From a virus: a stretch of DNA of 64,000 bases. The notes below the pieces were generated by a model that worked only from the letters and a program-made list of their open reading frames with translations, did not search any database and was not told the DNA's origin. How positions within the stretch are numbered: position 1 is the first letter of the stretch; each line of letters opens with the position of its first letter. The stretch is from IMG/VR virus record IMGVR_UViG_3300021962_000058, positions 27,150-91,149 of that record. The stretch is one strand, 5' to 3'. The translations under genes and the position numbers were made by a program. Of this stretch, positions 1 to 64,000 are shown one piece after another.

Positions 1-2
1 AA

Positions 3-101
3 CTACCAGAATGGATGGTCAATGAGCTTTCGTGGTACGAGGATACTGAGATTACGTTTACCTTAGAGGGTAGTGAACTTATACTTTCAGAATCCGAATG
101 A
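3..101 (+). CDS. 3' end of an unknown phage protein (truncated by window edge)
   Basis: An open frame enters from the left edge and ends at TGA 99-101, giving the last 32 residues of a protein whose start is outside the window. The tail is acidic and finishes LILSESE. Its stop codon overlaps the next start (ATGA at 98-101), the usual tight coupling in T4-like operons, which is the main reason to believe it is a real gene end. I do not recognise the family. Confidence 0.5.
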   Translation, partial: LPEWMVNELSWYEDTEITFTLEGSELILSESE

Positions 102-256
102 AAAAATATGATATCTATGTAAAAGATAGATGTATCTTTCATTCAGTAACTGAAAGTGAATTCAAAACGACATGGAGCACTTTGAATATTATGGTCGGAA
201 TTATGAAGACTGAATACTGTTCAGAGGACCTCCATTACAAAGAAGTAGTTGATTGA
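98..256 (+). CDS. small unknown phage protein, 52 aa
   Basis: ATG at 98 overlaps the preceding stop (ATGA), and the frame runs 52 residues to TGA at 254-256. It starts MKKYDIYVKDRCIFHSVTE and ends in an acidic segment. There is no signal peptide or membrane segment. The ATGA coupling and a normal phage-like composition support a real gene. I do not recognise a domain and assign no function. Confidence 0.55.
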   Translation: MKKYDIYVKDRCIFHSVTESEFKTTWSTLNIMVGIMKTEYCSEDLHYKEVVD

Positions 257-303
257 CAATCACTACATAATACTGTATGATATGACTGAAAATTAATCAA
301 GTT

Positions 304-1059
304 ATGACAAAAGGATTTACTGTAAAGGCAAAGAGTCCAGTAGTCACCAAAGAACCTGAATGGGACTACGACAAGGCAAGAGAAATGGTACGTGGAAAGA
401 CAATTGTATTTTGTCTTCCTGGACGTGGTGTTTCCTATACATATCTGAAAAACTTTGTACAACTTTGTTTTGATCTTGTACAAGCAGGTGCAAGTATTCA
501 GATCTCACAAGATTATAGTTCAATGGTGAACTTTGCACGTTGTAAGTGTCTGGGTGCAAATGTTCTGCGCGGTCCTGATCAAAAGCCTTGGGATGGAAAA
601 CTGAATTATGATTGGCAACTGTGGATTGATAGTGATATCGTCTTTAACAGTGAAAAGTTCTGGCAACTCGTTCTGATGGATCAAGACATTGCCGCTGGTT
701 GGTATTGTACCGAAGATGGTATGACCACCTCAGTTGCACACTGGTTGGATGAAGATGATTTCAGAGGCAATGGTGGTGTCATGAATCACGAAACTCTGGA
801 AAGCATTCAGAAGCGTCGGAAACCATTTACTGTTGATTACACTGGATTTGGTTGGGTTCTGATCAAGAACGGTGTGTTTGAGCACGAAGAGATGAAGTAT
901 CCTTGGTTTGCACCGAAGATGCAGGTCTTTGAATCTGGTGAAGTTCAAGACATGTGTGGAGAAGATGTATCCTTCTGTTTGGATGCAAAAGAAGCAGGAT
1001 TTGAAATCTGGTGCGATCCTCGCATTCGCGTCGGTCACGAAAAGTCACGTATTATCTAA
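304..1059 (+). CDS. GT-A fold glycosyltransferase-like protein
   Basis: A 251-residue protein with the outline of a GT-A nucleotide-sugar transferase. A beta-strand at residues 33-39 (TIVFCLP) is followed by a DxD-type motif, D109-S110-D111, inside WIDSDIVF, which in this fold binds the metal and sugar nucleotide. A later segment (GEDVSFCLDAKEAGFEIW, then DPRIRVGH) resembles the C-terminal acceptor-side acidic motif and closing His of family-2-like transferases. No membrane segment is seen, so it should be cytosolic. The substrate cannot be told from sequence; phage versions may modify DNA, host surface sugars or virion proteins. It is followed within 2 bases by the next gene. The family call rests on motifs read by eye. 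Confidence 0.65.
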   Translation: MTKGFTVKAKSPVVTKEPEWDYDKAREMVRGKTIVFCLPGRGVSYTYLKNFVQLCFDLVQAGASIQISQDYSSMVNFARCKCLGANVLRGPDQKPWDGKLNYDWQLWIDSDIVFNSEKFWQLVLMDQDIAAGWYCTEDGMTTSVAHWLDEDDFRGNGGVMNHETLESIQKRRKPFTVDYTGFGWVLIKNGVFEHEEMKYPWFAPKMQVFESGEVQDMCGEDVSFCLDAKEAGFEIWCDPRIRVGHEKSRII

Positions 1060-1060
1060 G

Positions 1061-1225
1061 ATGGCACAAGAGCGGTATAATATTCTCTGTAACGGTCGGA
1101 AAATATACCAAAACCTTACAGAGGAAGAATACTTCGATACTATGGAGGATCTGTCCCAACAGTTTTATGAGACAGGTTCTCCAAGTCCAAGCGAACTTGA
1201 AACTGAAATTTATTTGGAGAATTAA
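1061..1225 (+). CDS. small unknown acidic protein, 54 aa
   Basis: ATG at 1061 follows the glycosyltransferase stop by one base. The 54-residue product starts MAQERYNILCNGRKIYQNL and has an acidic, probably helical C-terminal half (TEEEYFDTMEDLSQQFYE). The gene lies in a chain of closely spaced genes and ends 3 bases before the next ATG. No known domain is recognised. An overlapping frame (1011-1403) is rejected because it cuts through this gene and two others. Confidence 0.6.
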   Translation: MAQERYNILCNGRKIYQNLTEEEYFDTMEDLSQQFYETGSPSPSELETEIYLEN

Positions 1226-1228
1226 ACA

Positions 1229-1384
1229 ATGGCTGCAAAATCCAGTGGTGGTCTCAACAAAAGAACGTCTTATATTCCTGGACCTCCTAAAAAGTCTCGC
1301 CAAGGCGATGGCATGGGAACCAAATATGCCGCGTCTTCTCGCAATGGAGCACGTAAAAAGTATAGAGGACAAGGTAAAGGATAA
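1229..1384 (+). CDS. small basic protein, 51 aa
   Basis: ATG at 1229, TAA at 1382-1384. The 51-residue product is rich in Lys, Arg, Gly and Ser (for example KKSRQGDGMGTKYAASSR and a tail KKYRGQGKG), with no hydrophobic core. It is likely a disordered nucleic-acid or capsid-associated peptide, but that is inference from composition only. Its stop overlaps the next start by one base, supporting a co-translated real gene. Confidence 0.6.
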   Translation: MAAKSSGGLNKRTSYIPGPPKKSRQGDGMGTKYAASSRNGARKKYRGQGKG

Positions 1385-2019
1385 TGGCATATTTAAACCA
1401 TAGTCTTCCTGATTGGTCTTGTTATATTCGTAATGAATTCTTATTCAACCATAAAAAGGGACATGGTGAAGTAACCAAATGTGATGTACATTCGGTCGCA
1501 AGTATTGAGAAAAGAGTTCCTCTATTTGAGGCATTTCTTGAAAATGGCGTGAATTGGACTCGGCGTCCTCTTCACGCTTTTTGCTGGAAACCCGATGCTG
1601 CAATCGAACCTCTTGAAGATATTATGTATTGGGATTGCTTTTCACCATATATTGATGTGCAAAAACGTGCTCGTCTTGCTGGATTACAGGCAGAATTGAT
1701 TCGTCCAGATGGAAAAAAGGTTCTTGGAACCTATATGTTCACTCTTGATTGGTCATGGGAGAACAAAGGAGTTCCAGATCTTAATTTTTCAGAAACTCCT
1801 GAGCATAAATGTGCTCATTTGTTCAAAGTTGAGACTGGAAATTACTATGCTTATCCAAATAATCGCATTATTTGGTATGATAATGCCTGGACTTTTAATC
1901 GAATTAATAAAAATCCTGGATATGAGATTGATTTAACGACATATTCGGTCGAAAATAAGAGAAAACTTGAAACTTCCGACCATTATATGTACGAAATTAC
2001 AGATTTGGATCAGAAATAA
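1384..2019 (+). CDS. unknown conserved-looking phage protein, 211 aa
   Basis: A 211-residue soluble protein whose ATG overlaps the preceding stop by one base. It has many aromatic residues (WSCYIRNEFLF near the N-terminus; repeated Trp/Tyr around residues 120-175, such as MFTLDWSWENKG and RIIWYDNAWTF). The composition suggests a compact beta-rich domain. It contains no motif I can tie to an enzyme family. Its stop overlaps a late-promoter-like motif, which separates it from speD. Confidence 0.65.
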   Translation: MAYLNHSLPDWSCYIRNEFLFNHKKGHGEVTKCDVHSVASIEKRVPLFEAFLENGVNWTRRPLHAFCWKPDAAIEPLEDIMYWDCFSPYIDVQKRARLAGLQAELIRPDGKKVLGTYMFTLDWSWENKGVPDLNFSETPEHKCAHLFKVETGNYYAYPNNRIIWYDNAWTFNRINKNPGYEIDLTTYSVENKRKLETSDHYMYEITDLDQK

Positions 2020-2022
2020 ATA
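2015..2022 (+). promoter_or_regulatory. late promoter motif (AATAAATA) before speD
   Basis: One-base variant of the T4 late element TATAAATA, overlapping the preceding stop codon. It lies 20 bases before the TTG start of speD and 35 before the alternative ATG. Confidence 0.45.
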
Positions 2023-2042
2023 AATTTTTTAATCAAACTGAG

Positions 2043-2384
2043 TTGAAACAATATTCGATGGGCAAGCACCTGCTCCTAGAGGTGTATGATGTGGATTTTG
2101 AAGCGATTAATGACGTAGAATCGCTTCAAAATGCAATGATTAGAGGTATTAATCGTGCCAAAATGACGATTTTGAACACTTTTTCACATTGTTTCATACC
2201 ACAAGGGTGTACAGTCGTCATTGCACTTGCAGAAAGTCACGTTTCTTGCCACACTTGGCCAGAAAATGGGTGTTTGGCAGTAGATGTGTACACTTGTGGA
2301 GATGGAAACCCACGACTAATTGCTCTTGAAATCTTAAAATATCTCAATTCAGACTCATATTCACTTCGTGAAGTCGATCGTTAA
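2043..2384 (+). CDS. speD: S-adenosylmethionine decarboxylase proenzyme (speD)
   Basis: The 113-residue protein matches the small prokaryotic AdoMet decarboxylase family. Near the N-terminus is GKHLLLEVYDVD. The self-processing site is E64-S65 in ALAESHVSCHTWPE, where Ser65 becomes the catalytic pyruvoyl group; His70 and Cys85 (DVYTCGDG) occupy the family's active-site positions. The enzyme makes decarboxylated AdoMet for spermidine synthesis, and speD is a known auxiliary metabolic gene of marine T4-like cyanophages. The start used is TTG at 2043; an in-frame ATG at 2058 gives MGKHLLLE and fits family length equally well. A late-type promoter motif is just upstream, and two hairpins follow the stop. 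Confidence 0.92.
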   Translation: MKQYSMGKHLLLEVYDVDFEAINDVESLQNAMIRGINRAKMTILNTFSHCFIPQGCTVVIALAESHVSCHTWPENGCLAVDVYTCGDGNPRLIALEILKYLNSDSYSLREVDR

Positions 2385-2392
2385 ATAGACAT

Positions 2393-2412
2393 AAGGAGAT
2401 AGCAACCTCCTT
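2393..2412 (+). terminator. hairpin after speD
   Basis: AAGGAG and CTCCTT pair in a 6-bp stem around an 8-base loop, 8 bases after the speD stop. The following T-run is short (TTTA), so this is a weak terminator or a processing site. Confidence 0.4.
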
Positions 2413-2422
2413 TATAAAAGTT

Positions 2423-2443
2423 CTGTTTTATTCATTAAAACAG
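2423..2443 (+). promoter_or_regulatory. hairpin touching the ribosome binding site of the 2452 gene
   Basis: CTGTTTTA and TAAAACAG form a perfect 8-bp stem with a 5-base loop (TTCAT). The 3' arm ends in CAG, which is also the beginning of the Shine-Dalgarno-like AGGAG seven bases before the ATG at 2452. Folding would partly mask ribosome entry. Confidence 0.45.
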
Positions 2444-2451
2444 GAGCTAAA

Positions 2452-2694
2452 ATGTCGAATTTACCAGTCGATAGAGACTCAAACTACATGTATCAGATGT
2501 GGGGAACCACTAGACTTACAAGTGATTATGGTAGTTTAGAGGAAAAAAGGGTGATTCAAGAGGTCATACACGATCTTGCACCTAGACATGATTTAAAAAA
2601 ACAAGAAGAATTGCATGAAAAGATTCGTAATGATGAAGATTATGATGATTGGGAGTATGGAACAGAGCCAACATATGGAATTCCTTGGAAATAG
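2452..2694 (+). CDS. unknown acidic protein, 80 aa
   Basis: ATG at 2452 is preceded by a good ribosome site (AGGAG). The 80-residue protein has a charged helical middle (LEEKRVIQEVIHDLAPRHDLKKQEELHEKI) read in pieces, and an acidic, aromatic tail (DYDDWEYGTEPTYGIPWK). It sits directly before the baseplate cluster, at a place where some T4-like phages carry small baseplate genes, but no homology to gp53 or others is visible. Function unknown. Confidence 0.6.
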   Translation: MSNLPVDRDSNYMYQMWGTTRLTSDYGSLEEKRVIQEVIHDLAPRHDLKKQEELHEKIRNDEDYDDWEYGTEPTYGIPWK

Positions 2695-2696
2695 CG

Positions 2697-2704
2697 AATA
2701 AATA
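2697..2704 (+). promoter_or_regulatory. late promoter motif (AATAAATA) before gp25
   Basis: Variant of TATAAATA located 22 bases before the gp25 ATG; probably starts the baseplate operon. Confidence 0.5.
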
Positions 2705-2726
2705 ATCTGAGAAAATCTATATCTCA

Positions 2727-3125
2727 ATGGCAGTTACAAGAATATCCAGAGGATATAAAGATATTAGTCTTTCTTTTGATCCACATCCTGTGACAAAAGA
2801 TTTACCTACTTTGACGAATGAGAGAGCAATTTCAAGATCTGTCCGTAATTTGGTTGAAACTAACTTGACGGAAAGATTTTTTAATCCCTTTCTCGGATCG
2901 AATGTACGTAGATCTTTATTCGAATTTATTGATTATGGTACTGCATCTGCAATCCAAGATCAAATTGTAACTACCATTGAGAACTTTGAACCAAGGGTTA
3001 ATAATGTTCGGGTTGAGGTAGAACCAAGACCTGATGAAAATACTTTTGAAGTGGCAGTTTTTTTTGATATTATTGGAGAAACTTTAAGACAACAATTTTC
3101 ATTCTTATTAGAGGCAACAAGATAA
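2727..3125 (+). CDS. gp25: baseplate wedge subunit gp25
   Basis: The 132-residue protein has the length and pattern of the gp25/GPW lysozyme-like baseplate family. It has an N-terminal segment on Asp-Pro-His-Pro (DISLSFDPHPVTKDL), a helix with RNLVETNLTERFFNP, the family-typical GSNVRRSLFEF, and an amphipathic C-terminal strand (FEVAVFFDIIGE). T4 gp25 is 132 aa. In the wedge it binds gp6 and gp53 and helps nucleate sheath assembly. gp6 begins one base after its stop. Family recognition is strong from motifs and synteny. Confidence 0.93.
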   Translation: MAVTRISRGYKDISLSFDPHPVTKDLPTLTNERAISRSVRNLVETNLTERFFNPFLGSNVRRSLFEFIDYGTASAIQDQIVTTIENFEPRVNNVRVEVEPRPDENTFEVAVFFDIIGETLRQQFSFLLEATR

Positions 3126-3126
3126 A

Positions 3127-5052
3127 ATGCCTTTTACACAGTTTACGAATCTAGATTTCGATCAAATTAAGACTCAAATCAAGAGTTATCTCCGTGCAAA
3201 TTCAAATTTCACGGATTTTGATTTTGAGGGATCAAACTTTTCTGTGTTGATTGACACGTTAGCGTATAACACGTATATTACGGCATTCAACTCTAATATG
3301 ATCGTGAATGAATCCTTCTTGGATTCTGCCGTTTTAAGAGAAAACGTTGTTTCGCTAGCAAGAAATATTGGTTACGTACCACGTTCCAGAAGCGCCGCTA
3401 GGGCGTCTATTACGTTTGATGTACCAACTAATACCTCCAGTCCTTTCATCACTCTACAAGCGGGTCTGGTGTGTGTTGGCGTATCAGATGACACTTCATA
3501 TAGATTCTCAATTTCTGAGGATATTACTACAACAGTAAAGGATGGAATTGCAAGATTTGGATCTTCTTCATCTCCTATCTTAGTCTATCAAGGAACATAC
3601 CTGACCAAACAATGGGTAGTTGATGGATCCCAAGATCAAAGATTTATTTTAGAAAATTCTGGAATTGATACTTCCAGAATTGTTGTGTATGTAAGAGGTA
3701 TCAATGATAGTGGATTAGGAAGAGAATATTTCAAAGTTGATAATATTTTAAATATTGATAAGAATTCTGAAATTTATTTAATACAAGAAGTTCAGGATGA
3801 GAAGTATGAACTTCTTTTTGGTGATGGATATTTTGGCAAAAAACTTGAAAATAATGCAGTAATCACTGCACGATATATTGTGACAGAGGGAGTGGACGGA
3901 AATGGAGCGTCTTCTTTTGCATTTCAAGGAAATTTTGTTGACGCATCTGGTGTAAAAGTTATTCCATCAAGACGCATTAGTATTAATACGATTGATAGGG
4001 CTAGAAATGGTGGGGACATAGAACCCATTTCATCCGTAAAATATTTTGCGCCTAGACTATACTCATCACAATATAGAGCAGTTACTTCAAGAGACTATGA
4101 GGCGATTATACAATCAATATATTCAAATACAGAATCTGTCGCTGTTGTTGGTGGAGAAGAACTAAGTCCACCAGAATTTGGAACAGTTCAGATTAGTATT
4201 AAACCAAAAAATGGTACATATGTTTCAGATTTTGATAAGCAAAATATTCTTTCAAAATTGAAGCAGTATTCGATTGCAGGAATTAATCAAAAGATAGTCG
4301 ATCTTAAAATTCTTTATGTCGAAATTGATAGTTCCATTTACTATAATGCAAATCAAGTTTCGAATGTTAACGAGTTAAGGACTCTGATTATCAATTCATT
4401 AACTGATTACTCTAAAAATATTGACATTAATAGATTTGGTGGAAGATTCAAGTATAGCAAAATAGTTCAATTGATTGATAGGGTTGATTCTGCAATCACT
4501 TCTAATATTACAAAGGTTAAGATTAGAAGAGATATGAAGGCACTGGTGAATCAATTTGCCCAGTATGAATTATGTTTCGGCAATCGTTTTCATATTAACC
4601 CACAAGGATATAATATAAAGAGTACAGGATTTACCGTACAAGGTTCTGATGATATTGTTTACTTTACAGACGTTCCAAATAAAGATGCAAACGGCAATCT
4701 AGATGGAAGTGGTAAAGGTGTCTTGGCGGTAATTAGACAAACTGATAGAGGTCAAAGTCAGGTTATTTTAAAATCTATCGGAACAGTTGATTACACTAAT
4801 GGGGAAATATTAGTCAATACTATTAATATTACTTCAACAGTTGCTGAAAATGATATCATTGAAGTTCAGGCATTCCCAGATTCAAATGATGTTATCGGTC
4901 TAAAAGATTTGTATTTAAGTTTTAATGTTTCCACCAGCAAGATAAATATGCTTAAGGATGTTATTGCCTCCGGAGAGGATATCTCTGGGGTTACTTTTAC
5001 AAGAGATTACTACACTTCAAGCTATTCTAACGGAGCAATCGAGAGGGAATAA
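3127..5052 (+). CDS. gp6: baseplate wedge subunit gp6
   Basis: A 641-residue protein, close to T4 gp6 (660 aa), lying directly after gp25 as in T4-like phages. The N-terminal section (LDFDQIKTQIKSYLRANSNF, then DFEGSNFSVLIDTLAYNTYI) is the typical gp6 start. A central stretch (YDEFLFGDGYFGK-like: KYELLFGDGYFGKKLENN) and the segment RAVTSRDYEAIIQSIY match the Baseplate_J-type fold. gp6 dimers form the ring that joins the six wedges of the baseplate. The C-terminal 150 residues form an added beta-rich domain. The next gene starts 3 bases after the stop. Confidence 0.92.
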   Translation: MPFTQFTNLDFDQIKTQIKSYLRANSNFTDFDFEGSNFSVLIDTLAYNTYITAFNSNMIVNESFLDSAVLRENVVSLARNIGYVPRSRSAARASITFDVPTNTSSPFITLQAGLVCVGVSDDTSYRFSISEDITTTVKDGIARFGSSSSPILVYQGTYLTKQWVVDGSQDQRFILENSGIDTSRIVVYVRGINDSGLGREYFKVDNILNIDKNSEIYLIQEVQDEKYELLFGDGYFGKKLENNAVITARYIVTEGVDGNGASSFAFQGNFVDASGVKVIPSRRISINTIDRARNGGDIEPISSVKYFAPRLYSSQYRAVTSRDYEAIIQSIYSNTESVAVVGGEELSPPEFGTVQISIKPKNGTYVSDFDKQNILSKLKQYSIAGINQKIVDLKILYVEIDSSIYYNANQVSNVNELRTLIINSLTDYSKNIDINRFGGRFKYSKIVQLIDRVDSAITSNITKVKIRRDMKALVNQFAQYELCFGNRFHINPQGYNIKSTGFTVQGSDDIVYFTDVPNKDANGNLDGSGKGVLAVIRQTDRGQSQVILKSIGTVDYTNGEILVNTINITSTVAENDIIEVQAFPDSNDVIGLKDLYLSFNVSTSKINMLKDVIASGEDISGVTFTRDYYTSSYSNGAIERE

Positions 5053-5055
5053 AAT

Positions 5056-8000
5056 ATGTCGAATTTTGAGAAGAGAGTACAAATCAATAAAATTATTGAG
5101 AGTCAACTTCCAGAATTTTTAGTTTCTGATTTTCCAAAGGCAGTAGAATTTTTAAGACAATACTACATTTCTGAGGAATTTCAAGGTGGTAATGTAGATC
5201 TTGCTGATAACCTAGATCAGTACCTGAAACTTGATAATCTAGTTCCAGAAGTTATTGTAGGCGAAACAAAACTAACTTCTAATATTTCAGCATCTGCTGG
5301 AATTGTTACTGTTACATCAACAAAAGGATTTCCATCTGAGTATGGACTTCTGAAAATCGATAATGAAATTATTACCTACACTGGTATAACCACAAATACT
5401 TTTACTGGTTGTATTCGTGGATTTAGTGGAGTTACTGGATATAATTATCTGTCTAAGTTTGATATAGATGATGGATCAAACAAAAAATCTTTGGTATTTG
5501 AGGACACTGATTCTTCGAGTCATACATCTGGATCTACCGTTAAGAATCTAAGTGTTTTATTCTTACAAGAATTTTACAAGAAGTTAAAATATACCTTTAC
5601 GCCAGGACTAGAAAATAATGATTTTGTTTCCGATTTAGATGTAGGAAATTTTATTAAACATGCAAGAGATTTTTACCAGTCAAAAGGAATTGAAGAATCG
5701 GTAAAAATTCTGTTTAAAGTTCTTTATGGTGTAAATGCGGATGTCATCGACTTAGAAAGTAGATTAATTAAACCATCATCTGCAAACTACATACGCAGAG
5801 AAATCGTTACTGCTAAAAATATTTCTGGCGATCCCCTCAAATTAGAAGGACAAACTATATTCAAGTCTAGTGATATCAATACAAATGCTGCGGTATCAAA
5901 CGTAGAAATTTTAACAAGAGATAATGAAACTTTCTATAAATTAGAACTTTTTGTCGGATATGATGAAAAAGATTTAATTAATGGAACTTTCACAGTTCCT
6001 GGAAAAACAAAAGTACTTGAAAATGTTTCAATTGGATCTTCAATAATTTCAGTCGATTCAACCATTGGTTTCTCAGAGTCTGGAACTTTAAACTTAATTA
6101 GTAGTGGAAACTCTATAAAGTATACTTCGAAATCAGTCAATCAGTTCTTTGGATGTTCTGGAGTTGTTTCATTAATTCCTCTTGGATCTGATCTCAGATC
6201 TGATGAAACAATATATGGTTATGAAAATGGAAATATCAACAAAAGAGTTGATCTAAGAATTACTGGTGTTATTTCTGATCTTGTATCTGTTGATGATAGT
6301 TTATTAATAGATGAGGGTGAAGAGATTTTAGTAAGAAATCTTGGAAATATTATTGAAAATCCACCAAATGGAGAAAAAACATATAAAGAAGTATTTGCAA
6401 ATACTTGGATCTACAACACAAGTACTAGATATCAAGTAAGATCTATTGTAGGGTCAACTTTCACATTATACAGTTATATTGATAAATCTAGTCTTAGTGT
6501 AGGTGATAATGTTGATATTTTAGTCAGATCTAGTAATACAGTTGTTTTTAGTAATGCAACAGTAACTAGTATCAATACTGCTGTAAATCAAATTATTTTA
6601 AGTGGAATAACTGGATTTACTCCCCAACCTCTGGTTGAATATGATATAAGAAGAAAAATAAAGAAATCTAGTAGTTTAAACGTAAATATTGATGCTGGAA
6701 ATAATTCTTATATTTCAAATGTACTGAATCTATATACCGACAAAGAATATGGATATGTTGTTTCCAATTCTTTACCATCATATCAAATTAATGACGAATT
6801 AATTGAATCTTCCATACCAAATGGTTCTACATTGTATCTTTCTGGTTCAAATGATGATCGTAAAGCATACTCTAGTATAAAATTTCCACAAAATGTTAGA
6901 TTCATTGATGGAGATATTGTAATATATACTTCTTCTCAACCTTTGAATGGGTTAACTTCTGGATCAAAATATTATGTAAGATTACTTCAACCCAATGAGA
7001 TAAGATTATATGAATCAAGATCACTATTGGATGCGGTAAACTTAACTGATATCAGTGGAAACGTTATAGTTCCATATCTATTTTTTGGAAATACACAGAG
7101 TTTAAATACATCCAGTCACAGATTTACATTAGCAAAGCAAGAAAATAGAAATATATCAGCAAATAAAATATTAAGAAAGTTTCCACTACAATCCACAAAA
7201 ATTAATAATAGTGAACCAGTAAAAAGATCTATTGAAACAATTTCTGGTGGAATAGGAGTTTTAATCGACGGTGTTGAAATTACAAATCCAGAATCAATAG
7301 AAAAAATATATTATGGACCACTAAAACAATTTGACGTTCTTAATAGTGGAAATAATTATGATATTGTCAATCCTCCCAAAATTGTAATATCAACGGGTGC
7401 TGGCACAACCGCTTTGGTTGAACCAGTAATCAATGGAAATGTTAAAAATGTTTTTGTTGATGTTCAAGATTTTGATGTTGATGATGTTGTATCAATATCT
7501 TTAACAGGAGCAAATGGATCTGGTTGTATTTTAGAACCAGTCATAGGTGAAAGGTTTAGAGAAGTTGAATTTGATAGTAGGTCACTTAATGTAGGTGGTG
7601 GAGTAGATATTAGTGATGAGACTATTACATTTTTGAAACCACATAATTTTTATGATGGCGAACCTATCATTTATAATCAGAATGGAAATCCTGCAATATT
7701 GACAGGAAGTTTCCAAGATATATCAAATACTGTAACTGGATCATTGGTCACTAATGACCAATACATTGCAAAATTTGTTAACACAAGAACGATTAGACTT
7801 TTTAACAACATAAATGATTTTAATGCTGGAATTAATACTGTTGGATTCTCAACATTAACTACATTCGGAGGAATTCATAAATTTAGAACTTTACCTAGAA
7901 GGACACTAAGATCGGTAAAAGTTTTAAATGGAGGATCCGGATACACTTATAGGAAATTAAGAGTCAAACCAACTGGAATATCCACAGATTATAGTACTGT

Positions 8001-11000
8001 TAATTATGAAAACCATGGATTTTCTACAGGAGAAGTCATCCACTATTCGACAACAGGTACAGCAATTGTGGGTCTATCTACCCTTAATAGTTATTCTGTT
8101 GATGTAGTTAATACTGATAGTTTTAAACTTATTAATGTTGGAATTGGTGCAACATTCCAAGATGACCTTGCCAAAAATAAACACGTTTCCTTACAATCAA
8201 CAGGATCTGGATATCATATTTTTGAATATCCACCTATTACAATAACGGCAAACGTTTCTTACGGATCAACTTTTACAGGTTCTTTTAATTTTACTCCAAT
8301 AGTTACTGGAAGCATCGTTGATGCATACCTATATGAAAGTGGATCTGGATATGGATCAACTACTTTAAATCTACACAAAAAACCAACAGTTACAGTCAAA
8401 AATGGAAAAAATGCCGAACTAAAACCAATCATATCTAATGGTAGAGTAATAGAAGTACAAATATTAAGTTCTGGATATGATTATTACTCCATACCTGAAA
8501 TTTCTGTTCAGGGAAACGGGTCTGGTGCGATTATTAGACCAGTTATTTCAAATGGATTAATTGTTGATGCGATTGTATTAAATCAGGGAATTGGATATGA
8601 TTCCTTAACTACAACAATTAATGTTATTCCAAGAGGATCTGGTGCTATTTTTGATTTAAGAGTTAGAGATCTTACTCTAAATGATGCTGAAAGATATGCA
8701 AAGCACGCTAGAACAAGAACTCCAAAGATATTTTCAAGTCTGACTAATAATAAAAAAGACGACTCTTTGGTATATGGAATTTATGGATATTCACAAGATT
8801 TGGCAAATAATTATCTTGATACTGGAAATTCACACTCACCGATTATAGGATGGGCATATGATGGAAATCCAATATATGGTCCATATGGATATTCTAAACC
8901 AGATGATGTTCAGTCTGGAGTTAGACTTATAAATTCAAGTTATGTTTTAGATCCATCTTCTGTTTTTGATAGACCTCCTTCTTTCCCATCAGGATTTTTT
9001 ATCGATGATTATCGTTATGCAAGTAATGGAGACCTTGATGTGCATAATGGAAGATTTTGCAAAACACCAGAATTCCCTAAAGGAATATATGCATATTTTG
9101 CATCTGTTAAAACAAGTAGTCTATCCAATACATTAGAACCTGGATATCCCTATTTCATAGGTAATACTTTTAAGTCAACTTTTATTGAAGAAAATTCTTA
9201 TCTTGACCATTCATTTGACTTCAATAACTCAAATCTTATTAGAAATACTTATCCATATAAAATTAATGATAGATACGCTGGTTATGATTTTCTATTAGAA
9301 CCATATGAAAGATTTTCGCAAGTATCTGTTGTAGAATCTGTCAGTAAAGGTTTTGTAAAAGATATTAAGGTTAATGACGGTGGATCTGGTTATAATATAG
9401 GTGATCGAGTTATCTTTGACGAATCTAATACGGGTGGATATGGACTAAGAGCAGAAGTTTCAGAACTAATTGGAAAAAATGTTACAAAGATAGAAACAAG
9501 TTTAGAATCATATACACCATGTGTCCTTGTTTGGGATGATGATAATTATATTTCAGCTTATTACAGACCTGGATTTAATTTAAGAGATAATGATACTGTT
9601 TTAGTTGGAAGCATTTCAACTTCCATCAGTGATGTTCTTGGATCTAAAAAAGTAGGATTCAGCACGCAAACTATCGGACTTGCTGCGTCTATGACTAGTT
9701 ACTCTGATCCATCCGGTAAAGTAGAAGATATTTTTACAAGTTCAAGTGCCACTATTTCTATCGGAAATAGTATTTCCATTCAATCCGGTTTGGGTAGTGA
9801 AATTATAAGAGTGCTTAATGTATATGATAATGGAATACTTAGAGTAAAAAGATTTGGTACTACTGGTGTAGCACACTCTTTTGGAACTCAACTTAATATT
9901 TTAAGTGATAAAATTAAAATACCTGCCAAGACTACAAAATTTACCTCAGAAGTAGATAATTTAATCTACTTTAATGCAAAAAATTCAGTGGGAATTGGAA
10001 CAACTCTTGGCGGCGCGGTATCGAAAACATTTACGATAGGTGGTATTTCACAAACAATTTCTATTCCATATAGAAGCATTTACATACCCAATCATCCATT
10101 TAAAACTGGTCAAAGACTAACCTTTGAAAAATCAACCTATCCAGGCATTGATTCTTTAATAGTTGGTGATAATCCATCCAATTTAAATACTTTCCAAATT
10201 CCAGATGCAACTTCATCTGTTTATGTCATTAATAAAGGAAAAAATTATATTGGATTAGTAACTCAGGTTGGATTGACAACTAATAGTGAAGGACTATTTT
10301 TCTACAGTGATGGATCTAATAATTCCGAATATTCACTAGAAACAAACTTAACTCAAATTACAGCAGAAATTAGTAAAGTTGTCTCCACAATAAGTGTTGG
10401 ACAGACTCATGGGTTATCAGAATTTGATACTATCAAATTGAACGTGGTTCCAAATACTGTTGTTGGACTTGGTACAACTGGACCAGTTTCTGTTAAATTT
10501 AATGAATTTGGTAAAAAACTCCTGATTAATTCTATCGGTATTAATTCTTCACAAATTAATACTGTTACCAACACTATTACCATTCCAAATCATGGGTACA
10601 ATACAGGTGATAAGGTGTTTTATGATAGTGCAGAAGTTGCTTCTGGACTATCAACAGGATCTTACTTTGTAGTTAAGACAGGAACAAATACGTTTAAGTT
10701 AGCAGAAACTCTATATGAATCCCAACCAGAAACAGAAAATGTAGTAAACATTGTTGGAACAGGAGCATCAGTTCATAACATTGGTCTCATTAATCCCCAA
10801 ATTAATGTTGTTAGAAATTCTACTTTAAAATTTGACATTTCCGACTCATCTTTACGAGGATATAATTTTAAGATTTATCAGGATAAAGAATTTAAAAATG
10901 AATTTTTATCAACTACTGATAACAATGATTTTAATGTAACTGGAATTGGAACAATTGGTTTTGGAACAGCATCATTGTCAATTAAGTACACCCAAAATGT

Positions 11001-14000
11001 TCCATCAAAATTATATTATACGTTAAAAAAATCAGGATACATTAGCACTGCAGATAACTATTTTTCGAATCATTCAGAAATTAATTATGTCAACAGTGAG
11101 TACAATGGAACATATTCCGTTTTTGGAATATCGACAAGTAGTTTTAAAATTACACCTACAAGAGTTCCAAGTGTATTAACTTATACTAGTGATCAAGTAG
11201 AAAAAATAGAGTATTCAACTAAATCATCAACTGCTCTTAATGGTTCTATTGGAAAACTCAAGATTATTTCCGAAGGATTTGGATTCAAAAAACTTCCAAA
11301 ATTTGTTGAAGTAATTAGTAATAAAGGTTCTGATGCTAATTTAGTTGCGATATCTACAGATATTGGAAAAATTAAAGAAACCAGATTTAAAGCAATTGCA
11401 TATGAGTATCCATCTGACAAGACTTTAAATCCAGAAGCAGTTGTTTCTCCAATCATTACTTTGGATAATTTTGATACAATAGGAGAAATAGATATCGTTT
11501 CTGGTGGATCAAGATATGTCAATGCACCTGATCTGTTACTATTTGATGATACAACTAAACAAGTTGTAGATAGATTATCTTTAATTGCAGTAACTCCAAG
11601 TGGAGCAATTGCGGATGTAACACAAGTAGCACCAATATATGGATTAAAATCTAATCCACATAAAATAATTGCAATTAATAATTCAAATGGTGTTGGTATA
11701 AGTTCAATGGTTACCGATAGTACTTCGGGAATTGCCACTTGTACATTGTCAACTCCAATTCTTGGATTCTCTTCTCCATTGTTTAATGTTGGTGATGAAA
11801 TTTATGTAGAAGGAATACAACTTGTAAATGGTTCGACTGGAACAGGATATAATTCTGATAACTATGGATATAGATTTTTCAAAGTTGCTTCTTACACTAA
11901 TACAAATCCTGCAATATTATCTTTTGCTGTTGTAGATGAACTAGGTGTTGGACTATCAACAAATCCAGGAATAGCTAAAACTTTCCAGTCTGGATATGCA
12001 ACTATTATAAACAAAAAACATTATCCAGTAATTAATGTTATCAAGAAGAGAGGTAAATTCTTAGATAATGAGCAACTTTTTGTTGATAGTGGCAGAGGAT
12101 TTTTGGAAGAAGATCTTCATGTTAAGAGTTCCAGAGATGAATTCATTAAAGTAACTGGAACATATAATTTAAAACCAGGTAATAAAGTTAGGGGAAGATC
12201 GACAGGAGTAGTTGCAGAAGTTGTTTCATCGTCCGCAAATACATCCAAATTTAGATACAAAATCGATTATTCTACAAAACAAAACATTGGATGGTCCGAT
12301 GATGTTGGCAAGATTAGTGAGGATTATCAGGTAACCCCAGACAATGATTATTATCAGAATTTATCATACACAATTAAGAGTCCTATAACTTGGGATAAGT
12401 TATCAGGACCAGTGAACAGTATTATACACCCTGCTGGACTCAAAAATTTTGCAGATGTTGGTATAGTATCATCGACAGGTGCAATTGGTCTTTCTGGAAC
12501 AACAAACAGTTTAGTCATACTTGATGTTATTGAAGAGAAACGGGTAGATACTATTAATAATTTTGATAATACCGTAGATTATGATGTTAGAACTAATCCA
12601 GATAGATCAAAATATTTAAAACTACAAAATAGAAAGTTAACAGACTACACAGAATGTAGAACTAATAGAGTGATTATTCACGATGATATTAGTAATAGAT
12701 TTTCAAGTAGAGGATTTGAGGATCCTTTTGTAGAAATTGAAGAGATTGATGTCGCAGATACTCACGTTAGATATGTTATTCAGGTTGTAGACCCTGATAC
12801 CTTCGAATGTCAAATATCAGAATTGGTATTACAGACAACTACCCTTGATTCTATATTATTTGAAAAATACACAGAATATTCAAAAGAAATTTTAGGATAT
12901 TTCAGTGCCAATGTAGATCTTTCTGGAAGAAAAACATTAGTCTTCACTCCAACAAACAGATTTACACGAGATCATGATATCAAAATTTTAAAGAAAACTT
13001 TTGATTTCGGTCCTTCGTCTGGAATTGGAACTCAAAGTTTTGGTTCTGTCAATTTGATAGGAAGTAATATTATTGGAATTTCTAGTATTGGTGGTACTGA
13101 TAATGTAAAAACTATTGCTCAATTTTCGTCTAATAATTTTAATGGATTATTTGCAAACATTGAAATAATTAATAATATTACCAGAGAAGTAAATTATATT
13201 GATGCTACTTTAGATTTTGATGGATCAAATACATATCTTAGTGAGTATTATTTTGATAGTGCTCTCCAAGGTTACAGTTCTTCATCAATTGGATTAGTAA
13301 CTGCAATCTATGATTCAACATCAGGAATAGTTTCTTTCAGAGTAAGAAATGAAGAGGATTATACAATTGATGTCAGGACAAGTATTGTTGGATTTGGCAG
13401 TACAGGTTCTGGTGGTTCTGGTATTGGAACATATAGATTTTTAGTTCCTGGACAACCATATGGTTCCGAAAGGAGTGCAAGATTAGAATCAACGGTTGGA
13501 TTTGGTACAAATAAAGTAAGAGTAGGAATATTTGAATCTGATCTCATTTCATCATTAACATCTATTGTTAGAGTTTCTTGTGGAAATAGTTCAGCAATAC
13601 ATCAAGTTTCCTTAGTAAAGGGTGGGCAAGATATCATTGTTTCTCCTGGACCATTTGCTGCAACAAACAATACAACTGGTTTAGGAACTTTTGGATCTGA
13701 AGTTATTGGAAATCAATTCTTATTGAATTTCTACCCAGATTTTTCAAATACAAACAATACTATTCAAGCATTTAATGAAGTTTTCTACACATTCAGTGAT
13801 TTTGAAAATGCACCTATTGATTTAAATTACGGTAAGAGTTCTCAAAAAGTATTCCTTTCAGCTTATGATGGTATCAATGGAGCTCGTGCAAATAAAGTCA
13901 ATTTTAACTTGACACATAATGGCAGACCGATTTATAAAAAAGTTTTCAATCCTTCTGATTCTACCGTAGTTGATTTTGCAACTGGTATTTTCACCATTAT

Positions 14001-17000
14001 TGATCACATGTTTAATACTGGTGAAGAACTAATTTATACTCCAAAATCATCATTTATTGGAGTTGGTCAAAGCGCAATAGGAATAGGATCAACTGCAAAT
14101 TACTTGGGTATTGTTACTAATAGGTTGCCTGAAAGAGTATATCCAATTGCTCTTACACCAGACACATTTAAACTAGCAACTAGAAGATCTTATGCAAATC
14201 TAGGAATTGCTGTCACTTTTACTGATGCTGGATTAGGTAATGCTCATGAATTTGAAATGACAAAGAAACTATCAAAGAGTGTAGTTTCTCTGGATGGAAT
14301 AGTACAGCAACCGATTACATTTACTCCAATATCTCACACACTTCAATATAATAGTGGTTCTATTTCTGTCGGCATAGCAACTTTCAATCTTAGTGGAATA
14401 ACTTCTATTCAACCAAGAGACTTGATAAAAATTGATGATGAATATATGAAAGTTGTTGAAGTTGGTTTTAGCACTAATGTTGGCGGAGCTCTTCTTGGAC
14501 CAATTAATGGTATTATTCAAGCAGGAACAGCAGCAACTATTCCAACAATTTCTGTTGTAAGAGCTTCTGTTGGTAGTGCTGCAACCACTCATAGTGATGG
14601 TGCCAATGTTCAAGTTTATAGAGGATCATTTAATATTATTGGTTCTGAAATTTGGTTTATTGATCCACCAAAAGGTAACACAAGATCAAGAAGAGACGAA
14701 AGTAATCTACCATATGTAAGAGCTCAATATGCAGGAAGAACTTTCCTGAGATCAAACTATGATACTAATATGGTATTTGATGATATTTCTGATCAATTTA
14801 CTGGTATAGGTAAAACATATACAATGACAGTTGAAGGTATTAATACCACCGGTGTTTCCATTGGAAATGGTATACTCTTTATTAATGGAGTTTTCCAAAC
14901 ACCAACTACTATTAATAATTCTGGAAATAATTATGAATTCCAAAATGACAATATTGCCGGAATTTCTAGTGTTGTATTTACTGGAATTACATCAATAGAT
15001 GGTACTTATATTAAATCAGATTTTGATATCAACCAAAATCAACTACCAAGAGGTGGATTAATTGTATCACTCGGTTCTACACCTGGTCTTGGATATGCAC
15101 CACTATTGGGTGCAAAGGTTAGAGCAAATCTTGATGGATCTGGTTCTATCGTAAGTATTACTGGAATTTCCCACACTGGTCCGGGTCAATCAATTAGTAC
15201 TGCATCATATAATAATCAAACTGGTATTGTTGAAATTACAACAACTACTGATCACAACTTTGTTGGTGGAGATAGAATTAAGTTAGTTGGATTAGGATTT
15301 ACTTGCCCATCTGGAGCTGGAATAGTATCTTACTTCCCATCAACAGGACTAGATTATTCTTATGATATTGCTGGTATTATATCGGCAAGAACTTTCATTG
15401 CAAAAGTAGGAACTAGCACTTTACCCCATTCTTATATTGGATTTGGAACCGTATTCCCATGGTATGACTTAACAGAAGGTTCTGGATATAGAAGTCCAGT
15501 TTCTATTGGAATTACAGATCCTAATCATACTGGTGCGGCGGCAAGTATTACTGCGGTTGTTGGTGCTGGTGGAACACTTGGATTTATAGTTAATAGTGGT
15601 GGATCTGGATATGTTAATCCTTATATTAAAATTCCTGAACCAAATTATGAAAATATTCAAGTTGTTGGTGTTTCAAGAGTTGGAGTAGGTTCAACATCCA
15701 AAACTGGATCTAATTTACTATTAAACATTAAAATTGGACCTGCACGTGGAAACGTTGGAATTGGATCTACATTAGGAGGAATCTCATATGGTGCAGATCC
15801 ACAATTTGAATTACAAAGACGTGCAAGCACTGATGTAAAACAAACCGATATATCTTATAGTGTTGGAACTGGATCAACTCTATTCCAAGTTGAATCATTT
15901 GAAATTGCAAGAAATGGTTATGCATTCCAAGTTGGAGATGTTTTCAAACCAATCGGTCTTGTAACTGCAAAGGGACTATCAGAACCAATATCTGAGTTTA
16001 AATTAGAAGTAGTAGAGACATTCCAGGATTATTTCTCTGCTTGGTCTTTTGGTGAAATGAATTATATTGACAGTACAGCAAGCCTACAAAATGGATCTAG
16101 AACTAGATTCCCACTGATTTATAACGGACAATTATTAAGTTTTGAAATTGATCCTAATAATCCACTTTCTAGTTCAATTGACTTAGACGCTGTTCTGATC
16201 ATCTTTGTTAATGGTGTAATACAAGAACCAGGATATGCCTATAAGTTTATAGGAGGAACTTCATTTGAATTCACTGAGGCACCAAAGGCATCTGATAAAG
16301 TAGATATTTTCTTCTATCTTGGTCAAAATGGAGTTGATATTACCTTTATTGATGTCAATGAAACAATTAAAATTGGTGATGAAGTTTTTGTTGGAAAACA
16401 TCCAAACTATCAATTAATTCCTGTACAAGATAGAGATAGAACTATTTTAGATATTACTGGATCAGACATTATTGAAACTGATAATTATGTTGGTTTCGGA
16501 ATTAATGAATCTGATTTCAGGCCAATAGAGTGGACAAAACAAAAGAAAGACAAGTACATTAAAGGTGATGTTGTTTACAAATCAAGAGATTCAATTGAAC
16601 CATTTATTTACCCAACAGCGAAAATTATAGGAAATATTGATTCTGCAAGTTCTCAGATATTTGTAGATGATGCTCAATTCTTTAATTTTGAAGAAAATAA
16701 TTATGGAATTACTATAACTTCATTTGATGCTTTAATTGTCGATTCAAACGATCCAGTTTCCGCAGCATTTACTGCAACAGTTTCTATTGCTGGAACTATT
16801 TCAAATATTACAATTACAAATGCTGGACTAGGTTATTCAACAGCGACAATTCCAGTTAAAATTTCAGCTCCACCATTAATTGGTGTTGGTGTTGGAACAA
16901 CGGCAACTGCAACAGCAACTATTTCTAACGGTAGCGTGGTATCCGTCTCAATCTCTAATCCTGGACTTGGATATACTATTGCTCCTAAATTGATAGCGGA

Positions 17001-17559
17001 AATTCCCAAATCAAAAACTGAACTTATTAAAACAGTTGCAAATGTTCAAGGATTTTCTGGAATTATTACTGGCATTACTACAACAACAGGTATTGGTGGA
17101 CATCCATTAGCACTAAAAATTAATTTCCGTGCAAATGCGTCAGATGCAAATGATCTTCAAGTAGGTTATCCAATACTTGTATACAATACGAAAGTTGGAA
17201 ATGGAGTAACTTCAGTAGATAGTGGAAACACATCTATTGTAGGAATAGGAACTAGTTTCCTTGACAATGTTTACATTGTTAATTCGAAAACAAATGCTGG
17301 ACCAAACGCAGAAATAATCTGCAATATACATAGTTCGACTACTATTTCTGGAATTCCAACAACAGGATCTTTAACTTTACCATTAGGAAACATTTCTTGG
17401 GGTAGAATTTACAATTTCAGTTCTAGGGTGAATCCAGTTTCTATTGGAGTTACTGGTTTGACTGTGGATTCTGGTCTTTCCACTTTCCCAACAATTCAAA
17501 GGAGAACTTTTGGATTGAGAAATAGTGGTGCGATCAGAAAACTTTCCAATCTTCCTTAA
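5056..17559 (+). CDS. giant baseplate/tail structural protein with YHYH domain, 4167 aa
   Basis: A 12.5-kb uninterrupted gene between gp6 and gp8, the position of gp7 in T4 (1032 aa), so it is about four times the expected size. The N-terminal ~240 residues (MSNFEKRVQINKIIESQLPE; later FIKHARDFYQSKGIEESVKI) look like a helical docking part. The rest is beta-rich and Asn/Ser/Thr/Gly-rich with dozens of GxGY units (such as NGGSGYTYRKL, LNQGIGYDS, NAGLGYSTA). Around residues 1258-1350 is a YHYH-type domain (SPIIGWAYDGNPIYGPYGY, then FCKTPEFPKGIYAYF). An early 'LLKIDNEIITYTG...RGFSG' unit recurs in the 2607-aa protein. I infer a baseplate wedge or peripheral receptor-contacting protein; whether the N-terminus is a true gp7 homologue is uncertain. 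Confidence 0.82.
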   Translation: MSNFEKRVQINKIIESQLPEFLVSDFPKAVEFLRQYYISEEFQGGNVDLADNLDQYLKLDNLVPEVIVGETKLTSNISASAGIVTVTSTKGFPSEYGLLKIDNEIITYTGITTNTFTGCIRGFSGVTGYNYLSKFDIDDGSNKKSLVFEDTDSSSHTSGSTVKNLSVLFLQEFYKKLKYTFTPGLENNDFVSDLDVGNFIKHARDFYQSKGIEESVKILFKVLYGVNADVIDLESRLIKPSSANYIRREIVTAKNISGDPLKLEGQTIFKSSDINTNAAVSNVEILTRDNETFYKLELFVGYDEKDLINGTFTVPGKTKVLENVSIGSSIISVDSTIGFSESGTLNLISSGNSIKYTSKSVNQFFGCSGVVSLIPLGSDLRSDETIYGYENGNINKRVDLRITGVISDLVSVDDSLLIDEGEEILVRNLGNIIENPPNGEKTYKEVFANTWIYNTSTRYQVRSIVGSTFTLYSYIDKSSLSVGDNVDILVRSSNTVVFSNATVTSINTAVNQIILSGITGFTPQPLVEYDIRRKIKKSSSLNVNIDAGNNSYISNVLNLYTDKEYGYVVSNSLPSYQINDELIESSIPNGSTLYLSGSNDDRKAYSSIKFPQNVRFIDGDIVIYTSSQPLNGLTSGSKYYVRLLQPNEIRLYESRSLLDAVNLTDISGNVIVPYLFFGNTQSLNTSSHRFTLAKQENRNISANKILRKFPLQSTKINNSEPVKRSIETISGGIGVLIDGVEITNPESIEKIYYGPLKQFDVLNSGNNYDIVNPPKIVISTGAGTTALVEPVINGNVKNVFVDVQDFDVDDVVSISLTGANGSGCILEPVIGERFREVEFDSRSLNVGGGVDISDETITFLKPHNFYDGEPIIYNQNGNPAILTGSFQDISNTVTGSLVTNDQYIAKFVNTRTIRLFNNINDFNAGINTVGFSTLTTFGGIHKFRTLPRRTLRSVKVLNGGSGYTYRKLRVKPTGISTDYSTVNYENHGFSTGEVIHYSTTGTAIVGLSTLNSYSVDVVNTDSFKLINVGIGATFQDDLAKNKHVSLQSTGSGYHIFEYPPITITANVSYGSTFTGSFNFTPIVTGSIVDAYLYESGSGYGSTTLNLHKKPTVTVKNGKNAELKPIISNGRVIEVQILSSGYDYYSIPEISVQGNGSGAIIRPVISNGLIVDAIVLNQGIGYDSLTTTINVIPRGSGAIFDLRVRDLTLNDAERYAKHARTRTPKIFSSLTNNKKDDSLVYGIYGYSQDLANNYLDTGNSHSPIIGWAYDGNPIYGPYGYSKPDDVQSGVRLINSSYVLDPSSVFDRPPSFPSGFFIDDYRYASNGDLDVHNGRFCKTPEFPKGIYAYFASVKTSSLSNTLEPGYPYFIGNTFKSTFIEENSYLDHSFDFNNSNLIRNTYPYKINDRYAGYDFLLEPYERFSQVSVVESVSKGFVKDIKVNDGGSGYNIGDRVIFDESNTGGYGLRAEVSELIGKNVTKIETSLESYTPCVLVWDDDNYISAYYRPGFNLRDNDTVLVGSISTSISDVLGSKKVGFSTQTIGLAASMTSYSDPSGKVEDIFTSSSATISIGNSISIQSGLGSEIIRVLNVYDNGILRVKRFGTTGVAHSFGTQLNILSDKIKIPAKTTKFTSEVDNLIYFNAKNSVGIGTTLGGAVSKTFTIGGISQTISIPYRSIYIPNHPFKTGQRLTFEKSTYPGIDSLIVGDNPSNLNTFQIPDATSSVYVINKGKNYIGLVTQVGLTTNSEGLFFYSDGSNNSEYSLETNLTQITAEISKVVSTISVGQTHGLSEFDTIKLNVVPNTVVGLGTTGPVSVKFNEFGKKLLINSIGINSSQINTVTNTITIPNHGYNTGDKVFYDSAEVASGLSTGSYFVVKTGTNTFKLAETLYESQPETENVVNIVGTGASVHNIGLINPQINVVRNSTLKFDISDSSLRGYNFKIYQDKEFKNEFLSTTDNNDFNVTGIGTIGFGTASLSIKYTQNVPSKLYYTLKKSGYISTADNYFSNHSEINYVNSEYNGTYSVFGISTSSFKITPTRVPSVLTYTSDQVEKIEYSTKSSTALNGSIGKLKIISEGFGFKKLPKFVEVISNKGSDANLVAISTDIGKIKETRFKAIAYEYPSDKTLNPEAVVSPIITLDNFDTIGEIDIVSGGSRYVNAPDLLLFDDTTKQVVDRLSLIAVTPSGAIADVTQVAPIYGLKSNPHKIIAINNSNGVGISSMVTDSTSGIATCTLSTPILGFSSPLFNVGDEIYVEGIQLVNGSTGTGYNSDNYGYRFFKVASYTNTNPAILSFAVVDELGVGLSTNPGIAKTFQSGYATIINKKHYPVINVIKKRGKFLDNEQLFVDSGRGFLEEDLHVKSSRDEFIKVTGTYNLKPGNKVRGRSTGVVAEVVSSSANTSKFRYKIDYSTKQNIGWSDDVGKISEDYQVTPDNDYYQNLSYTIKSPITWDKLSGPVNSIIHPAGLKNFADVGIVSSTGAIGLSGTTNSLVILDVIEEKRVDTINNFDNTVDYDVRTNPDRSKYLKLQNRKLTDYTECRTNRVIIHDDISNRFSSRGFEDPFVEIEEIDVADTHVRYVIQVVDPDTFECQISELVLQTTTLDSILFEKYTEYSKEILGYFSANVDLSGRKTLVFTPTNRFTRDHDIKILKKTFDFGPSSGIGTQSFGSVNLIGSNIIGISSIGGTDNVKTIAQFSSNNFNGLFANIEIINNITREVNYIDATLDFDGSNTYLSEYYFDSALQGYSSSSIGLVTAIYDSTSGIVSFRVRNEEDYTIDVRTSIVGFGSTGSGGSGIGTYRFLVPGQPYGSERSARLESTVGFGTNKVRVGIFESDLISSLTSIVRVSCGNSSAIHQVSLVKGGQDIIVSPGPFAATNNTTGLGTFGSEVIGNQFLLNFYPDFSNTNNTIQAFNEVFYTFSDFENAPIDLNYGKSSQKVFLSAYDGINGARANKVNFNLTHNGRPIYKKVFNPSDSTVVDFATGIFTIIDHMFNTGEELIYTPKSSFIGVGQSAIGIGSTANYLGIVTNRLPERVYPIALTPDTFKLATRRSYANLGIAVTFTDAGLGNAHEFEMTKKLSKSVVSLDGIVQQPITFTPISHTLQYNSGSISVGIATFNLSGITSIQPRDLIKIDDEYMKVVEVGFSTNVGGALLGPINGIIQAGTAATIPTISVVRASVGSAATTHSDGANVQVYRGSFNIIGSEIWFIDPPKGNTRSRRDESNLPYVRAQYAGRTFLRSNYDTNMVFDDISDQFTGIGKTYTMTVEGINTTGVSIGNGILFINGVFQTPTTINNSGNNYEFQNDNIAGISSVVFTGITSIDGTYIKSDFDINQNQLPRGGLIVSLGSTPGLGYAPLLGAKVRANLDGSGSIVSITGISHTGPGQSISTASYNNQTGIVEITTTTDHNFVGGDRIKLVGLGFTCPSGAGIVSYFPSTGLDYSYDIAGIISARTFIAKVGTSTLPHSYIGFGTVFPWYDLTEGSGYRSPVSIGITDPNHTGAAASITAVVGAGGTLGFIVNSGGSGYVNPYIKIPEPNYENIQVVGVSRVGVGSTSKTGSNLLLNIKIGPARGNVGIGSTLGGISYGADPQFELQRRASTDVKQTDISYSVGTGSTLFQVESFEIARNGYAFQVGDVFKPIGLVTAKGLSEPISEFKLEVVETFQDYFSAWSFGEMNYIDSTASLQNGSRTRFPLIYNGQLLSFEIDPNNPLSSSIDLDAVLIIFVNGVIQEPGYAYKFIGGTSFEFTEAPKASDKVDIFFYLGQNGVDITFIDVNETIKIGDEVFVGKHPNYQLIPVQDRDRTILDITGSDIIETDNYVGFGINESDFRPIEWTKQKKDKYIKGDVVYKSRDSIEPFIYPTAKIIGNIDSASSQIFVDDAQFFNFEENNYGITITSFDALIVDSNDPVSAAFTATVSIAGTISNITITNAGLGYSTATIPVKISAPPLIGVGVGTTATATATISNGSVVSVSISNPGLGYTIAPKLIAEIPKSKTELIKTVANVQGFSGIITGITTTTGIGGHPLALKINFRANASDANDLQVGYPILVYNTKVGNGVTSVDSGNTSIVGIGTSFLDNVYIVNSKTNAGPNAEIICNIHSSTTISGIPTTGSLTLPLGNISWGRIYNFSSRVNPVSIGVTGLTVDSGLSTFPTIQRRTFGLRNSGAIRKLSNLP

Positions 17560-17564
17560 TGGGA

Positions 17565-17572
17565 TATAAATA
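17565..17572 (+). promoter_or_regulatory. late promoter (TATAAATA) before gp8
   Basis: Exact T4 late consensus TATAAATA, 17 bases before the gp8 ATG, in the 30-base gap after the giant gene. Confidence 0.7.
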
Positions 17573-17589
17573 CATAAAAAAGTTTAAAA

Positions 17590-19143
17590 ATGTCCGCAAT
17601 TGTTACTGATCAATTCAGAATTTTGAATGCTGGTAATTTTGTAGATTCTGTTGGGTCTATGACCAATTCATATTATGTTACTGTCGGATTACCTAATCCT
17701 ACTGTGGTGGGGTTTGGCAGATCTACTGCCTGGAATACAAATACTCCGGCACCAATTGATAATTTATCATATTTGAGTCATTATGGAGATACAATTTTAT
17801 ACGGTAAAAAAATAACCTCAGAAAATATTAGAAGAATAATCAGAAGAATTCAGTGGACTCCTGGAAGCAGATACGAAATGTATCGAGATGATTATAGTAT
17901 TGTCAATCCAAGCCCTCTGACAAATTCTTCTAGATTATATGATGCAAATTATTATGTAATGAACCAAGATTATAGAGTTTACATATGTATAGAGAATGGT
18001 TCTAGCGGTTCTAATACACGTGGTAACGTTTCTCAGGATGAACCAACGTTTACCGATTTGGAGCCATCAAGAGCTGGTACTAGTGGTGATGGGTATGTAT
18101 GGAAATATCTATTCTCAGTTTCCCCAAGTGATGTTGTTAAGTTTGATTCGACAGAATATATAACTGTTCCTAATAATTGGTTGTCTTCTACAAACTCTCA
18201 GATACAGGCAATTAGGGAATCTGGTGATTCAACTTTAAATAATAACCAAATTAAAACAGTTTATATTGAAAAATCAGGTTCGAACTACTCTAACGGATTG
18301 GGTCAAGAACTATCAATCATTGGTGATGGTACGGGTGGTAGAGTAAGGGTTGATGTTGAAAATGGTAAGATAACGAATACGATAGTAACTTCTGGCGGCA
18401 GAGATTATAGTTATGCTCTGGTTGATCTTGGATCAATAAACATAAACTCAGTTGGAACTAGTGCAAAGTTAGTTCCAATTATACCTCCGTCAAGAGGACA
18501 TGGATATGATATTTACAATGAATTAGGAACCGATAGGGTATTAATTTATGCAAGATTTGACGATTCAACAAAGGATTTTCCAGTAGATACTAGTTTTGCA
18601 CAAGTATCGATCATAAAAAATCCAACCTCAATAGGTTCAACATCAGTTTATAATGGAGACACTTTCACTAGTTTATCATCATTAAAGTTCTCACTGATTT
18701 CTGGTACTCCAACAATTGGTGAAAAAATAGAACAAATTGTTACTGGTGGAAGAGCATATGGTTATGTTGCTTCGTGGGATACTGAAACAAAGGTTCTAAA
18801 ATATTTTCAGGATAGATCACTTTATTATAACCAGACAACACTTGATCAACAAGATTATGTTGGAATTTCCACAAATGGAAGACCATTTGCATTCGAATCA
18901 TCATCGAACCAAATTCTTGGAAAATCTTCTGGATTTTCAGCCTCTATTGATACTCAATTTGATGGTAGAACAACTAATCCAACAGGATCAAAATTAATTG
19001 ATCTTGGTGTCAATTTCCAAGATGGATTAGCAGGACCTGAAATAAATAAAGGATCAGGCGATGTAATTTACGTTGATAATCGCCCAACAATTAGTAGAAA
19101 TTCGCGCCAAAAAGAAGACATTAAAATTGTACTGGAATTTTAA
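17590..19143 (+). CDS. gp8: baseplate wedge subunit gp8
   Basis: A 517-residue protein with clear gp8 signatures. The N-terminus reads IVTDQFRILNAGNFVDSV, the middle has GDGYVWKYLFSVSPSDVVKF, and the C-terminus has GDVIYVDNRPTISR before the terminal strand (KEDIKIVLEF). T4 gp8 is 334 aa; the extra length is a central insertion (about residues 215-300) built of GxxY beta units (EKSGSNYSNGLGQ, TSGGRDYSY) like those of the giant neighbour. gp8 joins gp7 and gp6 in the wedge. A late promoter is immediately upstream and the next gene starts 3 bases after the stop. Confidence 0.88.
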   Translation: MSAIVTDQFRILNAGNFVDSVGSMTNSYYVTVGLPNPTVVGFGRSTAWNTNTPAPIDNLSYLSHYGDTILYGKKITSENIRRIIRRIQWTPGSRYEMYRDDYSIVNPSPLTNSSRLYDANYYVMNQDYRVYICIENGSSGSNTRGNVSQDEPTFTDLEPSRAGTSGDGYVWKYLFSVSPSDVVKFDSTEYITVPNNWLSSTNSQIQAIRESGDSTLNNNQIKTVYIEKSGSNYSNGLGQELSIIGDGTGGRVRVDVENGKITNTIVTSGGRDYSYALVDLGSININSVGTSAKLVPIIPPSRGHGYDIYNELGTDRVLIYARFDDSTKDFPVDTSFAQVSIIKNPTSIGSTSVYNGDTFTSLSSLKFSLISGTPTIGEKIEQIVTGGRAYGYVASWDTETKVLKYFQDRSLYYNQTTLDQQDYVGISTNGRPFAFESSSNQILGKSSGFSASIDTQFDGRTTNPTGSKLIDLGVNFQDGLAGPEINKGSGDVIYVDNRPTISRNSRQKEDIKIVLEF

Positions 19144-19146
19144 AAA

Positions 19147-22100
19147 ATGCCACAAAAGACTAACCTAAACATAAATCCTTATTATGATGATTTCAATAAG
19201 GATGACAATTATTATAGAGTTCTGTTCAAACCTGGTAGACCAGTTCAGGCGAGAGAATTAACAGGCCTCCAGTCAATTTTACAAAATCAAATAGAATCCT
19301 TTGGAAGTCATATATTCAAAGAAGGATCTATGGTAATTCCTGGTGGAGTTACTTGTGATAATGCATTTACTACTGTTAAAGTAAATAAAGATCATCTAGG
19401 TATTGATGTTACTGTATACTTAGATGCTATCACAAATTATAATAATGGAAGAGGAACAAAAGTAAAAGGCGTAAAATCTGGGGTAGTTGGAACGTTAAAG
19501 GGATATTTACTACCACCAGAAGAAGGAGTAGAAGATATTACACTTTTTGTAAAATATGTGGATGGTGGAAATGACGGACAAACATCACAATTTTCAGATG
19601 GTGAAATTTTAACCCTTGAAGAAAATATTACCTATGGTAATACTTCTTTAAATATCGGTGATAGTGTACTTACCCTAGTTTCAATTGATGCTACTAAAAC
19701 TGGATATGCAGTTGGTGTATCAAAGGGTGTCTATTTTATTAGAGGAGTTTTTGTCGATGTTCCAAATACTCAAATTGTTTTAGACCCATATAATAATGAA
19801 CCATCATATCGTGTAGGTTTTGATGTTTTAGAAGAAATTGTTACTTCGAATGATGATCCAGATTTAAATGATAATGCCAGAGGATTTACAAACTTTGCAG
19901 CTCCTGGTGCAGATAGATTAAAAATCAGTGTTAAACTTGCTAAAAAACAATTAACAGATTTTGATGACGTAAACTTTATTGAACTCGTCAAAGTTGATCA
20001 AGGTAAAATTAAAAAATTACAAAATAAATCAGAATATAGCATAATTAAAGAATACTTTGCAAAAAGGACATTTGAAGAATCAGGAAACTATGCATTAAAA
20101 CCATTTACAGTATCTGTTGCAAATTCGTTAAACAACGAAACTGGTAATGGCGGACTTTACAGAGAAGGTCAGAGAACAGAACAAGGTAATCTTCCAAATG
20201 ATAACTTAATGTCTGTTACTGTTTCATCTGGAACAGCATATGTTAAAGGGTTTGATATTGATCTTGTTGGAACAACAGTTGTTGATGTCGAAAAACCAAG
20301 ATCTGTTAAAACGGTTGATGGTGCATTAGTACCATTTGCTATGGGAAGTTTGTTAAAAGTAAATAATGTCTATGGTGTTCCATATATCAACATTGGAGCA
20401 TCGTCGAGTGGAGCACAGACAACTCAGGCTAACATTATAGAACTCTACAACAGAAGAAGGGATGGTGCTGGTACAGGGGGTACAGTTGCAAATGCTTCTG
20501 GACTAGGAACTAAAATTGGTGAGGCAAGAGTATATTGGTATGGAGTTGCTGATGCCCCATACACTGCCAATAACACCGAATGGGACTTATATCTATTCGA
20601 TGTTCAAACATATACAACTCTCTATCTTGGAAGATCATATACTACAACTGAAGTTCCACTAACATCATTTGTTAGAGGTCTTTCTAGTGGAGCAACTGGT
20701 TATTTGGCAGCAAAACCAAATGGCGCTGCATTTAGTTTATCGCAAACTTCTGGAACATTTTTAGTTGGTGAGCAAATCATTATTAATGAAAATCCAGAAT
20801 TAAAAGTTGGCGTCAGTGCTATAAACGTTTATACAACAGAGGATATTAAATCTGTATATCAAGATGCATCAACTATAAGTGGATTATCAGTTGATTTTCT
20901 AGCAGATACAGTTCTTTATGAGAGAACACCTCCAAATTTTGCAATCACTGACAAATTGAGAATTACCAGTAGTACTGGCGTATCTCGTGCTCCTGGTAGA
21001 TTTTTCTCAGGAGCAACTGGGATTAAAACAGAATCTATTATAAAGTATCAGGAAGGAACAAATACTGATCCAACATTTAATAGAATAGCATCAATAAACA
21101 CAACAGGAACTGAGATAACTCTTGCTGCAACTGGCGCTGCAGTTGCTGGTGTTTGTGATAATGGAATAGCGGCAGCAGATACTGAATCTGTATTTTCTTT
21201 AATGGAACCAAAGATTGTTAATTTGGTTTCTTCTGGACTTTATACTAATCTGCCAAGACCTAATATAGCATCTGTTGATCTATCCTCATCGGAACTTACT
21301 ATTTCTAGACAAGTTACTGGAAAATCAACAGATGCCAATGGACAATTAACACTAACTACTTCCGATGTTCTGGATGTTAGTGCTGGAATCAGTAGTGTAT
21401 TTTTTGAATCTTTCGATGCTGAAAGGTATTCCGTACACTATTCGGATGGAACAACTGATCAATTGACGGCTAGTAAATTTACACGTAGCATTGATGGTTC
21501 GTCAATTACATTTACAAAATTAACAGCAAATCAAACTAATAATGTAACTGTTAATGTTACTCTTAAAAAGAGAGCAGTTACAAATAAGTCGAAAGATTTT
21601 ATAAGAAGTAGGCAAGTATCTATTACAAGAACAAGTGGTATTTCCACTCAATCTGGACCAACTTCAAGTGGACTTTCTACCAGTAAATATTATGGATTAA
21701 GAGTAGAAGATGCTGAGATATGTCTGAATGTTCCTGATGTTGTAAATATCAGGGCTGTTTATGAGTCTACAAACACTTCAGCACCTGTTTTAGATAAGTT
21801 GGTTTTTGCGAGTGGATTAAATCTAGATAATAATGTTATTGTTGGTGAAAAAATTGTAGGTGAGGATAGTAGAGCAGTTGCTCAGGTTGTAACTAAAACA
21901 TCTACAACAGTAGAATTTGTATATTTAAACCAAAATAATTTTAAAGTTGGAGAACTGGTTAAATTTAACGAGTCTTCATTAAATATAGCAATTCAATCAA
22001 TAACAGAAGGTAGCTATATTGATAAGACTTCAAATTATGTTCTAGATAAAGGACATAAAGATCAATATTGTGACTATTCAAAAATAAGAAGGAGAGCAGG

Positions 22101-25100
22101 AAGTGCGCTTCCAGCTCGTCAACTATTAGTTATTTTTGATTATTATAAGGTTGCATCTGGAAATAATGGAGACATATTTACAGTAAATTCATATACCGAA
22201 GACAGATATTCTAGTGATATTCCATCTGTTCCAGATGGAACACGTGTTTCGGATATGATTGATTTTAGACCAAGAGTAGTTGAATTTGATCCAGCAACGG
22301 CAACTACATCTCCATTTGCATTTAGTTCTAGATCATATGAAAGTACTTATAGATATGTAATATCACCAGATGAAACTTCTTTCGTAGGATATAGTTACTA
22401 CTTACCAAGAGTTGACTTGGTAACAGTAAATCGTTTTGGTGAAGTTGAAATTGTTAAAGGAGAATCTAGTGATACTCCACGTGCCCCAATCCTAGCCGAT
22501 GATGCTATGGAATTGGCTCAAATTAGTTATCCACCATACCTCTTCAATCCACGTAAAGATCCCAGAATTCTATTAAGAGATAATAGAAGATTTACAATGA
22601 GGGACATTGCAAAATTAGAAGAGAGAATTGAAAATCTAGAAGAAGTTACCAGTTTAAGTATGCTTGAACTGAAAGCACAAACTCTAGAAGTTCTCGATGC
22701 CAACGGAAATAATAGATTTAAATCAGGTTTTATTGTTTCTAGTTTTAAAGATAAGTCACTTTGTGATCAAAGATATAGCACAATTGATGTTAGTGCATCT
22801 GAGGCACTAGGAATTGCTCCTATTGATTTCTGGTCACTTCAAGCAGAATTGGCATTAGATCCTGCAATTGATAAGACAACAGCAGATCTTACTCAAAATC
22901 TCAAATTATTAGATCCAAATATCCAAAAGACTGGTGATTTACTAACTCTTAAATATGAAGAAGTAGGTTGGATCGAACAACCACATGCCACAACAGTTGA
23001 AAATGTCAATCCATTTAATGTTATTGTTTTCGTTGGTGGTGTTGTATTAGATCCTGCATCTGATAACTGGGTAAGAACAATTTATATTGATGATCAAAGA
23101 ATTGAATCAACTGGTGCTGAATGGAAGCAACAGGCAAAAACTAAGGTTGATGTAGATACTAAAACTGAAAAAGAAACATATAAGAAGGGTGGTAATAGAA
23201 GTGAGAAGGGAGTAAGAAATGTAACAACTACAACTACAACCACGACTACAAAATATAAACCGGTTTTAAAAGGTCCATCAAGAGAATTTGATTATGTTGA
23301 AGATGTAAAAATTAGTGGCACTGTTGATCCATTCATGCGTTCTAGAAACGTATATTTCGCAGCAAATGGACTTAAACCATTTACAAAGCATTATCATTAT
23401 CTGGATAGTCAAGAAGTTGATATTATTCCAAAACTTTGTGAAATTGAAATGCAGTCAGGCACATTCCAAATTTATGAAAATGCCAGAATTTATTTGGCTG
23501 GAAAGCAAATAGGATATATCAGAATACAAAAACCAAAACATAAATTTGGCGATACTGGTAGACCTGATATTGGTGCAGGATTAGGATCTCTATCAGTTCT
23601 TGTTGAAGAATACAGTGTTGATCCATATGATAGAACTAGACCTGGACCTGGAGATGCTTATTCTGCAACATCAAAGTTAATTAATTTTGGTGTTAGAGTT
23701 TTGGCAACTGAACCAGAAAAGTATTATGGTTATGTTGCCGAAGGTGCAACAGTTGTCGGTGAAACTAGTGGAGCAACTGCAAGAATAATTAGAGCTGAAT
23801 TAATTTCAGACAACTGGGGAGATGTTATTGGAAACTTCTTCTTCAGAGATCCAAATACAAATCCACCACCACCAGTAAGAGTCACTAGTGGAACAAAAAC
23901 TGTAAAAATTACGGCGGTTCCTCCTGGCGTTACACCATTACCAGGATCAACGGTATTTGCGAGTGAAGCTATTGGAACTTATAGTGGATCTGGAACAATT
24001 TTAACACAAGAAACGAGTAGAGTTTCTGTAAGGAATCCACCCAAACCAGCAGCTTTACCAACAGATGTTAAAGTTGAAGTTAAGGCACCACATAGAGATC
24101 CATTAGCTCAATCATTTACAGTTGATGGTAAAGGTGCATTCTTAACCTCATTTGATCTTTATTTTGCAACCAAAGATCCATCTGCAAAAATTTATGTTGA
24201 ACTAAGAACCGTTGAACTTGGCACCCCAACTCAATTCCTTGTTCAAGATTATACACAAGTAGCTTTAAATCCAAATGATATAAACATTGCTGAGGATTCT
24301 TTTGAAGTTAAGAGTATGGCAGGATTCGATGATGCTGCTAGCGGATTTACTCCTGGACGGTTTGGTTATGAACAGGACTATCCTTATGCAAAATCACTTG
24401 GTTTCTCTGATGCGGATATTAGATATTTCTTAGAAAATGTCTATAAAGGTGTAATCGGTCCTAAGATGCAAGATGTATTAAAGGATCCAAATTGGGGTAG
24501 ATATAAGAGAAAGAGTATGGTAGGATTCGATGATGCTGCCAGTGGATTTACTCCTGGACAGTTTGGTTATGAACAGGACTATCCTTATGCAAGATCACTT
24601 GGTTTCTCTGATGCAGATATCAGATATTTCTTAGAGAATGAATATAATGGGATAATTGGTCCTAAGATGCAAGATGTATTAAAGGATTCAAATTGGGGTA
24701 GATATGAAAGACCACGTATACCAGAACCAGTTCCAACAAGAGTTCGTTTCCCATCCCCAGTTTACTTAGAAGCTGGTAAAGAATATGCAATTGTTATTTT
24801 ATCACCAGCATCGGATGGTTATGAAATGTGGACTGCCACTATGGGAGAGAAGACTGTTAAAACTAAAAATCTTCCAGATGTTCAAAATGTTGTTGTTACT
24901 AAACAATACATTGGTGGATCGTTGTTCAAGTCACAAAATGGAACGATTTGGACAGCAAGTCAATATCAAGATCTTACCTTTAAACTTTACAAAGCAAAGT
25001 TTGTTCCTTCTGGTACTTTAACATTCTATAATACTGATATTAACACCTTTGGAACAAATGTATCTACCCTGCAAAATAATCCAATTGAAGGATTACCAAG

Positions 25101-26970
25101 AAAACTAATGATTCCTATTACAGGAACACTAAATGCTGCTGTTGTTCCTGGAACTAAAATTGGTCAGGGATCTAGTCCAAGTGTAACTGGAATTGTTGAA
25201 AATCTTGGTGGTCCTGTTGGTGTTGTAACTGTTATTAGTGGTGGATCTGGTTATCCAGCGTCTGGAACTACAAATAATGTTCCCCTATACTCTATTAGTG
25301 GAAAAGGAACTGGTGCAACGGCAAATGTTACCGTAAGTAATGGTAAAGTAATTTCAGTTACTCCAACTGCAACAACTGGAAGTGGTTATGTAAATGGAGA
25401 AATTCTTGGAATTACTACAAGTAATATTGGTAGTGGTTCAGGAGCAAGAGTTTCTGTTGCATCTCGTGGTGCTGCTAACACAATTTACTTGACAGGTGTT
25501 CAAGGTGAAAACTTTACAAATACATCATCCATTGTTTATTACACAAATCCAACAAATGAATCTTCTAGAACAACTAGTGGGGCAACAGTAAGTGCAAACT
25601 CAACACTTATTGACGATAAATTCTCTGGAAATGTTTTTAGAATTAAACAATATAATCATGCACATCATGGCGGAAACAATGTAATCGAAGTCAAAGATGT
25701 TCTACCTGATAGAGAAAATATCCAACTCACTGTACCTGTTGGATTGAACGACACTGTTGTTTCTGTTGCAAATACAACTGTTTTTGCAAGGTTTGAGGGA
25801 ATAACAACTAGTCGTGGATATGCGTTAATAAACAATGAAGTTGTATCTTATAGTGGAATAACACAAACTTCTGGTGATAGTGGAACACTTATCATCGATG
25901 GAAGAGGATTAAATGGTAGTGCTAAAGTAGCACATACTATTGGATTTGTAACTCCATATGAAGTTAATGGTGTTTCTCTAATGAGAATTAATAAAACACA
26001 TAATATTCCTGCAACTTATTATAATTTGGAAAACTCCAACCTGGATAATTATTTCTTAGAATTTGATAGGACAACACCAACTGTCAGAAGTACAGGAACT
26101 TCAATGCTTAATTTCGAATCTCAAAAGGGATTTGGTGGAAATAGTGTTAAAATTTCCCAAAACCATCAATTTAGTTCTATTGAACCAATATTCAATATAA
26201 TTACTCCTGGAAAAGGTACAGCAGTTTCTTCACAGATAAGAACTATTTCTGGAACTAGTGCAGGTGGAACGGAAGTATCATTCTTAGATCTTGGATATGA
26301 ACCAATTCAGTTAAATAGAGTTACACATTTCCCAACTCCAAGACTAGTTGCCTCTAAGGTAAATGAAAATGCCAGATTGACAACACTTCCATCAAATAAA
26401 TCTCTAACATTAAGAGTTGATTTTGTCACTGAGGATGAAAACCTGTCTCCAGTTATGGATTTGCAAAATTCAACCTTTATACTTGGTAGAAATAGAGTCA
26501 ATAAACCAATTTCTGATTATGTTCTTGATTCTAGGACGAATGAAATTAATGGAGATCCTCATGGAGCAGTATTTGTAACTCAGATTATTTCTCTGGCACA
26601 ACCAGCTACCAGTTTAAAAGTTTTAGTTGCAGCAAACAGACAACCAGAGGCAGACATTAGAGCATTTTATAGATTATTCAAGGCAGATTCTAGTGACGTT
26701 CCACAAAGTTATGTTCCATTCCCTGGATATGATAATTTATCAGATACTGATGGTGATGGATTTGGTGATTTAATTTTAGATCTGTCCGCAAACAGTGGAA
26801 GACCTGATGCATTTGTAAATCCAGACGGACCAGAATCTTTTTCAGAATATCAGTTTAGTGTAAACAATCTAGAACAGTTCAATGGATTCTCAATTAAAAT
26901 TGTAATGTCTTCAACCAATGAGTCAACACCAGTAAAACTTAAAGATTTTAGATGTATTGCCTTAGCATAA
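19147..26970 (+). CDS. large tail/baseplate structural protein, DUF4815-like N-terminus, 2607 aa
   Basis: The N-terminus (NPYYDDFNKDDNYYRVLFKP, then GRPVQARELTGLQSILQNQI) matches the DUF4815-type domain found in T4-like virion proteins, placed like gp9/gp10 after gp8. The central region is long and beta-rich with a poly-Thr run before KYKPVLKG. Residues 1723-1856 are two near-identical 67-residue repeats. After these come a conserved wall-like segment (FPSPVYLEAGKEYAIVILSP), GxGY units near residue 2035, a 'YALINNEVVSYSG...GRGLNG' unit, and a Ca-binding-like loop DTDGDGFGD near the C-terminus. I infer a baseplate-peripheral or fibre-anchoring protein. Exact T4 counterpart is unclear. Confidence 0.82.
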   Translation: MPQKTNLNINPYYDDFNKDDNYYRVLFKPGRPVQARELTGLQSILQNQIESFGSHIFKEGSMVIPGGVTCDNAFTTVKVNKDHLGIDVTVYLDAITNYNNGRGTKVKGVKSGVVGTLKGYLLPPEEGVEDITLFVKYVDGGNDGQTSQFSDGEILTLEENITYGNTSLNIGDSVLTLVSIDATKTGYAVGVSKGVYFIRGVFVDVPNTQIVLDPYNNEPSYRVGFDVLEEIVTSNDDPDLNDNARGFTNFAAPGADRLKISVKLAKKQLTDFDDVNFIELVKVDQGKIKKLQNKSEYSIIKEYFAKRTFEESGNYALKPFTVSVANSLNNETGNGGLYREGQRTEQGNLPNDNLMSVTVSSGTAYVKGFDIDLVGTTVVDVEKPRSVKTVDGALVPFAMGSLLKVNNVYGVPYINIGASSSGAQTTQANIIELYNRRRDGAGTGGTVANASGLGTKIGEARVYWYGVADAPYTANNTEWDLYLFDVQTYTTLYLGRSYTTTEVPLTSFVRGLSSGATGYLAAKPNGAAFSLSQTSGTFLVGEQIIINENPELKVGVSAINVYTTEDIKSVYQDASTISGLSVDFLADTVLYERTPPNFAITDKLRITSSTGVSRAPGRFFSGATGIKTESIIKYQEGTNTDPTFNRIASINTTGTEITLAATGAAVAGVCDNGIAAADTESVFSLMEPKIVNLVSSGLYTNLPRPNIASVDLSSSELTISRQVTGKSTDANGQLTLTTSDVLDVSAGISSVFFESFDAERYSVHYSDGTTDQLTASKFTRSIDGSSITFTKLTANQTNNVTVNVTLKKRAVTNKSKDFIRSRQVSITRTSGISTQSGPTSSGLSTSKYYGLRVEDAEICLNVPDVVNIRAVYESTNTSAPVLDKLVFASGLNLDNNVIVGEKIVGEDSRAVAQVVTKTSTTVEFVYLNQNNFKVGELVKFNESSLNIAIQSITEGSYIDKTSNYVLDKGHKDQYCDYSKIRRRAGSALPARQLLVIFDYYKVASGNNGDIFTVNSYTEDRYSSDIPSVPDGTRVSDMIDFRPRVVEFDPATATTSPFAFSSRSYESTYRYVISPDETSFVGYSYYLPRVDLVTVNRFGEVEIVKGESSDTPRAPILADDAMELAQISYPPYLFNPRKDPRILLRDNRRFTMRDIAKLEERIENLEEVTSLSMLELKAQTLEVLDANGNNRFKSGFIVSSFKDKSLCDQRYSTIDVSASEALGIAPIDFWSLQAELALDPAIDKTTADLTQNLKLLDPNIQKTGDLLTLKYEEVGWIEQPHATTVENVNPFNVIVFVGGVVLDPASDNWVRTIYIDDQRIESTGAEWKQQAKTKVDVDTKTEKETYKKGGNRSEKGVRNVTTTTTTTTTKYKPVLKGPSREFDYVEDVKISGTVDPFMRSRNVYFAANGLKPFTKHYHYLDSQEVDIIPKLCEIEMQSGTFQIYENARIYLAGKQIGYIRIQKPKHKFGDTGRPDIGAGLGSLSVLVEEYSVDPYDRTRPGPGDAYSATSKLINFGVRVLATEPEKYYGYVAEGATVVGETSGATARIIRAELISDNWGDVIGNFFFRDPNTNPPPPVRVTSGTKTVKITAVPPGVTPLPGSTVFASEAIGTYSGSGTILTQETSRVSVRNPPKPAALPTDVKVEVKAPHRDPLAQSFTVDGKGAFLTSFDLYFATKDPSAKIYVELRTVELGTPTQFLVQDYTQVALNPNDINIAEDSFEVKSMAGFDDAASGFTPGRFGYEQDYPYAKSLGFSDADIRYFLENVYKGVIGPKMQDVLKDPNWGRYKRKSMVGFDDAASGFTPGQFGYEQDYPYARSLGFSDADIRYFLENEYNGIIGPKMQDVLKDSNWGRYERPRIPEPVPTRVRFPSPVYLEAGKEYAIVILSPASDGYEMWTATMGEKTVKTKNLPDVQNVVVTKQYIGGSLFKSQNGTIWTASQYQDLTFKLYKAKFVPSGTLTFYNTDINTFGTNVSTLQNNPIEGLPRKLMIPITGTLNAAVVPGTKIGQGSSPSVTGIVENLGGPVGVVTVISGGSGYPASGTTNNVPLYSISGKGTGATANVTVSNGKVISVTPTATTGSGYVNGEILGITTSNIGSGSGARVSVASRGAANTIYLTGVQGENFTNTSSIVYYTNPTNESSRTTSGATVSANSTLIDDKFSGNVFRIKQYNHAHHGGNNVIEVKDVLPDRENIQLTVPVGLNDTVVSVANTTVFARFEGITTSRGYALINNEVVSYSGITQTSGDSGTLIIDGRGLNGSAKVAHTIGFVTPYEVNGVSLMRINKTHNIPATYYNLENSNLDNYFLEFDRTTPTVRSTGTSMLNFESQKGFGGNSVKISQNHQFSSIEPIFNIITPGKGTAVSSQIRTISGTSAGGTEVSFLDLGYEPIQLNRVTHFPTPRLVASKVNENARLTTLPSNKSLTLRVDFVTEDENLSPVMDLQNSTFILGRNRVNKPISDYVLDSRTNEINGDPHGAVFVTQIISLAQPATSLKVLVAANRQPEADIRAFYRLFKADSSDVPQSYVPFPGYDNLSDTDGDGFGDLILDLSANSGRPDAFVNPDGPESFSEYQFSVNNLEQFNGFSIKIVMSSTNESTPVKLKDFRCIALA
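24313..24714 (+). repeat. tandem 201-bp duplication inside the 2607-aa gene
   Basis: Two adjacent in-frame copies (24313-24513 and 24514-24714) encode 67 residues each. Both carry GFDDAASGFTPG, FGYEQDYPYA, LGFSDADIRYFLEN and IGPKMQDVLKD. The DNA differs at only a small number of sites, so the duplication looks recent. Confidence 0.9.
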
Positions 26971-26973
26971 AAT

Positions 26974-27195
26974 ATGGAAGATTCAAATTTCATTCCCGTT
27001 GAGGGACACAACAACCTTTTTAGAGATCGACAAACAGGTGCAATTTTGAATAAAGATAAATCAGCATACCTCAATTATATGAGGTTAAATGAGATCAAAG
27101 AAAAGGAAAAAAATGAAATTAATGAAATTAAAAAAGATATTGACGAGATTAAATCTTTATTAAAGGAACTTATTAATGGACCCAGACAAAATTAA
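26974..27195 (+). CDS. small coiled-coil protein, 73 aa
   Basis: ATG 4 bases after the preceding stop. The N-terminal half contains VEGHNNLFRDRQTGAILNKD, a pattern (short charged lead, then 'D..TGAI.N.D') I associate with small T4-like phage proteins of unknown role. The C-terminal half is a strongly charged coiled coil (EIKEKEKNEINEIKKDIDEI). Its end overlaps the start of the next gene by 20 bases. It could be a chaperone or trimerisation factor for the neighbouring fibre proteins; this is inference from position and coiled-coil content. Confidence 0.65.
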   Translation: MEDSNFIPVEGHNNLFRDRQTGAILNKDKSAYLNYMRLNEIKEKEKNEINEIKKDIDEIKSLLKELINGPRQN

Positions 27196-27376
27196 TCTAG
27201 AAAATTTAAGTAAGAGTTTTGAATACTATAAGGCAGCATCAGAAATTGATGCCATTGATTCTGTTGATACTCTTAGAAATATTGCAAAATCTTATGTGAA
27301 ACTTTATTTTAAACAACAAGAGGTTATCTCATCATTTGGATCTTCAATTGAACCTTTTGGATTCAATGAAGTATAA
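27176..27376 (+). CDS. small unknown helical protein, 66 aa
   Basis: The gene overlaps the preceding one by 20 bases in another frame. The product is acidic and helical (INLENLSKSFEYYKAASEID, VDTLRNIAKSYVKLYFKQQE) with no known domain. Its stop is inside a consensus late promoter. The overlap and the position in the fibre cluster suggest a real gene, perhaps a virion assembly factor. Confidence 0.6.
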   Translation: MDPDKINLENLSKSFEYYKAASEIDAIDSVDTLRNIAKSYVKLYFKQQEVISSFGSSIEPFGFNEV

Positions 27377-27379
27377 ATA
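27372..27379 (+). promoter_or_regulatory. late promoter (TATAAATA) before the 27406 gene
   Basis: Exact TATAAATA, 26 bases before the next ATG and overlapping the upstream stop codon. Confidence 0.65.
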
Positions 27380-27405
27380 TATTTTAGATCCTGAACTGTT
27401 TATAA

Positions 27406-27633
27406 ATGGCAGAAATTAAGGTCAGAGTAGGACAACAACCTGCGGTAAAAGTTATATCTTCACTTGCTGGTGCTCAAGGTCTTTCTTTGTCTGAGCTTAG
27501 TGATGTTAATGCCACAAATTTACTTGATGGTATGGTTCTTGTTTATAATGGTGCCACTAGAAAATGGGACGCTACACTAACCCTTACACCAGGGGCAACA
27601 CAGAATTTAGACATCAACGGGGGAAATTTCTAA
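27406..27633 (+). CDS. small virion-type protein, 75 aa
   Basis: A 75-residue protein with MAEIKVRVGQQPAVKVISSL followed by LSLSELSDVNATNLLDGMVL and VYNGATRKWDATLTL. The 'LSELSDV...L.DG..L.YN....KW' pattern is common in phage fibre and structural proteins as a short beta unit. It is followed without a gap by the tail-fibre-like gene, and a late promoter precedes it. I infer a small fibre or baseplate-associated protein. Confidence 0.65.
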   Translation: MAEIKVRVGQQPAVKVISSLAGAQGLSLSELSDVNATNLLDGMVLVYNGATRKWDATLTLTPGATQNLDINGGNF

Positions 27634-29307
27634 ATGGCAAGTATTATCAGGATCAAAAGATCCTCAGGTACTAATAAACCTTCTAGTCTAAATTGGGGTG
27701 AATTAGCATACGTAACTGGTATTGGTAGTTATGGTGGTATTAACCAGTACAAAGATAGAATTTTTGTAGGTGATGATGGCAACAATGTAAATCCAGTCGG
27801 TGGATATTACTATGCTTCTATGATGGAGCATTCGCCAGGAGCAATCGCTGGCGTAACAAATACAAGGAATAGTGATGGTGGTATTGTTGCTATTCTTGAT
27901 AGCAATAGAAAAGTAGATCAGTGGAACGTTGATAATTTAAGACTCGATTTAAATACTTTATCATCTACTAATACTGATGGTGATATTGTTTTAGATCCAA
28001 ACGGAACTGGTGAGATTAATATTGTCGATGATACGTACTTATCATTTGGTAATGATAAAGACGTTAAAATGCGTTATGATGAAGCAACTGATAATAGATT
28101 TGAAATTGAGGGAGCTGACTGGGCATTTGCCAATGGTGTAGCAATTAATATTGGCGATGTTACAGAATCTGGTGATAAAGATAGTGGTGCCCTTGTCGTT
28201 GAGGGTGGAGTAGGAATTGAAAAAAATCTGAATGTAGGTGGAACAATAGGTGTTAGTGGTTTCGCCACAATTGATCAGATCAAGATAAAGGATAATGTAA
28301 TATCAACTATTTCCGGCAATGAATTATACTTAGATCCATATCCAGATGGATTAAGTAATGAAGGAACAGTTATTGTAAAAGGAAATTTACAAGTAGATGG
28401 AACTACAACATCTGTAAATTCAACAACTGTCGATTTAAATGATCCTATTATTGTTCTTGGTGATGTAACAAGCACAACAACAGTAATGACTACTGTTGTT
28501 GCTGGTGTAAGCACAATTAGATTAGATTCTGTTACAGGAATCAATACTGGTGACGTAGTTAGTGGAAATGCCGCCCTTTCAGTATCGGGGGTAAATACAA
28601 TAACTTCTTATGATACTGTTAATAAAATTATAACTTTAACAGATGCGACTATTGCTCCTGGAATTTCTACAACTACACAATTAACAATTACCCACGCATA
28701 CGATACTAATACTGATCGTGGTGTTGCATTTAATTATAATACAAGCACTGGAACTGCAAATAATAAAATTGGATTCTTTGGATATACTGATCAAAATAAT
28801 GTTGGAAGTGCTGCCACTGCAAGATCTTGGACCTATATCCCAGATGCAACTATCACCAATAGTGTAGTAACTGGAACCAGAGGATACCTTGATATTAAAG
28901 GTATTTACTATCAAACTGGCGACTTCAATACTCACGGTGTTGTATATTTTGATGCTGATGGATTACAAACTTCCACAAATAATCCAGCATCCCCTGCCAT
29001 TACTTCAAAGCAGATTCTAACTGCTATTACAAAGGTTACTTTATCACTCCCAACATCGATTACAGTATCTACCGGAGACATAATTAGACAAGATACAAGC
29101 AACGCTTATGGTGTTGTTGAAACTGGTGGAACATTAACCACATTAAATCTTATTGGTGTTGAAGGAACATTTGTTAATACTTATAACATTATAAAAGAAG
29201 GTGATAATGGATCTGTACAAAATCTATCAGTAATTCCTTCCTCAGTTTCGACAATATATACTAATAAACCACACTGGACATCAACCCTTGACGGAGGAAC
29301 ATTCTAA
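27634..29307 (+). CDS. tail-fibre-like structural protein, 557 aa
   Basis: The N-terminus (SIIRIKRSSGTNKPSSLNWG, ELAYVTG, then DRIFVGDDGNN) has the 'GELAY...IFVGD' layout of Mtd_N-like and other fibre N-terminal domains. The remainder is Gly/Thr/Asn-rich beta-structure with fibre-like units (DGDIVLDPNGTGEINI, GALVVEGGVGIEKNLNVGGT). No enzymatic domain is seen. The C-terminus ends KPHWTSTLDGGTF. Position between the baseplate block and the neck genes fits a short fibre, whisker or other receptor-interaction protein. The start directly abuts the previous stop. Confidence 0.75.
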   Translation: MASIIRIKRSSGTNKPSSLNWGELAYVTGIGSYGGINQYKDRIFVGDDGNNVNPVGGYYYASMMEHSPGAIAGVTNTRNSDGGIVAILDSNRKVDQWNVDNLRLDLNTLSSTNTDGDIVLDPNGTGEINIVDDTYLSFGNDKDVKMRYDEATDNRFEIEGADWAFANGVAINIGDVTESGDKDSGALVVEGGVGIEKNLNVGGTIGVSGFATIDQIKIKDNVISTISGNELYLDPYPDGLSNEGTVIVKGNLQVDGTTTSVNSTTVDLNDPIIVLGDVTSTTTVMTTVVAGVSTIRLDSVTGINTGDVVSGNAALSVSGVNTITSYDTVNKIITLTDATIAPGISTTTQLTITHAYDTNTDRGVAFNYNTSTGTANNKIGFFGYTDQNNVGSAATARSWTYIPDATITNSVVTGTRGYLDIKGIYYQTGDFNTHGVVYFDADGLQTSTNNPASPAITSKQILTAITKVTLSLPTSITVSTGDIIRQDTSNAYGVVETGGTLTTLNLIGVEGTFVNTYNIIKEGDNGSVQNLSVIPSSVSTIYTNKPHWTSTLDGGTF

Positions 29308-29310
29308 AAT

Positions 29311-29523
29311 ATGTCAAATGAAAGTGAAGTCGATATCAATATTTTAGTGCGTTTATATAATCAAAAATTAGCAGCACTAACAAACCAAAATATATTGCTA
29401 GAAGCAAAGTTGCAAACATTATCAGACGATTTTGCAAAAGAAAAAAATGAGCTTCTAGCAGTAAACCTTGATTTACAAAACAAATATGATGAATTGAAAA
29501 AGTCTAAAAAACCTGAAGCGTAA
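29311..29523 (+). CDS. small coiled-coil protein, 70 aa
   Basis: A 70-residue, almost wholly helical protein with heptad-like pattern (LVRLYNQKLAALTNQNILLE; LQTLSDDFAKEKNELLAVNL) and a basic tail. It lies 3 bases after the fibre-like gene and 5 before gp13. No known domain. The coiled coil suggests an oligomerisation or assembly role for fibre or neck proteins (inference). Confidence 0.65.
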   Translation: MSNESEVDINILVRLYNQKLAALTNQNILLEAKLQTLSDDFAKEKNELLAVNLDLQNKYDELKKSKKPEA

Positions 29524-29528
29524 CAAAA

Positions 29529-30371
29529 ATGGCAAAACCAGCAAGTAGGCAAGAACTAATTGATTACTGTCTAAGGCGTCTAGGAGCGCCTGTGCTGGAA
29601 ATTAACGTTGATGATGACCAAATAGATGATCTAGTGGACGATGCCCTTCAATACTTCAATGAGCGCCACTTTGATGGTGTAGAGAGAATGTATTTGAAGT
29701 ATCAGATAAGTCAAGCAGATATTGATAGAGGGTCGGCAAAAGGTAAAAATGGTGTTGGAATTGTTACAACAACAGGAACATCCAATGTAATTGGATATGG
29801 TACAACATCATTTAACTTCTATGAAACATCAAACTATATTCAAGTTCCAGATTCAGTCATAGGTATTGAAAAGATATTTAAGTTTGATACTAGTTCCATT
29901 TCTGGTGGAATGTTTAGTATTAAGTATCAACTATTTTTAAATGATCTATATTATTTCAACTCAGTTGAACTTTTACAATATGCTATGGTTAAAAGTTATC
30001 TTGAAGATATTGACTTCTTACTAACAACTGATAAGCAAGTTAGATTTAACAAAAGACAGAATAGATTATATCTGGACCTTGATTGGGGAGCACAGTCTGC
30101 TGGTAATTTTTTAGTTTTAGATTGTTACAGAATTTTAGATCCAACTACTCATACCAAAGTTTATAATGATAGTTTCTTAAAAAGATATCTTACAGCACTA
30201 ATTAAGAGACAGTGGGGTCAAAACTTAATTAAATTTAGAGGAGTTAAACTTCCTGGTGGTATTGAATTTAATGGCAGAGAAATTTATGAAGACGCAGAAA
30301 GAGAACTAGATGAAATAACTAAGAGAATGTCAATGGATTATGAACTTCCACCATACGACTTTATTGGGTAA
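29529..30371 (+). CDS. gp13: neck protein gp13
   Basis: A 280-residue protein with the gp13 N-terminal signature: SRQELIDYCLRRLGAPVLEI, then VDDDQIDDLVDDALQYFNER and HFDGVERMYLKYQI. T4 gp13 is 309 aa. It forms the head-completion/neck ring with gp14, closing the portal after packaging and joining head to tail. The C-terminal region (KRYLTALIKRQWGQNLIKFR, LPGGIEFNGREIYEDAEREL) is also family-typical. gp14 starts on the last base of its stop codon. Confidence 0.9.
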   Translation: MAKPASRQELIDYCLRRLGAPVLEINVDDDQIDDLVDDALQYFNERHFDGVERMYLKYQISQADIDRGSAKGKNGVGIVTTTGTSNVIGYGTTSFNFYETSNYIQVPDSVIGIEKIFKFDTSSISGGMFSIKYQLFLNDLYYFNSVELLQYAMVKSYLEDIDFLLTTDKQVRFNKRQNRLYLDLDWGAQSAGNFLVLDCYRILDPTTHTKVYNDSFLKRYLTALIKRQWGQNLIKFRGVKLPGGIEFNGREIYEDAERELDEITKRMSMDYELPPYDFIG

Positions 30372-31798
30372 TGGCACTTAATCCATTTTTCCTACAAGGA
30401 ACATCATCTGAACAGAGATTGATTCAGGACTTAATAAATGAGCATCTTAGGATGTATGGTGTTGAAGTCATTTATATACCAAGAAAATTTGTAAATAGAA
30501 AAACTATCATAGAAGAAGTTCAATCTTCAAGATTTGATGATAATTTTGCGATTGAAGCATATGTAAATACTTACGATGGTTATTCTGGTGCGGGAGATAT
30601 TTTAACAAAATTTGGAATGAGTCTTAGAGATGAATTATTGATTACAATATCAAAAGAAAGATTTGAAGATTTTATCGCTCCATTTATGGGAGCATTAGAT
30701 GATGGAAGTGGTGAAGGTGAAATTATATTATCTACTCGCCCAAGAGAGGGGGACTTAATTTACTTTCCACTTGGAGAAAGAATTTTTGAAGTTAAGTTTG
30801 TTGAACATGAAAATCCTTTTTATCAACTAGGTAAAAATTATGTTTATGAATTGAAGTGTGAACTATTTGAATATGAGGATGAAATTATTGATACTTCTAT
30901 TGAAGAAGTAGATACACAAGTTGAAAATGAAGGATATATTACTACACTAAAACTGATTGGTGTTGGTAGAACTGCAACAGCATCTGCCACAATTGGTAGT
31001 GGATATGTTAGGGAAATTTTCCTTAATAATGATGGATATGGATATACTTCCACACCTGTAGTTGCTATAAGTAGTTCTCCCACTGGACAACCAGGAGATA
31101 ATGCAACAGCGGTTGCACTAATGTCAGTTAGAAATGGAATTAGATCTGTTGATAGAATTTATTTGACTAATGCAGGTGCTGGATATAGCACTCCACCAAC
31201 TATAAGAATTACTGGTGGTGGTGGAGCAGGTGCTGCTGCTACTTGTTCAATCGAAACTTCATATAATGGTGTAGTTAGATTTATTGTTAATGATAATGGT
31301 GTTGGATATGGTACTGCCCCCGTCGTTACAGTTTCAGCACCAGGACAAACTGGAATAGGTAGAACTGCTGTTGGTATTGCCTCTATTGGACTTGTCGGAT
31401 CTGATAGCGTAGTTCGTTTAGTATACGTTGCAAATCCAGGAATAGGATACACTTCAAATCCAACTGTGGTTATTGCAAATCCAGAAACACTTACGGGTAT
31501 TGGAACTTTCTTATTCAACGAAGTCGTTAGAGGATCTAGATCTCAAATTAGAGCAAGAGTTAAATCGTGGGATAAAGATACCAACATTCTCAAGGTTGCT
31601 AATTTAGGTATTGGAGCAACACAACCATTATTTTTACCAGGCGAAAATATTATTGGAACAGAGTCGGGAGCGATATTTACTGTTCAATATTTTGATCAAA
31701 TGGATACATATGATAAATATAGTCAAAATGATGAGATTGAAGAAGAAGCAGATCTCATTTTAGACTTTACAGAATCAAATCCATTTGGTACTTATTAA
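30371..31798 (+). CDS. gp14: neck protein gp14 with inserted GxGY beta-repeat region
   Basis: The N-terminal ~195 residues match gp14: MALNPFFLQGTSSEQRLIQD, VEVIYIPRKFVNRKTIIEEV, and ENPFYQLGKNYVYELKCELF. T4 gp14 is 256 aa while this protein is 475. The excess is a repetitive block (about residues 196-385) with units such as NNDGYGYTSTPVV, TNAGAGYSTPPTI, NDNGVGYGTAPVV and NPGIGYTSNPTVV. The gp14-like C-terminus (DQMDTYDKYSQNDEIEEEAD) resumes afterwards. The insertion probably projects from the neck. The stop overlaps the gp15 start. Confidence 0.88.
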   Translation: MALNPFFLQGTSSEQRLIQDLINEHLRMYGVEVIYIPRKFVNRKTIIEEVQSSRFDDNFAIEAYVNTYDGYSGAGDILTKFGMSLRDELLITISKERFEDFIAPFMGALDDGSGEGEIILSTRPREGDLIYFPLGERIFEVKFVEHENPFYQLGKNYVYELKCELFEYEDEIIDTSIEEVDTQVENEGYITTLKLIGVGRTATASATIGSGYVREIFLNNDGYGYTSTPVVAISSSPTGQPGDNATAVALMSVRNGIRSVDRIYLTNAGAGYSTPPTIRITGGGGAGAAATCSIETSYNGVVRFIVNDNGVGYGTAPVVTVSAPGQTGIGRTAVGIASIGLVGSDSVVRLVYVANPGIGYTSNPTVVIANPETLTGIGTFLFNEVVRGSRSQIRARVKSWDKDTNILKVANLGIGATQPLFLPGENIIGTESGAIFTVQYFDQMDTYDKYSQNDEIEEEADLILDFTESNPFGTY

Positions 31799-32598
31799 TG
31801 TTAGGAACGTACTATTATCACGAAATCATAAGAAAGACTATAATAGCTTTCGGAACATTATTTAACCAAATTCACATTCGCCATACCGATCAAAACGGTA
31901 ATAGCATAAGTGATATGAGAGTTCCTATCGCTTATGGTCCGAGACAAAAGTTTCTTGCAAGAATTCAACAGCAACCAGAATTAAATAAAGCGACTCAGAT
32001 TTCACTGCCAAGAATGTCATTTGAGATGACTTCTATACAATATGATCCAAGTAGAAAGTCGAGTGTTGTTCAAACTTTCAAGACCTGTGATGTTAATGGT
32101 AATGTAAAAAAAGTTTTTATGCCAGTTCCCTATAATATTGGGTTTGAACTTAATATTTTAACTAAATTAAATGATGATGCTCTACAAATTATTGAGCAAA
32201 TTTTACCATATTTCCAACCAGGATTTAATGTAACAATAGATATGATTGAATCTATTGGTGAGAAAAAAGATGTTCCGATGGTTTTGGAAAGTATAAATTT
32301 TCAGGATGATTATGAAGGTGATTTTTCAACAAGAAGAGCGTTAATATATACATTATCATTCACAGCAAAAACATATCTGTTTGGTCCAGTTGCTGATAGT
32401 ACTGATGGACTAATTCGTAAGATTCAAGTTGATATGTACACCAGTACAGATACAGAAAATGCTAAAAGAGAACTTAGATATACATTACGTCCAATTCCAA
32501 CTGATGCAGGTCCAGATGATAACTTTGGATTTGACGAAAGATGGGAATTCCTCGATGATTCGAGAGAATATAGTCCAACACGCAAAATAGATGTTTGA
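31798..32598 (+). CDS. gp15: tail sheath stabiliser/terminator gp15
   Basis: A 266-residue protein (T4 gp15: 272 aa) starting YYYHEIIRKTIIAFGTLFNQ and IHIRHTDQNG, with VPIAYGPRQKFLARIQQQPE and LPRMSFEMTSIQYDPSRKSS. These segments are characteristic of gp15, which caps the contractile tail, stabilises the sheath and docks to the gp13/gp14 neck. ATG overlaps the gp14 stop (TAATG), indicating translational coupling. Confidence 0.92.
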   Translation: MLGTYYYHEIIRKTIIAFGTLFNQIHIRHTDQNGNSISDMRVPIAYGPRQKFLARIQQQPELNKATQISLPRMSFEMTSIQYDPSRKSSVVQTFKTCDVNGNVKKVFMPVPYNIGFELNILTKLNDDALQIIEQILPYFQPGFNVTIDMIESIGEKKDVPMVLESINFQDDYEGDFSTRRALIYTLSFTAKTYLFGPVADSTDGLIRKIQVDMYTSTDTENAKRELRYTLRPIPTDAGPDDNFGFDERWEFLDDSREYSPTRKIDV

Positions 32599-32604
32599 TA
32601 GATT

Positions 32605-33027
32605 ATGTCAGAAAATTATGATAGTATCGATAACGCTTTAAACATTAAGAGTGAAATCGTAAACGTAGAGAAAGAAACTCCTATCGTTAAAGTAGAATCT
32701 ACTAGCGATGGAGATATTAGAAAAGATTATGAGTATACTAGGGCAAACTTATATTCTCTTATAGAAAAGGGTCAAGAAGCAATTAATGGAATAATGGAGC
32801 TTGCTGCTGAAAGTGATCAACCAAGAGCATATGAAGTTGCGGGTCAATTAATTAAAAGTGTTGGAGATGTAACTGATAAACTTATTGATTTACAAAAGAA
32901 ACTCAAAGATGTTGAAGAAGATGTGGTAAAAACAACAAATAATGTTACTAACAATGCGGTGTTTGTTGGTTCAACATCAGAACTGTCTAAACTTCTGAAA
33001 CAAGGTTTTCTAAATAATAAAGAGTAA
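32605..33027 (+). CDS. gp16: terminase small subunit gp16
   Basis: A 140-residue mostly helical protein (T4 gp16: 164 aa). The central segment DYEYTRANLYSLIEKGQEAI, followed by NGIMELAAESDQPRAYEVAG and QLIKSVGDVTDKLIDLQKKL, is the conserved core of T4-type small terminases, including the coiled-coil oligomerisation part. The tail has NNAVFVGSTSELSKLLKQ. It recognises concatemeric DNA and regulates the gp17 motor, which here is encoded 4 kb downstream rather than immediately next to it. Confidence 0.88.
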   Translation: MSENYDSIDNALNIKSEIVNVEKETPIVKVESTSDGDIRKDYEYTRANLYSLIEKGQEAINGIMELAAESDQPRAYEVAGQLIKSVGDVTDKLIDLQKKLKDVEEDVVKTTNNVTNNAVFVGSTSELSKLLKQGFLNNKE

Positions 33028-33040
33028 ACTTTTCAGATGT

Positions 33041-35062
33041 ATGAGTTGGTCTAATGATTACAAAAAATCAATAGACTGTAAAAATCCAAAGGGTTTTTCT
33101 CAAAAGGCACATTGTGCTGCCAGAAAGAAAAGACAAAGAGGCGAAGAGACAAAATCAATGTCACCATTTAACGAAGACGTGCAAAGTGTAAAGAAGATTA
33201 AGTTCTCCAAATTTACACACAAAACTCCCCATCTAAAAGGCGGTCAACACGTTTTAGATCCAAATGTGGATTTAAAGCAATTAGTTCATCACGCAACTGT
33301 TCAGTATCTTGATCGTGATGCTGATGGTGATATTGACATCTATGATGCTTCTAGTAAAAAAACACCTGATGAAAATGTTATGAGTGCTCCTGGTGAAGCA
33401 CAAAAGAGATCTTTGAAACTAATTGCAAAGCAAAAAGGTGAAATGCTTCATACAAAAAGAGGCTCAGCATTTGAAGGTGTTGAAATGAGATATTGCAAAC
33501 TTTGCAGAAAAATGGAAGCAAGAACGGATTGTTCATATGGACCTACAATGTGGGATAAGTATTCGGTAGCAAAAGTTCATCCAGCCAACGAAGCGAAAGA
33601 TCACGAGTATTCAATGGCTCGTTCGGAACTCTCTACCATTGTTAATGGTGCCAAGAGACTTCAGAAAAAAATGAAGAAAGGTGAAGGTGAGATTGAGGCT
33701 TGGGTTCAGTCAAAAATCACCAAAGCAGCAGATTATATTGATTCGGCAGCAGATTATGTTGATAGTGGTGAAATGAATAAGGAAGAAGTTGAAATATTAG
33801 AAGGTAAAAGAGACGGTAAATCTGCAAAGGATCCTGGTTATTCATTAAGAGATTGGTTTAAAGGTGGTGGATGGGTTCAGGCAGGTGGTAAGTATGATGG
33901 TAAACCTTGTGCCAAACAACCAGGTCAAAAAACAAAGCCATTCTGCCGCGATGCCGATGATCGTGCTGCAATGAGCAAATCTGAAAGAACAAGAAGAGCA
34001 GCAAAAAAGCGTAAAGAAGATCCAAATCCAAATAGAAGTGGAAAAGCAAAATTTGTAAGTGCTTCTTATGAACCACAAGGTCAGCAACTTGATGAGTTAT
34101 GGGGAAAGGTTGCTCTTGGTGCAGGTGCAATGTTTATTCCATATCTTTTGAAAAAATTTGCAAAACCTGCTGTAGATAAAGTAATTAATGAACCAGCAAC
34201 TGGATCTGGAACTTTAGTTGATAAATTAAAGCAGAAAAGAGATACTATCAATCAGATGAATTCTTATGAATTACAAGGTGAAGTGATTGATGAAGCAGGA
34301 AAAAAATGCTGGAAAGGATATAAGAAGGCAGGAACTCAAACACTTTTTGGAAAAACTTATAATCGCTGCGTAAAGGAAGAAGTTTGTCCCGTTTGTGGAT
34401 ATGATCCCTGCGAATGTTTAGAAGGATCTCTCCAAGAGAAAAAAGATGCTTGCTATCATAAAGTAAAGTCACGTTATAAAGTTTGGCCAAGTGCATATGC
34501 ATCTGGTGCATTAGTTAAGTGTCGTAAAGTTGGAGCAGATAGTTGGGGAACTAAATCAGAAAGCACTGATGCACTTGGATATGATTGGGATACACCAATT
34601 AGAGAAAGACCAGATAGATATTGCCCCAAATGTGAAAAACTAGAACTAAGAAATGAATGTAAATATGGAACTAGATACTGGGATATGTTTTCACTTCCAG
34701 CAGAATTGATCGGATCAAAAAAAGAATATAATATAACTATGCCTTATGCAGGCAATGTGAAAGAAAAATATCAGTTTTCAAATTGGAGAGAAGAACTTGC
34801 AGAGGACTGGCAAAAAGTTAATCGTCAAGACAAAACTGATGGATTAAGTCCCGCTGCAGTAAAAGCATATCGTCGTGAGAATCCAGGTTCAAAACTTCAA
34901 ACTGCAGTAACTGAAAAGAAACCAAAAGGTAAGAGAGCAAAGCGTCGTGCATCATTCTGCCGCAGAATGAAGGGTATGAAGTCTAAACTGACTTCTGCAA
35001 AAACTGCAAGAGATCCAGATTCAAGAATTAACAAAGCACTACGTCGTTGGAGGTGTAACTAA
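33041..35062 (+). CDS. modular Cys-rich basic protein, 673 aa (candidate internal head protein)
   Basis: This protein is a chain of short basic or Cys-containing motifs. In order: IDCKNPKGFSQKAHCAARKK; an EF-hand-like loop DRDADGDIDIYD; a CxxC segment YCKLCRKMEARTDCSYGP ending in WDKYS; a DUF6321-like block (SLRDWFKGGGWVQAGGKYDG, then RAAMSKSERTRRAAKKRKED); CWKGYKKAGTQTLFGKTYNR; CPVCGYDPCEC; a DUF5872-like block (YKVWPSAYASGALVKCRKVG); a second CxxC segment YCPKCEKLELRNECKYGT; and a basic end (SFCRRMKGMKSKLTSAKTAR). Several LDE/LQE-type sites could be cut by gp21. Composition and place between gp16 and gp17 suggest a DNA-bound capsid-internal protein; function is not known. Confidence 0.75.
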   Translation: MSWSNDYKKSIDCKNPKGFSQKAHCAARKKRQRGEETKSMSPFNEDVQSVKKIKFSKFTHKTPHLKGGQHVLDPNVDLKQLVHHATVQYLDRDADGDIDIYDASSKKTPDENVMSAPGEAQKRSLKLIAKQKGEMLHTKRGSAFEGVEMRYCKLCRKMEARTDCSYGPTMWDKYSVAKVHPANEAKDHEYSMARSELSTIVNGAKRLQKKMKKGEGEIEAWVQSKITKAADYIDSAADYVDSGEMNKEEVEILEGKRDGKSAKDPGYSLRDWFKGGGWVQAGGKYDGKPCAKQPGQKTKPFCRDADDRAAMSKSERTRRAAKKRKEDPNPNRSGKAKFVSASYEPQGQQLDELWGKVALGAGAMFIPYLLKKFAKPAVDKVINEPATGSGTLVDKLKQKRDTINQMNSYELQGEVIDEAGKKCWKGYKKAGTQTLFGKTYNRCVKEEVCPVCGYDPCECLEGSLQEKKDACYHKVKSRYKVWPSAYASGALVKCRKVGADSWGTKSESTDALGYDWDTPIRERPDRYCPKCEKLELRNECKYGTRYWDMFSLPAELIGSKKEYNITMPYAGNVKEKYQFSNWREELAEDWQKVNRQDKTDGLSPAAVKAYRRENPGSKLQTAVTEKKPKGKRAKRRASFCRRMKGMKSKLTSAKTARDPDSRINKALRRWRCN

Positions 35063-35379
35063 TGAAATCTTTTAGAGAGTTTCTTTCCGAAAGTGTAAAT
35101 ATAGCAGGTGACTTTAATGGAAACCTTTATATTAATGGTTCTGAACAACAATCAGAACCTGTTGGAGAATCTTTCTTTGCTGACGTAGTTTGGGAAGGAA
35201 AGATGTATCGTTTAGAAGTTGAAGGTAAGATGATGCATAAAAATGAACTTGCTGAACAAATTCAAGAAGAATATCCTGGTGCAATTGTTCATAACATTTA
35301 TCCTTCACAATCACAAAGTTCTTTAAGAATCAAAAATTCACAAAGATATCAACCAGAAAGACTGACTTGGACTGATTAA
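35062..35379 (+). CDS. small protein with capsid-targeting-like N-terminus, 105 aa
   Basis: Starts MKSFREFLSES, very like the capsid-targeting sequence of T4 internal proteins (MKTYQEFIAEA) and containing a gp21 cleavage consensus LSE before Ser at residues 8-11. The rest is a small acidic alpha/beta domain (FFADVVWEGKMYRLEVEGKM, MHKNELAEQIQEEYPGAIVH). ATG overlaps the preceding stop (TAATG). I infer packaging into the prohead with removal of the first 10 residues. The role of the mature domain is unknown. Confidence 0.7.
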   Translation: MKSFREFLSESVNIAGDFNGNLYINGSEQQSEPVGESFFADVVWEGKMYRLEVEGKMMHKNELAEQIQEEYPGAIVHNIYPSQSQSSLRIKNSQRYQPERLTWTD

Positions 35380-35381
35380 TT

Positions 35382-36716
35382 ATGGCACAATGGAATAAGA
35401 ATACACAGGACTTTCTGAATCAAGAAAGAACTTTATTTGAAGTTAATGGTGTTGCTACCAGAGACGGAAAAATTGTAGATAAATTTAATCGGTTTCCAGT
35501 AGATGTTCTTCCAGCAAATGCAGATGCTTTTGGAAGAACAAGAGTATCAAACCCATTAACACTTTTCGATTCATCTCATAGGTACAGAGATAATAACCTG
35601 TGGGATAGTTTAATAGTTGGAACTGGTTCTACTGTTGGATTTGCAACTACAGCAGGTTTGGTTGATATGACTGTTGGTGTTGGAAGCACCGCATCAGTTA
35701 TCAGAGAAACTACAAAAGTATTTTCATATCAACCAGGAAAATCTCTGTTGACTATGAATACTTTTATATTGAATCCACCAAAAGAAAATCTAAGGCAAAG
35801 AGTTGGGTATTTTGGTGCCGATAATGGAATATATTTTGAGGTTGATGGTACTACAGCATATTTTGTAGAAAGAAGTTTGTCATTAGGAACAGAAACAAGA
35901 GTTGCTCAATCAAATTGGAATATTGATAAGTTAGATGGAACAGGTGTTTCTGGAATTACCTTAGACCTATCCAAAGCACAAATTCTTTGGATGGATATTG
36001 AATGGTTAGGACTTGGAAATGTAAGACTTGGATTTATAATTAATGGAAATTTTATTCACGCACATACTTTCCAACACGCAAATATAATTCAATCAACATA
36101 TATTACAACAGCATCACTTCCTTTGAGGTATGAAATTAGCAACACTGGAATTACAACGAGTACAAGCACACTAAAACAAGTTTGTTCTACAGTAATTTCC
36201 GAAGGCGGATACGAACTTCGTGGATTGCAGCAAGCAGTTTCAACACCTATTACAGCACCAGTAGATTTGCCAACTCCTGCTGGGACATATTATCCAGTCA
36301 TTTCCATTAGACTTAAAGCACCAATTAATGGACAACCAGATAGATTAGATGCAATTGTTATTATGACGGCACTATCAATTATGGGAACTGGAAATGGTCC
36401 CCAATATAATTGGCAGGTGAGAGCAAGTGCAACTACATCGGGAGGAACTTGGGTGAGTGCTGGAACAGACTCTGCGATTGAATATAAAATAGATGGTGGA
36501 ACCGTTAGTGGTGGAAGAGTCCTAGCATCTGGATTCCTTACGTCGGCAAACCAATCATCACAATCAGTAGATATTCTTAAAGAAGCACTCTTCAAGTTTC
36601 AGTTAGAAAGAAATGGATTAACTAAAACTCCATATGAACTAACGTTAGTTGCGGCATCTGATACTGCGGGTGCTGATATTTTTGCTTCATTAGACTGGGA
36701 AGAAATTAGTAGGTAA
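35382..36716 (+). CDS. likely virion structural protein, 444 aa
   Basis: A 444-residue beta-rich protein starting MAQWNKNTQDFLNQERTLFE, with an aromatic core (NDNLW-like: RYRDNNLWDSLIVGTGSTVG; LWMDIEWLGLGNVRLGFIIN) and a C-terminal SLDWEEISR. No catalytic motif, signal peptide or membrane segment is visible. Similar proteins occur near gp17 in T4-like cyanophages and are generally regarded as structural. It may be a head or tail decoration or a lectin-like fold; I base this on composition and neighbours. A gap with a late promoter follows. Confidence 0.7.
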   Translation: MAQWNKNTQDFLNQERTLFEVNGVATRDGKIVDKFNRFPVDVLPANADAFGRTRVSNPLTLFDSSHRYRDNNLWDSLIVGTGSTVGFATTAGLVDMTVGVGSTASVIRETTKVFSYQPGKSLLTMNTFILNPPKENLRQRVGYFGADNGIYFEVDGTTAYFVERSLSLGTETRVAQSNWNIDKLDGTGVSGITLDLSKAQILWMDIEWLGLGNVRLGFIINGNFIHAHTFQHANIIQSTYITTASLPLRYEISNTGITTSTSTLKQVCSTVISEGGYELRGLQQAVSTPITAPVDLPTPAGTYYPVISIRLKAPINGQPDRLDAIVIMTALSIMGTGNGPQYNWQVRASATTSGGTWVSAGTDSAIEYKIDGGTVSGGRVLASGFLTSANQSSQSVDILKEALFKFQLERNGLTKTPYELTLVAASDTAGADIFASLDWEEISR

Positions 36717-36741
36717 TTAATTATGAGTGAAGTTTATCTTG

Positions 36742-36749
36742 TATAAATA
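36742..36749 (+). promoter_or_regulatory. late promoter (TATAAATA) before HNH gene and gp17
   Basis: Exact TATAAATA, 22 bases before the GTG start of the endonuclease gene; it should also serve the overlapping gp17. Confidence 0.65.
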
Positions 36750-36771
36750 TTTTTTAGATTGGGATTGAAAT

Positions 36772-37257
36772 GTGTCTGCTATTATTAAAGTTCCAAGAGA
36801 AAGATTAAGTCCTAAAACAGTAAGAAATATTGCTCGCAAAAATTGGGGATTGACTTGGGAACAAATGAAAGGTATGGATGTTCATCATTTCCCACCAAGA
36901 TGTGAAGGTGGAAAAGATATACCAGAGCATTTATATGTTTGTAGTAGAGAACTACATAAGTATGGGTGGCATAATGATGCTTGGTTTATGGAAAATTTAA
37001 ATAAGGCAACTCAAAAAAATATTGGTAGGAAACATAGTAAAGAAACTTGTAGAAAGAAAAGTGAGGCACTGAAAGGTCGCTCTTTTGGTCATAAGTATGA
37101 GGGTGGAGAAAAACACCCAAACAGTAAAAGAGTTTCCATCAATGGGAGAGTTTATGTTTCTCAACAAGAAGCAGCAGATGATGTTGGAATAACAATACAA
37201 GGTCTTTCATATAGAATGAAACACTGGGGTCCAGACAGGGGGTATGAGTATGTCTAG
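36772..37257 (+). CDS. free-standing HNH homing endonuclease with NUMOD/IENR1-type tail
   Basis: The likely start is GTG at 36772 (MSAIIKVPRERLSPKT). The catalytic HNH-like core is VHHFPPRCEGGKDIPEHLYV followed by C and H residues (ELHKYGWH). Next is a NUMOD3-type motif (GRKHSKETCRKKSEALKG), then an IENR1/NUMOD1-like DNA-recognition helix region (VYVSQQEAADDVGITIQG). Length 161 aa is normal for phage mobile endonucleases. It ends 14 bases inside the gp17 frame, so it lies between two intact genes and is not an intron. Such enzymes cut the cognate site in phages lacking them and spread by repair; gp17 or its flank is the probable target (inference). Confidence 0.85.
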   Translation: MSAIIKVPRERLSPKTVRNIARKNWGLTWEQMKGMDVHHFPPRCEGGKDIPEHLYVCSRELHKYGWHNDAWFMENLNKATQKNIGRKHSKETCRKKSEALKGRSFGHKYEGGEKHPNSKRVSINGRVYVSQQEAADDVGITIQGLSYRMKHWGPDRGYEYV

Positions 37258-38938
37258 TGATGTTTATTTGGGTAATCCTCTGCTCAAAAAAGCCAACACG
37301 CCTATTGAGTTTACGGAAGAACAGATTATTGAGTTCTTAAAATGTAAAGAAGATCCTGTATATTTTGCTAGAAATTATATTAAGATTGTGTCTCTTGATC
37401 ACGGTCTAGTTCCTTTTGAGATGTACCCATTTCAGGAGAGATTAATTGAAAATTTCCACAAAAATAGATTTAATATTTGTAAGATGCCACGTCAAACTGG
37501 TAAGTCTACTACTTGTGTATCATATCTTCTGCACTACGCTGTTTTTAACGATAATGTTAACATCGCCATCTTAGCAAACAAAGCATCAACTGCTAGGGAT
37601 CTTCTAGGAAGATTACAACTTGCTTATGAAAACTTGCCGAAGTGGATGCAACAAGGTATTATATCGTGGAACAAAGGTAGTTTAGAATTAGAAAATGGCT
37701 CCAAGATTTCATCTAACTCTACTTCTTCATCTGCTGTCAGAGGCGGATCCTATAATGTCATCTTTCTTGACGAGTTCGCTTTCATCCCGAATCACATTGC
37801 TGATGACTTCTTTGCCTCTGTTTATCCTACTATTTCTTCTGGACAGAGCACGAAGGTAATCATCGTTTCAACGCCACGCGGTATGAATCATTTCTACCGT
37901 ATGTGGCACGATGCTGAACGCAACAAGAATGAATATGTGCCAACTGATGTTCATTGGTCAGAAGTTCCTGGTAGAGATGAGGCGTGGAAAGAGCAGACTA
38001 TTGCCAACACTTCTGAACAGCAGTTCAAAGTTGAGTTTGAATGTGAATTCTTAGGATCTGTCAATACTCTTATCAATCCATCAAAATTAAGAAATCTTGT
38101 CTATGAAGATCCTATAAAGAGAAATGCTGGATTAGACATTTATCAAAATCCAATAGAGGAAAATAATTATTTGATTACAGTTGACGTTGCTCGTGGATTA
38201 GGTAACGATTATTCTGCTTTTATTGTTTTTGATATTACACAGTTTCCATATAAGGTTGTTGCAAAGTATAGAAATAATGAAATTAAACCAATGCTATTTC
38301 CTAGCATTATTCACGAAGTTGCCAAAGGATATAATGATGCTTGGTTATTAATTGAGGTAAATGATATTGGCGATCAAGTTGCAAGTATTCTTCACTTTGA
38401 TCTCGAGTATGATAATGTTTTGATGTGTGCGATGCGTGGTCGTGCAGGTCAAATTGTTGGATCTGGATTTAGTGGGAAGAAATCGCAGTTGGGAGTAAGA
38501 ATGACTTCTGCTGTGAAAAAGTTGGGATGCTCTAACTTAAAAACTCTATTAGAAGATGATAAGTTACTGACTGTTGATTATGACATTATATCAGAACTTA
38601 CAACATTTGCACAGAGGCATAATTCATTTGAAGCAGAAGAAGGATGTAATGATGACTTGGCAATGTGTCTTGTTATATTCTCTTGGTTAGTTGCTCAAGA
38701 TTACTTCAAAGAAATGACGGACAATGATGTTCGTAAGAGAATCTATGAAGAGCAAAAAAACCAGATTGAGCAGGATATGGCACCATTTGGATTTATTTTG
38801 GATGGTCTGGATGAAGAAATTTTTGTTGATGAGAAGACGGGAGATAGGTGGATTAATGCAGCATCGAAGGATAATAATTTGGAAGTTTGGAATTTAGATG
38901 AATATGGAGACAGATCTTATATGTGGGATTATCGATAA
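37244..38938 (+). CDS. gp17: terminase large subunit gp17
   Basis: A 564-residue packaging motor (T4: 610 aa). Walker A is PRQTGKST (residues 82-89), Walker B NVIFLDE (171-177), with the coupling motif region VSTPRG near residue 210. The nuclease domain shows LITVDVARGLGNDYSAF and a later EGCNDDLAM with the acidic metal ligands. The ATPase translocates DNA into the prohead through the gp20 portal and the nuclease cuts the concatemer. ATG at 37244 overlaps the endonuclease gene; an in-frame ATG at 37250 is also possible. The stop overlaps the next gene by one base. Confidence 0.95.
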   Translation: MSMSSDVYLGNPLLKKANTPIEFTEEQIIEFLKCKEDPVYFARNYIKIVSLDHGLVPFEMYPFQERLIENFHKNRFNICKMPRQTGKSTTCVSYLLHYAVFNDNVNIAILANKASTARDLLGRLQLAYENLPKWMQQGIISWNKGSLELENGSKISSNSTSSSAVRGGSYNVIFLDEFAFIPNHIADDFFASVYPTISSGQSTKVIIVSTPRGMNHFYRMWHDAERNKNEYVPTDVHWSEVPGRDEAWKEQTIANTSEQQFKVEFECEFLGSVNTLINPSKLRNLVYEDPIKRNAGLDIYQNPIEENNYLITVDVARGLGNDYSAFIVFDITQFPYKVVAKYRNNEIKPMLFPSIIHEVAKGYNDAWLLIEVNDIGDQVASILHFDLEYDNVLMCAMRGRAGQIVGSGFSGKKSQLGVRMTSAVKKLGCSNLKTLLEDDKLLTVDYDIISELTTFAQRHNSFEAEEGCNDDLAMCLVIFSWLVAQDYFKEMTDNDVRKRIYEEQKNQIEQDMAPFGFILDGLDEEIFVDEKTGDRWINAASKDNNLEVWNLDEYGDRSYMWDYR

Positions 38939-39180
38939 TGGATTTCGATATAGACATAGATGATCAACTCAATACTCAACACCTACTTTTTTTAGAACGC
39001 CAATGCAGGGTCTGCAAAAAGACTAAAAGTCTGATAGATGACTTTTATCTTACTAGAAAAGGAAGAGGTATTTTCCCATCAGCGTACTCATATGAGTGCA
39101 AAGAGTGTACTAAAAAGAGAATTATAGAGAAACGAAAGAGTAATTTAGATATAATAAATTGGGAATATCCAGACTGGTAG
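38938..39180 (+). CDS. small four-Cys zinc-binding protein, 80 aa
   Basis: ATG at 38938 overlaps the gp17 stop (TAATG), so this start is preferred over a longer frame reaching back into gp17. The 80-residue protein has two CxxC pairs, CRVC and CKEC, separated by about 30 residues and followed by a basic helix (KKRIIEKRKS). This is the outline of a zinc ribbon such as occurs in endonuclease VII-like or HNH-associated proteins, but no catalytic His/Asn residues are evident. It may bind DNA near packaging (inference). Confidence 0.7.
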   Translation: MDFDIDIDDQLNTQHLLFLERQCRVCKKTKSLIDDFYLTRKGRGIFPSAYSYECKECTKKRIIEKRKSNLDIINWEYPDW

Positions 39181-39219
39181 TTGTTCACGCACTGTTTCCC
39201 CAATGAAAGTAGTCTTTTT

Positions 39220-39227
39220 CATAAATA
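39220..39227 (+). promoter_or_regulatory. late promoter motif (CATAAATA) before gp18
   Basis: One-base variant of TATAAATA, 31 bases before the gp18 ATG in a 78-base gap. A GGAG ribosome site follows it. Confidence 0.6.
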
Positions 39228-39258
39228 TTTTTAGATTAATTCTGGATGGAGAATAAAG

Positions 39259-41427
39259 ATGCCTCTAAATTTAGCATCTCCTGGAATTCTAGTAAGAGAG
39301 GTTGATTTAACTATTGGAAGAATTGATCCAGTTTCTGGGTCAATTGCTGGTATTGTAGCTCCTTTTGCGAAAGGACCTGTTGGTGTTCCTCAACTCATAG
39401 AAAACGAGAACGACCTGTATCAAACTTTTGGACAACCATATTCGGTTGATAAGCACTACGAGCACTGGATGGTTGCGTCATCATATCTTGCTTATGGCGG
39501 ATTGATGAGAGTTGCGAGAGCAGATGATCAACAGTTAAAAAATGCTTTTGTCGGTGCTGGTACTAGCATTAAGATTAAGAGCGAAGAGCATTATGTTCAG
39601 TTGGGATACGATTTAAATGTTATTCCAAACTTTACCTTCGTTGCCAAAAACCCAGGAACTTGGGCAAATGGTGTTAAGGTTGCAATCATTGATGGAAAAG
39701 CAGATCAAATTCTGACAGGTATTTCTACATCTAATGTTCAAGTTGGATACGGATTTACTGTTGCAATTCCCGATGGCACAGTTTTACCTGGAATTGGTAT
39801 AACATCACTTATCGGTGGTTACTTTAAAGGAATTATTACCGAAGTTGGTGATGGTGAAATTTCAACCAAACTGGTGGGTGTCGTAACCGCAACTGGCGGT
39901 ATGGTAAATGTTGATTATCAACAGAATGGAATATACGCACTTCCACAAACTGGAGCAGTCGCAATCCACACAAATGGTGTAGGAACTGCATTTACAAGTA
40001 GATCATATACTGGAGAAAAAGATTGGTTCGAAAATCAATCAATCACTCTAAGTGTAGGTAAGATTGATTGGGATTCGATTGCAAATAAACCTGGAACTTC
40101 GGCGTTTGTTTCTGGAAGAGGTGGAAGATTTGACGAAATGCATATTGTTCTAATTGATGATAAAGGAACAATTACTGGTAATGCAGGTACTATCTTAGAA
40201 AAGCATCTTGCTCTTTCAAAAGCAAATGATGCAGAATATTCAGTAGGAAGTACTTCTTATTGGAGAAAATATCTTGAAACTAATTCAAGATACATTTTTG
40301 GTGGATCGGAACCAGTTGGAATTGTTACAACTGGATTCAGTGGAAATGGTGTTCCACAGTTCGAACTAAATGATGATGCTGGATGGGATCAACCTGCACA
40401 AAACGTAGTTTTTGCTGGAACAGGATCAAATACTTATACTCTTGCAGGTGGTTTAAATTATCAAGGAAAAACTGATCTGTTAACAACAGGGGCACTATAT
40501 TCTGGATTAGACGATATTATAAGTGGTCTTGAACTATTCGAGAACACTGAGGAAATTGAAGTTGATTTCATTCTAATGGGATCAGCAAATTATAGAAAGG
40601 ATGAGGCACAGGCACTAGCAAACGCTTGCGTTGCGATTGCAGAGTATAGAAAAGATGCTGTTGCATTTATTTCACCATATAGACAAGCATTCTTGAATGA
40701 TTCTTCTGTTGGAACAGTAACTGTAAATAACATCGATACCATTACAGATAATGTCGTAAGTTTTTATGCACCAATAACCTCAACAACTTATGGAATCTTT
40801 GATAGTGGTTATAAGTACATGTATGACAGATTTAATGATACATTTAGATATGTTCCACTAAATGGAGATATTGCTGGATGCTGTGCAAGAACTGATATTC
40901 AACAGTTCCCATGGTTCTCTCCCGCAGGAACTTCAAGAGGAGCAATTCTAAATGCAGTTAAACTTGCATACAATCCAGGCAGAAGACAAAGAGACATTCT
41001 GTATTCTAACAGAATTAACCCAGTAATCTTCTCACCAGGTGCAGGTATTGTTCTCTTCGGTGATAAAACTGGATACGGTAAGTCATCGGCGTTCGATAGA
41101 ATCAACGTTCGCAGACTCTTCATCTATCTGGAAGATGCAATTTCTTTTGCTGCTAAGGACTTCCTCTTTGAATTCAACGATGAAATTACAAGAACCAGTT
41201 TTGTAAATATTGTTGAACCTTTCCTACGCGATGTTCAGTCCAAGAGAGGTATCTTTGATTATGTTGTTATTTGTGATGAAACAAACAATACTGGGGAAAT
41301 CATTGATGCGAATGAATTCATCGCAGACATTTACATCAAACCAGCAAGATCGATTAACTTCATCGGTCTGACCTTCATTGCCACCAGAACTGGTGTTGCA
41401 TTTGAAGAAGTAATCGGTTCCGTTTAA
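39259..41427 (+). CDS. gp18: tail sheath protein gp18
   Basis: A 722-residue protein (T4: 659 aa). The N-terminus NLASPGILVREVDLTIG leads to GSIAGIVAPFAKGPVGVPQL, and the conserved C-terminal region has IFDYVVICDETNNTGEIIDA and FIADIYIKPARSINFIGLTF, all typical of contractile sheath proteins. A second family stretch is NPVIFSPGAGIVLFGDKTGY. It polymerises around the gp19 tube and contracts on infection. A late promoter and GGAG ribosome site precede it. It is followed by gp19 as in T4. Confidence 0.95.
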   Translation: MPLNLASPGILVREVDLTIGRIDPVSGSIAGIVAPFAKGPVGVPQLIENENDLYQTFGQPYSVDKHYEHWMVASSYLAYGGLMRVARADDQQLKNAFVGAGTSIKIKSEEHYVQLGYDLNVIPNFTFVAKNPGTWANGVKVAIIDGKADQILTGISTSNVQVGYGFTVAIPDGTVLPGIGITSLIGGYFKGIITEVGDGEISTKLVGVVTATGGMVNVDYQQNGIYALPQTGAVAIHTNGVGTAFTSRSYTGEKDWFENQSITLSVGKIDWDSIANKPGTSAFVSGRGGRFDEMHIVLIDDKGTITGNAGTILEKHLALSKANDAEYSVGSTSYWRKYLETNSRYIFGGSEPVGIVTTGFSGNGVPQFELNDDAGWDQPAQNVVFAGTGSNTYTLAGGLNYQGKTDLLTTGALYSGLDDIISGLELFENTEEIEVDFILMGSANYRKDEAQALANACVAIAEYRKDAVAFISPYRQAFLNDSSVGTVTVNNIDTITDNVVSFYAPITSTTYGIFDSGYKYMYDRFNDTFRYVPLNGDIAGCCARTDIQQFPWFSPAGTSRGAILNAVKLAYNPGRRQRDILYSNRINPVIFSPGAGIVLFGDKTGYGKSSAFDRINVRRLFIYLEDAISFAAKDFLFEFNDEITRTSFVNIVEPFLRDVQSKRGIFDYVVICDETNNTGEIIDANEFIADIYIKPARSINFIGLTFIATRTGVAFEEVIGSV

Positions 41428-41448
41428 TTAAACTAGAGGTTTAGAACT

Positions 41449-42039
41449 ATGCCAGCTAGAAATCAAATTAATCCACCCCCACTAAGGAAGATCACCGACT
41501 TTAAAAATAAGTTAACTGGTGGTGGTGCTCGCCCTAACCTCTTTGAGGTTGTCCTTACTTTCCCAGATGCTGCTACTCCAAATACAACAACGATTGAAAA
41601 ATCTAGATTTATGATCAAGGCAGCTAACCTGCCTGCATCAAACGTTGCTCCAATTGATGTTCCTTTTAGAGGTAGAATTCTAAAAGTTGCAGGAGACAGA
41701 ACCTTTGATTCTTGGACGGTTACCGTTATCAACGACACTGATTTCTCTATTCGTTCCGCTTTTGAAAAGTGGATGAATACATTTAACAGATTGTCCGATA
41801 ACACTGGTTTAACCAATCCAGCAGATTATCAGTCCGATGCTTATGTTTATCAATTAGATCGTGACGGATCTGTACTAAGATCATATAGAATGTATGATTT
41901 GTTCCCAACTCAGGTATCTCCTATTGAACTTTCATATGATGCTCAGGGTATCGAAGAGTTTACAGTAGAACTTCAAGTTCTTTGGTGGGAAGCAATTAAA
42001 GGAACTGGCACAAATGCTGGTGGTGAAGATATTAACTAA
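41449..42039 (+). CDS. gp19: tail tube protein gp19
   Basis: A 196-residue protein immediately after the sheath gene (T4: 163 aa). Features include PNLFEVVLTFPDAATP, FRGRILKVAGDRTFDSWTVT and the C-terminal PIELSYDAQGIEEFTVELQV followed by WWEA, the standard T4-type tube fold. Hexamers stack to form the conduit for DNA inside the sheath. An AGAGG ribosome site precedes the ATG. A weak late motif (ACTAAATA at 42035-42042) overlaps its end, ahead of gp20. Confidence 0.93.
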   Translation: MPARNQINPPPLRKITDFKNKLTGGGARPNLFEVVLTFPDAATPNTTTIEKSRFMIKAANLPASNVAPIDVPFRGRILKVAGDRTFDSWTVTVINDTDFSIRSAFEKWMNTFNRLSDNTGLTNPADYQSDAYVYQLDRDGSVLRSYRMYDLFPTQVSPIELSYDAQGIEEFTVELQVLWWEAIKGTGTNAGGEDIN

Positions 42040-42070
42040 ATAATAGAATAAAGAGTCAAAAGATTATACT

Positions 42071-43777
42071 ATGGCAAAACTTTTTGGTTTTTCTATTGAT
42101 AGTAACAAAAACCAATCTCCTTCGGTAGTATCCCCCGTACCTCAAACCAATGAGGACGGGGTTGATAATTATATTGCTAGTGGATTTTATGGTCAATATA
42201 TTGATATCGAAGGAGTTTATCGAACAGAGCATGATTTAATCAAAAGATACAGGGAAATGGCACTTCACCCAGAGTGTGATGGTGCCATTGAAGATGTTGT
42301 CAACGAAGCTATTGTTAGTGATCTATACGATTCTCCAGTAGAGATTGAACTTTCTAATTTGAATGCTAGCGAATCACTTAAAAAGAAAATAAGAGAAGAA
42401 TTTAGATATCTAAAAGAAATCATGGACTTTGATAGAAAGTGCCATGAGATTTTTAGAAACTGGTATATTGATGGAAGAATTTATTATTTGAAGGTCATTG
42501 ATCTTAAGAATCCTCAGGCAGGAATTCAGGATCTAAGATACATTGATCCTATGAAGATGAAGTATATTCGTCAGGAAAAGAAAAATAATAAAGATCCTTA
42601 TGCTAGAGTAAATTCAAGAAACACTGAAAACTCTCTACCCCATAGTCCAGAATTTGAAGAGTATTTCTTATATACTCCAACACCAAATTATCCAACAGGA
42701 ATGATTTCAGGCGCTGGTTCTGGAAAATCAGTTAAGATTGCAAAAGACTCAGTTGTATATTGCACTTCTGGTCTTGTAGACAGAAATAAAAATACTGTTC
42801 TTTCTTATCTTCATAAAGCAATCAAAGCACTCAATCAACTGAGAATGATTGAGGACTCTCTTGTTATTTACAGATTATCAAGAGCACCTGAAAGAAGAAT
42901 TTTCTATATTGATGTTGGCAACCTTCCAAAGGTAAAAGCGGAACAATACCTTAAAGAGGTTATGTCTCGTTATAGAAATAAACTTGTATATGATGCTTCA
43001 ACTGGTGAAGTTCGTGATGACCGCAAGTTTATGTCTATGATGGAAGATTTTTGGTTACCTCGCCGTGAAGGTGGTAGAGGAACTGAAATCACCACTCTTC
43101 CTGGTGGGCAAAATCTTGGAGAACTTGCCGATATTGAATACTTCCAGAAAAAACTGTATAGAGCACTTGGAGTTCCAGAATCAAGAATTGCTGGAAGTGG
43201 TGATGGATTTAATCTCGGAAGATCATCGGAAATTTTAAGAGACGAACTTAAATTTGCAAAGTTTGTTGGTCGTTTGAGAAAGAGATTTGCTCAAATGTTC
43301 AATGATATGTTGAAAACGCAATTGATTCTCAAAAACATTGTCAGTCCAGAAGATTGGGATGTAATGTCAGATCATATTCAATATGATTTCTTATACGATA
43401 ATCAATTTGCTGAACTTAAAGAGTCAGAACTTCTAAATGGACGTTTAGGAACACTTGCAACAATTGAACCTTACATTGGAAAATATTTCTCAACAGAATA
43501 TGTAAGAAAGAAAATTCTTCGTCAAACTGATTCAGAAATCATTGAGATTGATGAGCAGATTGAGGATGAAATTCAAAAAGGAATTCTTCCAGATCCTTCA
43601 ATGGTTGATCCAATCACTGGTGCTCCATTACCACAACCTGGTGAAGGAAATGGTATGGCAGGAATGGGTCAAGATGCAATGGGAATGGGTGAGATTCCAA
43701 CAGAGCCAGGTCTAGATGCACAAGCAAATGTAACAGACGCCCAAATGCAAAAAGATGCTAAAAAGGCTGAGATATAA
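42071..43777 (+). CDS. gp20: portal vertex protein gp20
   Basis: A 568-residue portal (T4: 524 aa). Recognised by DLIKRYREMALHPECDGAIE followed by DVVNEAIVSD, the crown/stem segments (LRMIEDSLVIYRLSRAPERR, IFYIDVGNLPKVKAEQYLKE), and YFQKKLYRALGVPESRIAGS. It forms the dodecameric DNA gate to which gp17 and later gp13 bind and initiates prohead assembly. The C-terminal 60 residues are a Gly/Met/Gln-rich flexible tail. A late promoter overlaps its stop codon. Confidence 0.95.
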   Translation: MAKLFGFSIDSNKNQSPSVVSPVPQTNEDGVDNYIASGFYGQYIDIEGVYRTEHDLIKRYREMALHPECDGAIEDVVNEAIVSDLYDSPVEIELSNLNASESLKKKIREEFRYLKEIMDFDRKCHEIFRNWYIDGRIYYLKVIDLKNPQAGIQDLRYIDPMKMKYIRQEKKNNKDPYARVNSRNTENSLPHSPEFEEYFLYTPTPNYPTGMISGAGSGKSVKIAKDSVVYCTSGLVDRNKNTVLSYLHKAIKALNQLRMIEDSLVIYRLSRAPERRIFYIDVGNLPKVKAEQYLKEVMSRYRNKLVYDASTGEVRDDRKFMSMMEDFWLPRREGGRGTEITTLPGGQNLGELADIEYFQKKLYRALGVPESRIAGSGDGFNLGRSSEILRDELKFAKFVGRLRKRFAQMFNDMLKTQLILKNIVSPEDWDVMSDHIQYDFLYDNQFAELKESELLNGRLGTLATIEPYIGKYFSTEYVRKKILRQTDSEIIEIDEQIEDEIQKGILPDPSMVDPITGAPLPQPGEGNGMAGMGQDAMGMGEIPTEPGLDAQANVTDAQMQKDAKKAEI

Positions 43778-43780
43778 ATA
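43773..43780 (+). promoter_or_regulatory. late promoter (TATAAATA) after gp20
   Basis: Exact TATAAATA overlapping the gp20 stop, 25 bases before the small prohead-core-like gene at 43806. Confidence 0.65.
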
Positions 43781-43805
43781 AATTTATAATTAATAAAACA
43801 ATTTT

Positions 43806-43979
43806 ATGGAAGATCTTATCGACTTGATCGCAACTGATGCATCAGCATCGGATGTTCGTGACAAAATTCACGATATTCTTTATTCAAAAGCAGCAGAGAG
43901 AATTGAACTCGCAAAACCATACGTAGCATCGTCTATGTTTGGTGAGTCTGAAGTAGAAGAAACAGAGGATCAAGAATAA
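43806..43979 (+). CDS. gp67-like prohead core protein, 57 aa
   Basis: A short acidic, helical protein between portal and prohead protease, where T4 has genes 67 and 68. It begins MEDLIDLIATDASASDVRDK, continues with a helix (IHDILYSKAAERIELAKP), and ends with an acidic tail (ESEVEETEDQE). T4 gp67 is a similarly small acidic core protein. Position, size and charge support the assignment, but sequence similarity to T4 cannot be judged by eye. Its stop overlaps the next start (TAATG). Confidence 0.65.
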   Translation: MEDLIDLIATDASASDVRDKIHDILYSKAAERIELAKPYVASSMFGESEVEETEDQE

Positions 43980-44254
43980 TGGCCAATAGAATTAAAGTTC
44001 TTGGGGCAGAAGCAGCACTTCCAACTACAACCGGAACGGCGACTAGTTTTAGTTCGGCAACGGTTGTTCGTTTAGTTAATACTGCACCGACCACAGAATA
44101 TCTAGTTACAGTGGTCGAAACACAGGGTGGAACCGTTGTTGGTTCTTTCACTCTACCTCGACTACAAACTGAACTTTTGGAAAAATTACCATCACATTGT
44201 GTGTATGCGGCGAATGCTGCTGTTTTGGGAGCAAAAGTAGGATTCACAAACTAA
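43979..44254 (+). CDS. small beta-rich protein between portal and protease genes, 91 aa
   Basis: A 91-residue protein starting MANRIKVLGAEAALPTTTGT and rich in Val/Thr, with a predicted beta-sandwich pattern (ATVVRLVNTAPTTEYLVTVV, GGTVVGSFTLPRLQTELLEK). No charged core-protein character, so it is unlike gp67/gp68. The pattern suits a small virion protein, perhaps a head or tail decoration. ATG overlaps the preceding stop, and gp21 begins 4 bases after its end. Confidence 0.65.
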   Translation: MANRIKVLGAEAALPTTTGTATSFSSATVVRLVNTAPTTEYLVTVVETQGGTVVGSFTLPRLQTELLEKLPSHCVYAANAAVLGAKVGFTN

Positions 44255-44258
44255 AACA

Positions 44259-44909
44259 ATGAAACTCATCACAGAAGAAATTCAAAAGGTAGAATTTATT
44301 ACCGAAGGCAAAGGTTTAAAGCAAAAAATGTATATTGAAGGTGTTTTCCTTCAAGGTGATATTTGCAACCGTAATGGAAGAATGTATCCAATGGAAACAC
44401 TCTCCCGTGAGGTAAAAAGATATACCGAATCTTTTATTAATAAAGGTCGTGCTCTTGGTGAACTTGGACACCCTGATGGACCAACAGTCAACCTTGATCG
44501 TGTTTCTCATAAAATTGTTTCTCTCACTGCAGAAGGAACAAACTTTAGAGGTAAGGCACAACTTCTCGAAACTCCAATGGGTAAGATTGCAAAATCTCTT
44601 ATTGGTGAAGGAGTTTGTCTTGGCGTTTCTTCTCGTGGTGTTGGTTCATTAAAGATGACCAATGAGGGTCATAAAATTGTTGGCGAAGATTTTATGCTAG
44701 CAACTGCTGCTGATATTGTTGCCGATCCTTCTGCACCTGATGCTTTTGTTCAGGGAATTATGGAAGGTAAAGAGTGGGTTTGGGAAGGGGGAATTCTTCG
44801 TGAAAGACTTGCAGAACAAACTCAAAAGAGAATTAATACTCTGGTTGATCAAAGAAGACTTGAAGAGCATAAGTTGAATTTATTCAACGAATTTCTTTCA
44901 AATCTTTAA
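44259..44909 (+). CDS. gp21: prohead maturation protease gp21
   Basis: A 216-residue serine protease (T4: 212 aa) of the herpes-protease-like fold. His71 lies in ALGELGHPDGPTVNLDRVSH and the candidate nucleophile Ser124/125 in GVCLGVSSRGVGSL, followed by a conserved DIVADPSAPDAFVQGIMEG. It processes gp23, gp22 and internal proteins after a (L/I)xE site, then leaves the capsid as fragments. Several N-termini in this window carry that site. Late promoter and scaffold gene follow. Confidence 0.94.
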   Translation: MKLITEEIQKVEFITEGKGLKQKMYIEGVFLQGDICNRNGRMYPMETLSREVKRYTESFINKGRALGELGHPDGPTVNLDRVSHKIVSLTAEGTNFRGKAQLLETPMGKIAKSLIGEGVCLGVSSRGVGSLKMTNEGHKIVGEDFMLATAADIVADPSAPDAFVQGIMEGKEWVWEGGILRERLAEQTQKRINTLVDQRRLEEHKLNLFNEFLSNL

Positions 44910-44911
44910 TT

Positions 44912-44919
44912 TATAAATA
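44912..44919 (+). promoter_or_regulatory. late promoter (TATAAATA) before gp22
   Basis: Exact TATAAATA, 30 bases before the gp22 ATG, just after the gp21 stop. Confidence 0.65.
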
Positions 44920-44949
44920 AATATAGATTATCTAAGAATCTAAACAAAA

Positions 44950-46035
44950 ATGTCCGTTGGTAGAAATTTACAAGAAATGGAAAACGTAGTAACCAAAGGG
45001 GCTGCACCTGCCGATCCAATGCCACAAACTGGCATCGAGTACGAAGATTTAGGTGGTCCTACTCCCGAAAATTATCGTCCAGATGACGATTCTTCTAAAC
45101 TCAAAGACCCATCTGCAACTCTTGCTCAGGTAAGAGACATTGTTAATGCGAAAGCAATGAAAGCAGAAGAGACTGAGATTGAAGATGAAGTCATTGAAGA
45201 GGAAACCGAAGAGGAAGAGACCGACCTCGAAGGTGAGGAAGGTGGTGAAGATTCAGAAGAAGATACCGCCGAAGAAGAAGTAGAAGAAGTAGAAGAAGAG
45301 TTTAACATCGATGAAGATGTAAACGCTCTTCTCGAAGGTGAGGAGCTTTCTGAGGAATTCCAAGAGAAAGCACGCACCATCTTCGAAGCAGCGATTAAGT
45401 CGAAAGTTGCCGAAATCAAAGAGTCTCTCCAAGAGTCATATGCAGTTGCTCTTGTAGAAGAACTCAATGCTATCAAATCGGAACTTACCGAAAGAGTCGA
45501 TGCATATCTTGAGTATGTCGCTGATGAGTGGTTCCAAGAGAATGCACTCGCAGTTGAGCACGGTCTTAAGACCGAAATGACCGAATCATTCCTCGTTGGA
45601 ATGAAGAGTCTTTTTGAAGATCATTATGTAACAATCCCTGAAGATAGATATGATGTAATCGAGAGCATGGTAGATAAACTTGATGAAATGGAAGAAAAAC
45701 TCAACGAGCAAATTCAAAGAAATGTTGCTCTTAATAGAAGATTAGCTGAGTCGGTTGCTGATGTAATCTTTGCAGATGTCGCTGAGGGTCTTGCACTATC
45801 TCAGAAGGACAAACTCGCTTCTCTTGCCGAAAATGTTGAGTTTGAAAGTGAAGCAGACTATCGTGAGAAGCTAGTAACTCTGAGGGAATCATATTTCCCA
45901 GCAAACACTGGTACTCAAAGAAGCACAACTGAGAATCTCTCAGAAGAAGTCTCATCTGATGAAACGATCACTGAATCTGTTTCGCCAGTAATGGCTGCTT
46001 ATTTAGAGACTCTTGCTAGAGCTTCTAAAAAGTGA
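44950..46035 (+). CDS. gp22: prohead scaffold/core protein gp22
   Basis: A 361-residue, strongly acidic helical protein between protease and major capsid genes, as in T4 (269 aa). Residues 60-120 are mostly Glu/Asp (runs such as EEETEEEETDLEGEEGGEDS), followed by long helices (VALVEELNAIKSELTERVDA) and a C-terminal helical segment (LSQKDKLASLAENVEFESEA). It forms the core around which gp23 assembles and is digested by gp21; many LxE sites are present. Confidence 0.9.
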   Translation: MSVGRNLQEMENVVTKGAAPADPMPQTGIEYEDLGGPTPENYRPDDDSSKLKDPSATLAQVRDIVNAKAMKAEETEIEDEVIEEETEEEETDLEGEEGGEDSEEDTAEEEVEEVEEEFNIDEDVNALLEGEELSEEFQEKARTIFEAAIKSKVAEIKESLQESYAVALVEELNAIKSELTERVDAYLEYVADEWFQENALAVEHGLKTEMTESFLVGMKSLFEDHYVTIPEDRYDVIESMVDKLDEMEEKLNEQIQRNVALNRRLAESVADVIFADVAEGLALSQKDKLASLAENVEFESEADYREKLVTLRESYFPANTGTQRSTTENLSEEVSSDETITESVSPVMAAYLETLARASKK

Positions 46036-46084
46036 TTTTTAGATCATAATCAAACAACAACACTTTTAAAAGAGGTAAATTCAA

Positions 46085-47485
46085 ATGCAAATGTTCAATG
46101 CTGAGCAATTGCAGGAGAAGTGGGCACCTATCCTCGACTATGAGGGTCTTGATTCAATCAAAGATTCGCATCGTAGAGCGGTAACCGCTATCCTGCTAGA
46201 AAACCAAGAGAGAGAACTCCGTGAGGAGAGAGCATTCCTCTCTGAAGGTCCTACTGTTAGCACCCTTTCTGGAACCGGTAATCCTGGTTTCTCTGCCGGC
46301 GCTTCTGCACCTGTTGCTGGTTTCGACCCCGTTCTGATCTCCCTGATCAGACGTTCAATGCCTAACCTGGTCGCTTATGACCTCGCTGGCGTTCAACCAA
46401 TGAACGGTCCTACTGGACTCATCTTCGCAATGCGCTCGAAGTACAACACCCAGAGCGGCACCGAAGCACTGTTCAACGAAGCAGATACTGCATTCTCTGG
46501 TCAGTCAACCAACCTCAACAACACTCAGGGTTGGACTAACGGAACCGTTGGTCTTGGTACTACAACCCAAAGAGGAACCAATCCTGGTCTTCTCGATCCT
46601 ACTTTCCCTGCAACTGGCGATGCTAGTACCTACAACGTAGGTCAGGGTATGCGTACCGATGTTGCTGAGAATCTTGGCGACGGTACTGAGGGTCACTTCA
46701 ATGAGATGGCATTCTCGATCGAGAAGGTCACTGTTACTGCGAAGTCCAGAGCACTGAAAGCTGAGTACTCACTCGAACTCGCACAAGACCTGAAGGCAAT
46801 TCACGGTCTGAATGCAGAAGCTGAGCTTGCAAACATCCTCAGCACCGAGATCCTCGCAGAAATCAACCGCGAAGTTATCCGTACCATCTATAACGTTGCT
46901 GAGTCTGGTGCTCAGGCAAACGTTGCTACCGCTGGTACTTTCGACCTCGATGTTGACTCCAACGGTCGTTGGTCAGTTGAGAAGTTCAAGGGTCTTATCT
47001 TCCAGATCGAGCGCGACGCTAACGCAATCGCACAAAGAACTCGTCGTGGAAAGGGCAACATGATCCTCTGCTCCGCAGACGTTGCTTCCGCCCTGACAAT
47101 GGCTGGTGTACTTGATTACACCCCCGCCCTCAACGCTAACCTCAACGTTGATGACACTGGTAACACCTTCGCTGGTGTTCTGCAAGGTAAGTATCGTGTT
47201 TATATCGATCCTTATTCGGCAAACGTTTCTGCTAACCAGTACTACGTTGTTGGTTATAAGGGTTCTTCCCCTTATGATGCAGGTCTGTTCTATTGCCCAT
47301 ACGTACCCCTCCAGATGGTACGTGCGGTTGGTGAGGACACCTTCCAGCCCAAGATTGGCTTCAAGACCCGCTATGGTATCGTTGCTAACCCATTCTCACA
47401 GGGTACAACCGCTATCACTGGCGACGGTCTGGTACGTAACGCAAACCGTTACTACAGAAGAGTCAAAGTAACCAATCTAATGTAA
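46085..47485 (+). CDS. gp23: major capsid protein gp23
   Basis: A 466-residue capsid protein (T4: 521 aa). The start MQMFNAEQLQEKWAPILDY, IRRSMPNLVAYDLAGVQPMN, and LKAEYSLELAQDLKAIHGLN are hallmark gp23 stretches. A likely gp21 cleavage site is FLSE before GPTVS (E54/G55), leaving a mature chain of about 412 residues. The gene is visibly richer in G+C and uses more C-ending codons than its neighbours, consistent with high expression. AGAGG ribosome site upstream; a strong terminator follows. Confidence 0.97.
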   Translation: MQMFNAEQLQEKWAPILDYEGLDSIKDSHRRAVTAILLENQERELREERAFLSEGPTVSTLSGTGNPGFSAGASAPVAGFDPVLISLIRRSMPNLVAYDLAGVQPMNGPTGLIFAMRSKYNTQSGTEALFNEADTAFSGQSTNLNNTQGWTNGTVGLGTTTQRGTNPGLLDPTFPATGDASTYNVGQGMRTDVAENLGDGTEGHFNEMAFSIEKVTVTAKSRALKAEYSLELAQDLKAIHGLNAEAELANILSTEILAEINREVIRTIYNVAESGAQANVATAGTFDLDVDSNGRWSVEKFKGLIFQIERDANAIAQRTRRGKGNMILCSADVASALTMAGVLDYTPALNANLNVDDTGNTFAGVLQGKYRVYIDPYSANVSANQYYVVGYKGSSPYDAGLFYCPYVPLQMVRAVGEDTFQPKIGFKTRYGIVANPFSQGTTAITGDGLVRNANRYYRRVKVTNLM

Positions 47486-47507
47486 AATACATTTACATTA
47501 AAGTTTT

Positions 47508-47532
47508 AGAGGGGAGAAATCCCCTCTTTTTT
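47508..47532 (+). terminator. intrinsic terminator after gp23
   Basis: AGAGGGG and CCCCTCT pair around a 6-base loop, followed by six T. Located 22 bases after the gp23 stop; a late promoter follows directly. Confidence 0.9.
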
Positions 47533-47534
47533 AT

Positions 47535-47542
47535 TATAAATA
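47535..47542 (+). promoter_or_regulatory. late promoter (TATAAATA) before GIY-YIG gene
   Basis: Exact TATAAATA, 24 bases before the endonuclease ATG and adjacent to the gp23 terminator T-run. Confidence 0.65.
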
Positions 47543-47566
47543 AAGGATACATACCTTTTTGATAAA

Positions 47567-48070
47567 ATGGCATTTATATATAAAGCAACAAACAAAGTTA
47601 ATGGTAAAATTTATATCGGGAGAACATCCTACGACAAATTATACAAAAGAATTAATTCTCACTTTTGGTATTCTAAAAATAAAGATTGCAACATACCATT
47701 TGCAAATGCCCTAAAAAAATATGGAAGAAATCAATTTGAATGGGAAATTTTAGAGGAATGTAAAAATGAAGATATGGGGCAAAAAGAAATTTATTGGATA
47801 GATAAGTTAAAACCAGATTACAATGTTACTCTTGGTGGTGATGGGGGACATTATGGAAGAATATGCCCAGAAAATGTGAAGTTAGCATCTAAAATTGCAA
47901 ACAGTAAACCTGTCATAGATACGAGAACTGGAATCGTGTATGAAAGTGCAACAGAAGCATCAAAAAATCTTGGTATTTCCAGATCCAGTATTTCTAGAAG
48001 TTGCGCAAAAGATGAATCTAAAAGTCGCCCAAATAGAAAACCTTGGTTTAGATATATAGAGAATAAATAA
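47567..48070 (+). CDS. free-standing GIY-YIG homing endonuclease
   Basis: The N-terminus FIYKATNKVNGKIYIGRTS carries the GIY-YIG pattern (here FIY...YIG), followed by the catalytic-type Arg in YKRINSH and a conserved Glu region (EWEILEECKNEDMGQKEIYW). The C-terminal part (DTRTGIVYESATEASKNLGI, SRSSISRS) resembles the NUMOD1/IENR1 DNA-binding helix also present in the HNH gene upstream of gp17. At 167 residues it is complete. It sits just after the intact gp23 gene, probably recognising a gp23-linked site in phages without it (inference). Confidence 0.87.
   Translation: MAFIYKATNKVNGKIYIGRTSYDKLYKRINSHFWYSKNKDCNIPFANALKKYGRNQFEWEILEECKNEDMGQKEIYWIDKLKPDYNVTLGGDGGHYGRICPENVKLASKIANSKPVIDTRTGIVYESATEASKNLGISRSSISRSCAKDESKSRPNRKPWFRYIENK
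48062..48069 (+). promoter_or_regulatory. late promoter motif (AATAAATA) before the 48090 gene
   Basis: One-base variant of the late consensus, 20 bases before the ATG at 48090 and overlapping the endonuclease stop. Confidence 0.45.
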
Positions 48071-48089
48071 AAATAAAACTAGTAGAAAA

Positions 48090-48248
48090 ATGAAACCTAC
48101 TCCTAGACAATCGCAAGAAATTCATAAGAACTATGAAAAGGTTGTTGAGCATCTCATCAGTGAAGGTTATGCAGAGGATAAAGAATCTGCCAATAACATC
48201 ATTAATGGTATGAGTGAGACTTGGTTCAATCTCATAGTTAATGATTGA
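48090..48248 (+). CDS. 52-aa protein made of the EGYA helical motif
   Basis: ATG at 48090, TGA at 48246-48248. After a short lead (MKPTPRQSQEIHKNYE) the protein consists almost entirely of a motif shared with three larger proteins at 56-59.6 kb: VVEHLISEGYAEDKESANNI, then INGMSETWFNLIV. Conserved positions are the Leu pair, E-G-Y, an acidic turn, the second helix, and MSxxW before an Ile-Val. Here the motif stands alone, which marks it as a folding unit. The next gene begins 2 bases after the stop. Function unknown. Confidence 0.7.
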   Translation: MKPTPRQSQEIHKNYEKVVEHLISEGYAEDKESANNIINGMSETWFNLIVND

Positions 48249-48250
48249 TA

Positions 48251-48886
48251 ATGAAGACTTTTAAAGAATTTTGCGGCGATGCTGATATTTTAGAATTTTG
48301 GAATCCATTTGCATCTAAACCGCAAGTAAAACCAAAAGCAAACACAAAAGTTCTTGCTTATAAGAACTATAATCCTGGTGTTTTGGATAAGTCTACTGGA
48401 AAATTCACCCAACGTCCTCATAGTGAAGCAGAACAACAGAGGTATGGTTGGAAACCAGTAACTGTAAGCACTTACAGTAAGGCAGATACTCCCGGTTCAT
48501 TAACTGCAAGTGGTCATAAATTTGATGACACTCAAAGACTAGTTGCTGTTCCATATGCATCTAAAACAAGCTCTAAACCTTCTATTCCATTTGGAACAAA
48601 GTTACAAATAACAAAAGCACCAGGAACAAAGGCACCAATTGCAACAACTACTGTTCGTGACACTGGAAACTTTGGACGAGCTGGAGATTATAATAAACAA
48701 ACATATGCAGATGCAGCATTACAAACTACTAGAGATTTTACAGGAAACCCCAATATTACTGCAATAGAAGCTGGTAAACAAAAAGTTTACGTTAGAACTT
48801 TATCAAAACCAAAACCAAAAATTCCTGATTTGGGCGTAAAGGTAAATATGAGTATTCCAAAAATAGTTCCAACTAAGAAAAAATAA
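48251..48886 (+). CDS. RlpA-like double-psi beta-barrel protein with capsid-targeting-like N-terminus
   Basis: ATG at 48251 (an upstream in-frame TTG is less likely) gives 211 residues. The first residues MKTFKEFCGDADILE resemble T4 capsid-targeting sequences, with an I-L-E site at 13-15. Residues 72-165 match an RlpA/3D-type barrel: VSTYSKADTPGSLTASGHKF, LVAVPYASK, SIPFGTKLQITK, and the Asp-containing TTVRDTGNFGRAGDY, then YADAALQTT. Proteins with this fold act on or bind peptidoglycan. I infer a murein-active protein carried in the virion head, perhaps released with DNA. A basic Pro/Lys tail ends it. The stop overlaps the gp3 start. Confidence 0.72.
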   Translation: MKTFKEFCGDADILEFWNPFASKPQVKPKANTKVLAYKNYNPGVLDKSTGKFTQRPHSEAEQQRYGWKPVTVSTYSKADTPGSLTASGHKFDDTQRLVAVPYASKTSSKPSIPFGTKLQITKAPGTKAPIATTTVRDTGNFGRAGDYNKQTYADAALQTTRDFTGNPNITAIEAGKQKVYVRTLSKPKPKIPDLGVKVNMSIPKIVPTKKK

Positions 48887-49419
48887 TGACATCTTGTAAT
48901 TGGGCAAACCAAATTAGCAACAGAAACTTTTTATCTGTCACTGGATTCAAATTTACTTTGGCAAGATATCCAAAAGTAGATTTTTTCTCCAATAGTGCCA
49001 GAATACCACAAATTACTCTGGATGTTGCCAGACAATCATCATATTTAAAAGACCTTGATGTTCCAGGTGAAAAATTAAATTATGGAGATCTAACTATAAA
49101 ATTTGTGGTTGATGAAAATATGGAAAATTATATTACAATTTACGATTGGTTGGTTGGGTTAGGTTTCCCAGAAATTACAACTCAATTTAAAGATCTAACA
49201 ACTGTTGAAAATAAAAGAGATATGAAAGCACAATTTAGTGATGGAACTCTGCGCGTTTTGAACAGTAATTTTAAGGAAGTTGCGAAAGTTAAATTTTTAG
49301 ATTTATTTCCAGTCTCACTGAGTTCTCTTGATTTTGATGCGTCAGCATCTGATGTCCAATACTTTACAGCAGAGGCATCTTTCAAGTATACTGTATATCA
49401 ACTTACATCATCGATTTAA
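48886..49419 (+). CDS. gp3: tail tube terminator/completion protein gp3-like
   Basis: A 177-residue protein (T4 gp3: 176 aa) with a tail-tube-like layout: SVTGFKFTLARYPKVDFFSN, PQITLDVARQSSYLKDLDVP, LTIKFVVDENMENYITIYDW, and a late strand FTAEASFKYTVYQL. gp3 ends the tail tube and helps attach gp15. Identification rests on size, tube-like strand pattern and its place between the capsid and uvsY genes; a gp48/gp54-type protein is less likely because those are much longer. ATG and stop both overlap neighbours by one base. Confidence 0.72.
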   Translation: MTSCNWANQISNRNFLSVTGFKFTLARYPKVDFFSNSARIPQITLDVARQSSYLKDLDVPGEKLNYGDLTIKFVVDENMENYITIYDWLVGLGFPEITTQFKDLTTVENKRDMKAQFSDGTLRVLNSNFKEVAKVKFLDLFPVSLSSLDFDASASDVQYFTAEASFKYTVYQLTSSI

Positions 49420-49850
49420 TGGATCTTGATCAAATTCAGGAGATGTGGCAGAAAGATTCTGTCATCGATCCTGATAACTTACACGATGAGTCTTTAAAAA
49501 TACCCCAACTTCACGCAAAGTATTATACACTCTACAATACAATTACCTTGCTGCGTGAAAGGGCAAGAGAGACTCATAGCAAGGTAAAACTCGAACGATA
49601 CAACTACTACACAGGAAAGGCACCTATTGAGGTTTATGAAGAAGAACCTTTCCCATATAAGGTCAGAGATAAAGAGGCATTACAGAGGCATATGGATGCC
49701 GATGAGAAACTGAATAAGATAGATCTAAAAATCAGATACTATGACATTATGTTAAAGTTTCTGGAAGAAGTGATCAAAACAATTTCAAACAGAACTTTTC
49801 AAATCAAAAATGCTATCGAATGGCATAGATTCCAAGCAGGGTTTAGCTAA
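49419..49850 (+). CDS. uvsY: recombination mediator UvsY
   Basis: A 143-residue helical protein (T4 UvsY: 137 aa). It begins MDLDQIQEMWQKDSVIDPDN and has KLERYNYYTGKAPIEVYEEE, a position where T4 UvsY has a Tyr-Tyr-x-Gly turn, then DEKLNKIDLKIRYYDIMLKF and TFQIKNAIEWHRFQAG at the end, matching the order of UvsY segments. It loads UvsX recombinase onto gp32-coated ssDNA. uvsW follows after a small gene, as expected for T4-like phages. Confidence 0.9.
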   Translation: MDLDQIQEMWQKDSVIDPDNLHDESLKIPQLHAKYYTLYNTITLLRERARETHSKVKLERYNYYTGKAPIEVYEEEPFPYKVRDKEALQRHMDADEKLNKIDLKIRYYDIMLKFLEEVIKTISNRTFQIKNAIEWHRFQAGFS

Positions 49851-49866
49851 ATAAAAATAAAACAGG

Positions 49867-50274
49867 ATGAAGACTTTTAACGAGTTTCAAGAGCAACTGT
49901 CACTATCACAAGCATTTCAAAAAGCAGGAAAGGGACCAGGAGTTGGAGACTGGGAAAGTTCTAGAACTTTAAATAGTTTGAGGGGTGCATCTACAAGCGA
50001 TAGAGCAAAACCAAAGGGGAGCAAGGCAGGAATTCCAACCGTACCTTTAAATCAGGCAACTTATAGGGGAAGAGCAGAAGCAGATAGAAATCCAAAATAT
50101 CAAGAGAATCCGGACTATACTGGACCAACAATTGGGTTTGGAGGTTCTCCTGGAACTAAAGATAAAATGCCGGGAACAACGCCAAGTAATAATCCAAGTT
50201 TATCTACAACAAAATTAAAATCAAAACCACTATCTACATCAAAACCAAAATCAAATTATTCTAACTTTATATGA
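49867..50274 (+). CDS. disordered small protein with MKTF-EF N-terminus, 135 aa
   Basis: Starts MKTFNEFQEQLSLS, which is like the N-termini of the 35062 and 48251 proteins and T4 internal proteins, though no clean (L/I)xE site follows. The remainder is low-complexity and basic, rich in Gly, Pro, Ser, Lys and Thr (GRAEADRNPKYQENPDYTGP, LSTTKLKSKPLSTSKPKS). It is probably disordered and possibly DNA-binding inside the head. A weak late-type motif (GCTAAATA at 49846-49853) lies upstream and a strong terminator follows. Confidence 0.65.
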   Translation: MKTFNEFQEQLSLSQAFQKAGKGPGVGDWESSRTLNSLRGASTSDRAKPKGSKAGIPTVPLNQATYRGRAEADRNPKYQENPDYTGPTIGFGGSPGTKDKMPGTTPSNNPSLSTTKLKSKPLSTSKPKSNYSNFI

Positions 50275-50282
50275 TTACATAG

Positions 50283-50304
50283 GAGGCAGAAATGCCTCTT
50301 TTTT
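50283..50304 (+). terminator. intrinsic terminator before uvsW
   Basis: GAGGCA-GAAA-TGCCTC forms a 6-bp stem with a tetraloop and is followed by six T. It separates the late structural block from the uvsW operon. Confidence 0.88.
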
Positions 50305-50310
50305 ATTGCC

Positions 50311-50318
50311 AATAAATA
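50311..50318 (+). promoter_or_regulatory. late promoter motif (AATAAATA) before uvsW
   Basis: One-base variant of TATAAATA, 21 bases before the uvsW ATG. UvsW is a late protein in T4, so the position is biologically consistent. Confidence 0.5.
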
Positions 50319-50339
50319 TTTTTGTATTGATATGAACTT

Positions 50340-51803
50340 ATGTCACACTTGGTTATATCTAAAAAGAATGAGGTCTATCTTCAAGTAAAAGCAGAACCTC
50401 ACGTCTATTATGAACTTGCAGATCAGTTCACATTTGACGTACCAGGTGCCAAGTTTATGCCTCAGTTCCGTAACAGACACTGGGATGGAAAAATACGCTT
50501 GTTTAACACACAAACTGGTGAGATCTATGTTGGTCTTTTAGATAAGGTCACTCGTTTTTGTGAAAATCACGATTACACATATGAGTTCATAAACAATAAG
50601 TTTTATGGACTTCCTTTTGAGGTAAATGAACATATCTCAAAAGAAGGTGTAAAAGATTATATGACTTCTATTTGCAAGTATGCTCCCCGCGAGTACCAAG
50701 TTGAGGGAGTATACGACGCTTTAAGACATAATCGCAAGTTGCTGATATCTCCAACTGCTTCTGGAAAGTCGTTGATGATATATTCGATTGTCCGATATTA
50801 CGTTGAGAAAGGACAAAATACTCTGATAGTCGTTCCGACGACATCCCTTGTAGAGCAGATGTATAAAGACTTTGCAGATTATGGGTGGGATGTTGGTTCA
50901 TACTGCCACAAGATTTATGCGGGAAAAGAGAGAGAAACAGACTCTCAGGTAATCATCACAACCTGGCAGTCTATCTACAAACTTCCCCGTCAATACTTTT
51001 CAAGATTTAATGTGGTAGTTGGAGATGAAGCACACCAGTTCAAGTCTAAGTCATTAGTATCTATAATGACAAAACTTTCTGATGCAAAATATCGGTTTGG
51101 TTTTACTGGCACACTTGATGGTACACAAACTCATAAGTGGGTTCTAGAAGGTTTGTTTGGTCCTTCTTATAAGATCATCAGAACAGAAGAACTGATGCAG
51201 AAAGGACACGTTGCCAAACTGGATATCAATATACTTCTATTGAAACACCCACCGAATAAGTTTGAAACCTTTGAGGATGAGGTTCAATATATTATCAATC
51301 ACGAGAAACGTAACAAGTTTATTCGCAATCTTGCTCTTGATCTCAAAGGCAATACTCTAATTCTTTTTTCAAGAGTCGAAGGTCACGGTCAACCTTTGTA
51401 TGACCTCATAAATAAGAATATCGATGAAAATCGTCACGTGTTTTTTGTACACGGTGGAGTAGATACAGAGGACAGAGAAAAAGTTAGAGAAATTACCGAA
51501 AAAGAAAATAACGCAATCATTGTTGCTTCTTACGGAACTTTTTCTACGGGTATTAATATTAAAAACCTACACAATGTTATCTTTGCTTCTCCAAGTAAAT
51601 CAAGAATTAGAAATCTTCAATCAATTGGAAGAGTTCTAAGAAAAGGAGACAACAAGACAAAAGCGACTTTATATGATATTGCCGATGATATCAGTTATAA
51701 GTCAAGAAAAAATTATACACTCAATCATTTAATCGAGCGAATCAAAGTTTATAACGAAGAAAACTTTAACTATGATATTGTAAACATACCGCTAAAAAAC
51801 TAA
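50340..51803 (+). CDS. uvsW: RNA-DNA and recombination helicase UvsW
   Basis: A 487-residue superfamily 2 helicase. An N-terminal DNA-binding domain (NRHWDGKIRLFNTQTGEIYV) precedes REYQVEGVYDALRH (Q-type motif), Walker A SPTASGKS at 137-144, the DEAH box at 229-232 within VVVGDEAHQF, GFTGTLDG, a motif V region FSTGINIKNL, and motif VI QSIGRVLRKG. In T4 it unwinds R-loops and branched DNA, shifting replication from origins to recombination. The next gene overlaps its stop. Confidence 0.95.
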   Translation: MSHLVISKKNEVYLQVKAEPHVYYELADQFTFDVPGAKFMPQFRNRHWDGKIRLFNTQTGEIYVGLLDKVTRFCENHDYTYEFINNKFYGLPFEVNEHISKEGVKDYMTSICKYAPREYQVEGVYDALRHNRKLLISPTASGKSLMIYSIVRYYVEKGQNTLIVVPTTSLVEQMYKDFADYGWDVGSYCHKIYAGKERETDSQVIITTWQSIYKLPRQYFSRFNVVVGDEAHQFKSKSLVSIMTKLSDAKYRFGFTGTLDGTQTHKWVLEGLFGPSYKIIRTEELMQKGHVAKLDINILLLKHPPNKFETFEDEVQYIINHEKRNKFIRNLALDLKGNTLILFSRVEGHGQPLYDLINKNIDENRHVFFVHGGVDTEDREKVREITEKENNAIIVASYGTFSTGINIKNLHNVIFASPSKSRIRNLQSIGRVLRKGDNKTKATLYDIADDISYKSRKNYTLNHLIERIKVYNEENFNYDIVNIPLKN

Positions 51804-52216
51804 TGGGAGAAGAGTTTTACGCAGCAATCAAACTAGTAACAGGTGAAGAAATATTTTCTTTAATATGCGTTGATGATAACGATGGGGATCCTATTGTAAT
51901 ACTTCAAAATCCTGTCATAATGAAAGTTGTTACTAATCACATAGGACAGTACGTTAAAGTAAAACCTTGGATGGAAGTACCATCTGATGATTTCTTTATC
52001 ATTAAGTACGATAAGATCGTTACTATGACTGAAGTAAAAGAAAGTCAAATGATAACCTTTTACGAAAGATATATTAACGATGAAGATGTTGATATTGAAC
52101 TAGATGGTAAGGTTCAGATATCTGATAAAATGGGATATATCTCTTCTGTTGAAGATGCTAGAAAGACTTTGGAGAATATTTTCCGTAAAGATCTTAAAGA
52201 TAATAAAGAAAGCTAG
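51803..52216 (+). CDS. Sm-like (LSm) small protein, 137 aa
   Basis: ATG overlaps the uvsW stop. The first half has an Sm-like strand pattern: FYAAIKLVTGEEIFSLICVD, DDNDG, then VILQNPVIMKVV and later DDFFIIKYDKIVTMTEVKES, reminiscent of Sm1/Sm2 motifs without clear RNA-binding residues. The second half is acidic and helical (VEDARKTLENIFRKDLKD). Similar genes follow uvsW in cyanophages. Possible roles are RNA or DNA binding or interaction with the late transcription machinery; none is proven by sequence. Confidence 0.6.
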   Translation: MGEEFYAAIKLVTGEEIFSLICVDDNDGDPIVILQNPVIMKVVTNHIGQYVKVKPWMEVPSDDFFIIKYDKIVTMTEVKESQMITFYERYINDEDVDIELDGKVQISDKMGYISSVEDARKTLENIFRKDLKDNKES

Positions 52217-52265
52217 ATTCTCATCTTCAACGGGAACAAACATATTCTAATCATAATTTCCAATG

Positions 52266-52293
52266 TTGTCAAGCCCCCAAAGTATGCTATAAT
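52266..52293 (+). promoter_or_regulatory. sigma70-like promoter before gp55
   Basis: TTGTCA (52266-52271), a 16-base spacer, and a perfect TATAAT (52288-52293) lie 36 bases before the gp55 ATG. This is a host-type promoter, suitable for transcribing the late sigma gene before late promoters can work. Confidence 0.75.
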
Positions 52294-52329
52294 GAACATA
52301 ACAAAAATTTATCTACTGAGACCGATGTT

Positions 52330-52854
52330 ATGTCCAAGAAGAAATCCGAACATTATGTAAATAACAAGGAGTTACTTGAAGCACTGATTGTTTATAGAAC
52401 AAAAGTTGAAAAGTCATACTTGAAGATTTACGATAAAGATCTTACAAAGCAACCAAAAGAAGAAAGAGCAAAGCACTGGGAAGGTAAACCACCGATCTCA
52501 AACTATCTGGGTGAATGTTTTCTTAAAATCGCTACACACCTCTCATACAAACCGAACTTTGTGAACTATATGTTTCGGGATGATATGATTTCTGATGGTA
52601 TTGAAAACTGCGTCCAGTATATTCATAACTTTGATCCAGAGAAGTCAAAGAATCCATTTGCTTATTTTACTCAAATCATTCACTACGCTTTTCTCCGTCG
52701 TATTCAGAAAGAGAAGAAGCAACTGGAAATCAAGACCAAGATTATCGAACGGACTGGTTTTGATGAGGTAATGATGGTTGACGACAGCTTGCTTTCTGGT
52801 AGCAGTTCCGACTATAATACGATCAAGGACAATATTGCTTACAAGAATCGATGA
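52330..52854 (+). CDS. gp55: late transcription sigma factor gp55
   Basis: A 174-residue divergent sigma factor (T4 gp55: 185 aa). The region 2-like core is DMISDGIENCVQYIHNFDPE followed by KSKNPFAYFTQIIHYAFLRR, comparable to sigma region 2, with the basic helix IQKEKKQLEIKTK. It binds host RNA polymerase core and reads TATAAATA late promoters, which occur throughout this window. It has its own sigma70-like promoter and overlaps gp47 by 4 bases (ATGA). Confidence 0.92.
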   Translation: MSKKKSEHYVNNKELLEALIVYRTKVEKSYLKIYDKDLTKQPKEERAKHWEGKPPISNYLGECFLKIATHLSYKPNFVNYMFRDDMISDGIENCVQYIHNFDPEKSKNPFAYFTQIIHYAFLRRIQKEKKQLEIKTKIIERTGFDEVMMVDDSLLSGSSSDYNTIKDNIAYKNR

Positions 52855-53891
52855 AGGTTGCGATCATTACAGATCAGCATTTTGGTGCTAGGAAATCGTC
52901 CAAGTTTCTCCACGACTATTTTAAAAAGTTTTATGATACCGTTTTCTTTCCATATCTTGAAGAGAACAATATCAAAACTGTTGTTGATATGGGGGATACT
53001 TTTGATAACCGTAGATCAATTGATCTTTGGGCACTTGAATGGGCAAAAGAGAACTATTATGATCGCCTTCAACAAATGGGTGTGACGGTTCATACGATTG
53101 TCGGAAACCACACCGCATACTATAAGAATACTAACTCGGTCAATTCAGTAGGTCTTCTTCTCAAAGAATATGATAATATTAAAATCTATTCTGAAGTAGA
53201 AGAAGTTAAGTTAGATAAATTAAAAGTACTTTTTGTTCCATGGATTAATCAAGAAAATGAGGAGACTACTTTCAAATCTATTCAAAATACATCTTGCAAA
53301 TGCGCGATGGGGCACCTTGAACTCAACGGATTTAGAGCTCATCGCGGACACGTCATGGAAGACGGTATGGAGAGCGAACTATTTGAGAAGTTCGAACTTG
53401 TCTTCTCGGGACACTATCACACTCGATCGAACAACGGGAAAATCTACTATCTAGGAAATCCTTATGAGATGTTCTGGAATGATGTAAATGATACTCGCGG
53501 ATTTCATATCTTTGATACAGAAACATTAGGATTTGATCCGATCAATAATCCATATAAACTTTTTTACAACGTTTATTATGATGATACCCCATATCAAACA
53601 TTTGATACTCGTGAGTATGTCGGAAAAATTGTAAAGGTTATTGTAAAGAAAAAATCCGATCCGAAGAAGTTTGAAAAGTTTATTGATAAATTGTATTCAT
53701 CTGGAATTCAAGAACTCAAAATTGTAGAGAATTTTGAAATTCATATTGATGAAGATTTTGAAGTCGAAGAGTCTGAAAATACAATTTCTATTTTGAATAG
53801 ATATATTGATGAATCTGAGATTGATTGTGATAAATCAATCATCAAGGGTATTTTACAAAAGATATACTCACAAGCTTGCGAGGTTGAGTAA
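52851..53891 (+). CDS. gp47: recombination nuclease subunit gp47 (Mre11-like)
   Basis: A 346-residue calcineurin-like phosphoesterase (T4: 339 aa). Metal-binding motifs appear in order: D8-x-H10 in ITDQHFGA, D49 in VVDMGDTFDNR, N86-H87 in VGNHTAYY, a GHLELNGF segment, and GHYHTR. It pairs with gp46 to process DNA ends for recombination-dependent replication. ATG overlaps the gp55 stop (ATGA); the DUF3110-like gene begins on its final base. Confidence 0.94.
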   Translation: MKVAIITDQHFGARKSSKFLHDYFKKFYDTVFFPYLEENNIKTVVDMGDTFDNRRSIDLWALEWAKENYYDRLQQMGVTVHTIVGNHTAYYKNTNSVNSVGLLLKEYDNIKIYSEVEEVKLDKLKVLFVPWINQENEETTFKSIQNTSCKCAMGHLELNGFRAHRGHVMEDGMESELFEKFELVFSGHYHTRSNNGKIYYLGNPYEMFWNDVNDTRGFHIFDTETLGFDPINNPYKLFYNVYYDDTPYQTFDTREYVGKIVKVIVKKKSDPKKFEKFIDKLYSSGIQELKIVENFEIHIDEDFEVEESENTISILNRYIDESEIDCDKSIIKGILQKIYSQACEVE

Positions 53892-54178
53892 TGTTTCTTC
53901 TGACTCTTAAAGATCAAAAAGAAGACGGGGCATACGCTGTTCAAAACAGATACGGGGAAAAAGTTCTTTTCCTCTTTGAAGAAGAAGATGATGCCGTTCG
54001 CTATGCTTTGATGCTTGAAGATCAGGAAGATACAGAAATGGATGTTGTAGAGGTTGATGATGCCCTTGCAATAATGACCTGTAAGAGGTATAATTACAAA
54101 TATGCCGTCGTTACAGCAAACGATATTGTTATTCCCCCTAAACTGAATGATAACCTTTCAAAAGATCCGTTGGCGTAA
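53891..54178 (+). CDS. DUF3110-like protein between gp47 and gp46, 95 aa
   Basis: A 95-residue acidic protein. FLLTLKDQKEDGAYAVQNRY, then VLFLFEEEDDAVRYALMLED and VVEVDDALAIMTCKRYNYKY follow the pattern of DUF3110, a family widespread in cyanobacteria and other photosynthetic hosts. No enzyme motif is known for it. It is held between the two halves of the Mre11/Rad50-like pair, its ATG on the gp47 stop and its 3' end overlapping the gp46 start by 32 bases. It may have come from a host and could modulate the nuclease complex (inference). Confidence 0.75.
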   Translation: MFLLTLKDQKEDGAYAVQNRYGEKVLFLFEEEDDAVRYALMLEDQEDTEMDVVEVDDALAIMTCKRYNYKYAVVTANDIVIPPKLNDNLSKDPLA

Positions 54179-55874
54179 TTTTCTTTCTACTGGAAACAGT
54201 TTTACAGAAGTTGATTTCCAAAGTAATCACACAAATCTTATTATTGGAACGAACGGAGCTGGTAAATCCACTATTCTGGATGCTTTGACTTTTGTTCTGT
54301 TTAATAAACCATTCAGGAAGATTAATAAACCTCAACTTGTAAATACAACTAATGAGCGTGAATGTGTTGTAGAAGTTGAGTTTACAATTAATACTCGTCA
54401 GTACCTTGTTCGTCGTGGTATTAAACCGTCTGTTTTTGATATCATTGTAAATGGTACTCCAATGCATCGTGAAGCAGATGATCGTGCGATGCAGCGTATT
54501 CTTGAAGAAAGTATTCTCAAACTTAATTACAAATCTTTTACTCAGATTGTAATTCTTGGTAGCAGTACTTTTGTTCCATTTATGCAACTTACGACATCGA
54601 ATCGTCGTGAGGTGATCGAAGATCTTTTGGATATTCGTGTATTCTCTGCAATGAATAACCTTGTAAAGGATAAACTTCGTGAAAAGAAAGAGCAAGTTAA
54701 ATCTCTGGATTTGAGAAAAGATAATATTAAAGATAAGATGAAGATGCAAGAAGACTTCATCGAAGAACTTGAAAATCGTGGTAATGCTAATATTAATACA
54801 AATAGAGAAAAGATTACCAATTTAGATTCTGAGATTCAAATTTACATTTCTCAAAATTCTAAAACAGAAAAAGAAGTCTTCGAGTTAACAAAAGATCAAG
54901 AAGAGGTAATCGGTGCTGGTGATAAGTTAGTAAAATTAAACAATCTAAAAGGTAAAATCTCCCAGAAAGTATCTGCTATTACCAAAGAACATAAGTTTTT
55001 TACTGAAAATACGGTATGCCCTACTTGTACTCAAACCATTGAAGAAGAGTTTCGGTTAAATAGAATTACCGACGCTCAAAATAAGGCAAAGGAACTTAAA
55101 GATGGTTATGAAGAACTTGAACAAACAATAAAGTTCGAACAGGAGCGAGAGCGTCAATTCAACGCACTTTCCAAGGAGATTACGAAACTCAACCATGAGA
55201 TTTCTCAAAACAATACTCGGATATCACTTAACCAGCGACAAATCCGAGATCTTGAAAATGAAATTCAAACTATTACCCAAAACCTTGCAAACCGAAATAC
55301 TGAGCATGAGAAGTTAGAAGAATTTCGCTCCAATCTCCAAAAAACATTTGAAGAATTAGCAAAGAAAAAAGAAGAAATCGTTTATTACGATTTTGCCTAT
55401 TCCTTACTCAAGGACGATGGCGTTAAAACGAAGATAATTAAGAAGTATCTTCCGTTCATAAATCAGCAGGTGAATCGTTACCTTCAGATGATGGACTTTT
55501 ATATTAATTTCAATCTGGATGAAGAGTTTAACGAAACGGTAAAATCACCCATTCACGAAGACTTTTCTTATAGTTCATTCAGTGAGGGTGAGAAAATGAG
55601 AATCGACCTTGCCCTTCTCTTTACTTGGAGAGAAGTCGCCAGAGTAAAAAACTCCGTCAATACCAATCTGCTGATTATGGATGAGGTCTTTGATTCTTCG
55701 CTTGATGGTTTCGGAACCGATGAGTTCTTGAAGATTATCCGTTATGTCATTAAGGATGCTAATATCTTTGTGATCTCTCATAAGTCAGACCTGCATGACA
55801 AATTTGAAAGTGTCATAAGGTTTGAAAAAGTCAAAGGTTTTTCTCGTATGCTGTCCCCACAAGCACAAGACTAA
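54147..55874 (+). CDS. gp46: recombination ATPase subunit gp46 (Rad50/SMC-like)
   Basis: A 575-residue SMC-type ATPase (T4: 560 aa). Walker A GTNGAGKST is at 34-42 after IRWRNFLSTGNSFTEVDFQS. Two long coiled coils flank a zinc-hook CPTC at residues 291-294. The C-terminal ABC signature is SSFSEGEKMRIDLALLF, with Walker B LLIMDEVFDSSLD, and a D-loop/H-loop (VISHKSDLHDKF). With gp47 it resects ends. It starts inside the DUF3110-like gene, and its stop overlaps a small basic gene. Confidence 0.95.
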   Translation: MITFQKIRWRNFLSTGNSFTEVDFQSNHTNLIIGTNGAGKSTILDALTFVLFNKPFRKINKPQLVNTTNERECVVEVEFTINTRQYLVRRGIKPSVFDIIVNGTPMHREADDRAMQRILEESILKLNYKSFTQIVILGSSTFVPFMQLTTSNRREVIEDLLDIRVFSAMNNLVKDKLREKKEQVKSLDLRKDNIKDKMKMQEDFIEELENRGNANINTNREKITNLDSEIQIYISQNSKTEKEVFELTKDQEEVIGAGDKLVKLNNLKGKISQKVSAITKEHKFFTENTVCPTCTQTIEEEFRLNRITDAQNKAKELKDGYEELEQTIKFEQERERQFNALSKEITKLNHEISQNNTRISLNQRQIRDLENEIQTITQNLANRNTEHEKLEEFRSNLQKTFEELAKKKEEIVYYDFAYSLLKDDGVKTKIIKKYLPFINQQVNRYLQMMDFYINFNLDEEFNETVKSPIHEDFSYSSFSEGEKMRIDLALLFTWREVARVKNSVNTNLLIMDEVFDSSLDGFGTDEFLKIIRYVIKDANIFVISHKSDLHDKFESVIRFEKVKGFSRMLSPQAQD

Positions 55875-56020
55875 TGCAAGTCCCAAATCGCTATCATCAT
55901 TCAAAGAAGGAGCAAAAGCGAAAACTGAAACCGCAAGCACTCCGACAAGCAAAGGCACGACGCCAAGCACTCAAGAACCGCCTCTCACGGGGCGGTTCTT
56001 CTTTTTTGATAAATATCTAA
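55874..56020 (+). CDS. small basic protein, 48 aa
   Basis: ATG overlaps the gp46 stop (TAATG). The product is highly basic (MQVPNRYHHSKKEQKRKLKP, then QALRQAKARRQALKNRLSR), likely one helix that binds nucleic acid. Its last 15 codons run through a strong hairpin and T-tract and end at TAA 56018-56020. The overlap with gp46 and uniform basic composition favour a real gene over the alternative frame from 55822. Function unknown. Confidence 0.6.
   Translation: MQVPNRYHHSKKEQKRKLKPQALRQAKARRQALKNRLSRGGSSFLINI
55973..56007 (+). terminator. strong intrinsic terminator inside the 3' end of the small basic gene
   Basis: AAGAACCGCC and GGCGGTTCTT form a perfect 10-bp stem with an 8-base loop, followed by C and six T. 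It should end transcripts of the gp47/gp46 operon, yet lies before the stop codon of the 55874 frame. Confidence 0.85.
56008..56015 (+). promoter_or_regulatory. late promoter motif (GATAAATA) before the 56037 gene
   Basis: One-base variant of TATAAATA directly after the terminator T-run, 21 bases before the ATG at 56037. Confidence 0.55.
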
Positions 56021-56036
56021 AAAGTATCTTTCAAAG

Positions 56037-58160
56037 ATGAGCGACGAAAATTATAAGGGTTTACAAGAAGCATATAATTCAATTTACGAAGCATTAAATG
56101 ATCAGTCTGAATTGGACAATCTTCGTAAAGCATCTGCTCAGGCAACGATGGCAGGTCCATCAAAAGAAGCACAAGCATTGATGAGTGATAGAACAAAGAG
56201 AATGCTTGGTGCAGATAAATTAAAGGCAGGTATTGCTGGACAAGAGAGAGTGCAGAGAATGATGAGTGGTGCTCCAGAACCAACTGCACCAAAACCATCC
56301 TCAACTACATCAGCACCAGCACCATCATCGACAAGACCATCCACAACAATTCAACCAGGAACTTTTGGTACAACGATGGGACCTGGACCCACATTTAGAG
56401 GTGGACCTGTTCCTCCTCCAATTGTAAATCGTAATGCTATTCAACCCACTGATTGGGGATCTATAAAGTCTCCTACTTCAACTCAACAGACACAAACCCC
56501 ACAGGCACCAAAACCTCCTGTTCCTGATAGAAGTGCAGATTATCAAAAAGCTTGGAATAATCGTAACAATCCAATTGCTAAGGGGCAAATAAGAAATACC
56601 TGGAATCAAATGTCGCCAGAAGAAAAGGCAGCGGCAAAAGAATGGGCAAAGGCAAATAACAAGAACTGGCAAGAAATGGGTCTTCCAGAAAGTGTTAATC
56701 TCTATGATCAAGTTCTAGAAATTCTTCTTGATGAAGGTTATACTGAGCAAGAGAGCAACCAAATTATGGTTGAACTTGTAAATGAAGCGGCTTGGAATGA
56801 TTTTCTTAAAGCAGTTCAGAGTAGAACTGGAATTGGAAAACCTGGTGTTGGACCTGGACAAGTTGCTAAAAATGTTTTAAGAGCAGGGATATCTGATATT
56901 CTTGGAACATCTATTGGAGCAGGATCTGCACCATCTGCATCTGCACCAGTAAAGGCACCAACTGTAAGAACTCAGTCACCTGCACCAATTGTTAGAACAT
57001 CCACTGCAAAAATAAGAACCGCTCCAAAAGGAGCAAACATTGCTCCCGATCCTTGGAAAGGTGGAACAACTGGAAATAAAATAAATGATATTACTCAAAA
57101 ACCAACTGCAAAACCAACTACTACAAGAGCACTAACTGGATCTTCTGGACCTAATGTTCGTGGAGCATTACCATCTTCGTCTAGTTCTGCTCGTGGTGGT
57201 GCTATAACTCCTACTGCTAAACCTGGATCTGTAACTCCTGCTGCCAAACCAGTTAGTGGAAAACCTGTAAGTACAAGAATTCAACCAGTAACTGTTAGAG
57301 AAATTCCAAGTTCATCAAAAGGTCTACCAGGATCTAATGTTCGTGGACTGCTACCACAAGGTGTGAGAAATGTTCTTCCAGATCCATGGAAACAAGCTTC
57401 TGATACTATTTCTGGTGCTAGAAACTTGTGGAGTAGAGTTCAACAAGCAACTAAACCACAAGCACAATTAAAACCAACACAGACTAATGTTCGTGGATTG
57501 TTACCAGCAGCAAAACCAACACCATCAACTCAGGCAGCAAAACCTGCAACCTCAGTAAGATCTCAACAGTTCCAAGATGTTCAGAGATTGAATAGAATGA
57601 CTGGTGGTGGTTTAATGGGAGAACTTCCAAGTACAAAACCAGCATCTAAACCTGCTCCTAAATCAACTCGTGTTGATAAGTTGGCACCAAAACCAGCAAA
57701 AGCAACAAAACCAGCAGTAAAACCACAAACTCCTGGCGGTGGTTCTAAGATTCTTCAAGGACTTGGAACACTTGCTTCACTTAGAAATCTTACGCCACTT
57801 GGAGTTGCCGCTGCTGTAATGGCACCTAGACCAACTGCTGATGGTACTTTAACTGCTGCTATGAAGCGTGGTGATGTTGCTCCACCTGCACCAAAACTTC
57901 CTGCACCAGCAAAACCTGCTGCTGCTAAACCAGCATCTAAACCAGCATCTAAACCAGCATCTAAACCAGCATCTAAACCTGCTGTTAAATCTACTGTTAC
58001 TAAACCAGCATCTAAACCTGCTGCTAAACCAGCAGCACCAGTTGATACAGATCTTCAAAAATATGATGAATTAAGAAAAACTGATCCTGCAAAAGCAAAG
58101 GAATTGGGAACTAAGATTTGGCTTAGAAAGTATGGTATTCCTGGATCAGATTACGCATAA
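56037..58160 (+). CDS. Pro/Ala/Lys-rich protein with LQEAY N-terminus and EGY motif, 707 aa
   Basis: The N-terminus MSDENYKGLQEAYNSIYEAL carries an L-Q-E/A site like gp21 targets. Around residues 220-250 lies the EGY helical motif (LYDQVLEILLDEGYTEQESN). Most of the rest is disordered: Thr/Pro-rich segments, three NVRG(L/A)LP units, and a histone-H1-like tail with tandem SKPA repeats near residues 630-650. The C-terminus has TDLQKYDELRKTDPAKAKEL and a final YGIPGSDYA. I infer a DNA-binding internal head protein. A late-type promoter precedes it. It matches no enzyme family known to me. Confidence 0.7.
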   Translation: MSDENYKGLQEAYNSIYEALNDQSELDNLRKASAQATMAGPSKEAQALMSDRTKRMLGADKLKAGIAGQERVQRMMSGAPEPTAPKPSSTTSAPAPSSTRPSTTIQPGTFGTTMGPGPTFRGGPVPPPIVNRNAIQPTDWGSIKSPTSTQQTQTPQAPKPPVPDRSADYQKAWNNRNNPIAKGQIRNTWNQMSPEEKAAAKEWAKANNKNWQEMGLPESVNLYDQVLEILLDEGYTEQESNQIMVELVNEAAWNDFLKAVQSRTGIGKPGVGPGQVAKNVLRAGISDILGTSIGAGSAPSASAPVKAPTVRTQSPAPIVRTSTAKIRTAPKGANIAPDPWKGGTTGNKINDITQKPTAKPTTTRALTGSSGPNVRGALPSSSSSARGGAITPTAKPGSVTPAAKPVSGKPVSTRIQPVTVREIPSSSKGLPGSNVRGLLPQGVRNVLPDPWKQASDTISGARNLWSRVQQATKPQAQLKPTQTNVRGLLPAAKPTPSTQAAKPATSVRSQQFQDVQRLNRMTGGGLMGELPSTKPASKPAPKSTRVDKLAPKPAKATKPAVKPQTPGGGSKILQGLGTLASLRNLTPLGVAAAVMAPRPTADGTLTAAMKRGDVAPPAPKLPAPAKPAAAKPASKPASKPASKPASKPAVKSTVTKPASKPAAKPAAPVDTDLQKYDELRKTDPAKAKELGTKIWLRKYGIPGSDYA
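57926..57973 (+). repeat. four tandem 12-bp repeats encoding SKPA
   Basis: TAAACCAGCATC is repeated four times without mismatch, giving SKPA repeats in the 707-aa protein; degenerate copies (CCTGCTGCTAAA-like) flank it. This is coding low complexity, not a CRISPR. Confidence 0.9.
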
Positions 58161-58161
58161 C

Positions 58162-58169
58162 TATAAATA
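58162..58169 (+). promoter_or_regulatory. late promoter (TATAAATA) before the 58190 gene
   Basis: Exact TATAAATA, 20 bases before the ATG. The leader that follows (CTAAAAAACTAT) is nearly the same as that of the 59076 gene. Confidence 0.7.
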
Positions 58170-58189
58170 ACTAAAAAACTATTGGTAAA

Positions 58190-58999
58190 ATGGAAGCAAA
58201 ACTAGTAAAAGACCTGATGGAGGCGTATGCTTCCGTTTATGCTCAACCAGAAGAAGTCATTGCTGAATCTGATTGTGAGTGTGAGGATGAGGAAAAGTCT
58301 GAAAAAGAGACTCCTGAAATGAATGGTAAGAAGAAAGGAAAGAAGGAAAAAGAAGATGAAGATGAAATGAAAGAAGGATATATCTCCGAAGATCCTGTTC
58401 AAGATTATCGTGATATGAAGAGGGCAAAGGAAAATGCTGCTGGAATGAGAGGTTCTGAATTAAGTCATTCCACTAATTCTACGGGTGGTGGATCTGCTAA
58501 ACAAAAACCTCAGAAACCAGAACCAAGAAGTAGAGAGTTTTCTCACGGTGGTAGTTCTCAACCAAGAAGTAGAGAGTTTGCTCGTGAAGAAGTAGAAACT
58601 GATCTCTTTGATATTATTCTTGAGTATCTGGTTGCCGAAGGTTATGCCGATACTAATCAATCAGCTCTTGTCATTATGGCAAATATGAGTGAGGATTGGA
58701 GACAGAATATTGTTGAGACTATTGCTGGTGGAGGATATACTCCAAATCCAGTTGGAAATGCAATCAGAACTGGTGCTGGACTTCTCCAAAAGGCAATGAG
58801 TAATCCATCAGTTCAAGGTGCAATTAAAACTGGTTCTGAAATGTTAAAAAAGAAAGCACCAACTGGTGGATATAGCACCCGTCCTGGTGACGGAAAACCA
58901 TATGCAGATGGTCCTCTCTGGGGTCCTGGTTCTGGTGATGCACCAAAACAACCACAAAGAAAACCACAAGCACCTATGAGAGACGAACCTCTCTGGTGA
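58190..58999 (+). CDS. EGYA-family protein with LMEAY N-terminus, 269 aa
   Basis: Begins MEAKLVKDLMEAYASVYAQP with an L-M-E/A site matching the gp21 consensus and another at VIAE/S. A very acidic, Lys-containing linker follows (SDCECEDEEKSEKETPEM). Two PRSREF units precede the EGYA motif (LFDIILEYLVAEGYADTNQS, then IMANMSEDWRQNIVE). The C-terminal third is Gly/Pro-rich with a repeated hydrophobic helix. It is paralogous to the next gene (shared leader, N-terminus and motif). I infer an internal capsid protein. Membrane segments or enzyme motifs are not seen. Confidence 0.7.
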   Translation: MEAKLVKDLMEAYASVYAQPEEVIAESDCECEDEEKSEKETPEMNGKKKGKKEKEDEDEMKEGYISEDPVQDYRDMKRAKENAAGMRGSELSHSTNSTGGGSAKQKPQKPEPRSREFSHGGSSQPRSREFAREEVETDLFDIILEYLVAEGYADTNQSALVIMANMSEDWRQNIVETIAGGGYTPNPVGNAIRTGAGLLQKAMSNPSVQGAIKTGSEMLKKKAPTGGYSTRPGDGKPYADGPLWGPGSGDAPKQPQRKPQAPMRDEPLW

Positions 59000-59023
59000 T
59001 TGATTAAATAAATTTCATTTTTG

Positions 59024-59048
59024 GAGGTCATATGACCTCTTTTTTTTT
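59024..59048 (+). terminator. intrinsic terminator between the two EGYA-family genes
   Basis: The 16-base palindrome GAGGTCATATGACCTC is followed by nine T. It ends the transcript of the 58190 gene; the next late motif starts right after it. Confidence 0.9.
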
Positions 59049-59056
59049 AATAAATA
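59049..59056 (+). promoter_or_regulatory. late promoter motif (AATAAATA) before the 59076 gene
   Basis: One-base variant of the late element, 19 bases before the ATG. Its first bases adjoin the terminator T-tract. Confidence 0.6.
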
Positions 59057-59075
59057 ACTAAAAAACTATAACAAA

Positions 59076-59600
59076 ATGGAATCAAAAGAAGTTAGAGGTT
59101 TGATGGAAGCATATTCTTCCGTTTATGAGCAGAGTATGCTTGATACTGTCGTTGATACTGCTACCAGTGCTGTAAAACCACCAGTTCAGAGACAGGCAAA
59201 TAAAAAATATGGTCCTCTTGGTGGATATGTTGCCGGTAGAGAAGTTGATAAAATTGGCAATCAGGTAAAAAGTGGAGATTATGGTGGCGCTTTAAACCGT
59301 GCAGTACAGGGCGCTGGAAAATTGTTTAACTCTGTTGATATGTTTGACATTGTAAAAGGACACCTTCTCGACGAAGGTTATGCAGATACCGAAGAAGCAG
59401 CTCTTGCTATTATGGCGAATATGAGTAAAGAGTGGAAGAAGAGTATTGTTGAGCAAGCAAAGGATGACTTGGAATCACCAGATTACAAGAGAGCAAAGGG
59501 GATTGTGAATAAAGGAGGATCAGGAAATGCGGGTGGCACATACAAAGGTGACAAACCAGGTTATGATCCGATCACTGGAATTCGTTTAAAGGGAGTCTGA
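59076..59600 (+). CDS. EGYA-family protein with LMEAY N-terminus, 174 aa
   Basis: Starts MESKEVRGLMEAYSSVYEQS, with the L-M-E/A site expected for gp21, and then a Gly/Val linker containing GPLGGYVAGREVDKIGNQVK. The EGYA motif follows (MFDIVKGHLLDEGYADTEEA, IMANMSKEWKKSIVEQ), and a Gly/Asp/Lys tail ends the protein. It is a shorter paralogue of the gene at 58190, with very similar leader DNA. Likely packaged in the head (inference). A terminator/promoter cassette comes next. Confidence 0.7.
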   Translation: MESKEVRGLMEAYSSVYEQSMLDTVVDTATSAVKPPVQRQANKKYGPLGGYVAGREVDKIGNQVKSGDYGGALNRAVQGAGKLFNSVDMFDIVKGHLLDEGYADTEEAALAIMANMSKEWKKSIVEQAKDDLESPDYKRAKGIVNKGGSGNAGGTYKGDKPGYDPITGIRLKGV

Positions 59601-59609
59601 CCCACTTCC

Positions 59610-59656
59610 CAAACTGGCACATAAGAGGGTCTCACCACCCTCTTTTTTTGTATAAT
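59610..59656 (+). promoter_or_regulatory. CAAACTGGCAC-hairpin-TATAAT cassette before the VWA gene
   Basis: CAAACTGGCAC (59610-59620), a terminator hairpin (59624-59649), and TATAAT (59651-59656) are placed in one compact unit. No good -35 is present; the same unit recurs at 61832-61878 with the same 30-base spacing between GGCAC and TATAAT. Confidence 0.65.
59624..59649 (+). terminator. intrinsic terminator before the VWA gene
   Basis: AGAGGGT and ACCCTCT pair around CTCACC, followed by seven T. It ends the late block and overlaps the -35 region of the TATAAT promoter at 59651. Confidence 0.88.
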
Positions 59657-59677
59657 GATTTCATACGCATCAGACCT

Positions 59678-61822
59678 ATGACTGTCCGCCACGAAATCAA
59701 GTCCCAACTTGCCAAACTGCTTGCCACTGAGGATCTTGTTGTTGAGCATAAGAAGGTGGAGACTGCTTGCTTCAACGTTCATACTCGTGTTCTGACTCTG
59801 CCTCTATGGGAACGTGCAAGTGGAACTGTTTATGATCTGCTGGTGGGTCATGAAGTCGGACACGCTCTCTATACACCTGACGAGAATTGGTTGAAGGAAC
59901 ACAAGATTCCACCACAGTTTGTGAATGTAGTGGAGGATGCTCGTATTGAGAAACTAATGAAGCGTCGTTATGCTGGTCTTGCTAAGACTTTCTATAACGG
60001 ATACAAAGAACTTGCCGATGAGGATTTCTTCCAAATCAAAGATGATAATCTAGAAACTTATAATCTTGCCGACCGTGCAAACCTCTGGTTCAAGGTTGGT
60101 AACTATGTGGATGTGCCCATTGAGCGTGGTGAAGAGACTGAAATCATCAACCTGATTGCGGAAACTGAAACCTTCGCTGATGTTCTAATTGCCGCAGAGG
60201 TACTTTATAATTATTGCAAACACAAGCAAGAAGAAGAAACCAAGACTCCGATGGACAATCTGGAATCTCAGGATTCTGGTGCAAGTCAACAACCTGCTTC
60301 TGATTTTTCAGATCAGCAAGAGGGTGAGAATGACCAACCTCAGGGAGATACTTCTGAATCTCCTGCTTCTAGTGAAACTAATCAAGAGAAGAAACCTACT
60401 TCTCAGAGTTCTGAAAAGGATGAAGAACCCGAAGTCAAGACGATGGATAATCTTGAAGAGGCACTTAAAGATCTAGTCAATAATGACGGTTATGAGAATG
60501 TTTATCTTGAACTTCCTCAGGTTGATCTGAATAAGATTATTGTTCCTAATGCAGAGATTCACGAAAAGTGTTTTTCGGAGTGGAACAACTATCTTGAAAG
60601 GAACGAATATTCTGAAAATGATATTTTTGGTGAGGTTGATAAGAAGTTTGCGGAGTTCAAGCGTTCTGCTCAAAAAGAGGTCAACTATCTAGTGAAAGAG
60701 TTTGAGTGTCGCAAGGCAGCAGATTCTTATGCTCGTGCTACAACTGCTCGTACTGGTGTTCTTGACTGCTCTAAACTTCATACCTATAAGTACAACGAAG
60801 ATATTTTTCGTAAAGTAACTACACTTGCCGATGGTAAAAATCACGGTCTAGTGTTTGTATTGGACTGGTCTGGTTCAATGGGTGATGTAATGGTGGATAC
60901 TGTCAAGCAACTTTTCAATCTTGTTTGGTTCTGCAAAAAAGTTTCTATTCCTTTTGAAGTCTATGCTTTCACTACTGACTATCCTCTTGTGAAGTATGAT
61001 GATGATGGTAAAGCAACCCTCCGTGATCTCTCCTATAAAAAGCGTGATGGTCTTATTCAAGTTGGGGAGTGGTTTTCTATGATGAATCTGATTACCAGTA
61101 AAGTGAATGGTAAGAATTTGGATATTCAAATGAAAAATATTTTTCGCCTTGCAGCATCATTCCGATATAATTCTTATGCACGTTATTCTGCTCCTCTTGG
61201 GATGAGTCTTTCTGGTACTCCTTTGAATGAGGCAATGATTTCTCTTCATCAGATTCTTCCAAAGTTTCAGAGTGAAAACAAACTTCAAAAAGTTCAGTGT
61301 GTTGTATTGAGTGATGGTGAAGGATCTATGCTCAAATATCATCGTGAGGTTCAGCGTCGCTGGGAGGAAGAACCTTTTATGGGCACAGCACATATTGGTC
61401 CTAATGCTTTTATTCGTGATCGTAAGACTGGTATGACCTATTCTTGTGATTGTGATTATCACGAGTTCACTGACATTCTGCTTCGCAATCTTCGGGATAG
61501 GTTTACTGATATTAACTTTATTGGTATTCGTGTTCTTGAATCACGTGATGCTGGTTCTTTTATTCGTCGTTATTGTGGATTCTTTGGACCTGATTATGAA
61601 AAGACAATGAGTTCTTGGAAAAAGGAGAAAGCATTCACGATTAAGAAGTCTGGGTATCACTCTTACTTCGGTCTTTCTGCCAGTGCTCTTGCTCAGGACA
61701 GTGAATTTGATGTACAAGAATCTGCAACCAAAGCACAAATCAAATCTGCTTTTGTGAAAAGTTTGAAATCCAAAAAGATGAACAAAAAAATTCTTGGTGA
61801 GTTTGTCGAGTTGGTTGCCTGA
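59678..61822 (+). CDS. HExxH metallopeptidase-like and VWA-domain protein (CobT-like layout), 714 aa
   Basis: ATG at 59678 is chosen because the longer frame from 59648 would place its start on the promoter. The N-terminal part has a zinc-peptidase-like HEVGH at residues 58-62 (LLVGHEVGHALYT) and a downstream VVEDARIEKLM. Residues ~185-265 form an acidic, Ser/Gln-rich linker. The C-terminal half is a VWA domain with MIDAS motif DWSGS at 396-400 in LVFVLDWSGSMGD and a later VVLSDGEGS. The acidic linker plus VWA recalls CobT and ChlD-like chelatase subunits and the VWA partners of MoxR ATPases. The cobS-type AAA+ gene follows, so the two probably act together. Confidence 0.8.
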   Translation: MTVRHEIKSQLAKLLATEDLVVEHKKVETACFNVHTRVLTLPLWERASGTVYDLLVGHEVGHALYTPDENWLKEHKIPPQFVNVVEDARIEKLMKRRYAGLAKTFYNGYKELADEDFFQIKDDNLETYNLADRANLWFKVGNYVDVPIERGEETEIINLIAETETFADVLIAAEVLYNYCKHKQEEETKTPMDNLESQDSGASQQPASDFSDQQEGENDQPQGDTSESPASSETNQEKKPTSQSSEKDEEPEVKTMDNLEEALKDLVNNDGYENVYLELPQVDLNKIIVPNAEIHEKCFSEWNNYLERNEYSENDIFGEVDKKFAEFKRSAQKEVNYLVKEFECRKAADSYARATTARTGVLDCSKLHTYKYNEDIFRKVTTLADGKNHGLVFVLDWSGSMGDVMVDTVKQLFNLVWFCKKVSIPFEVYAFTTDYPLVKYDDDGKATLRDLSYKKRDGLIQVGEWFSMMNLITSKVNGKNLDIQMKNIFRLAASFRYNSYARYSAPLGMSLSGTPLNEAMISLHQILPKFQSENKLQKVQCVVLSDGEGSMLKYHREVQRRWEEEPFMGTAHIGPNAFIRDRKTGMTYSCDCDYHEFTDILLRNLRDRFTDINFIGIRVLESRDAGSFIRRYCGFFGPDYEKTMSSWKKEKAFTIKKSGYHSYFGLSASALAQDSEFDVQESATKAQIKSAFVKSLKSKKMNKKILGEFVELVA

Positions 61823-61831
61823 TCCAATTTT

Positions 61832-61878
61832 CAAACTGGCACAGTAGGGGGTTTCTACCCCTCTTTTGCTTGTATAAT
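61832..61878 (+). promoter_or_regulatory. CAAACTGGCAC-hairpin-TATAAT cassette before cobS
   Basis: CAAACTGGCAC (61832-61842), an imperfect hairpin, and TATAAT (61873-61878) repeat the arrangement found at 59610-59656. The element lies 33 bases before the cobS ATG. Confidence 0.65.
61846..61867 (+). terminator. terminator hairpin after the VWA gene
   Basis: AGGGG(G)T and ACCCCT pair with one bulge around a short loop, followed by CTTTT. Weaker than others in the window. Confidence 0.65.
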
Positions 61879-61910
61879 TACTTTGTTGAAAAAAACAACC
61901 TAACTACATC

Positions 61911-63014
61911 ATGCCTCGCAAGTCTTCTGTGAACGATCAACAACTTATTGAAAGCATCAAAGAACTTTACGGATCTGAAATCACTGCTGGAGATCTGAAA
62001 GGATTTTGTGCTTCTCGTTCTCTGAACTATCAAACTGTAACTCGTCGCCTTGAAAATTATAAAACCTCACGTGGTCGTTGGAATTTGGAAGTGACTCAAC
62101 AACGTGTTGATGAGATTGAGCGTTCTTTCCAAGCACCTGCCGTTCTTCCTGCCGCCGAACAAAATCTTATTCCTGACAAAGATGATACCTTCGTCAAGTT
62201 TGGTAACTTTAATGATATTAAAAAAATTATTCAGTCCCGTATTTTTTATCCTGCATTCATTACGGGTCTTTCGGGTAATGGTAAAACGTTCTCTGTTGAG
62301 CAAGCGTGTTCTCAACTTAACCGTGAACTCATCCGTGTAAACATCACCATCGAAACTGATGAAGATGATCTGATTGGTGGTTTCCGTCTTGTGAATGGCG
62401 AAACTGTGTGGCACAATGGTCCTGTGGTCGAAGCACTTGAACGTGGTGCCGTGTTGCTGCTGGATGAGATTGACCTTGCTTCCAACAAGATCCTGTGCCT
62501 TCAATCTATTCTGGAAGGTAAGGGTGTGTTCCTTAAAAAGATTGGTCGCTTTGTGAAACCTGCTGCTGGTTTCAATGTGATTGCCACCGCCAACACCAAA
62601 GGTAAGGGTTCTGATGATGGACGATTCATCGGCACCAACGTGCTCAATGAGGCATTCCTGGAACGCTTCCCTGTGACCTTTGAGCAGTCCTATCCCGCCC
62701 CTGCAACCGAGCAGAAGATCCTGGAAGGCATCGCTCTGGATCTTGGCGTGGAAGACCGCGACTTCTGCAAGCGCCTGGTGGACTGGGCAGACATCATCCG
62801 CAAGACCTTCTACGATGGTGGTATTGAGGAAATCATCAGCACCCGCCGTCTGGTTCATATCATTCGTGCTTACAGCATTTTCCAAGACAAAGCAAAGGCA
62901 ATCCAAGTTTGTGTGAATCGCTTTGACGACGAAACCAAGCAAGCATTCCTTGAACTCTATGACAAGGTTGATGCTGATTTCCAACTTCCTGTTGACGAAC
63001 AGCAGGCAAACTGA
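61911..63014 (+). CDS. cobS: CobS-type AAA+ ATPase
   Basis: A 367-residue MoxR-class AAA+ protein. An N-terminal helical region (QQLIESIKELYGSEITAGDL, SLNYQTVTRRLENYKTSRGR) looks like a helix-turn-helix extension. Walker A is GLSGNGKT at 119-126, Walker B VLLLDEID at 181-188, with sensor-type FNVIATANTKGKGSDDGRF and an arginine-finger region LNEAFLERFP. Cyanophage genes of this type are annotated as cobS, the cobaltochelatase ATPase subunit. The VWA gene next to it would fit as the CobT-like partner. An alternative is a MoxR-like chaperone pair. The 3' half of the gene is distinctly richer in G+C. Confidence 0.85.
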   Translation: MPRKSSVNDQQLIESIKELYGSEITAGDLKGFCASRSLNYQTVTRRLENYKTSRGRWNLEVTQQRVDEIERSFQAPAVLPAAEQNLIPDKDDTFVKFGNFNDIKKIIQSRIFYPAFITGLSGNGKTFSVEQACSQLNRELIRVNITIETDEDDLIGGFRLVNGETVWHNGPVVEALERGAVLLLDEIDLASNKILCLQSILEGKGVFLKKIGRFVKPAAGFNVIATANTKGKGSDDGRFIGTNVLNEAFLERFPVTFEQSYPAPATEQKILEGIALDLGVEDRDFCKRLVDWADIIRKTFYDGGIEEIISTRRLVHIIRAYSIFQDKAKAIQVCVNRFDDETKQAFLELYDKVDADFQLPVDEQQAN

Positions 63015-63022
63015 TAGAATAT

Positions 63023-63047
63023 AAGGAGGTCAATGTGCCTCCTTTTT
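63023..63047 (+). terminator. intrinsic terminator after cobS
   Basis: AAGGAGG and CCTCCTT pair around an 8-base loop, followed by a T-run. Nine bases after the cobS stop. Confidence 0.88.
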
Positions 63048-63067
63048 ACCCTTTACTATGAAACAAA

Positions 63068-63574
63068 ATGTCAGAAAACTTTGAGAGCACTTACGAAAGT
63101 TCAATCCCTAATCAAGATTTCTGGGAGGAAGATGGTATTAGTTTAACTGGAAATCCTTATGCCTCACCAGATACAATCATCTTTGGATCACGACTTCCTG
63201 GTGGTCTTGGTGAAGATCATCTATCATTGAATATGCCTTCCACTTTTAATTTGAAAATGCCCGAAGATACAAATAAAAACGGTTTCTGGAAATATGAAGA
63301 AGATAAAACTCTGAAAGCAGTAGAAGAATACCTTTCTAGTACTTATCATTCTCATTACACTTCTGAACAATCTAAAACTCAAACTCTTGATTTGATTGAG
63401 AGTATTGGTGATGCAGAAGCATTTACTCGTTCAAATGCTATCAAATATCTCTCGCGCTTTGGTAAGAAGAATGGTAAATCTAAGATGGACATTCTGAAAG
63501 CAATCCACTATTGTGTTCTTCTTTATCACTTTGCTGGTCTGCACAAGAATAATTCCAACAACTATCCTTATTGA
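63068..63574 (+). CDS. DUF3310-domain protein, 168 aa
   Basis: The C-terminal half carries the DUF3310 pattern: HYTSEQSKTQTLDLIESIGD, then AEAFTRSNAIKYLSRFGKKN and KMDILKAIHYCVLLYH. This family includes T7 gp1.7-type nucleotide kinases; whether this member phosphorylates nucleotides is not shown. The N-terminal ~85 residues are unrelated and acidic (ENFESTYESSIPNQDFWEED, then Gly-rich). It lies after the cobS terminator and ends 2 bases before the sliding clamp ATG. No clear promoter is seen, though a weak TACTAT is upstream. Confidence 0.8.
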   Translation: MSENFESTYESSIPNQDFWEEDGISLTGNPYASPDTIIFGSRLPGGLGEDHLSLNMPSTFNLKMPEDTNKNGFWKYEEDKTLKAVEEYLSSTYHSHYTSEQSKTQTLDLIESIGDAEAFTRSNAIKYLSRFGKKNGKSKMDILKAIHYCVLLYHFAGLHKNNSNNYPY

Positions 63575-63576
63575 TT

Positions 63577-64000
63577 ATGAAACTCCAAGATAAAACTATG
63601 AAACTTTCTGATAATACTCTTGTTATTCTTAAAAACTTTGCGGGAATCAATAATTCTATTCTTGTGAAAGAGGGTAACAAACTTCGTACTATTTCTGTTG
63701 CAAAGAACATCCTTGCAGAAGCGGATATTACGGAAGAGTTTCCTCGTGACTTTGCCATTTATGATCTGAACCAGTTTCTGAATGGTCTTGGTTTGCACCA
63801 AGATCCTGATCTTGATTTTACTGAGCAGTCTTATCTCAGCATCAAAGAGGGTAAGCGTCGGGTGAAGTATTTCTATGCTGATCCTAATGTGATTATTTCA
63901 CCCCCTGATAAGGAGATTCAACTTCCTTCGGCAGATGTTTGTTTCCAACTGGACAGCACTTCTCTTGAAAAACTTGTCAAGGCAGCAGCAGTGTATCAAC
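63577..64000 (+). CDS. gp45: sliding clamp gp45 (3' truncated by window edge)
   Basis: The frame starting at 63577 (or the in-frame ATG at 63598, which gives MKLSDNTLVILKNFAGIN as in T4 gp45) runs off the window. Diagnostic stretches are LVILKNFAGINNSILVKEGN, FAIYDLNQFLNGLG and DPNVIISPPDKEIQLPSADV. The clamp encircles DNA for the phage polymerase and also activates late transcription with gp33 and gp55. The visible part is about 140 residues; T4 gp45 is 228 aa. The start at 63598 fits the T4 N-terminus best, so 63577 may be an over-extension. Confidence 0.9.
   Translation, partial: MKLQDKTMKLSDNTLVILKNFAGINNSILVKEGNKLRTISVAKNILAEADITEEFPRDFAIYDLNQFLNGLGLHQDPDLDFTEQSYLSIKEGKRRVKYFYADPNVIISPPDKEIQLPSADVCFQLDSTSLEKLVKAAAVYQ

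Follow-up and report, generated by a model that had tools for sequence, protein, structure and literature searches.

The window analysed here, a 64,000-nt stretch that is part of a T4-like cyanophage (a virus of cyanobacteria), encodes a set of late proteins whose N-termini carry leaders of two classes and which would be meant for the prohead interior. We give this explanation as a whole a probability of roughly 0.63. Class 1, complete in the protein at 35062 and reduced in those at 48251 and 49867 (proteins are named by their first position), would use the capsid-targeting sequence (CTS) of the T4 internal proteins, with F4 and F7 docking on the prohead core and gp21 cutting behind E10 in those leaders that have it. 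Class 2 (56037, 58190 and 59076) has the leader LxE/AYxxVY, presumably cut within a predicted helix, and we infer that it likewise serves for targeting and for processing by gp21. The mature proteins would be exchangeable cargo that may be delivered into the host; several are likely held on DNA, since they are basic. All features are compiled in Table 1.

Table 1. Features of the window
Feature	Coordinates	Strand	Evidence
673-aa basic protein, net +46, modules from other virion-detected proteins	33041..35062	+	phrog_727, DUF6321
105-aa protein, class-1 (T4 IPIII-type) leader MKSFREFLSE/S	35062..35379	+	translation; phrog_1742 E 8.8e-41
Class-1 leader of 35062, residues 1-10, predicted cut after E10	35062..35091	+	translation, conservation
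gp21 prohead protease, presumed processing enzyme	44259..44909	+	Peptidase_S77 (PF03420) E 5.5e-37; phrog_207
gp22 scaffold, presumed docking partner of leaders	44950..46035	+	T4_CASP (Pfam); PHROG
gp23 major capsid precursor, LSE54/G55	46085..47485	+	translation; annotated match to major head subunit
52-codon ORF, DEGYA-type module, directly upstream of 48251	48090..48248	+	sequence
211-aa putatively RlpA-like basic protein, F4/F7 leader half, D10, without predicted cut	48251..48886	+	translation
135-aa basic protein MKTFNEFQEQ, F4/F7 half only, Q10	49867..50274	+	translation
707-aa AKP-rich basic protein (net +49), class-2 leader GLQE/AYNSIY	56037..58160	+	translation
269-aa protein, class-2 leader DLME/AYASVY, DEGYA module	58190..58999	+	translation
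174-aa protein, class-2 leader GLME/AYSSVY, DEGYA module	59076..59600	+	translation

The gp21-type prohead protease and gp23, both placed in the window by the earlier note, are indeed found there in the same phage as the leaders; gp23 carries FLSE54/G55. Translation reproduces each of the N-termini quoted for six proteins, and this observation is confirmed. The six do not, as had been proposed, form one leader type: they fall into three kinds (35062; 48251 and 49867; 56037, 58190 and 59076), and the last three share a common leader that is not of the IPIII type. The basic tails described earlier are matched by a net basic charge in 48251, 49867 and 56037, but not in 58190 (-11), 59076 (0) or 35062 (-6), and only 56037 ends in an H1-like tail, which is rich in A, K and P.

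The reference for class 1 is the leader sequence of the T4 internal proteins. The N-terminus of 35062 reads MKSFREFLSE/SVNI, and F/Y4, F7, I/L8, E10 and S/A/G11 are present in 52 of 52 distinct relatives. Aromatic residues at 4 and 7 are common to 35062, 48251 (MKTFKEFCGDAD) and 49867 (MKTFNEFQEQLS), so the suggested T4-like start of the latter two holds for this half of the leader; 48251 and 49867 have D10 and Q10 in place of E10, however, and no cut is therefore predicted. Among the three, (L/I)xE ending at residue 10 and followed by A, G or S is seen in 35062 only. The predicted structure of 35062 (mean pLDDT 63) has a leader helix at 4-11 and a small beta-beta-alpha-beta core; the top PDB match of this model, T7 Gp2 (E 0.19), may serve as a lead only. 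An RlpA-like character of 48251 is suggested by a relative (L116; 34% identity, E 1e-14) that matches DPBB_1 at 2.3e-12 and begins with the leader MKTFKQFVIE/A, whereas a Pfam search of 48251 itself, at E up to 1, gave no DPBB_1 match. Relatives of 48251 occur in DSL-LC03 and S-PRM1. For 49867, no match was obtained in the 'phages' database at E up to 0.01.

The T4 proteins IPI, IPII and IPIII likewise begin with a leader of ten residues that has aromatics at 4 and 7, a hydrophobic residue at 8 and E10, and they share with the window the presence of gp21 and diverse mature parts, as far as the available sections of PMC9026906 and PMC3012670 go. The same sections of PMC9026906 assign roles to positions 4, 7, 8 and 10 and state that D10 blocks processing, not targeting. 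The window departs from T4 in the families of its cargo, in the missing E10 of 48251 and 49867, and in class 2, which is without F4/F7. In the phiKZ/SPN3US head and ejection proteins, too, a prohead protease cuts after E and a protein mass lies in the head, the phiKZ motif being S/A-X-E instead (same sections of PMC9026906).

The class-2 N-termini read MSDENYKGLQE/AYNSIYE (56037), MEAKLVKDLME/AYASVYA (58190) and MESKEVRGLME/AYSSVYE (59076). Each of the three genes starts with the family pattern LxE/[AS]Yxx[VI]Y and is preceded by a late-type promoter motif (NATAAATA at 56008, TATAAATA at 58162 and AATAAATA at 59049, respectively); the late-promoter consensus is (N)ATAAATA. An assignment of class 2 to the IPIII-type CTS was rejected, F/Y4 and F7 being absent in all three proteins; class 2 is likened to the CTS only in its proposed working and is not filed in that family. 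For 56037 there was no match in the 'phages' database, and a leader-bearing relative (L336) is linked to it by its N-terminus. The predicted structure of 59076 (mean pLDDT 58) had no useful match in the PDB (best E 2.9). A class-2 matrix ranks gp23 at 5/48, 7/219 and 5/218; mimicry of its N-terminus (LQEKWAPIL) by class-2 leaders is a suggestive idea that is left out of the argument.

Two further members come into question. The set should also take in 33041, because it is homologous to virion-detected proteins, namely SSCSM1_29 (E 1e-27), labelled virion protein, and S-CREM2 gp160 and gp137, both in the mass spectrometry (MS) table; 33041 itself is without a leader, and a relative (L123) bears one. 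Perhaps the 48090 ORF belongs here as well, with NATAAATA at 48062.

Taken by itself, the cleavage motif says little: of the 49 window proteins, nine have [LIM]xE[AGS] within the first 30 residues, where shuffling predicts 3.84, and LxE/[AGS] was rejected as stand-alone evidence. One of the nine is gp21, and three others (gp55, cobS and the 4167-aa protein at 5056) we take to be chance carriers. The complete leaders, by contrast, exceed chance by far. In IMG/VR, the class-1 pattern was found in at least 120 stretches (codon-permuted control: 21) and the class-2 pattern in at least 120 (control: 1); both sets are the matches listed, not random samples, from partly redundant contigs, and hold 121 and 106 distinct N-termini, respectively. 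GTG or TTG starts, internal ATGs and antisense ORFs that fit the patterns were treated as chance; when typed genomes were scanned for class 2, the S-SZBM1 match at 11286 (minus) was left out of the counts, since its ATG lies inside an annotated oxygenase gene. Among the matches listed, 124 of 125 class-1 leaders start ORFs for which the contig ends or a stop occurs in frame at most 27 codons upstream (114 ORFs have at least 50 codons, 10 run off the contig), compared with 0 of 21 in the permuted control; for class 2 the figure is 124 of 128. T4-core homologs accompany 86 of the 120 listed class-1 stretches (control 1/21) and 115 of the 120 listed class-2 stretches. ATAAATA occurs within 45 nt of 85 of the 106 distinct class-2 genes listed; among the 543 other ORFs at the same loci that have at least 150 codons, 147 have it. 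Of the listed class-2 stretches, 34/120 also hold a class-1 gene; the control stretches (0/21) are mostly not T4-like (1/21) and hence unmatched for co-occurrence.

The cargo behind these leaders varies. Among the matches listed, the class-1 leader sits on 76 loose sequence clusters (from the 114 of 124 ORFs that are complete and have at least 60 codons), 18 of which are cytidylyltransferase-like by Pfam and 26 of which match a cytidyltransferase PHROG, the others being diverse; the labels ADP-ribosyltransferase, homing endonuclease and speD, given without a cited match, are presumptive and our own reading. The DEGYA module was undetectable (E above 0.01) in 34 of the 111 class-2 ORFs listed (28 distinct, 22 at less than 70% identity).

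In a rather unlikely alternative, the class-2 motif would be an uncleaved docking or oligomerisation helix, with an incidental LxE/A match. AYxxVY is conserved past the cut, which would be unneeded in a discarded leader and speaks against our explanation; a predicted helix at 3-22 (mean pLDDT 58) would also span the cut. The family counts use 68 of 77 class-2-family rows, those with a complete 5' end, 52 after removal of near-identical N-termini; they take in two S-SRM01 proteins without the class-2 register and the 48090 ORF. The canonical site is missing in 14 of the 52 (one misanchored, three without the motif altogether), and nine have no site up to the anchor. On the other hand, the canonical site is present in 38 of the 52, and 43 carry a site of some kind up to the anchor, where shuffles give 12.8%. 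With only L or I allowed at P3 the counts are 33 and 37 of 52, respectively, against 5.3%. Four register-lost rows have a site three residues upstream; they are possibly one clade, and all rows are kin.

Published virion proteomes of three phages were used: S-CREM2 (Table 3), S-SZBM1 (30 detected proteins) and S-SCSM1 (record labels). For S-SCSM1, the label 'virion protein' was treated as MS detection (48 labels counted, 45 according to the paper), leaders were taken from an ORF scan and the total of 282 genes from locus tags. Strict class-1 genes were detected in 5 of 5 cases in S-CREM2 (Fisher 6.5e-4) and in 6 of 8 over the three phages (Fisher 6.4e-4); outside S-CREM2 it is 1 of 3 (p 0.40). 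E10 is followed by A, G or S in just one of the five S-CREM2 leaders and by F, Q, E and D in the rest; counting only genes with A, G or S at this place, detection stands at 2 of 4 across the three phages. Orthologs of 35062, the best T4-type leader, went undetected in S-SZBM1 and S-SCSM1, the two proteomes searched for them; the six other strict class-1 genes are all detected. The loose-pattern SSZBM1_192 (MKTFKQYITEA) and S-CREM2 gp175 were undetected in their virion proteomes. For class 2 the count is 1 of 1: SSCSM1_89, a virion-labelled protein with the DEGYA module, is found by the 59076 family profile (A4) at E 7e-10, while one of two small DEGYA seed models had no match in S-SCSM1 and the other gave E 5.3e-5. 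S-CREM1, with 14 detected proteins and a 35062 relative in its genome, stands outside these counts. The proposed head-internal set is thus partly supported: the leaders are real and recurrent and some carriers or relatives are reported from virions, but not the 35062 orthologs in the two proteomes.

That failure of detection would also fit an unlikely alternative, in which the class-2 proteins and 35062 form a scaffold-like prohead core that, in the manner of T4 gp22 and gp67, would undergo cleavage at several LxE/[AG] sites and for the most part disappear during maturation. In 500 shuffles, [LI]xE[AGS] sites were in excess in gp22 (7 vs 1.83 expected, p 0.006) and 56037 (4 vs 0.64, p 0.006), and the DEGYA module has the form LxE/GY as well, its E and G being unchanged throughout the 34 aligned rows. 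However, the excess extends beyond head proteins (cobS, 4 vs 0.97 in shuffles, p 0.014), and the EG invariance is partly selected, as the rows were fetched with search words including DEGYADTE; a three-helix turn, in a model of moderate confidence, could also account for it. The virion label of SSCSM1_89 also argues against such a core. It is improbable that virion detection reflects co-purified abundant late proteins, with leaders marking late genes only: the S-CREM2 and S-SCSM1 authors allow for co-purification in the available parts of their papers, but leader carriers are enriched among the S-CREM2 detected proteins, a late gene needs no conserved peptide, and the class-1 leader agrees with T4 in the residues responsible for packaging (PMC9026906, available sections).

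S-CREM2 offers another close parallel. Three virion-associated proteins of this T4-like cyanophage, SAM hydrolase, APH-like kinase and cytidylyltransferase, start with a class-1 leader; in a fourth, Cas9, residues 16-25 of the annotated protein form a class-1-like stretch. The window cargo differs, and the accessible part of the S-CREM2 paper mentions no shared leader. We consider it just short of an even chance that T4-like cyanophages employ two capsid-loading labels, an IPIII-type CTS and the undescribed LxE/AYxxVY, to load exchangeable proteins delivered with the DNA, including diverse enzymes, which group-wide would comprise Cas9, SAM hydrolase, kinases, nucleotidyltransferases, GNAT and RlpA-like proteins. 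In the cyanophage papers, as far as their available text goes, cargo and contamination are undecidable for virion enzymes; a shared leader provides a sequence criterion and predicts further cargo proteins by sequence alone, with the class-2 leader as a second candidate packaging label. If this holds true, the contents that a marine T4-like phage brings in with its DNA would become directly testable.

The window (27150-91149 within the 91149-base IMG/VR record) derives from a T4-like cyanophage; in the phage collection S-SRM01 matches it best, at 80.9% identity across 56% of a 22-kb query. The six N-termini quoted in the earlier note were all confirmed on translation, and fall into three groups: the complete class-1 leader, which is of the T4 IPIII type (CTS, with aromatics at positions 4 and 7 and E10), the targeting half of this leader, and a different, class-2 leader. 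The bare cleavage motif is weak evidence against chance (9 of 49 window proteins versus 3.84 expected); the complete leaders are strong evidence.

Features of the window (proteins named by start coordinate) and of fetched loci (L-numbers); a slash marks the predicted cut by gp21, the prohead protease
Position	Feature	N-terminus or remark
2043-2384	S-adenosylmethionine decarboxylase (speD) by its looks on reading	TTG start; late-type motif 28 nt upstream
35062	class 1, complete	MKSFREFLSE/S
36772-37257	likely homing endonuclease by reading, very basic	adjoins gp17
42071-47485	head genes gp20 to gp23	
47567-48070	likely homing endonuclease by reading, very basic	just past gp23
48090-48248	52-codon ORF with DEGYA-type module	directly 5' of the RlpA-like gene; absent from the earlier note's list
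48251	class 1, targeting half only	MKTFKEFCGD
49867	class 1, targeting half only	MKTFNEFQEQ
56037, 58190, 59076	class 2	L[MQ]E/AYxS[VI]Y at residues 9-17
L012:7704-10313	S-CREM2 Cas9	GDGHG-type module common to virion kinase gp14 and leader-bearing cytidylyltransferases
L020:42662-44215; L140, L206, L208	cysteine-rich module CPxGxYxC...KKCKKIP with class-1 leader in IMG/VR	also in one S-SCSM1 virion protein, there without leader
L124:3736-4529	pair of adjoining small genes, both with leader	one a GNAT acetyltransferase (Pfam); the other, without Pfam match, has an HGTP motif and looks like an ADP-ribosyltransferase by reading

A DNA pattern for the class-1 leader, MKxFxxF[hydrophobic]xEA, was found in at least 120 IMG/VR stretches. 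Among the matches listed, 124 of 125 open an ORF (114 of at least 50 codons, 10 truncated at a contig edge), and a stop or the contig edge lies at most 27 codons 5' of the match, whereas a permuted control with reordered codons occurred in 21 stretches of the collection and gave such ORF starts in 0/21. T4-core homologs accompany 86/120 of the listed class-1 stretches versus 1/21 control stretches. Among the matches listed, the leader is carried by 76 loose clusters, of which 18 are cytidylyltransferase-like by Pfam, four DUF6267 and two DUF5661, with one each for DUF192, DUF6321, DUF5824, WYL_2, glucosaminidase, DPBB_1, zeta-toxin/AAA and GNAT; 26/76 match a cytidyltransferase PHROG.

The class-2 DNA pattern likewise occurs in at least 120 IMG/VR stretches, versus one for its permuted control, and 124 of the 128 matches listed are ORF starts. 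Among the listed stretches, 115/120 hold a T4-core homolog and 34/120 also a class-1 gene. A search with the module of 59076 gave 396 IMG/VR relatives, the best 80 being retained. In a set of 52 non-redundant N-termini, [LIMFV]xE/[ASG] stands in register before Y in 38/52, and some site up to this anchor is present in 43/52 versus 12.8% in shuffles; with P3 restricted to L or I, the counts are 33/52 in register and 37/52 for any site, versus 5.3%. Four rows have lost the register, with the site three residues upstream, and 9/52 have no site up to the anchor. The DEGYA module of 58190 and 59076 was undetectable in 34 of 111 complete class-2 ORFs among the matches listed, 22 being clearly different, so the class-2 leader is also carried by other proteins. 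A second module, EEGYDLS, was seen in relatives; like DEGYA it contains LxE/GY, and to judge from these motifs gp21 could cut these proteins (in the window 56037, 58190 and 59076) again internally.

Among the matches listed, an ATAAATA is present in the 45 nt before the start of 85/106 distinct class-2 genes, 42/121 distinct class-1 genes and, in the class-2 loci, 147/543 of the remaining long ORFs; at random positions the rate is 1%. All three class-2 genes of the window have the motif at -27 to -29, versus 9/45 other starts; the + strand of the window holds 19 copies of NATAAATA, the - strand none.

In the 35062 family, K2, F/Y4, F7, I/L8, E10 and S/A/G11 are kept in 52/52 distinct relatives, positions 5 and 6 being variable. 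The leader peptide was one of six search words; 79 of the 81 loci behind these relatives do not start with that peptide, and one, L174, derives from the leader scan itself.

Published virion proteomes of three cyanophages, S-CREM2, S-SZBM1 and S-SCSM1, were compared with the leader patterns. For S-CREM2 (52 proteins in Table 3 of its paper), 5/219 genes fit the strict form of the class-1 pattern, defined as M..[FYL]..F[LIMF].E, in which A/G/S after E10 is not demanded, and all five were detected (Fisher 6.5e-4; 0.03 expected by shuffling): SAM hydrolase gp6, gp13, APH-like kinase gp14, gp136 and cytidylyltransferase gp154, the only one with A/G/S after E10. A looser pattern adds the undetected gp175 (5/6, p 0.003). 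The detected Cas9 (gp12) has a class-1-like RFASFMAE/A near its annotated N-terminus, outside the strict pattern; gp137 and gp160, also detected, are homologous in part to 33041, a basic window protein without leader. In S-SZBM1, the sole strict match, the 35062 ortholog 191, is not among the 30 proteins detected; the looser pattern gives 1/3 (p 0.36), with cytidylyltransferase 140 (MRFRQFIIE/A) detected and gene 192 undetected. S-SCSM1 has two strict matches: an NMNAT gene (MKSFLQFLKE/A) labelled as virion protein and the 35062 ortholog at 44215, without this label; directly 5' of the latter lies SSCSM1_29, a virion protein homologous to 33041. The sole class-2 gene of S-SCSM1, SSCSM1_89 (MDSKTFNSLSE/AYAAVYS), bears the virion-protein label and is the only match of the window class-2 profile in 402 ORFs (E 7e-10, residues 1-308). 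No class-2 match was found in S-CREM2 or S-SM1; for S-SM1, passages of the paper name cytidylyltransferase T4-GC190 (MKKFSAFLNE/A) as detected. Over the three typed phages, 6/8 strict class-1 proteins were detected versus 124/711 other genes (Fisher 6.4e-4), with 1/3 (p 0.40) when S-CREM2 is left out and 2/4 when A/G/S after E10 is demanded. 35062 has the best leader, yet its orthologs went undetected in S-SZBM1 and S-SCSM1; it may be either a scarce protein or a core protein lost during maturation.

In T4 IPIII, according to excerpts of PMC9026906, residues 4 and 7 direct targeting and 8 and 10 processing, and D10 still allows targeting while blocking processing. By analogy, the RlpA-like 48251 is predicted to be packaged yet uncut. 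Its relatives begin MKSFNQFCKD in DSL-LC03 and, from a GTG start, MKTFNQFREE in S-PRM1; in IMG/VR, the leader is complete (MKTFKQFVIE/A) in a relative that carries a DPBB_1 domain.

The CTS as such is known, and T4-like phages likely use it for various proteins (PMC9026906, same excerpts); no cyanophage CTS or leader is described in the titles or abstract openings of the papers listed in searches of open-licence PMC. Four of the six most basic proteins per length among the 49 of the window are 48251, 49867, 56037 and 33041, the other two being 36772 and 47567. According to PMC3012670, lysines mediate the DNA contacts of T4 internal proteins. As established for T4, F4 and F7 of class-1 leaders would dock on the core, gp21 would cut after E10, and the mature protein would be freed among the DNA; class-2 proteins may undergo the same docking, cut and release through a different peptide.
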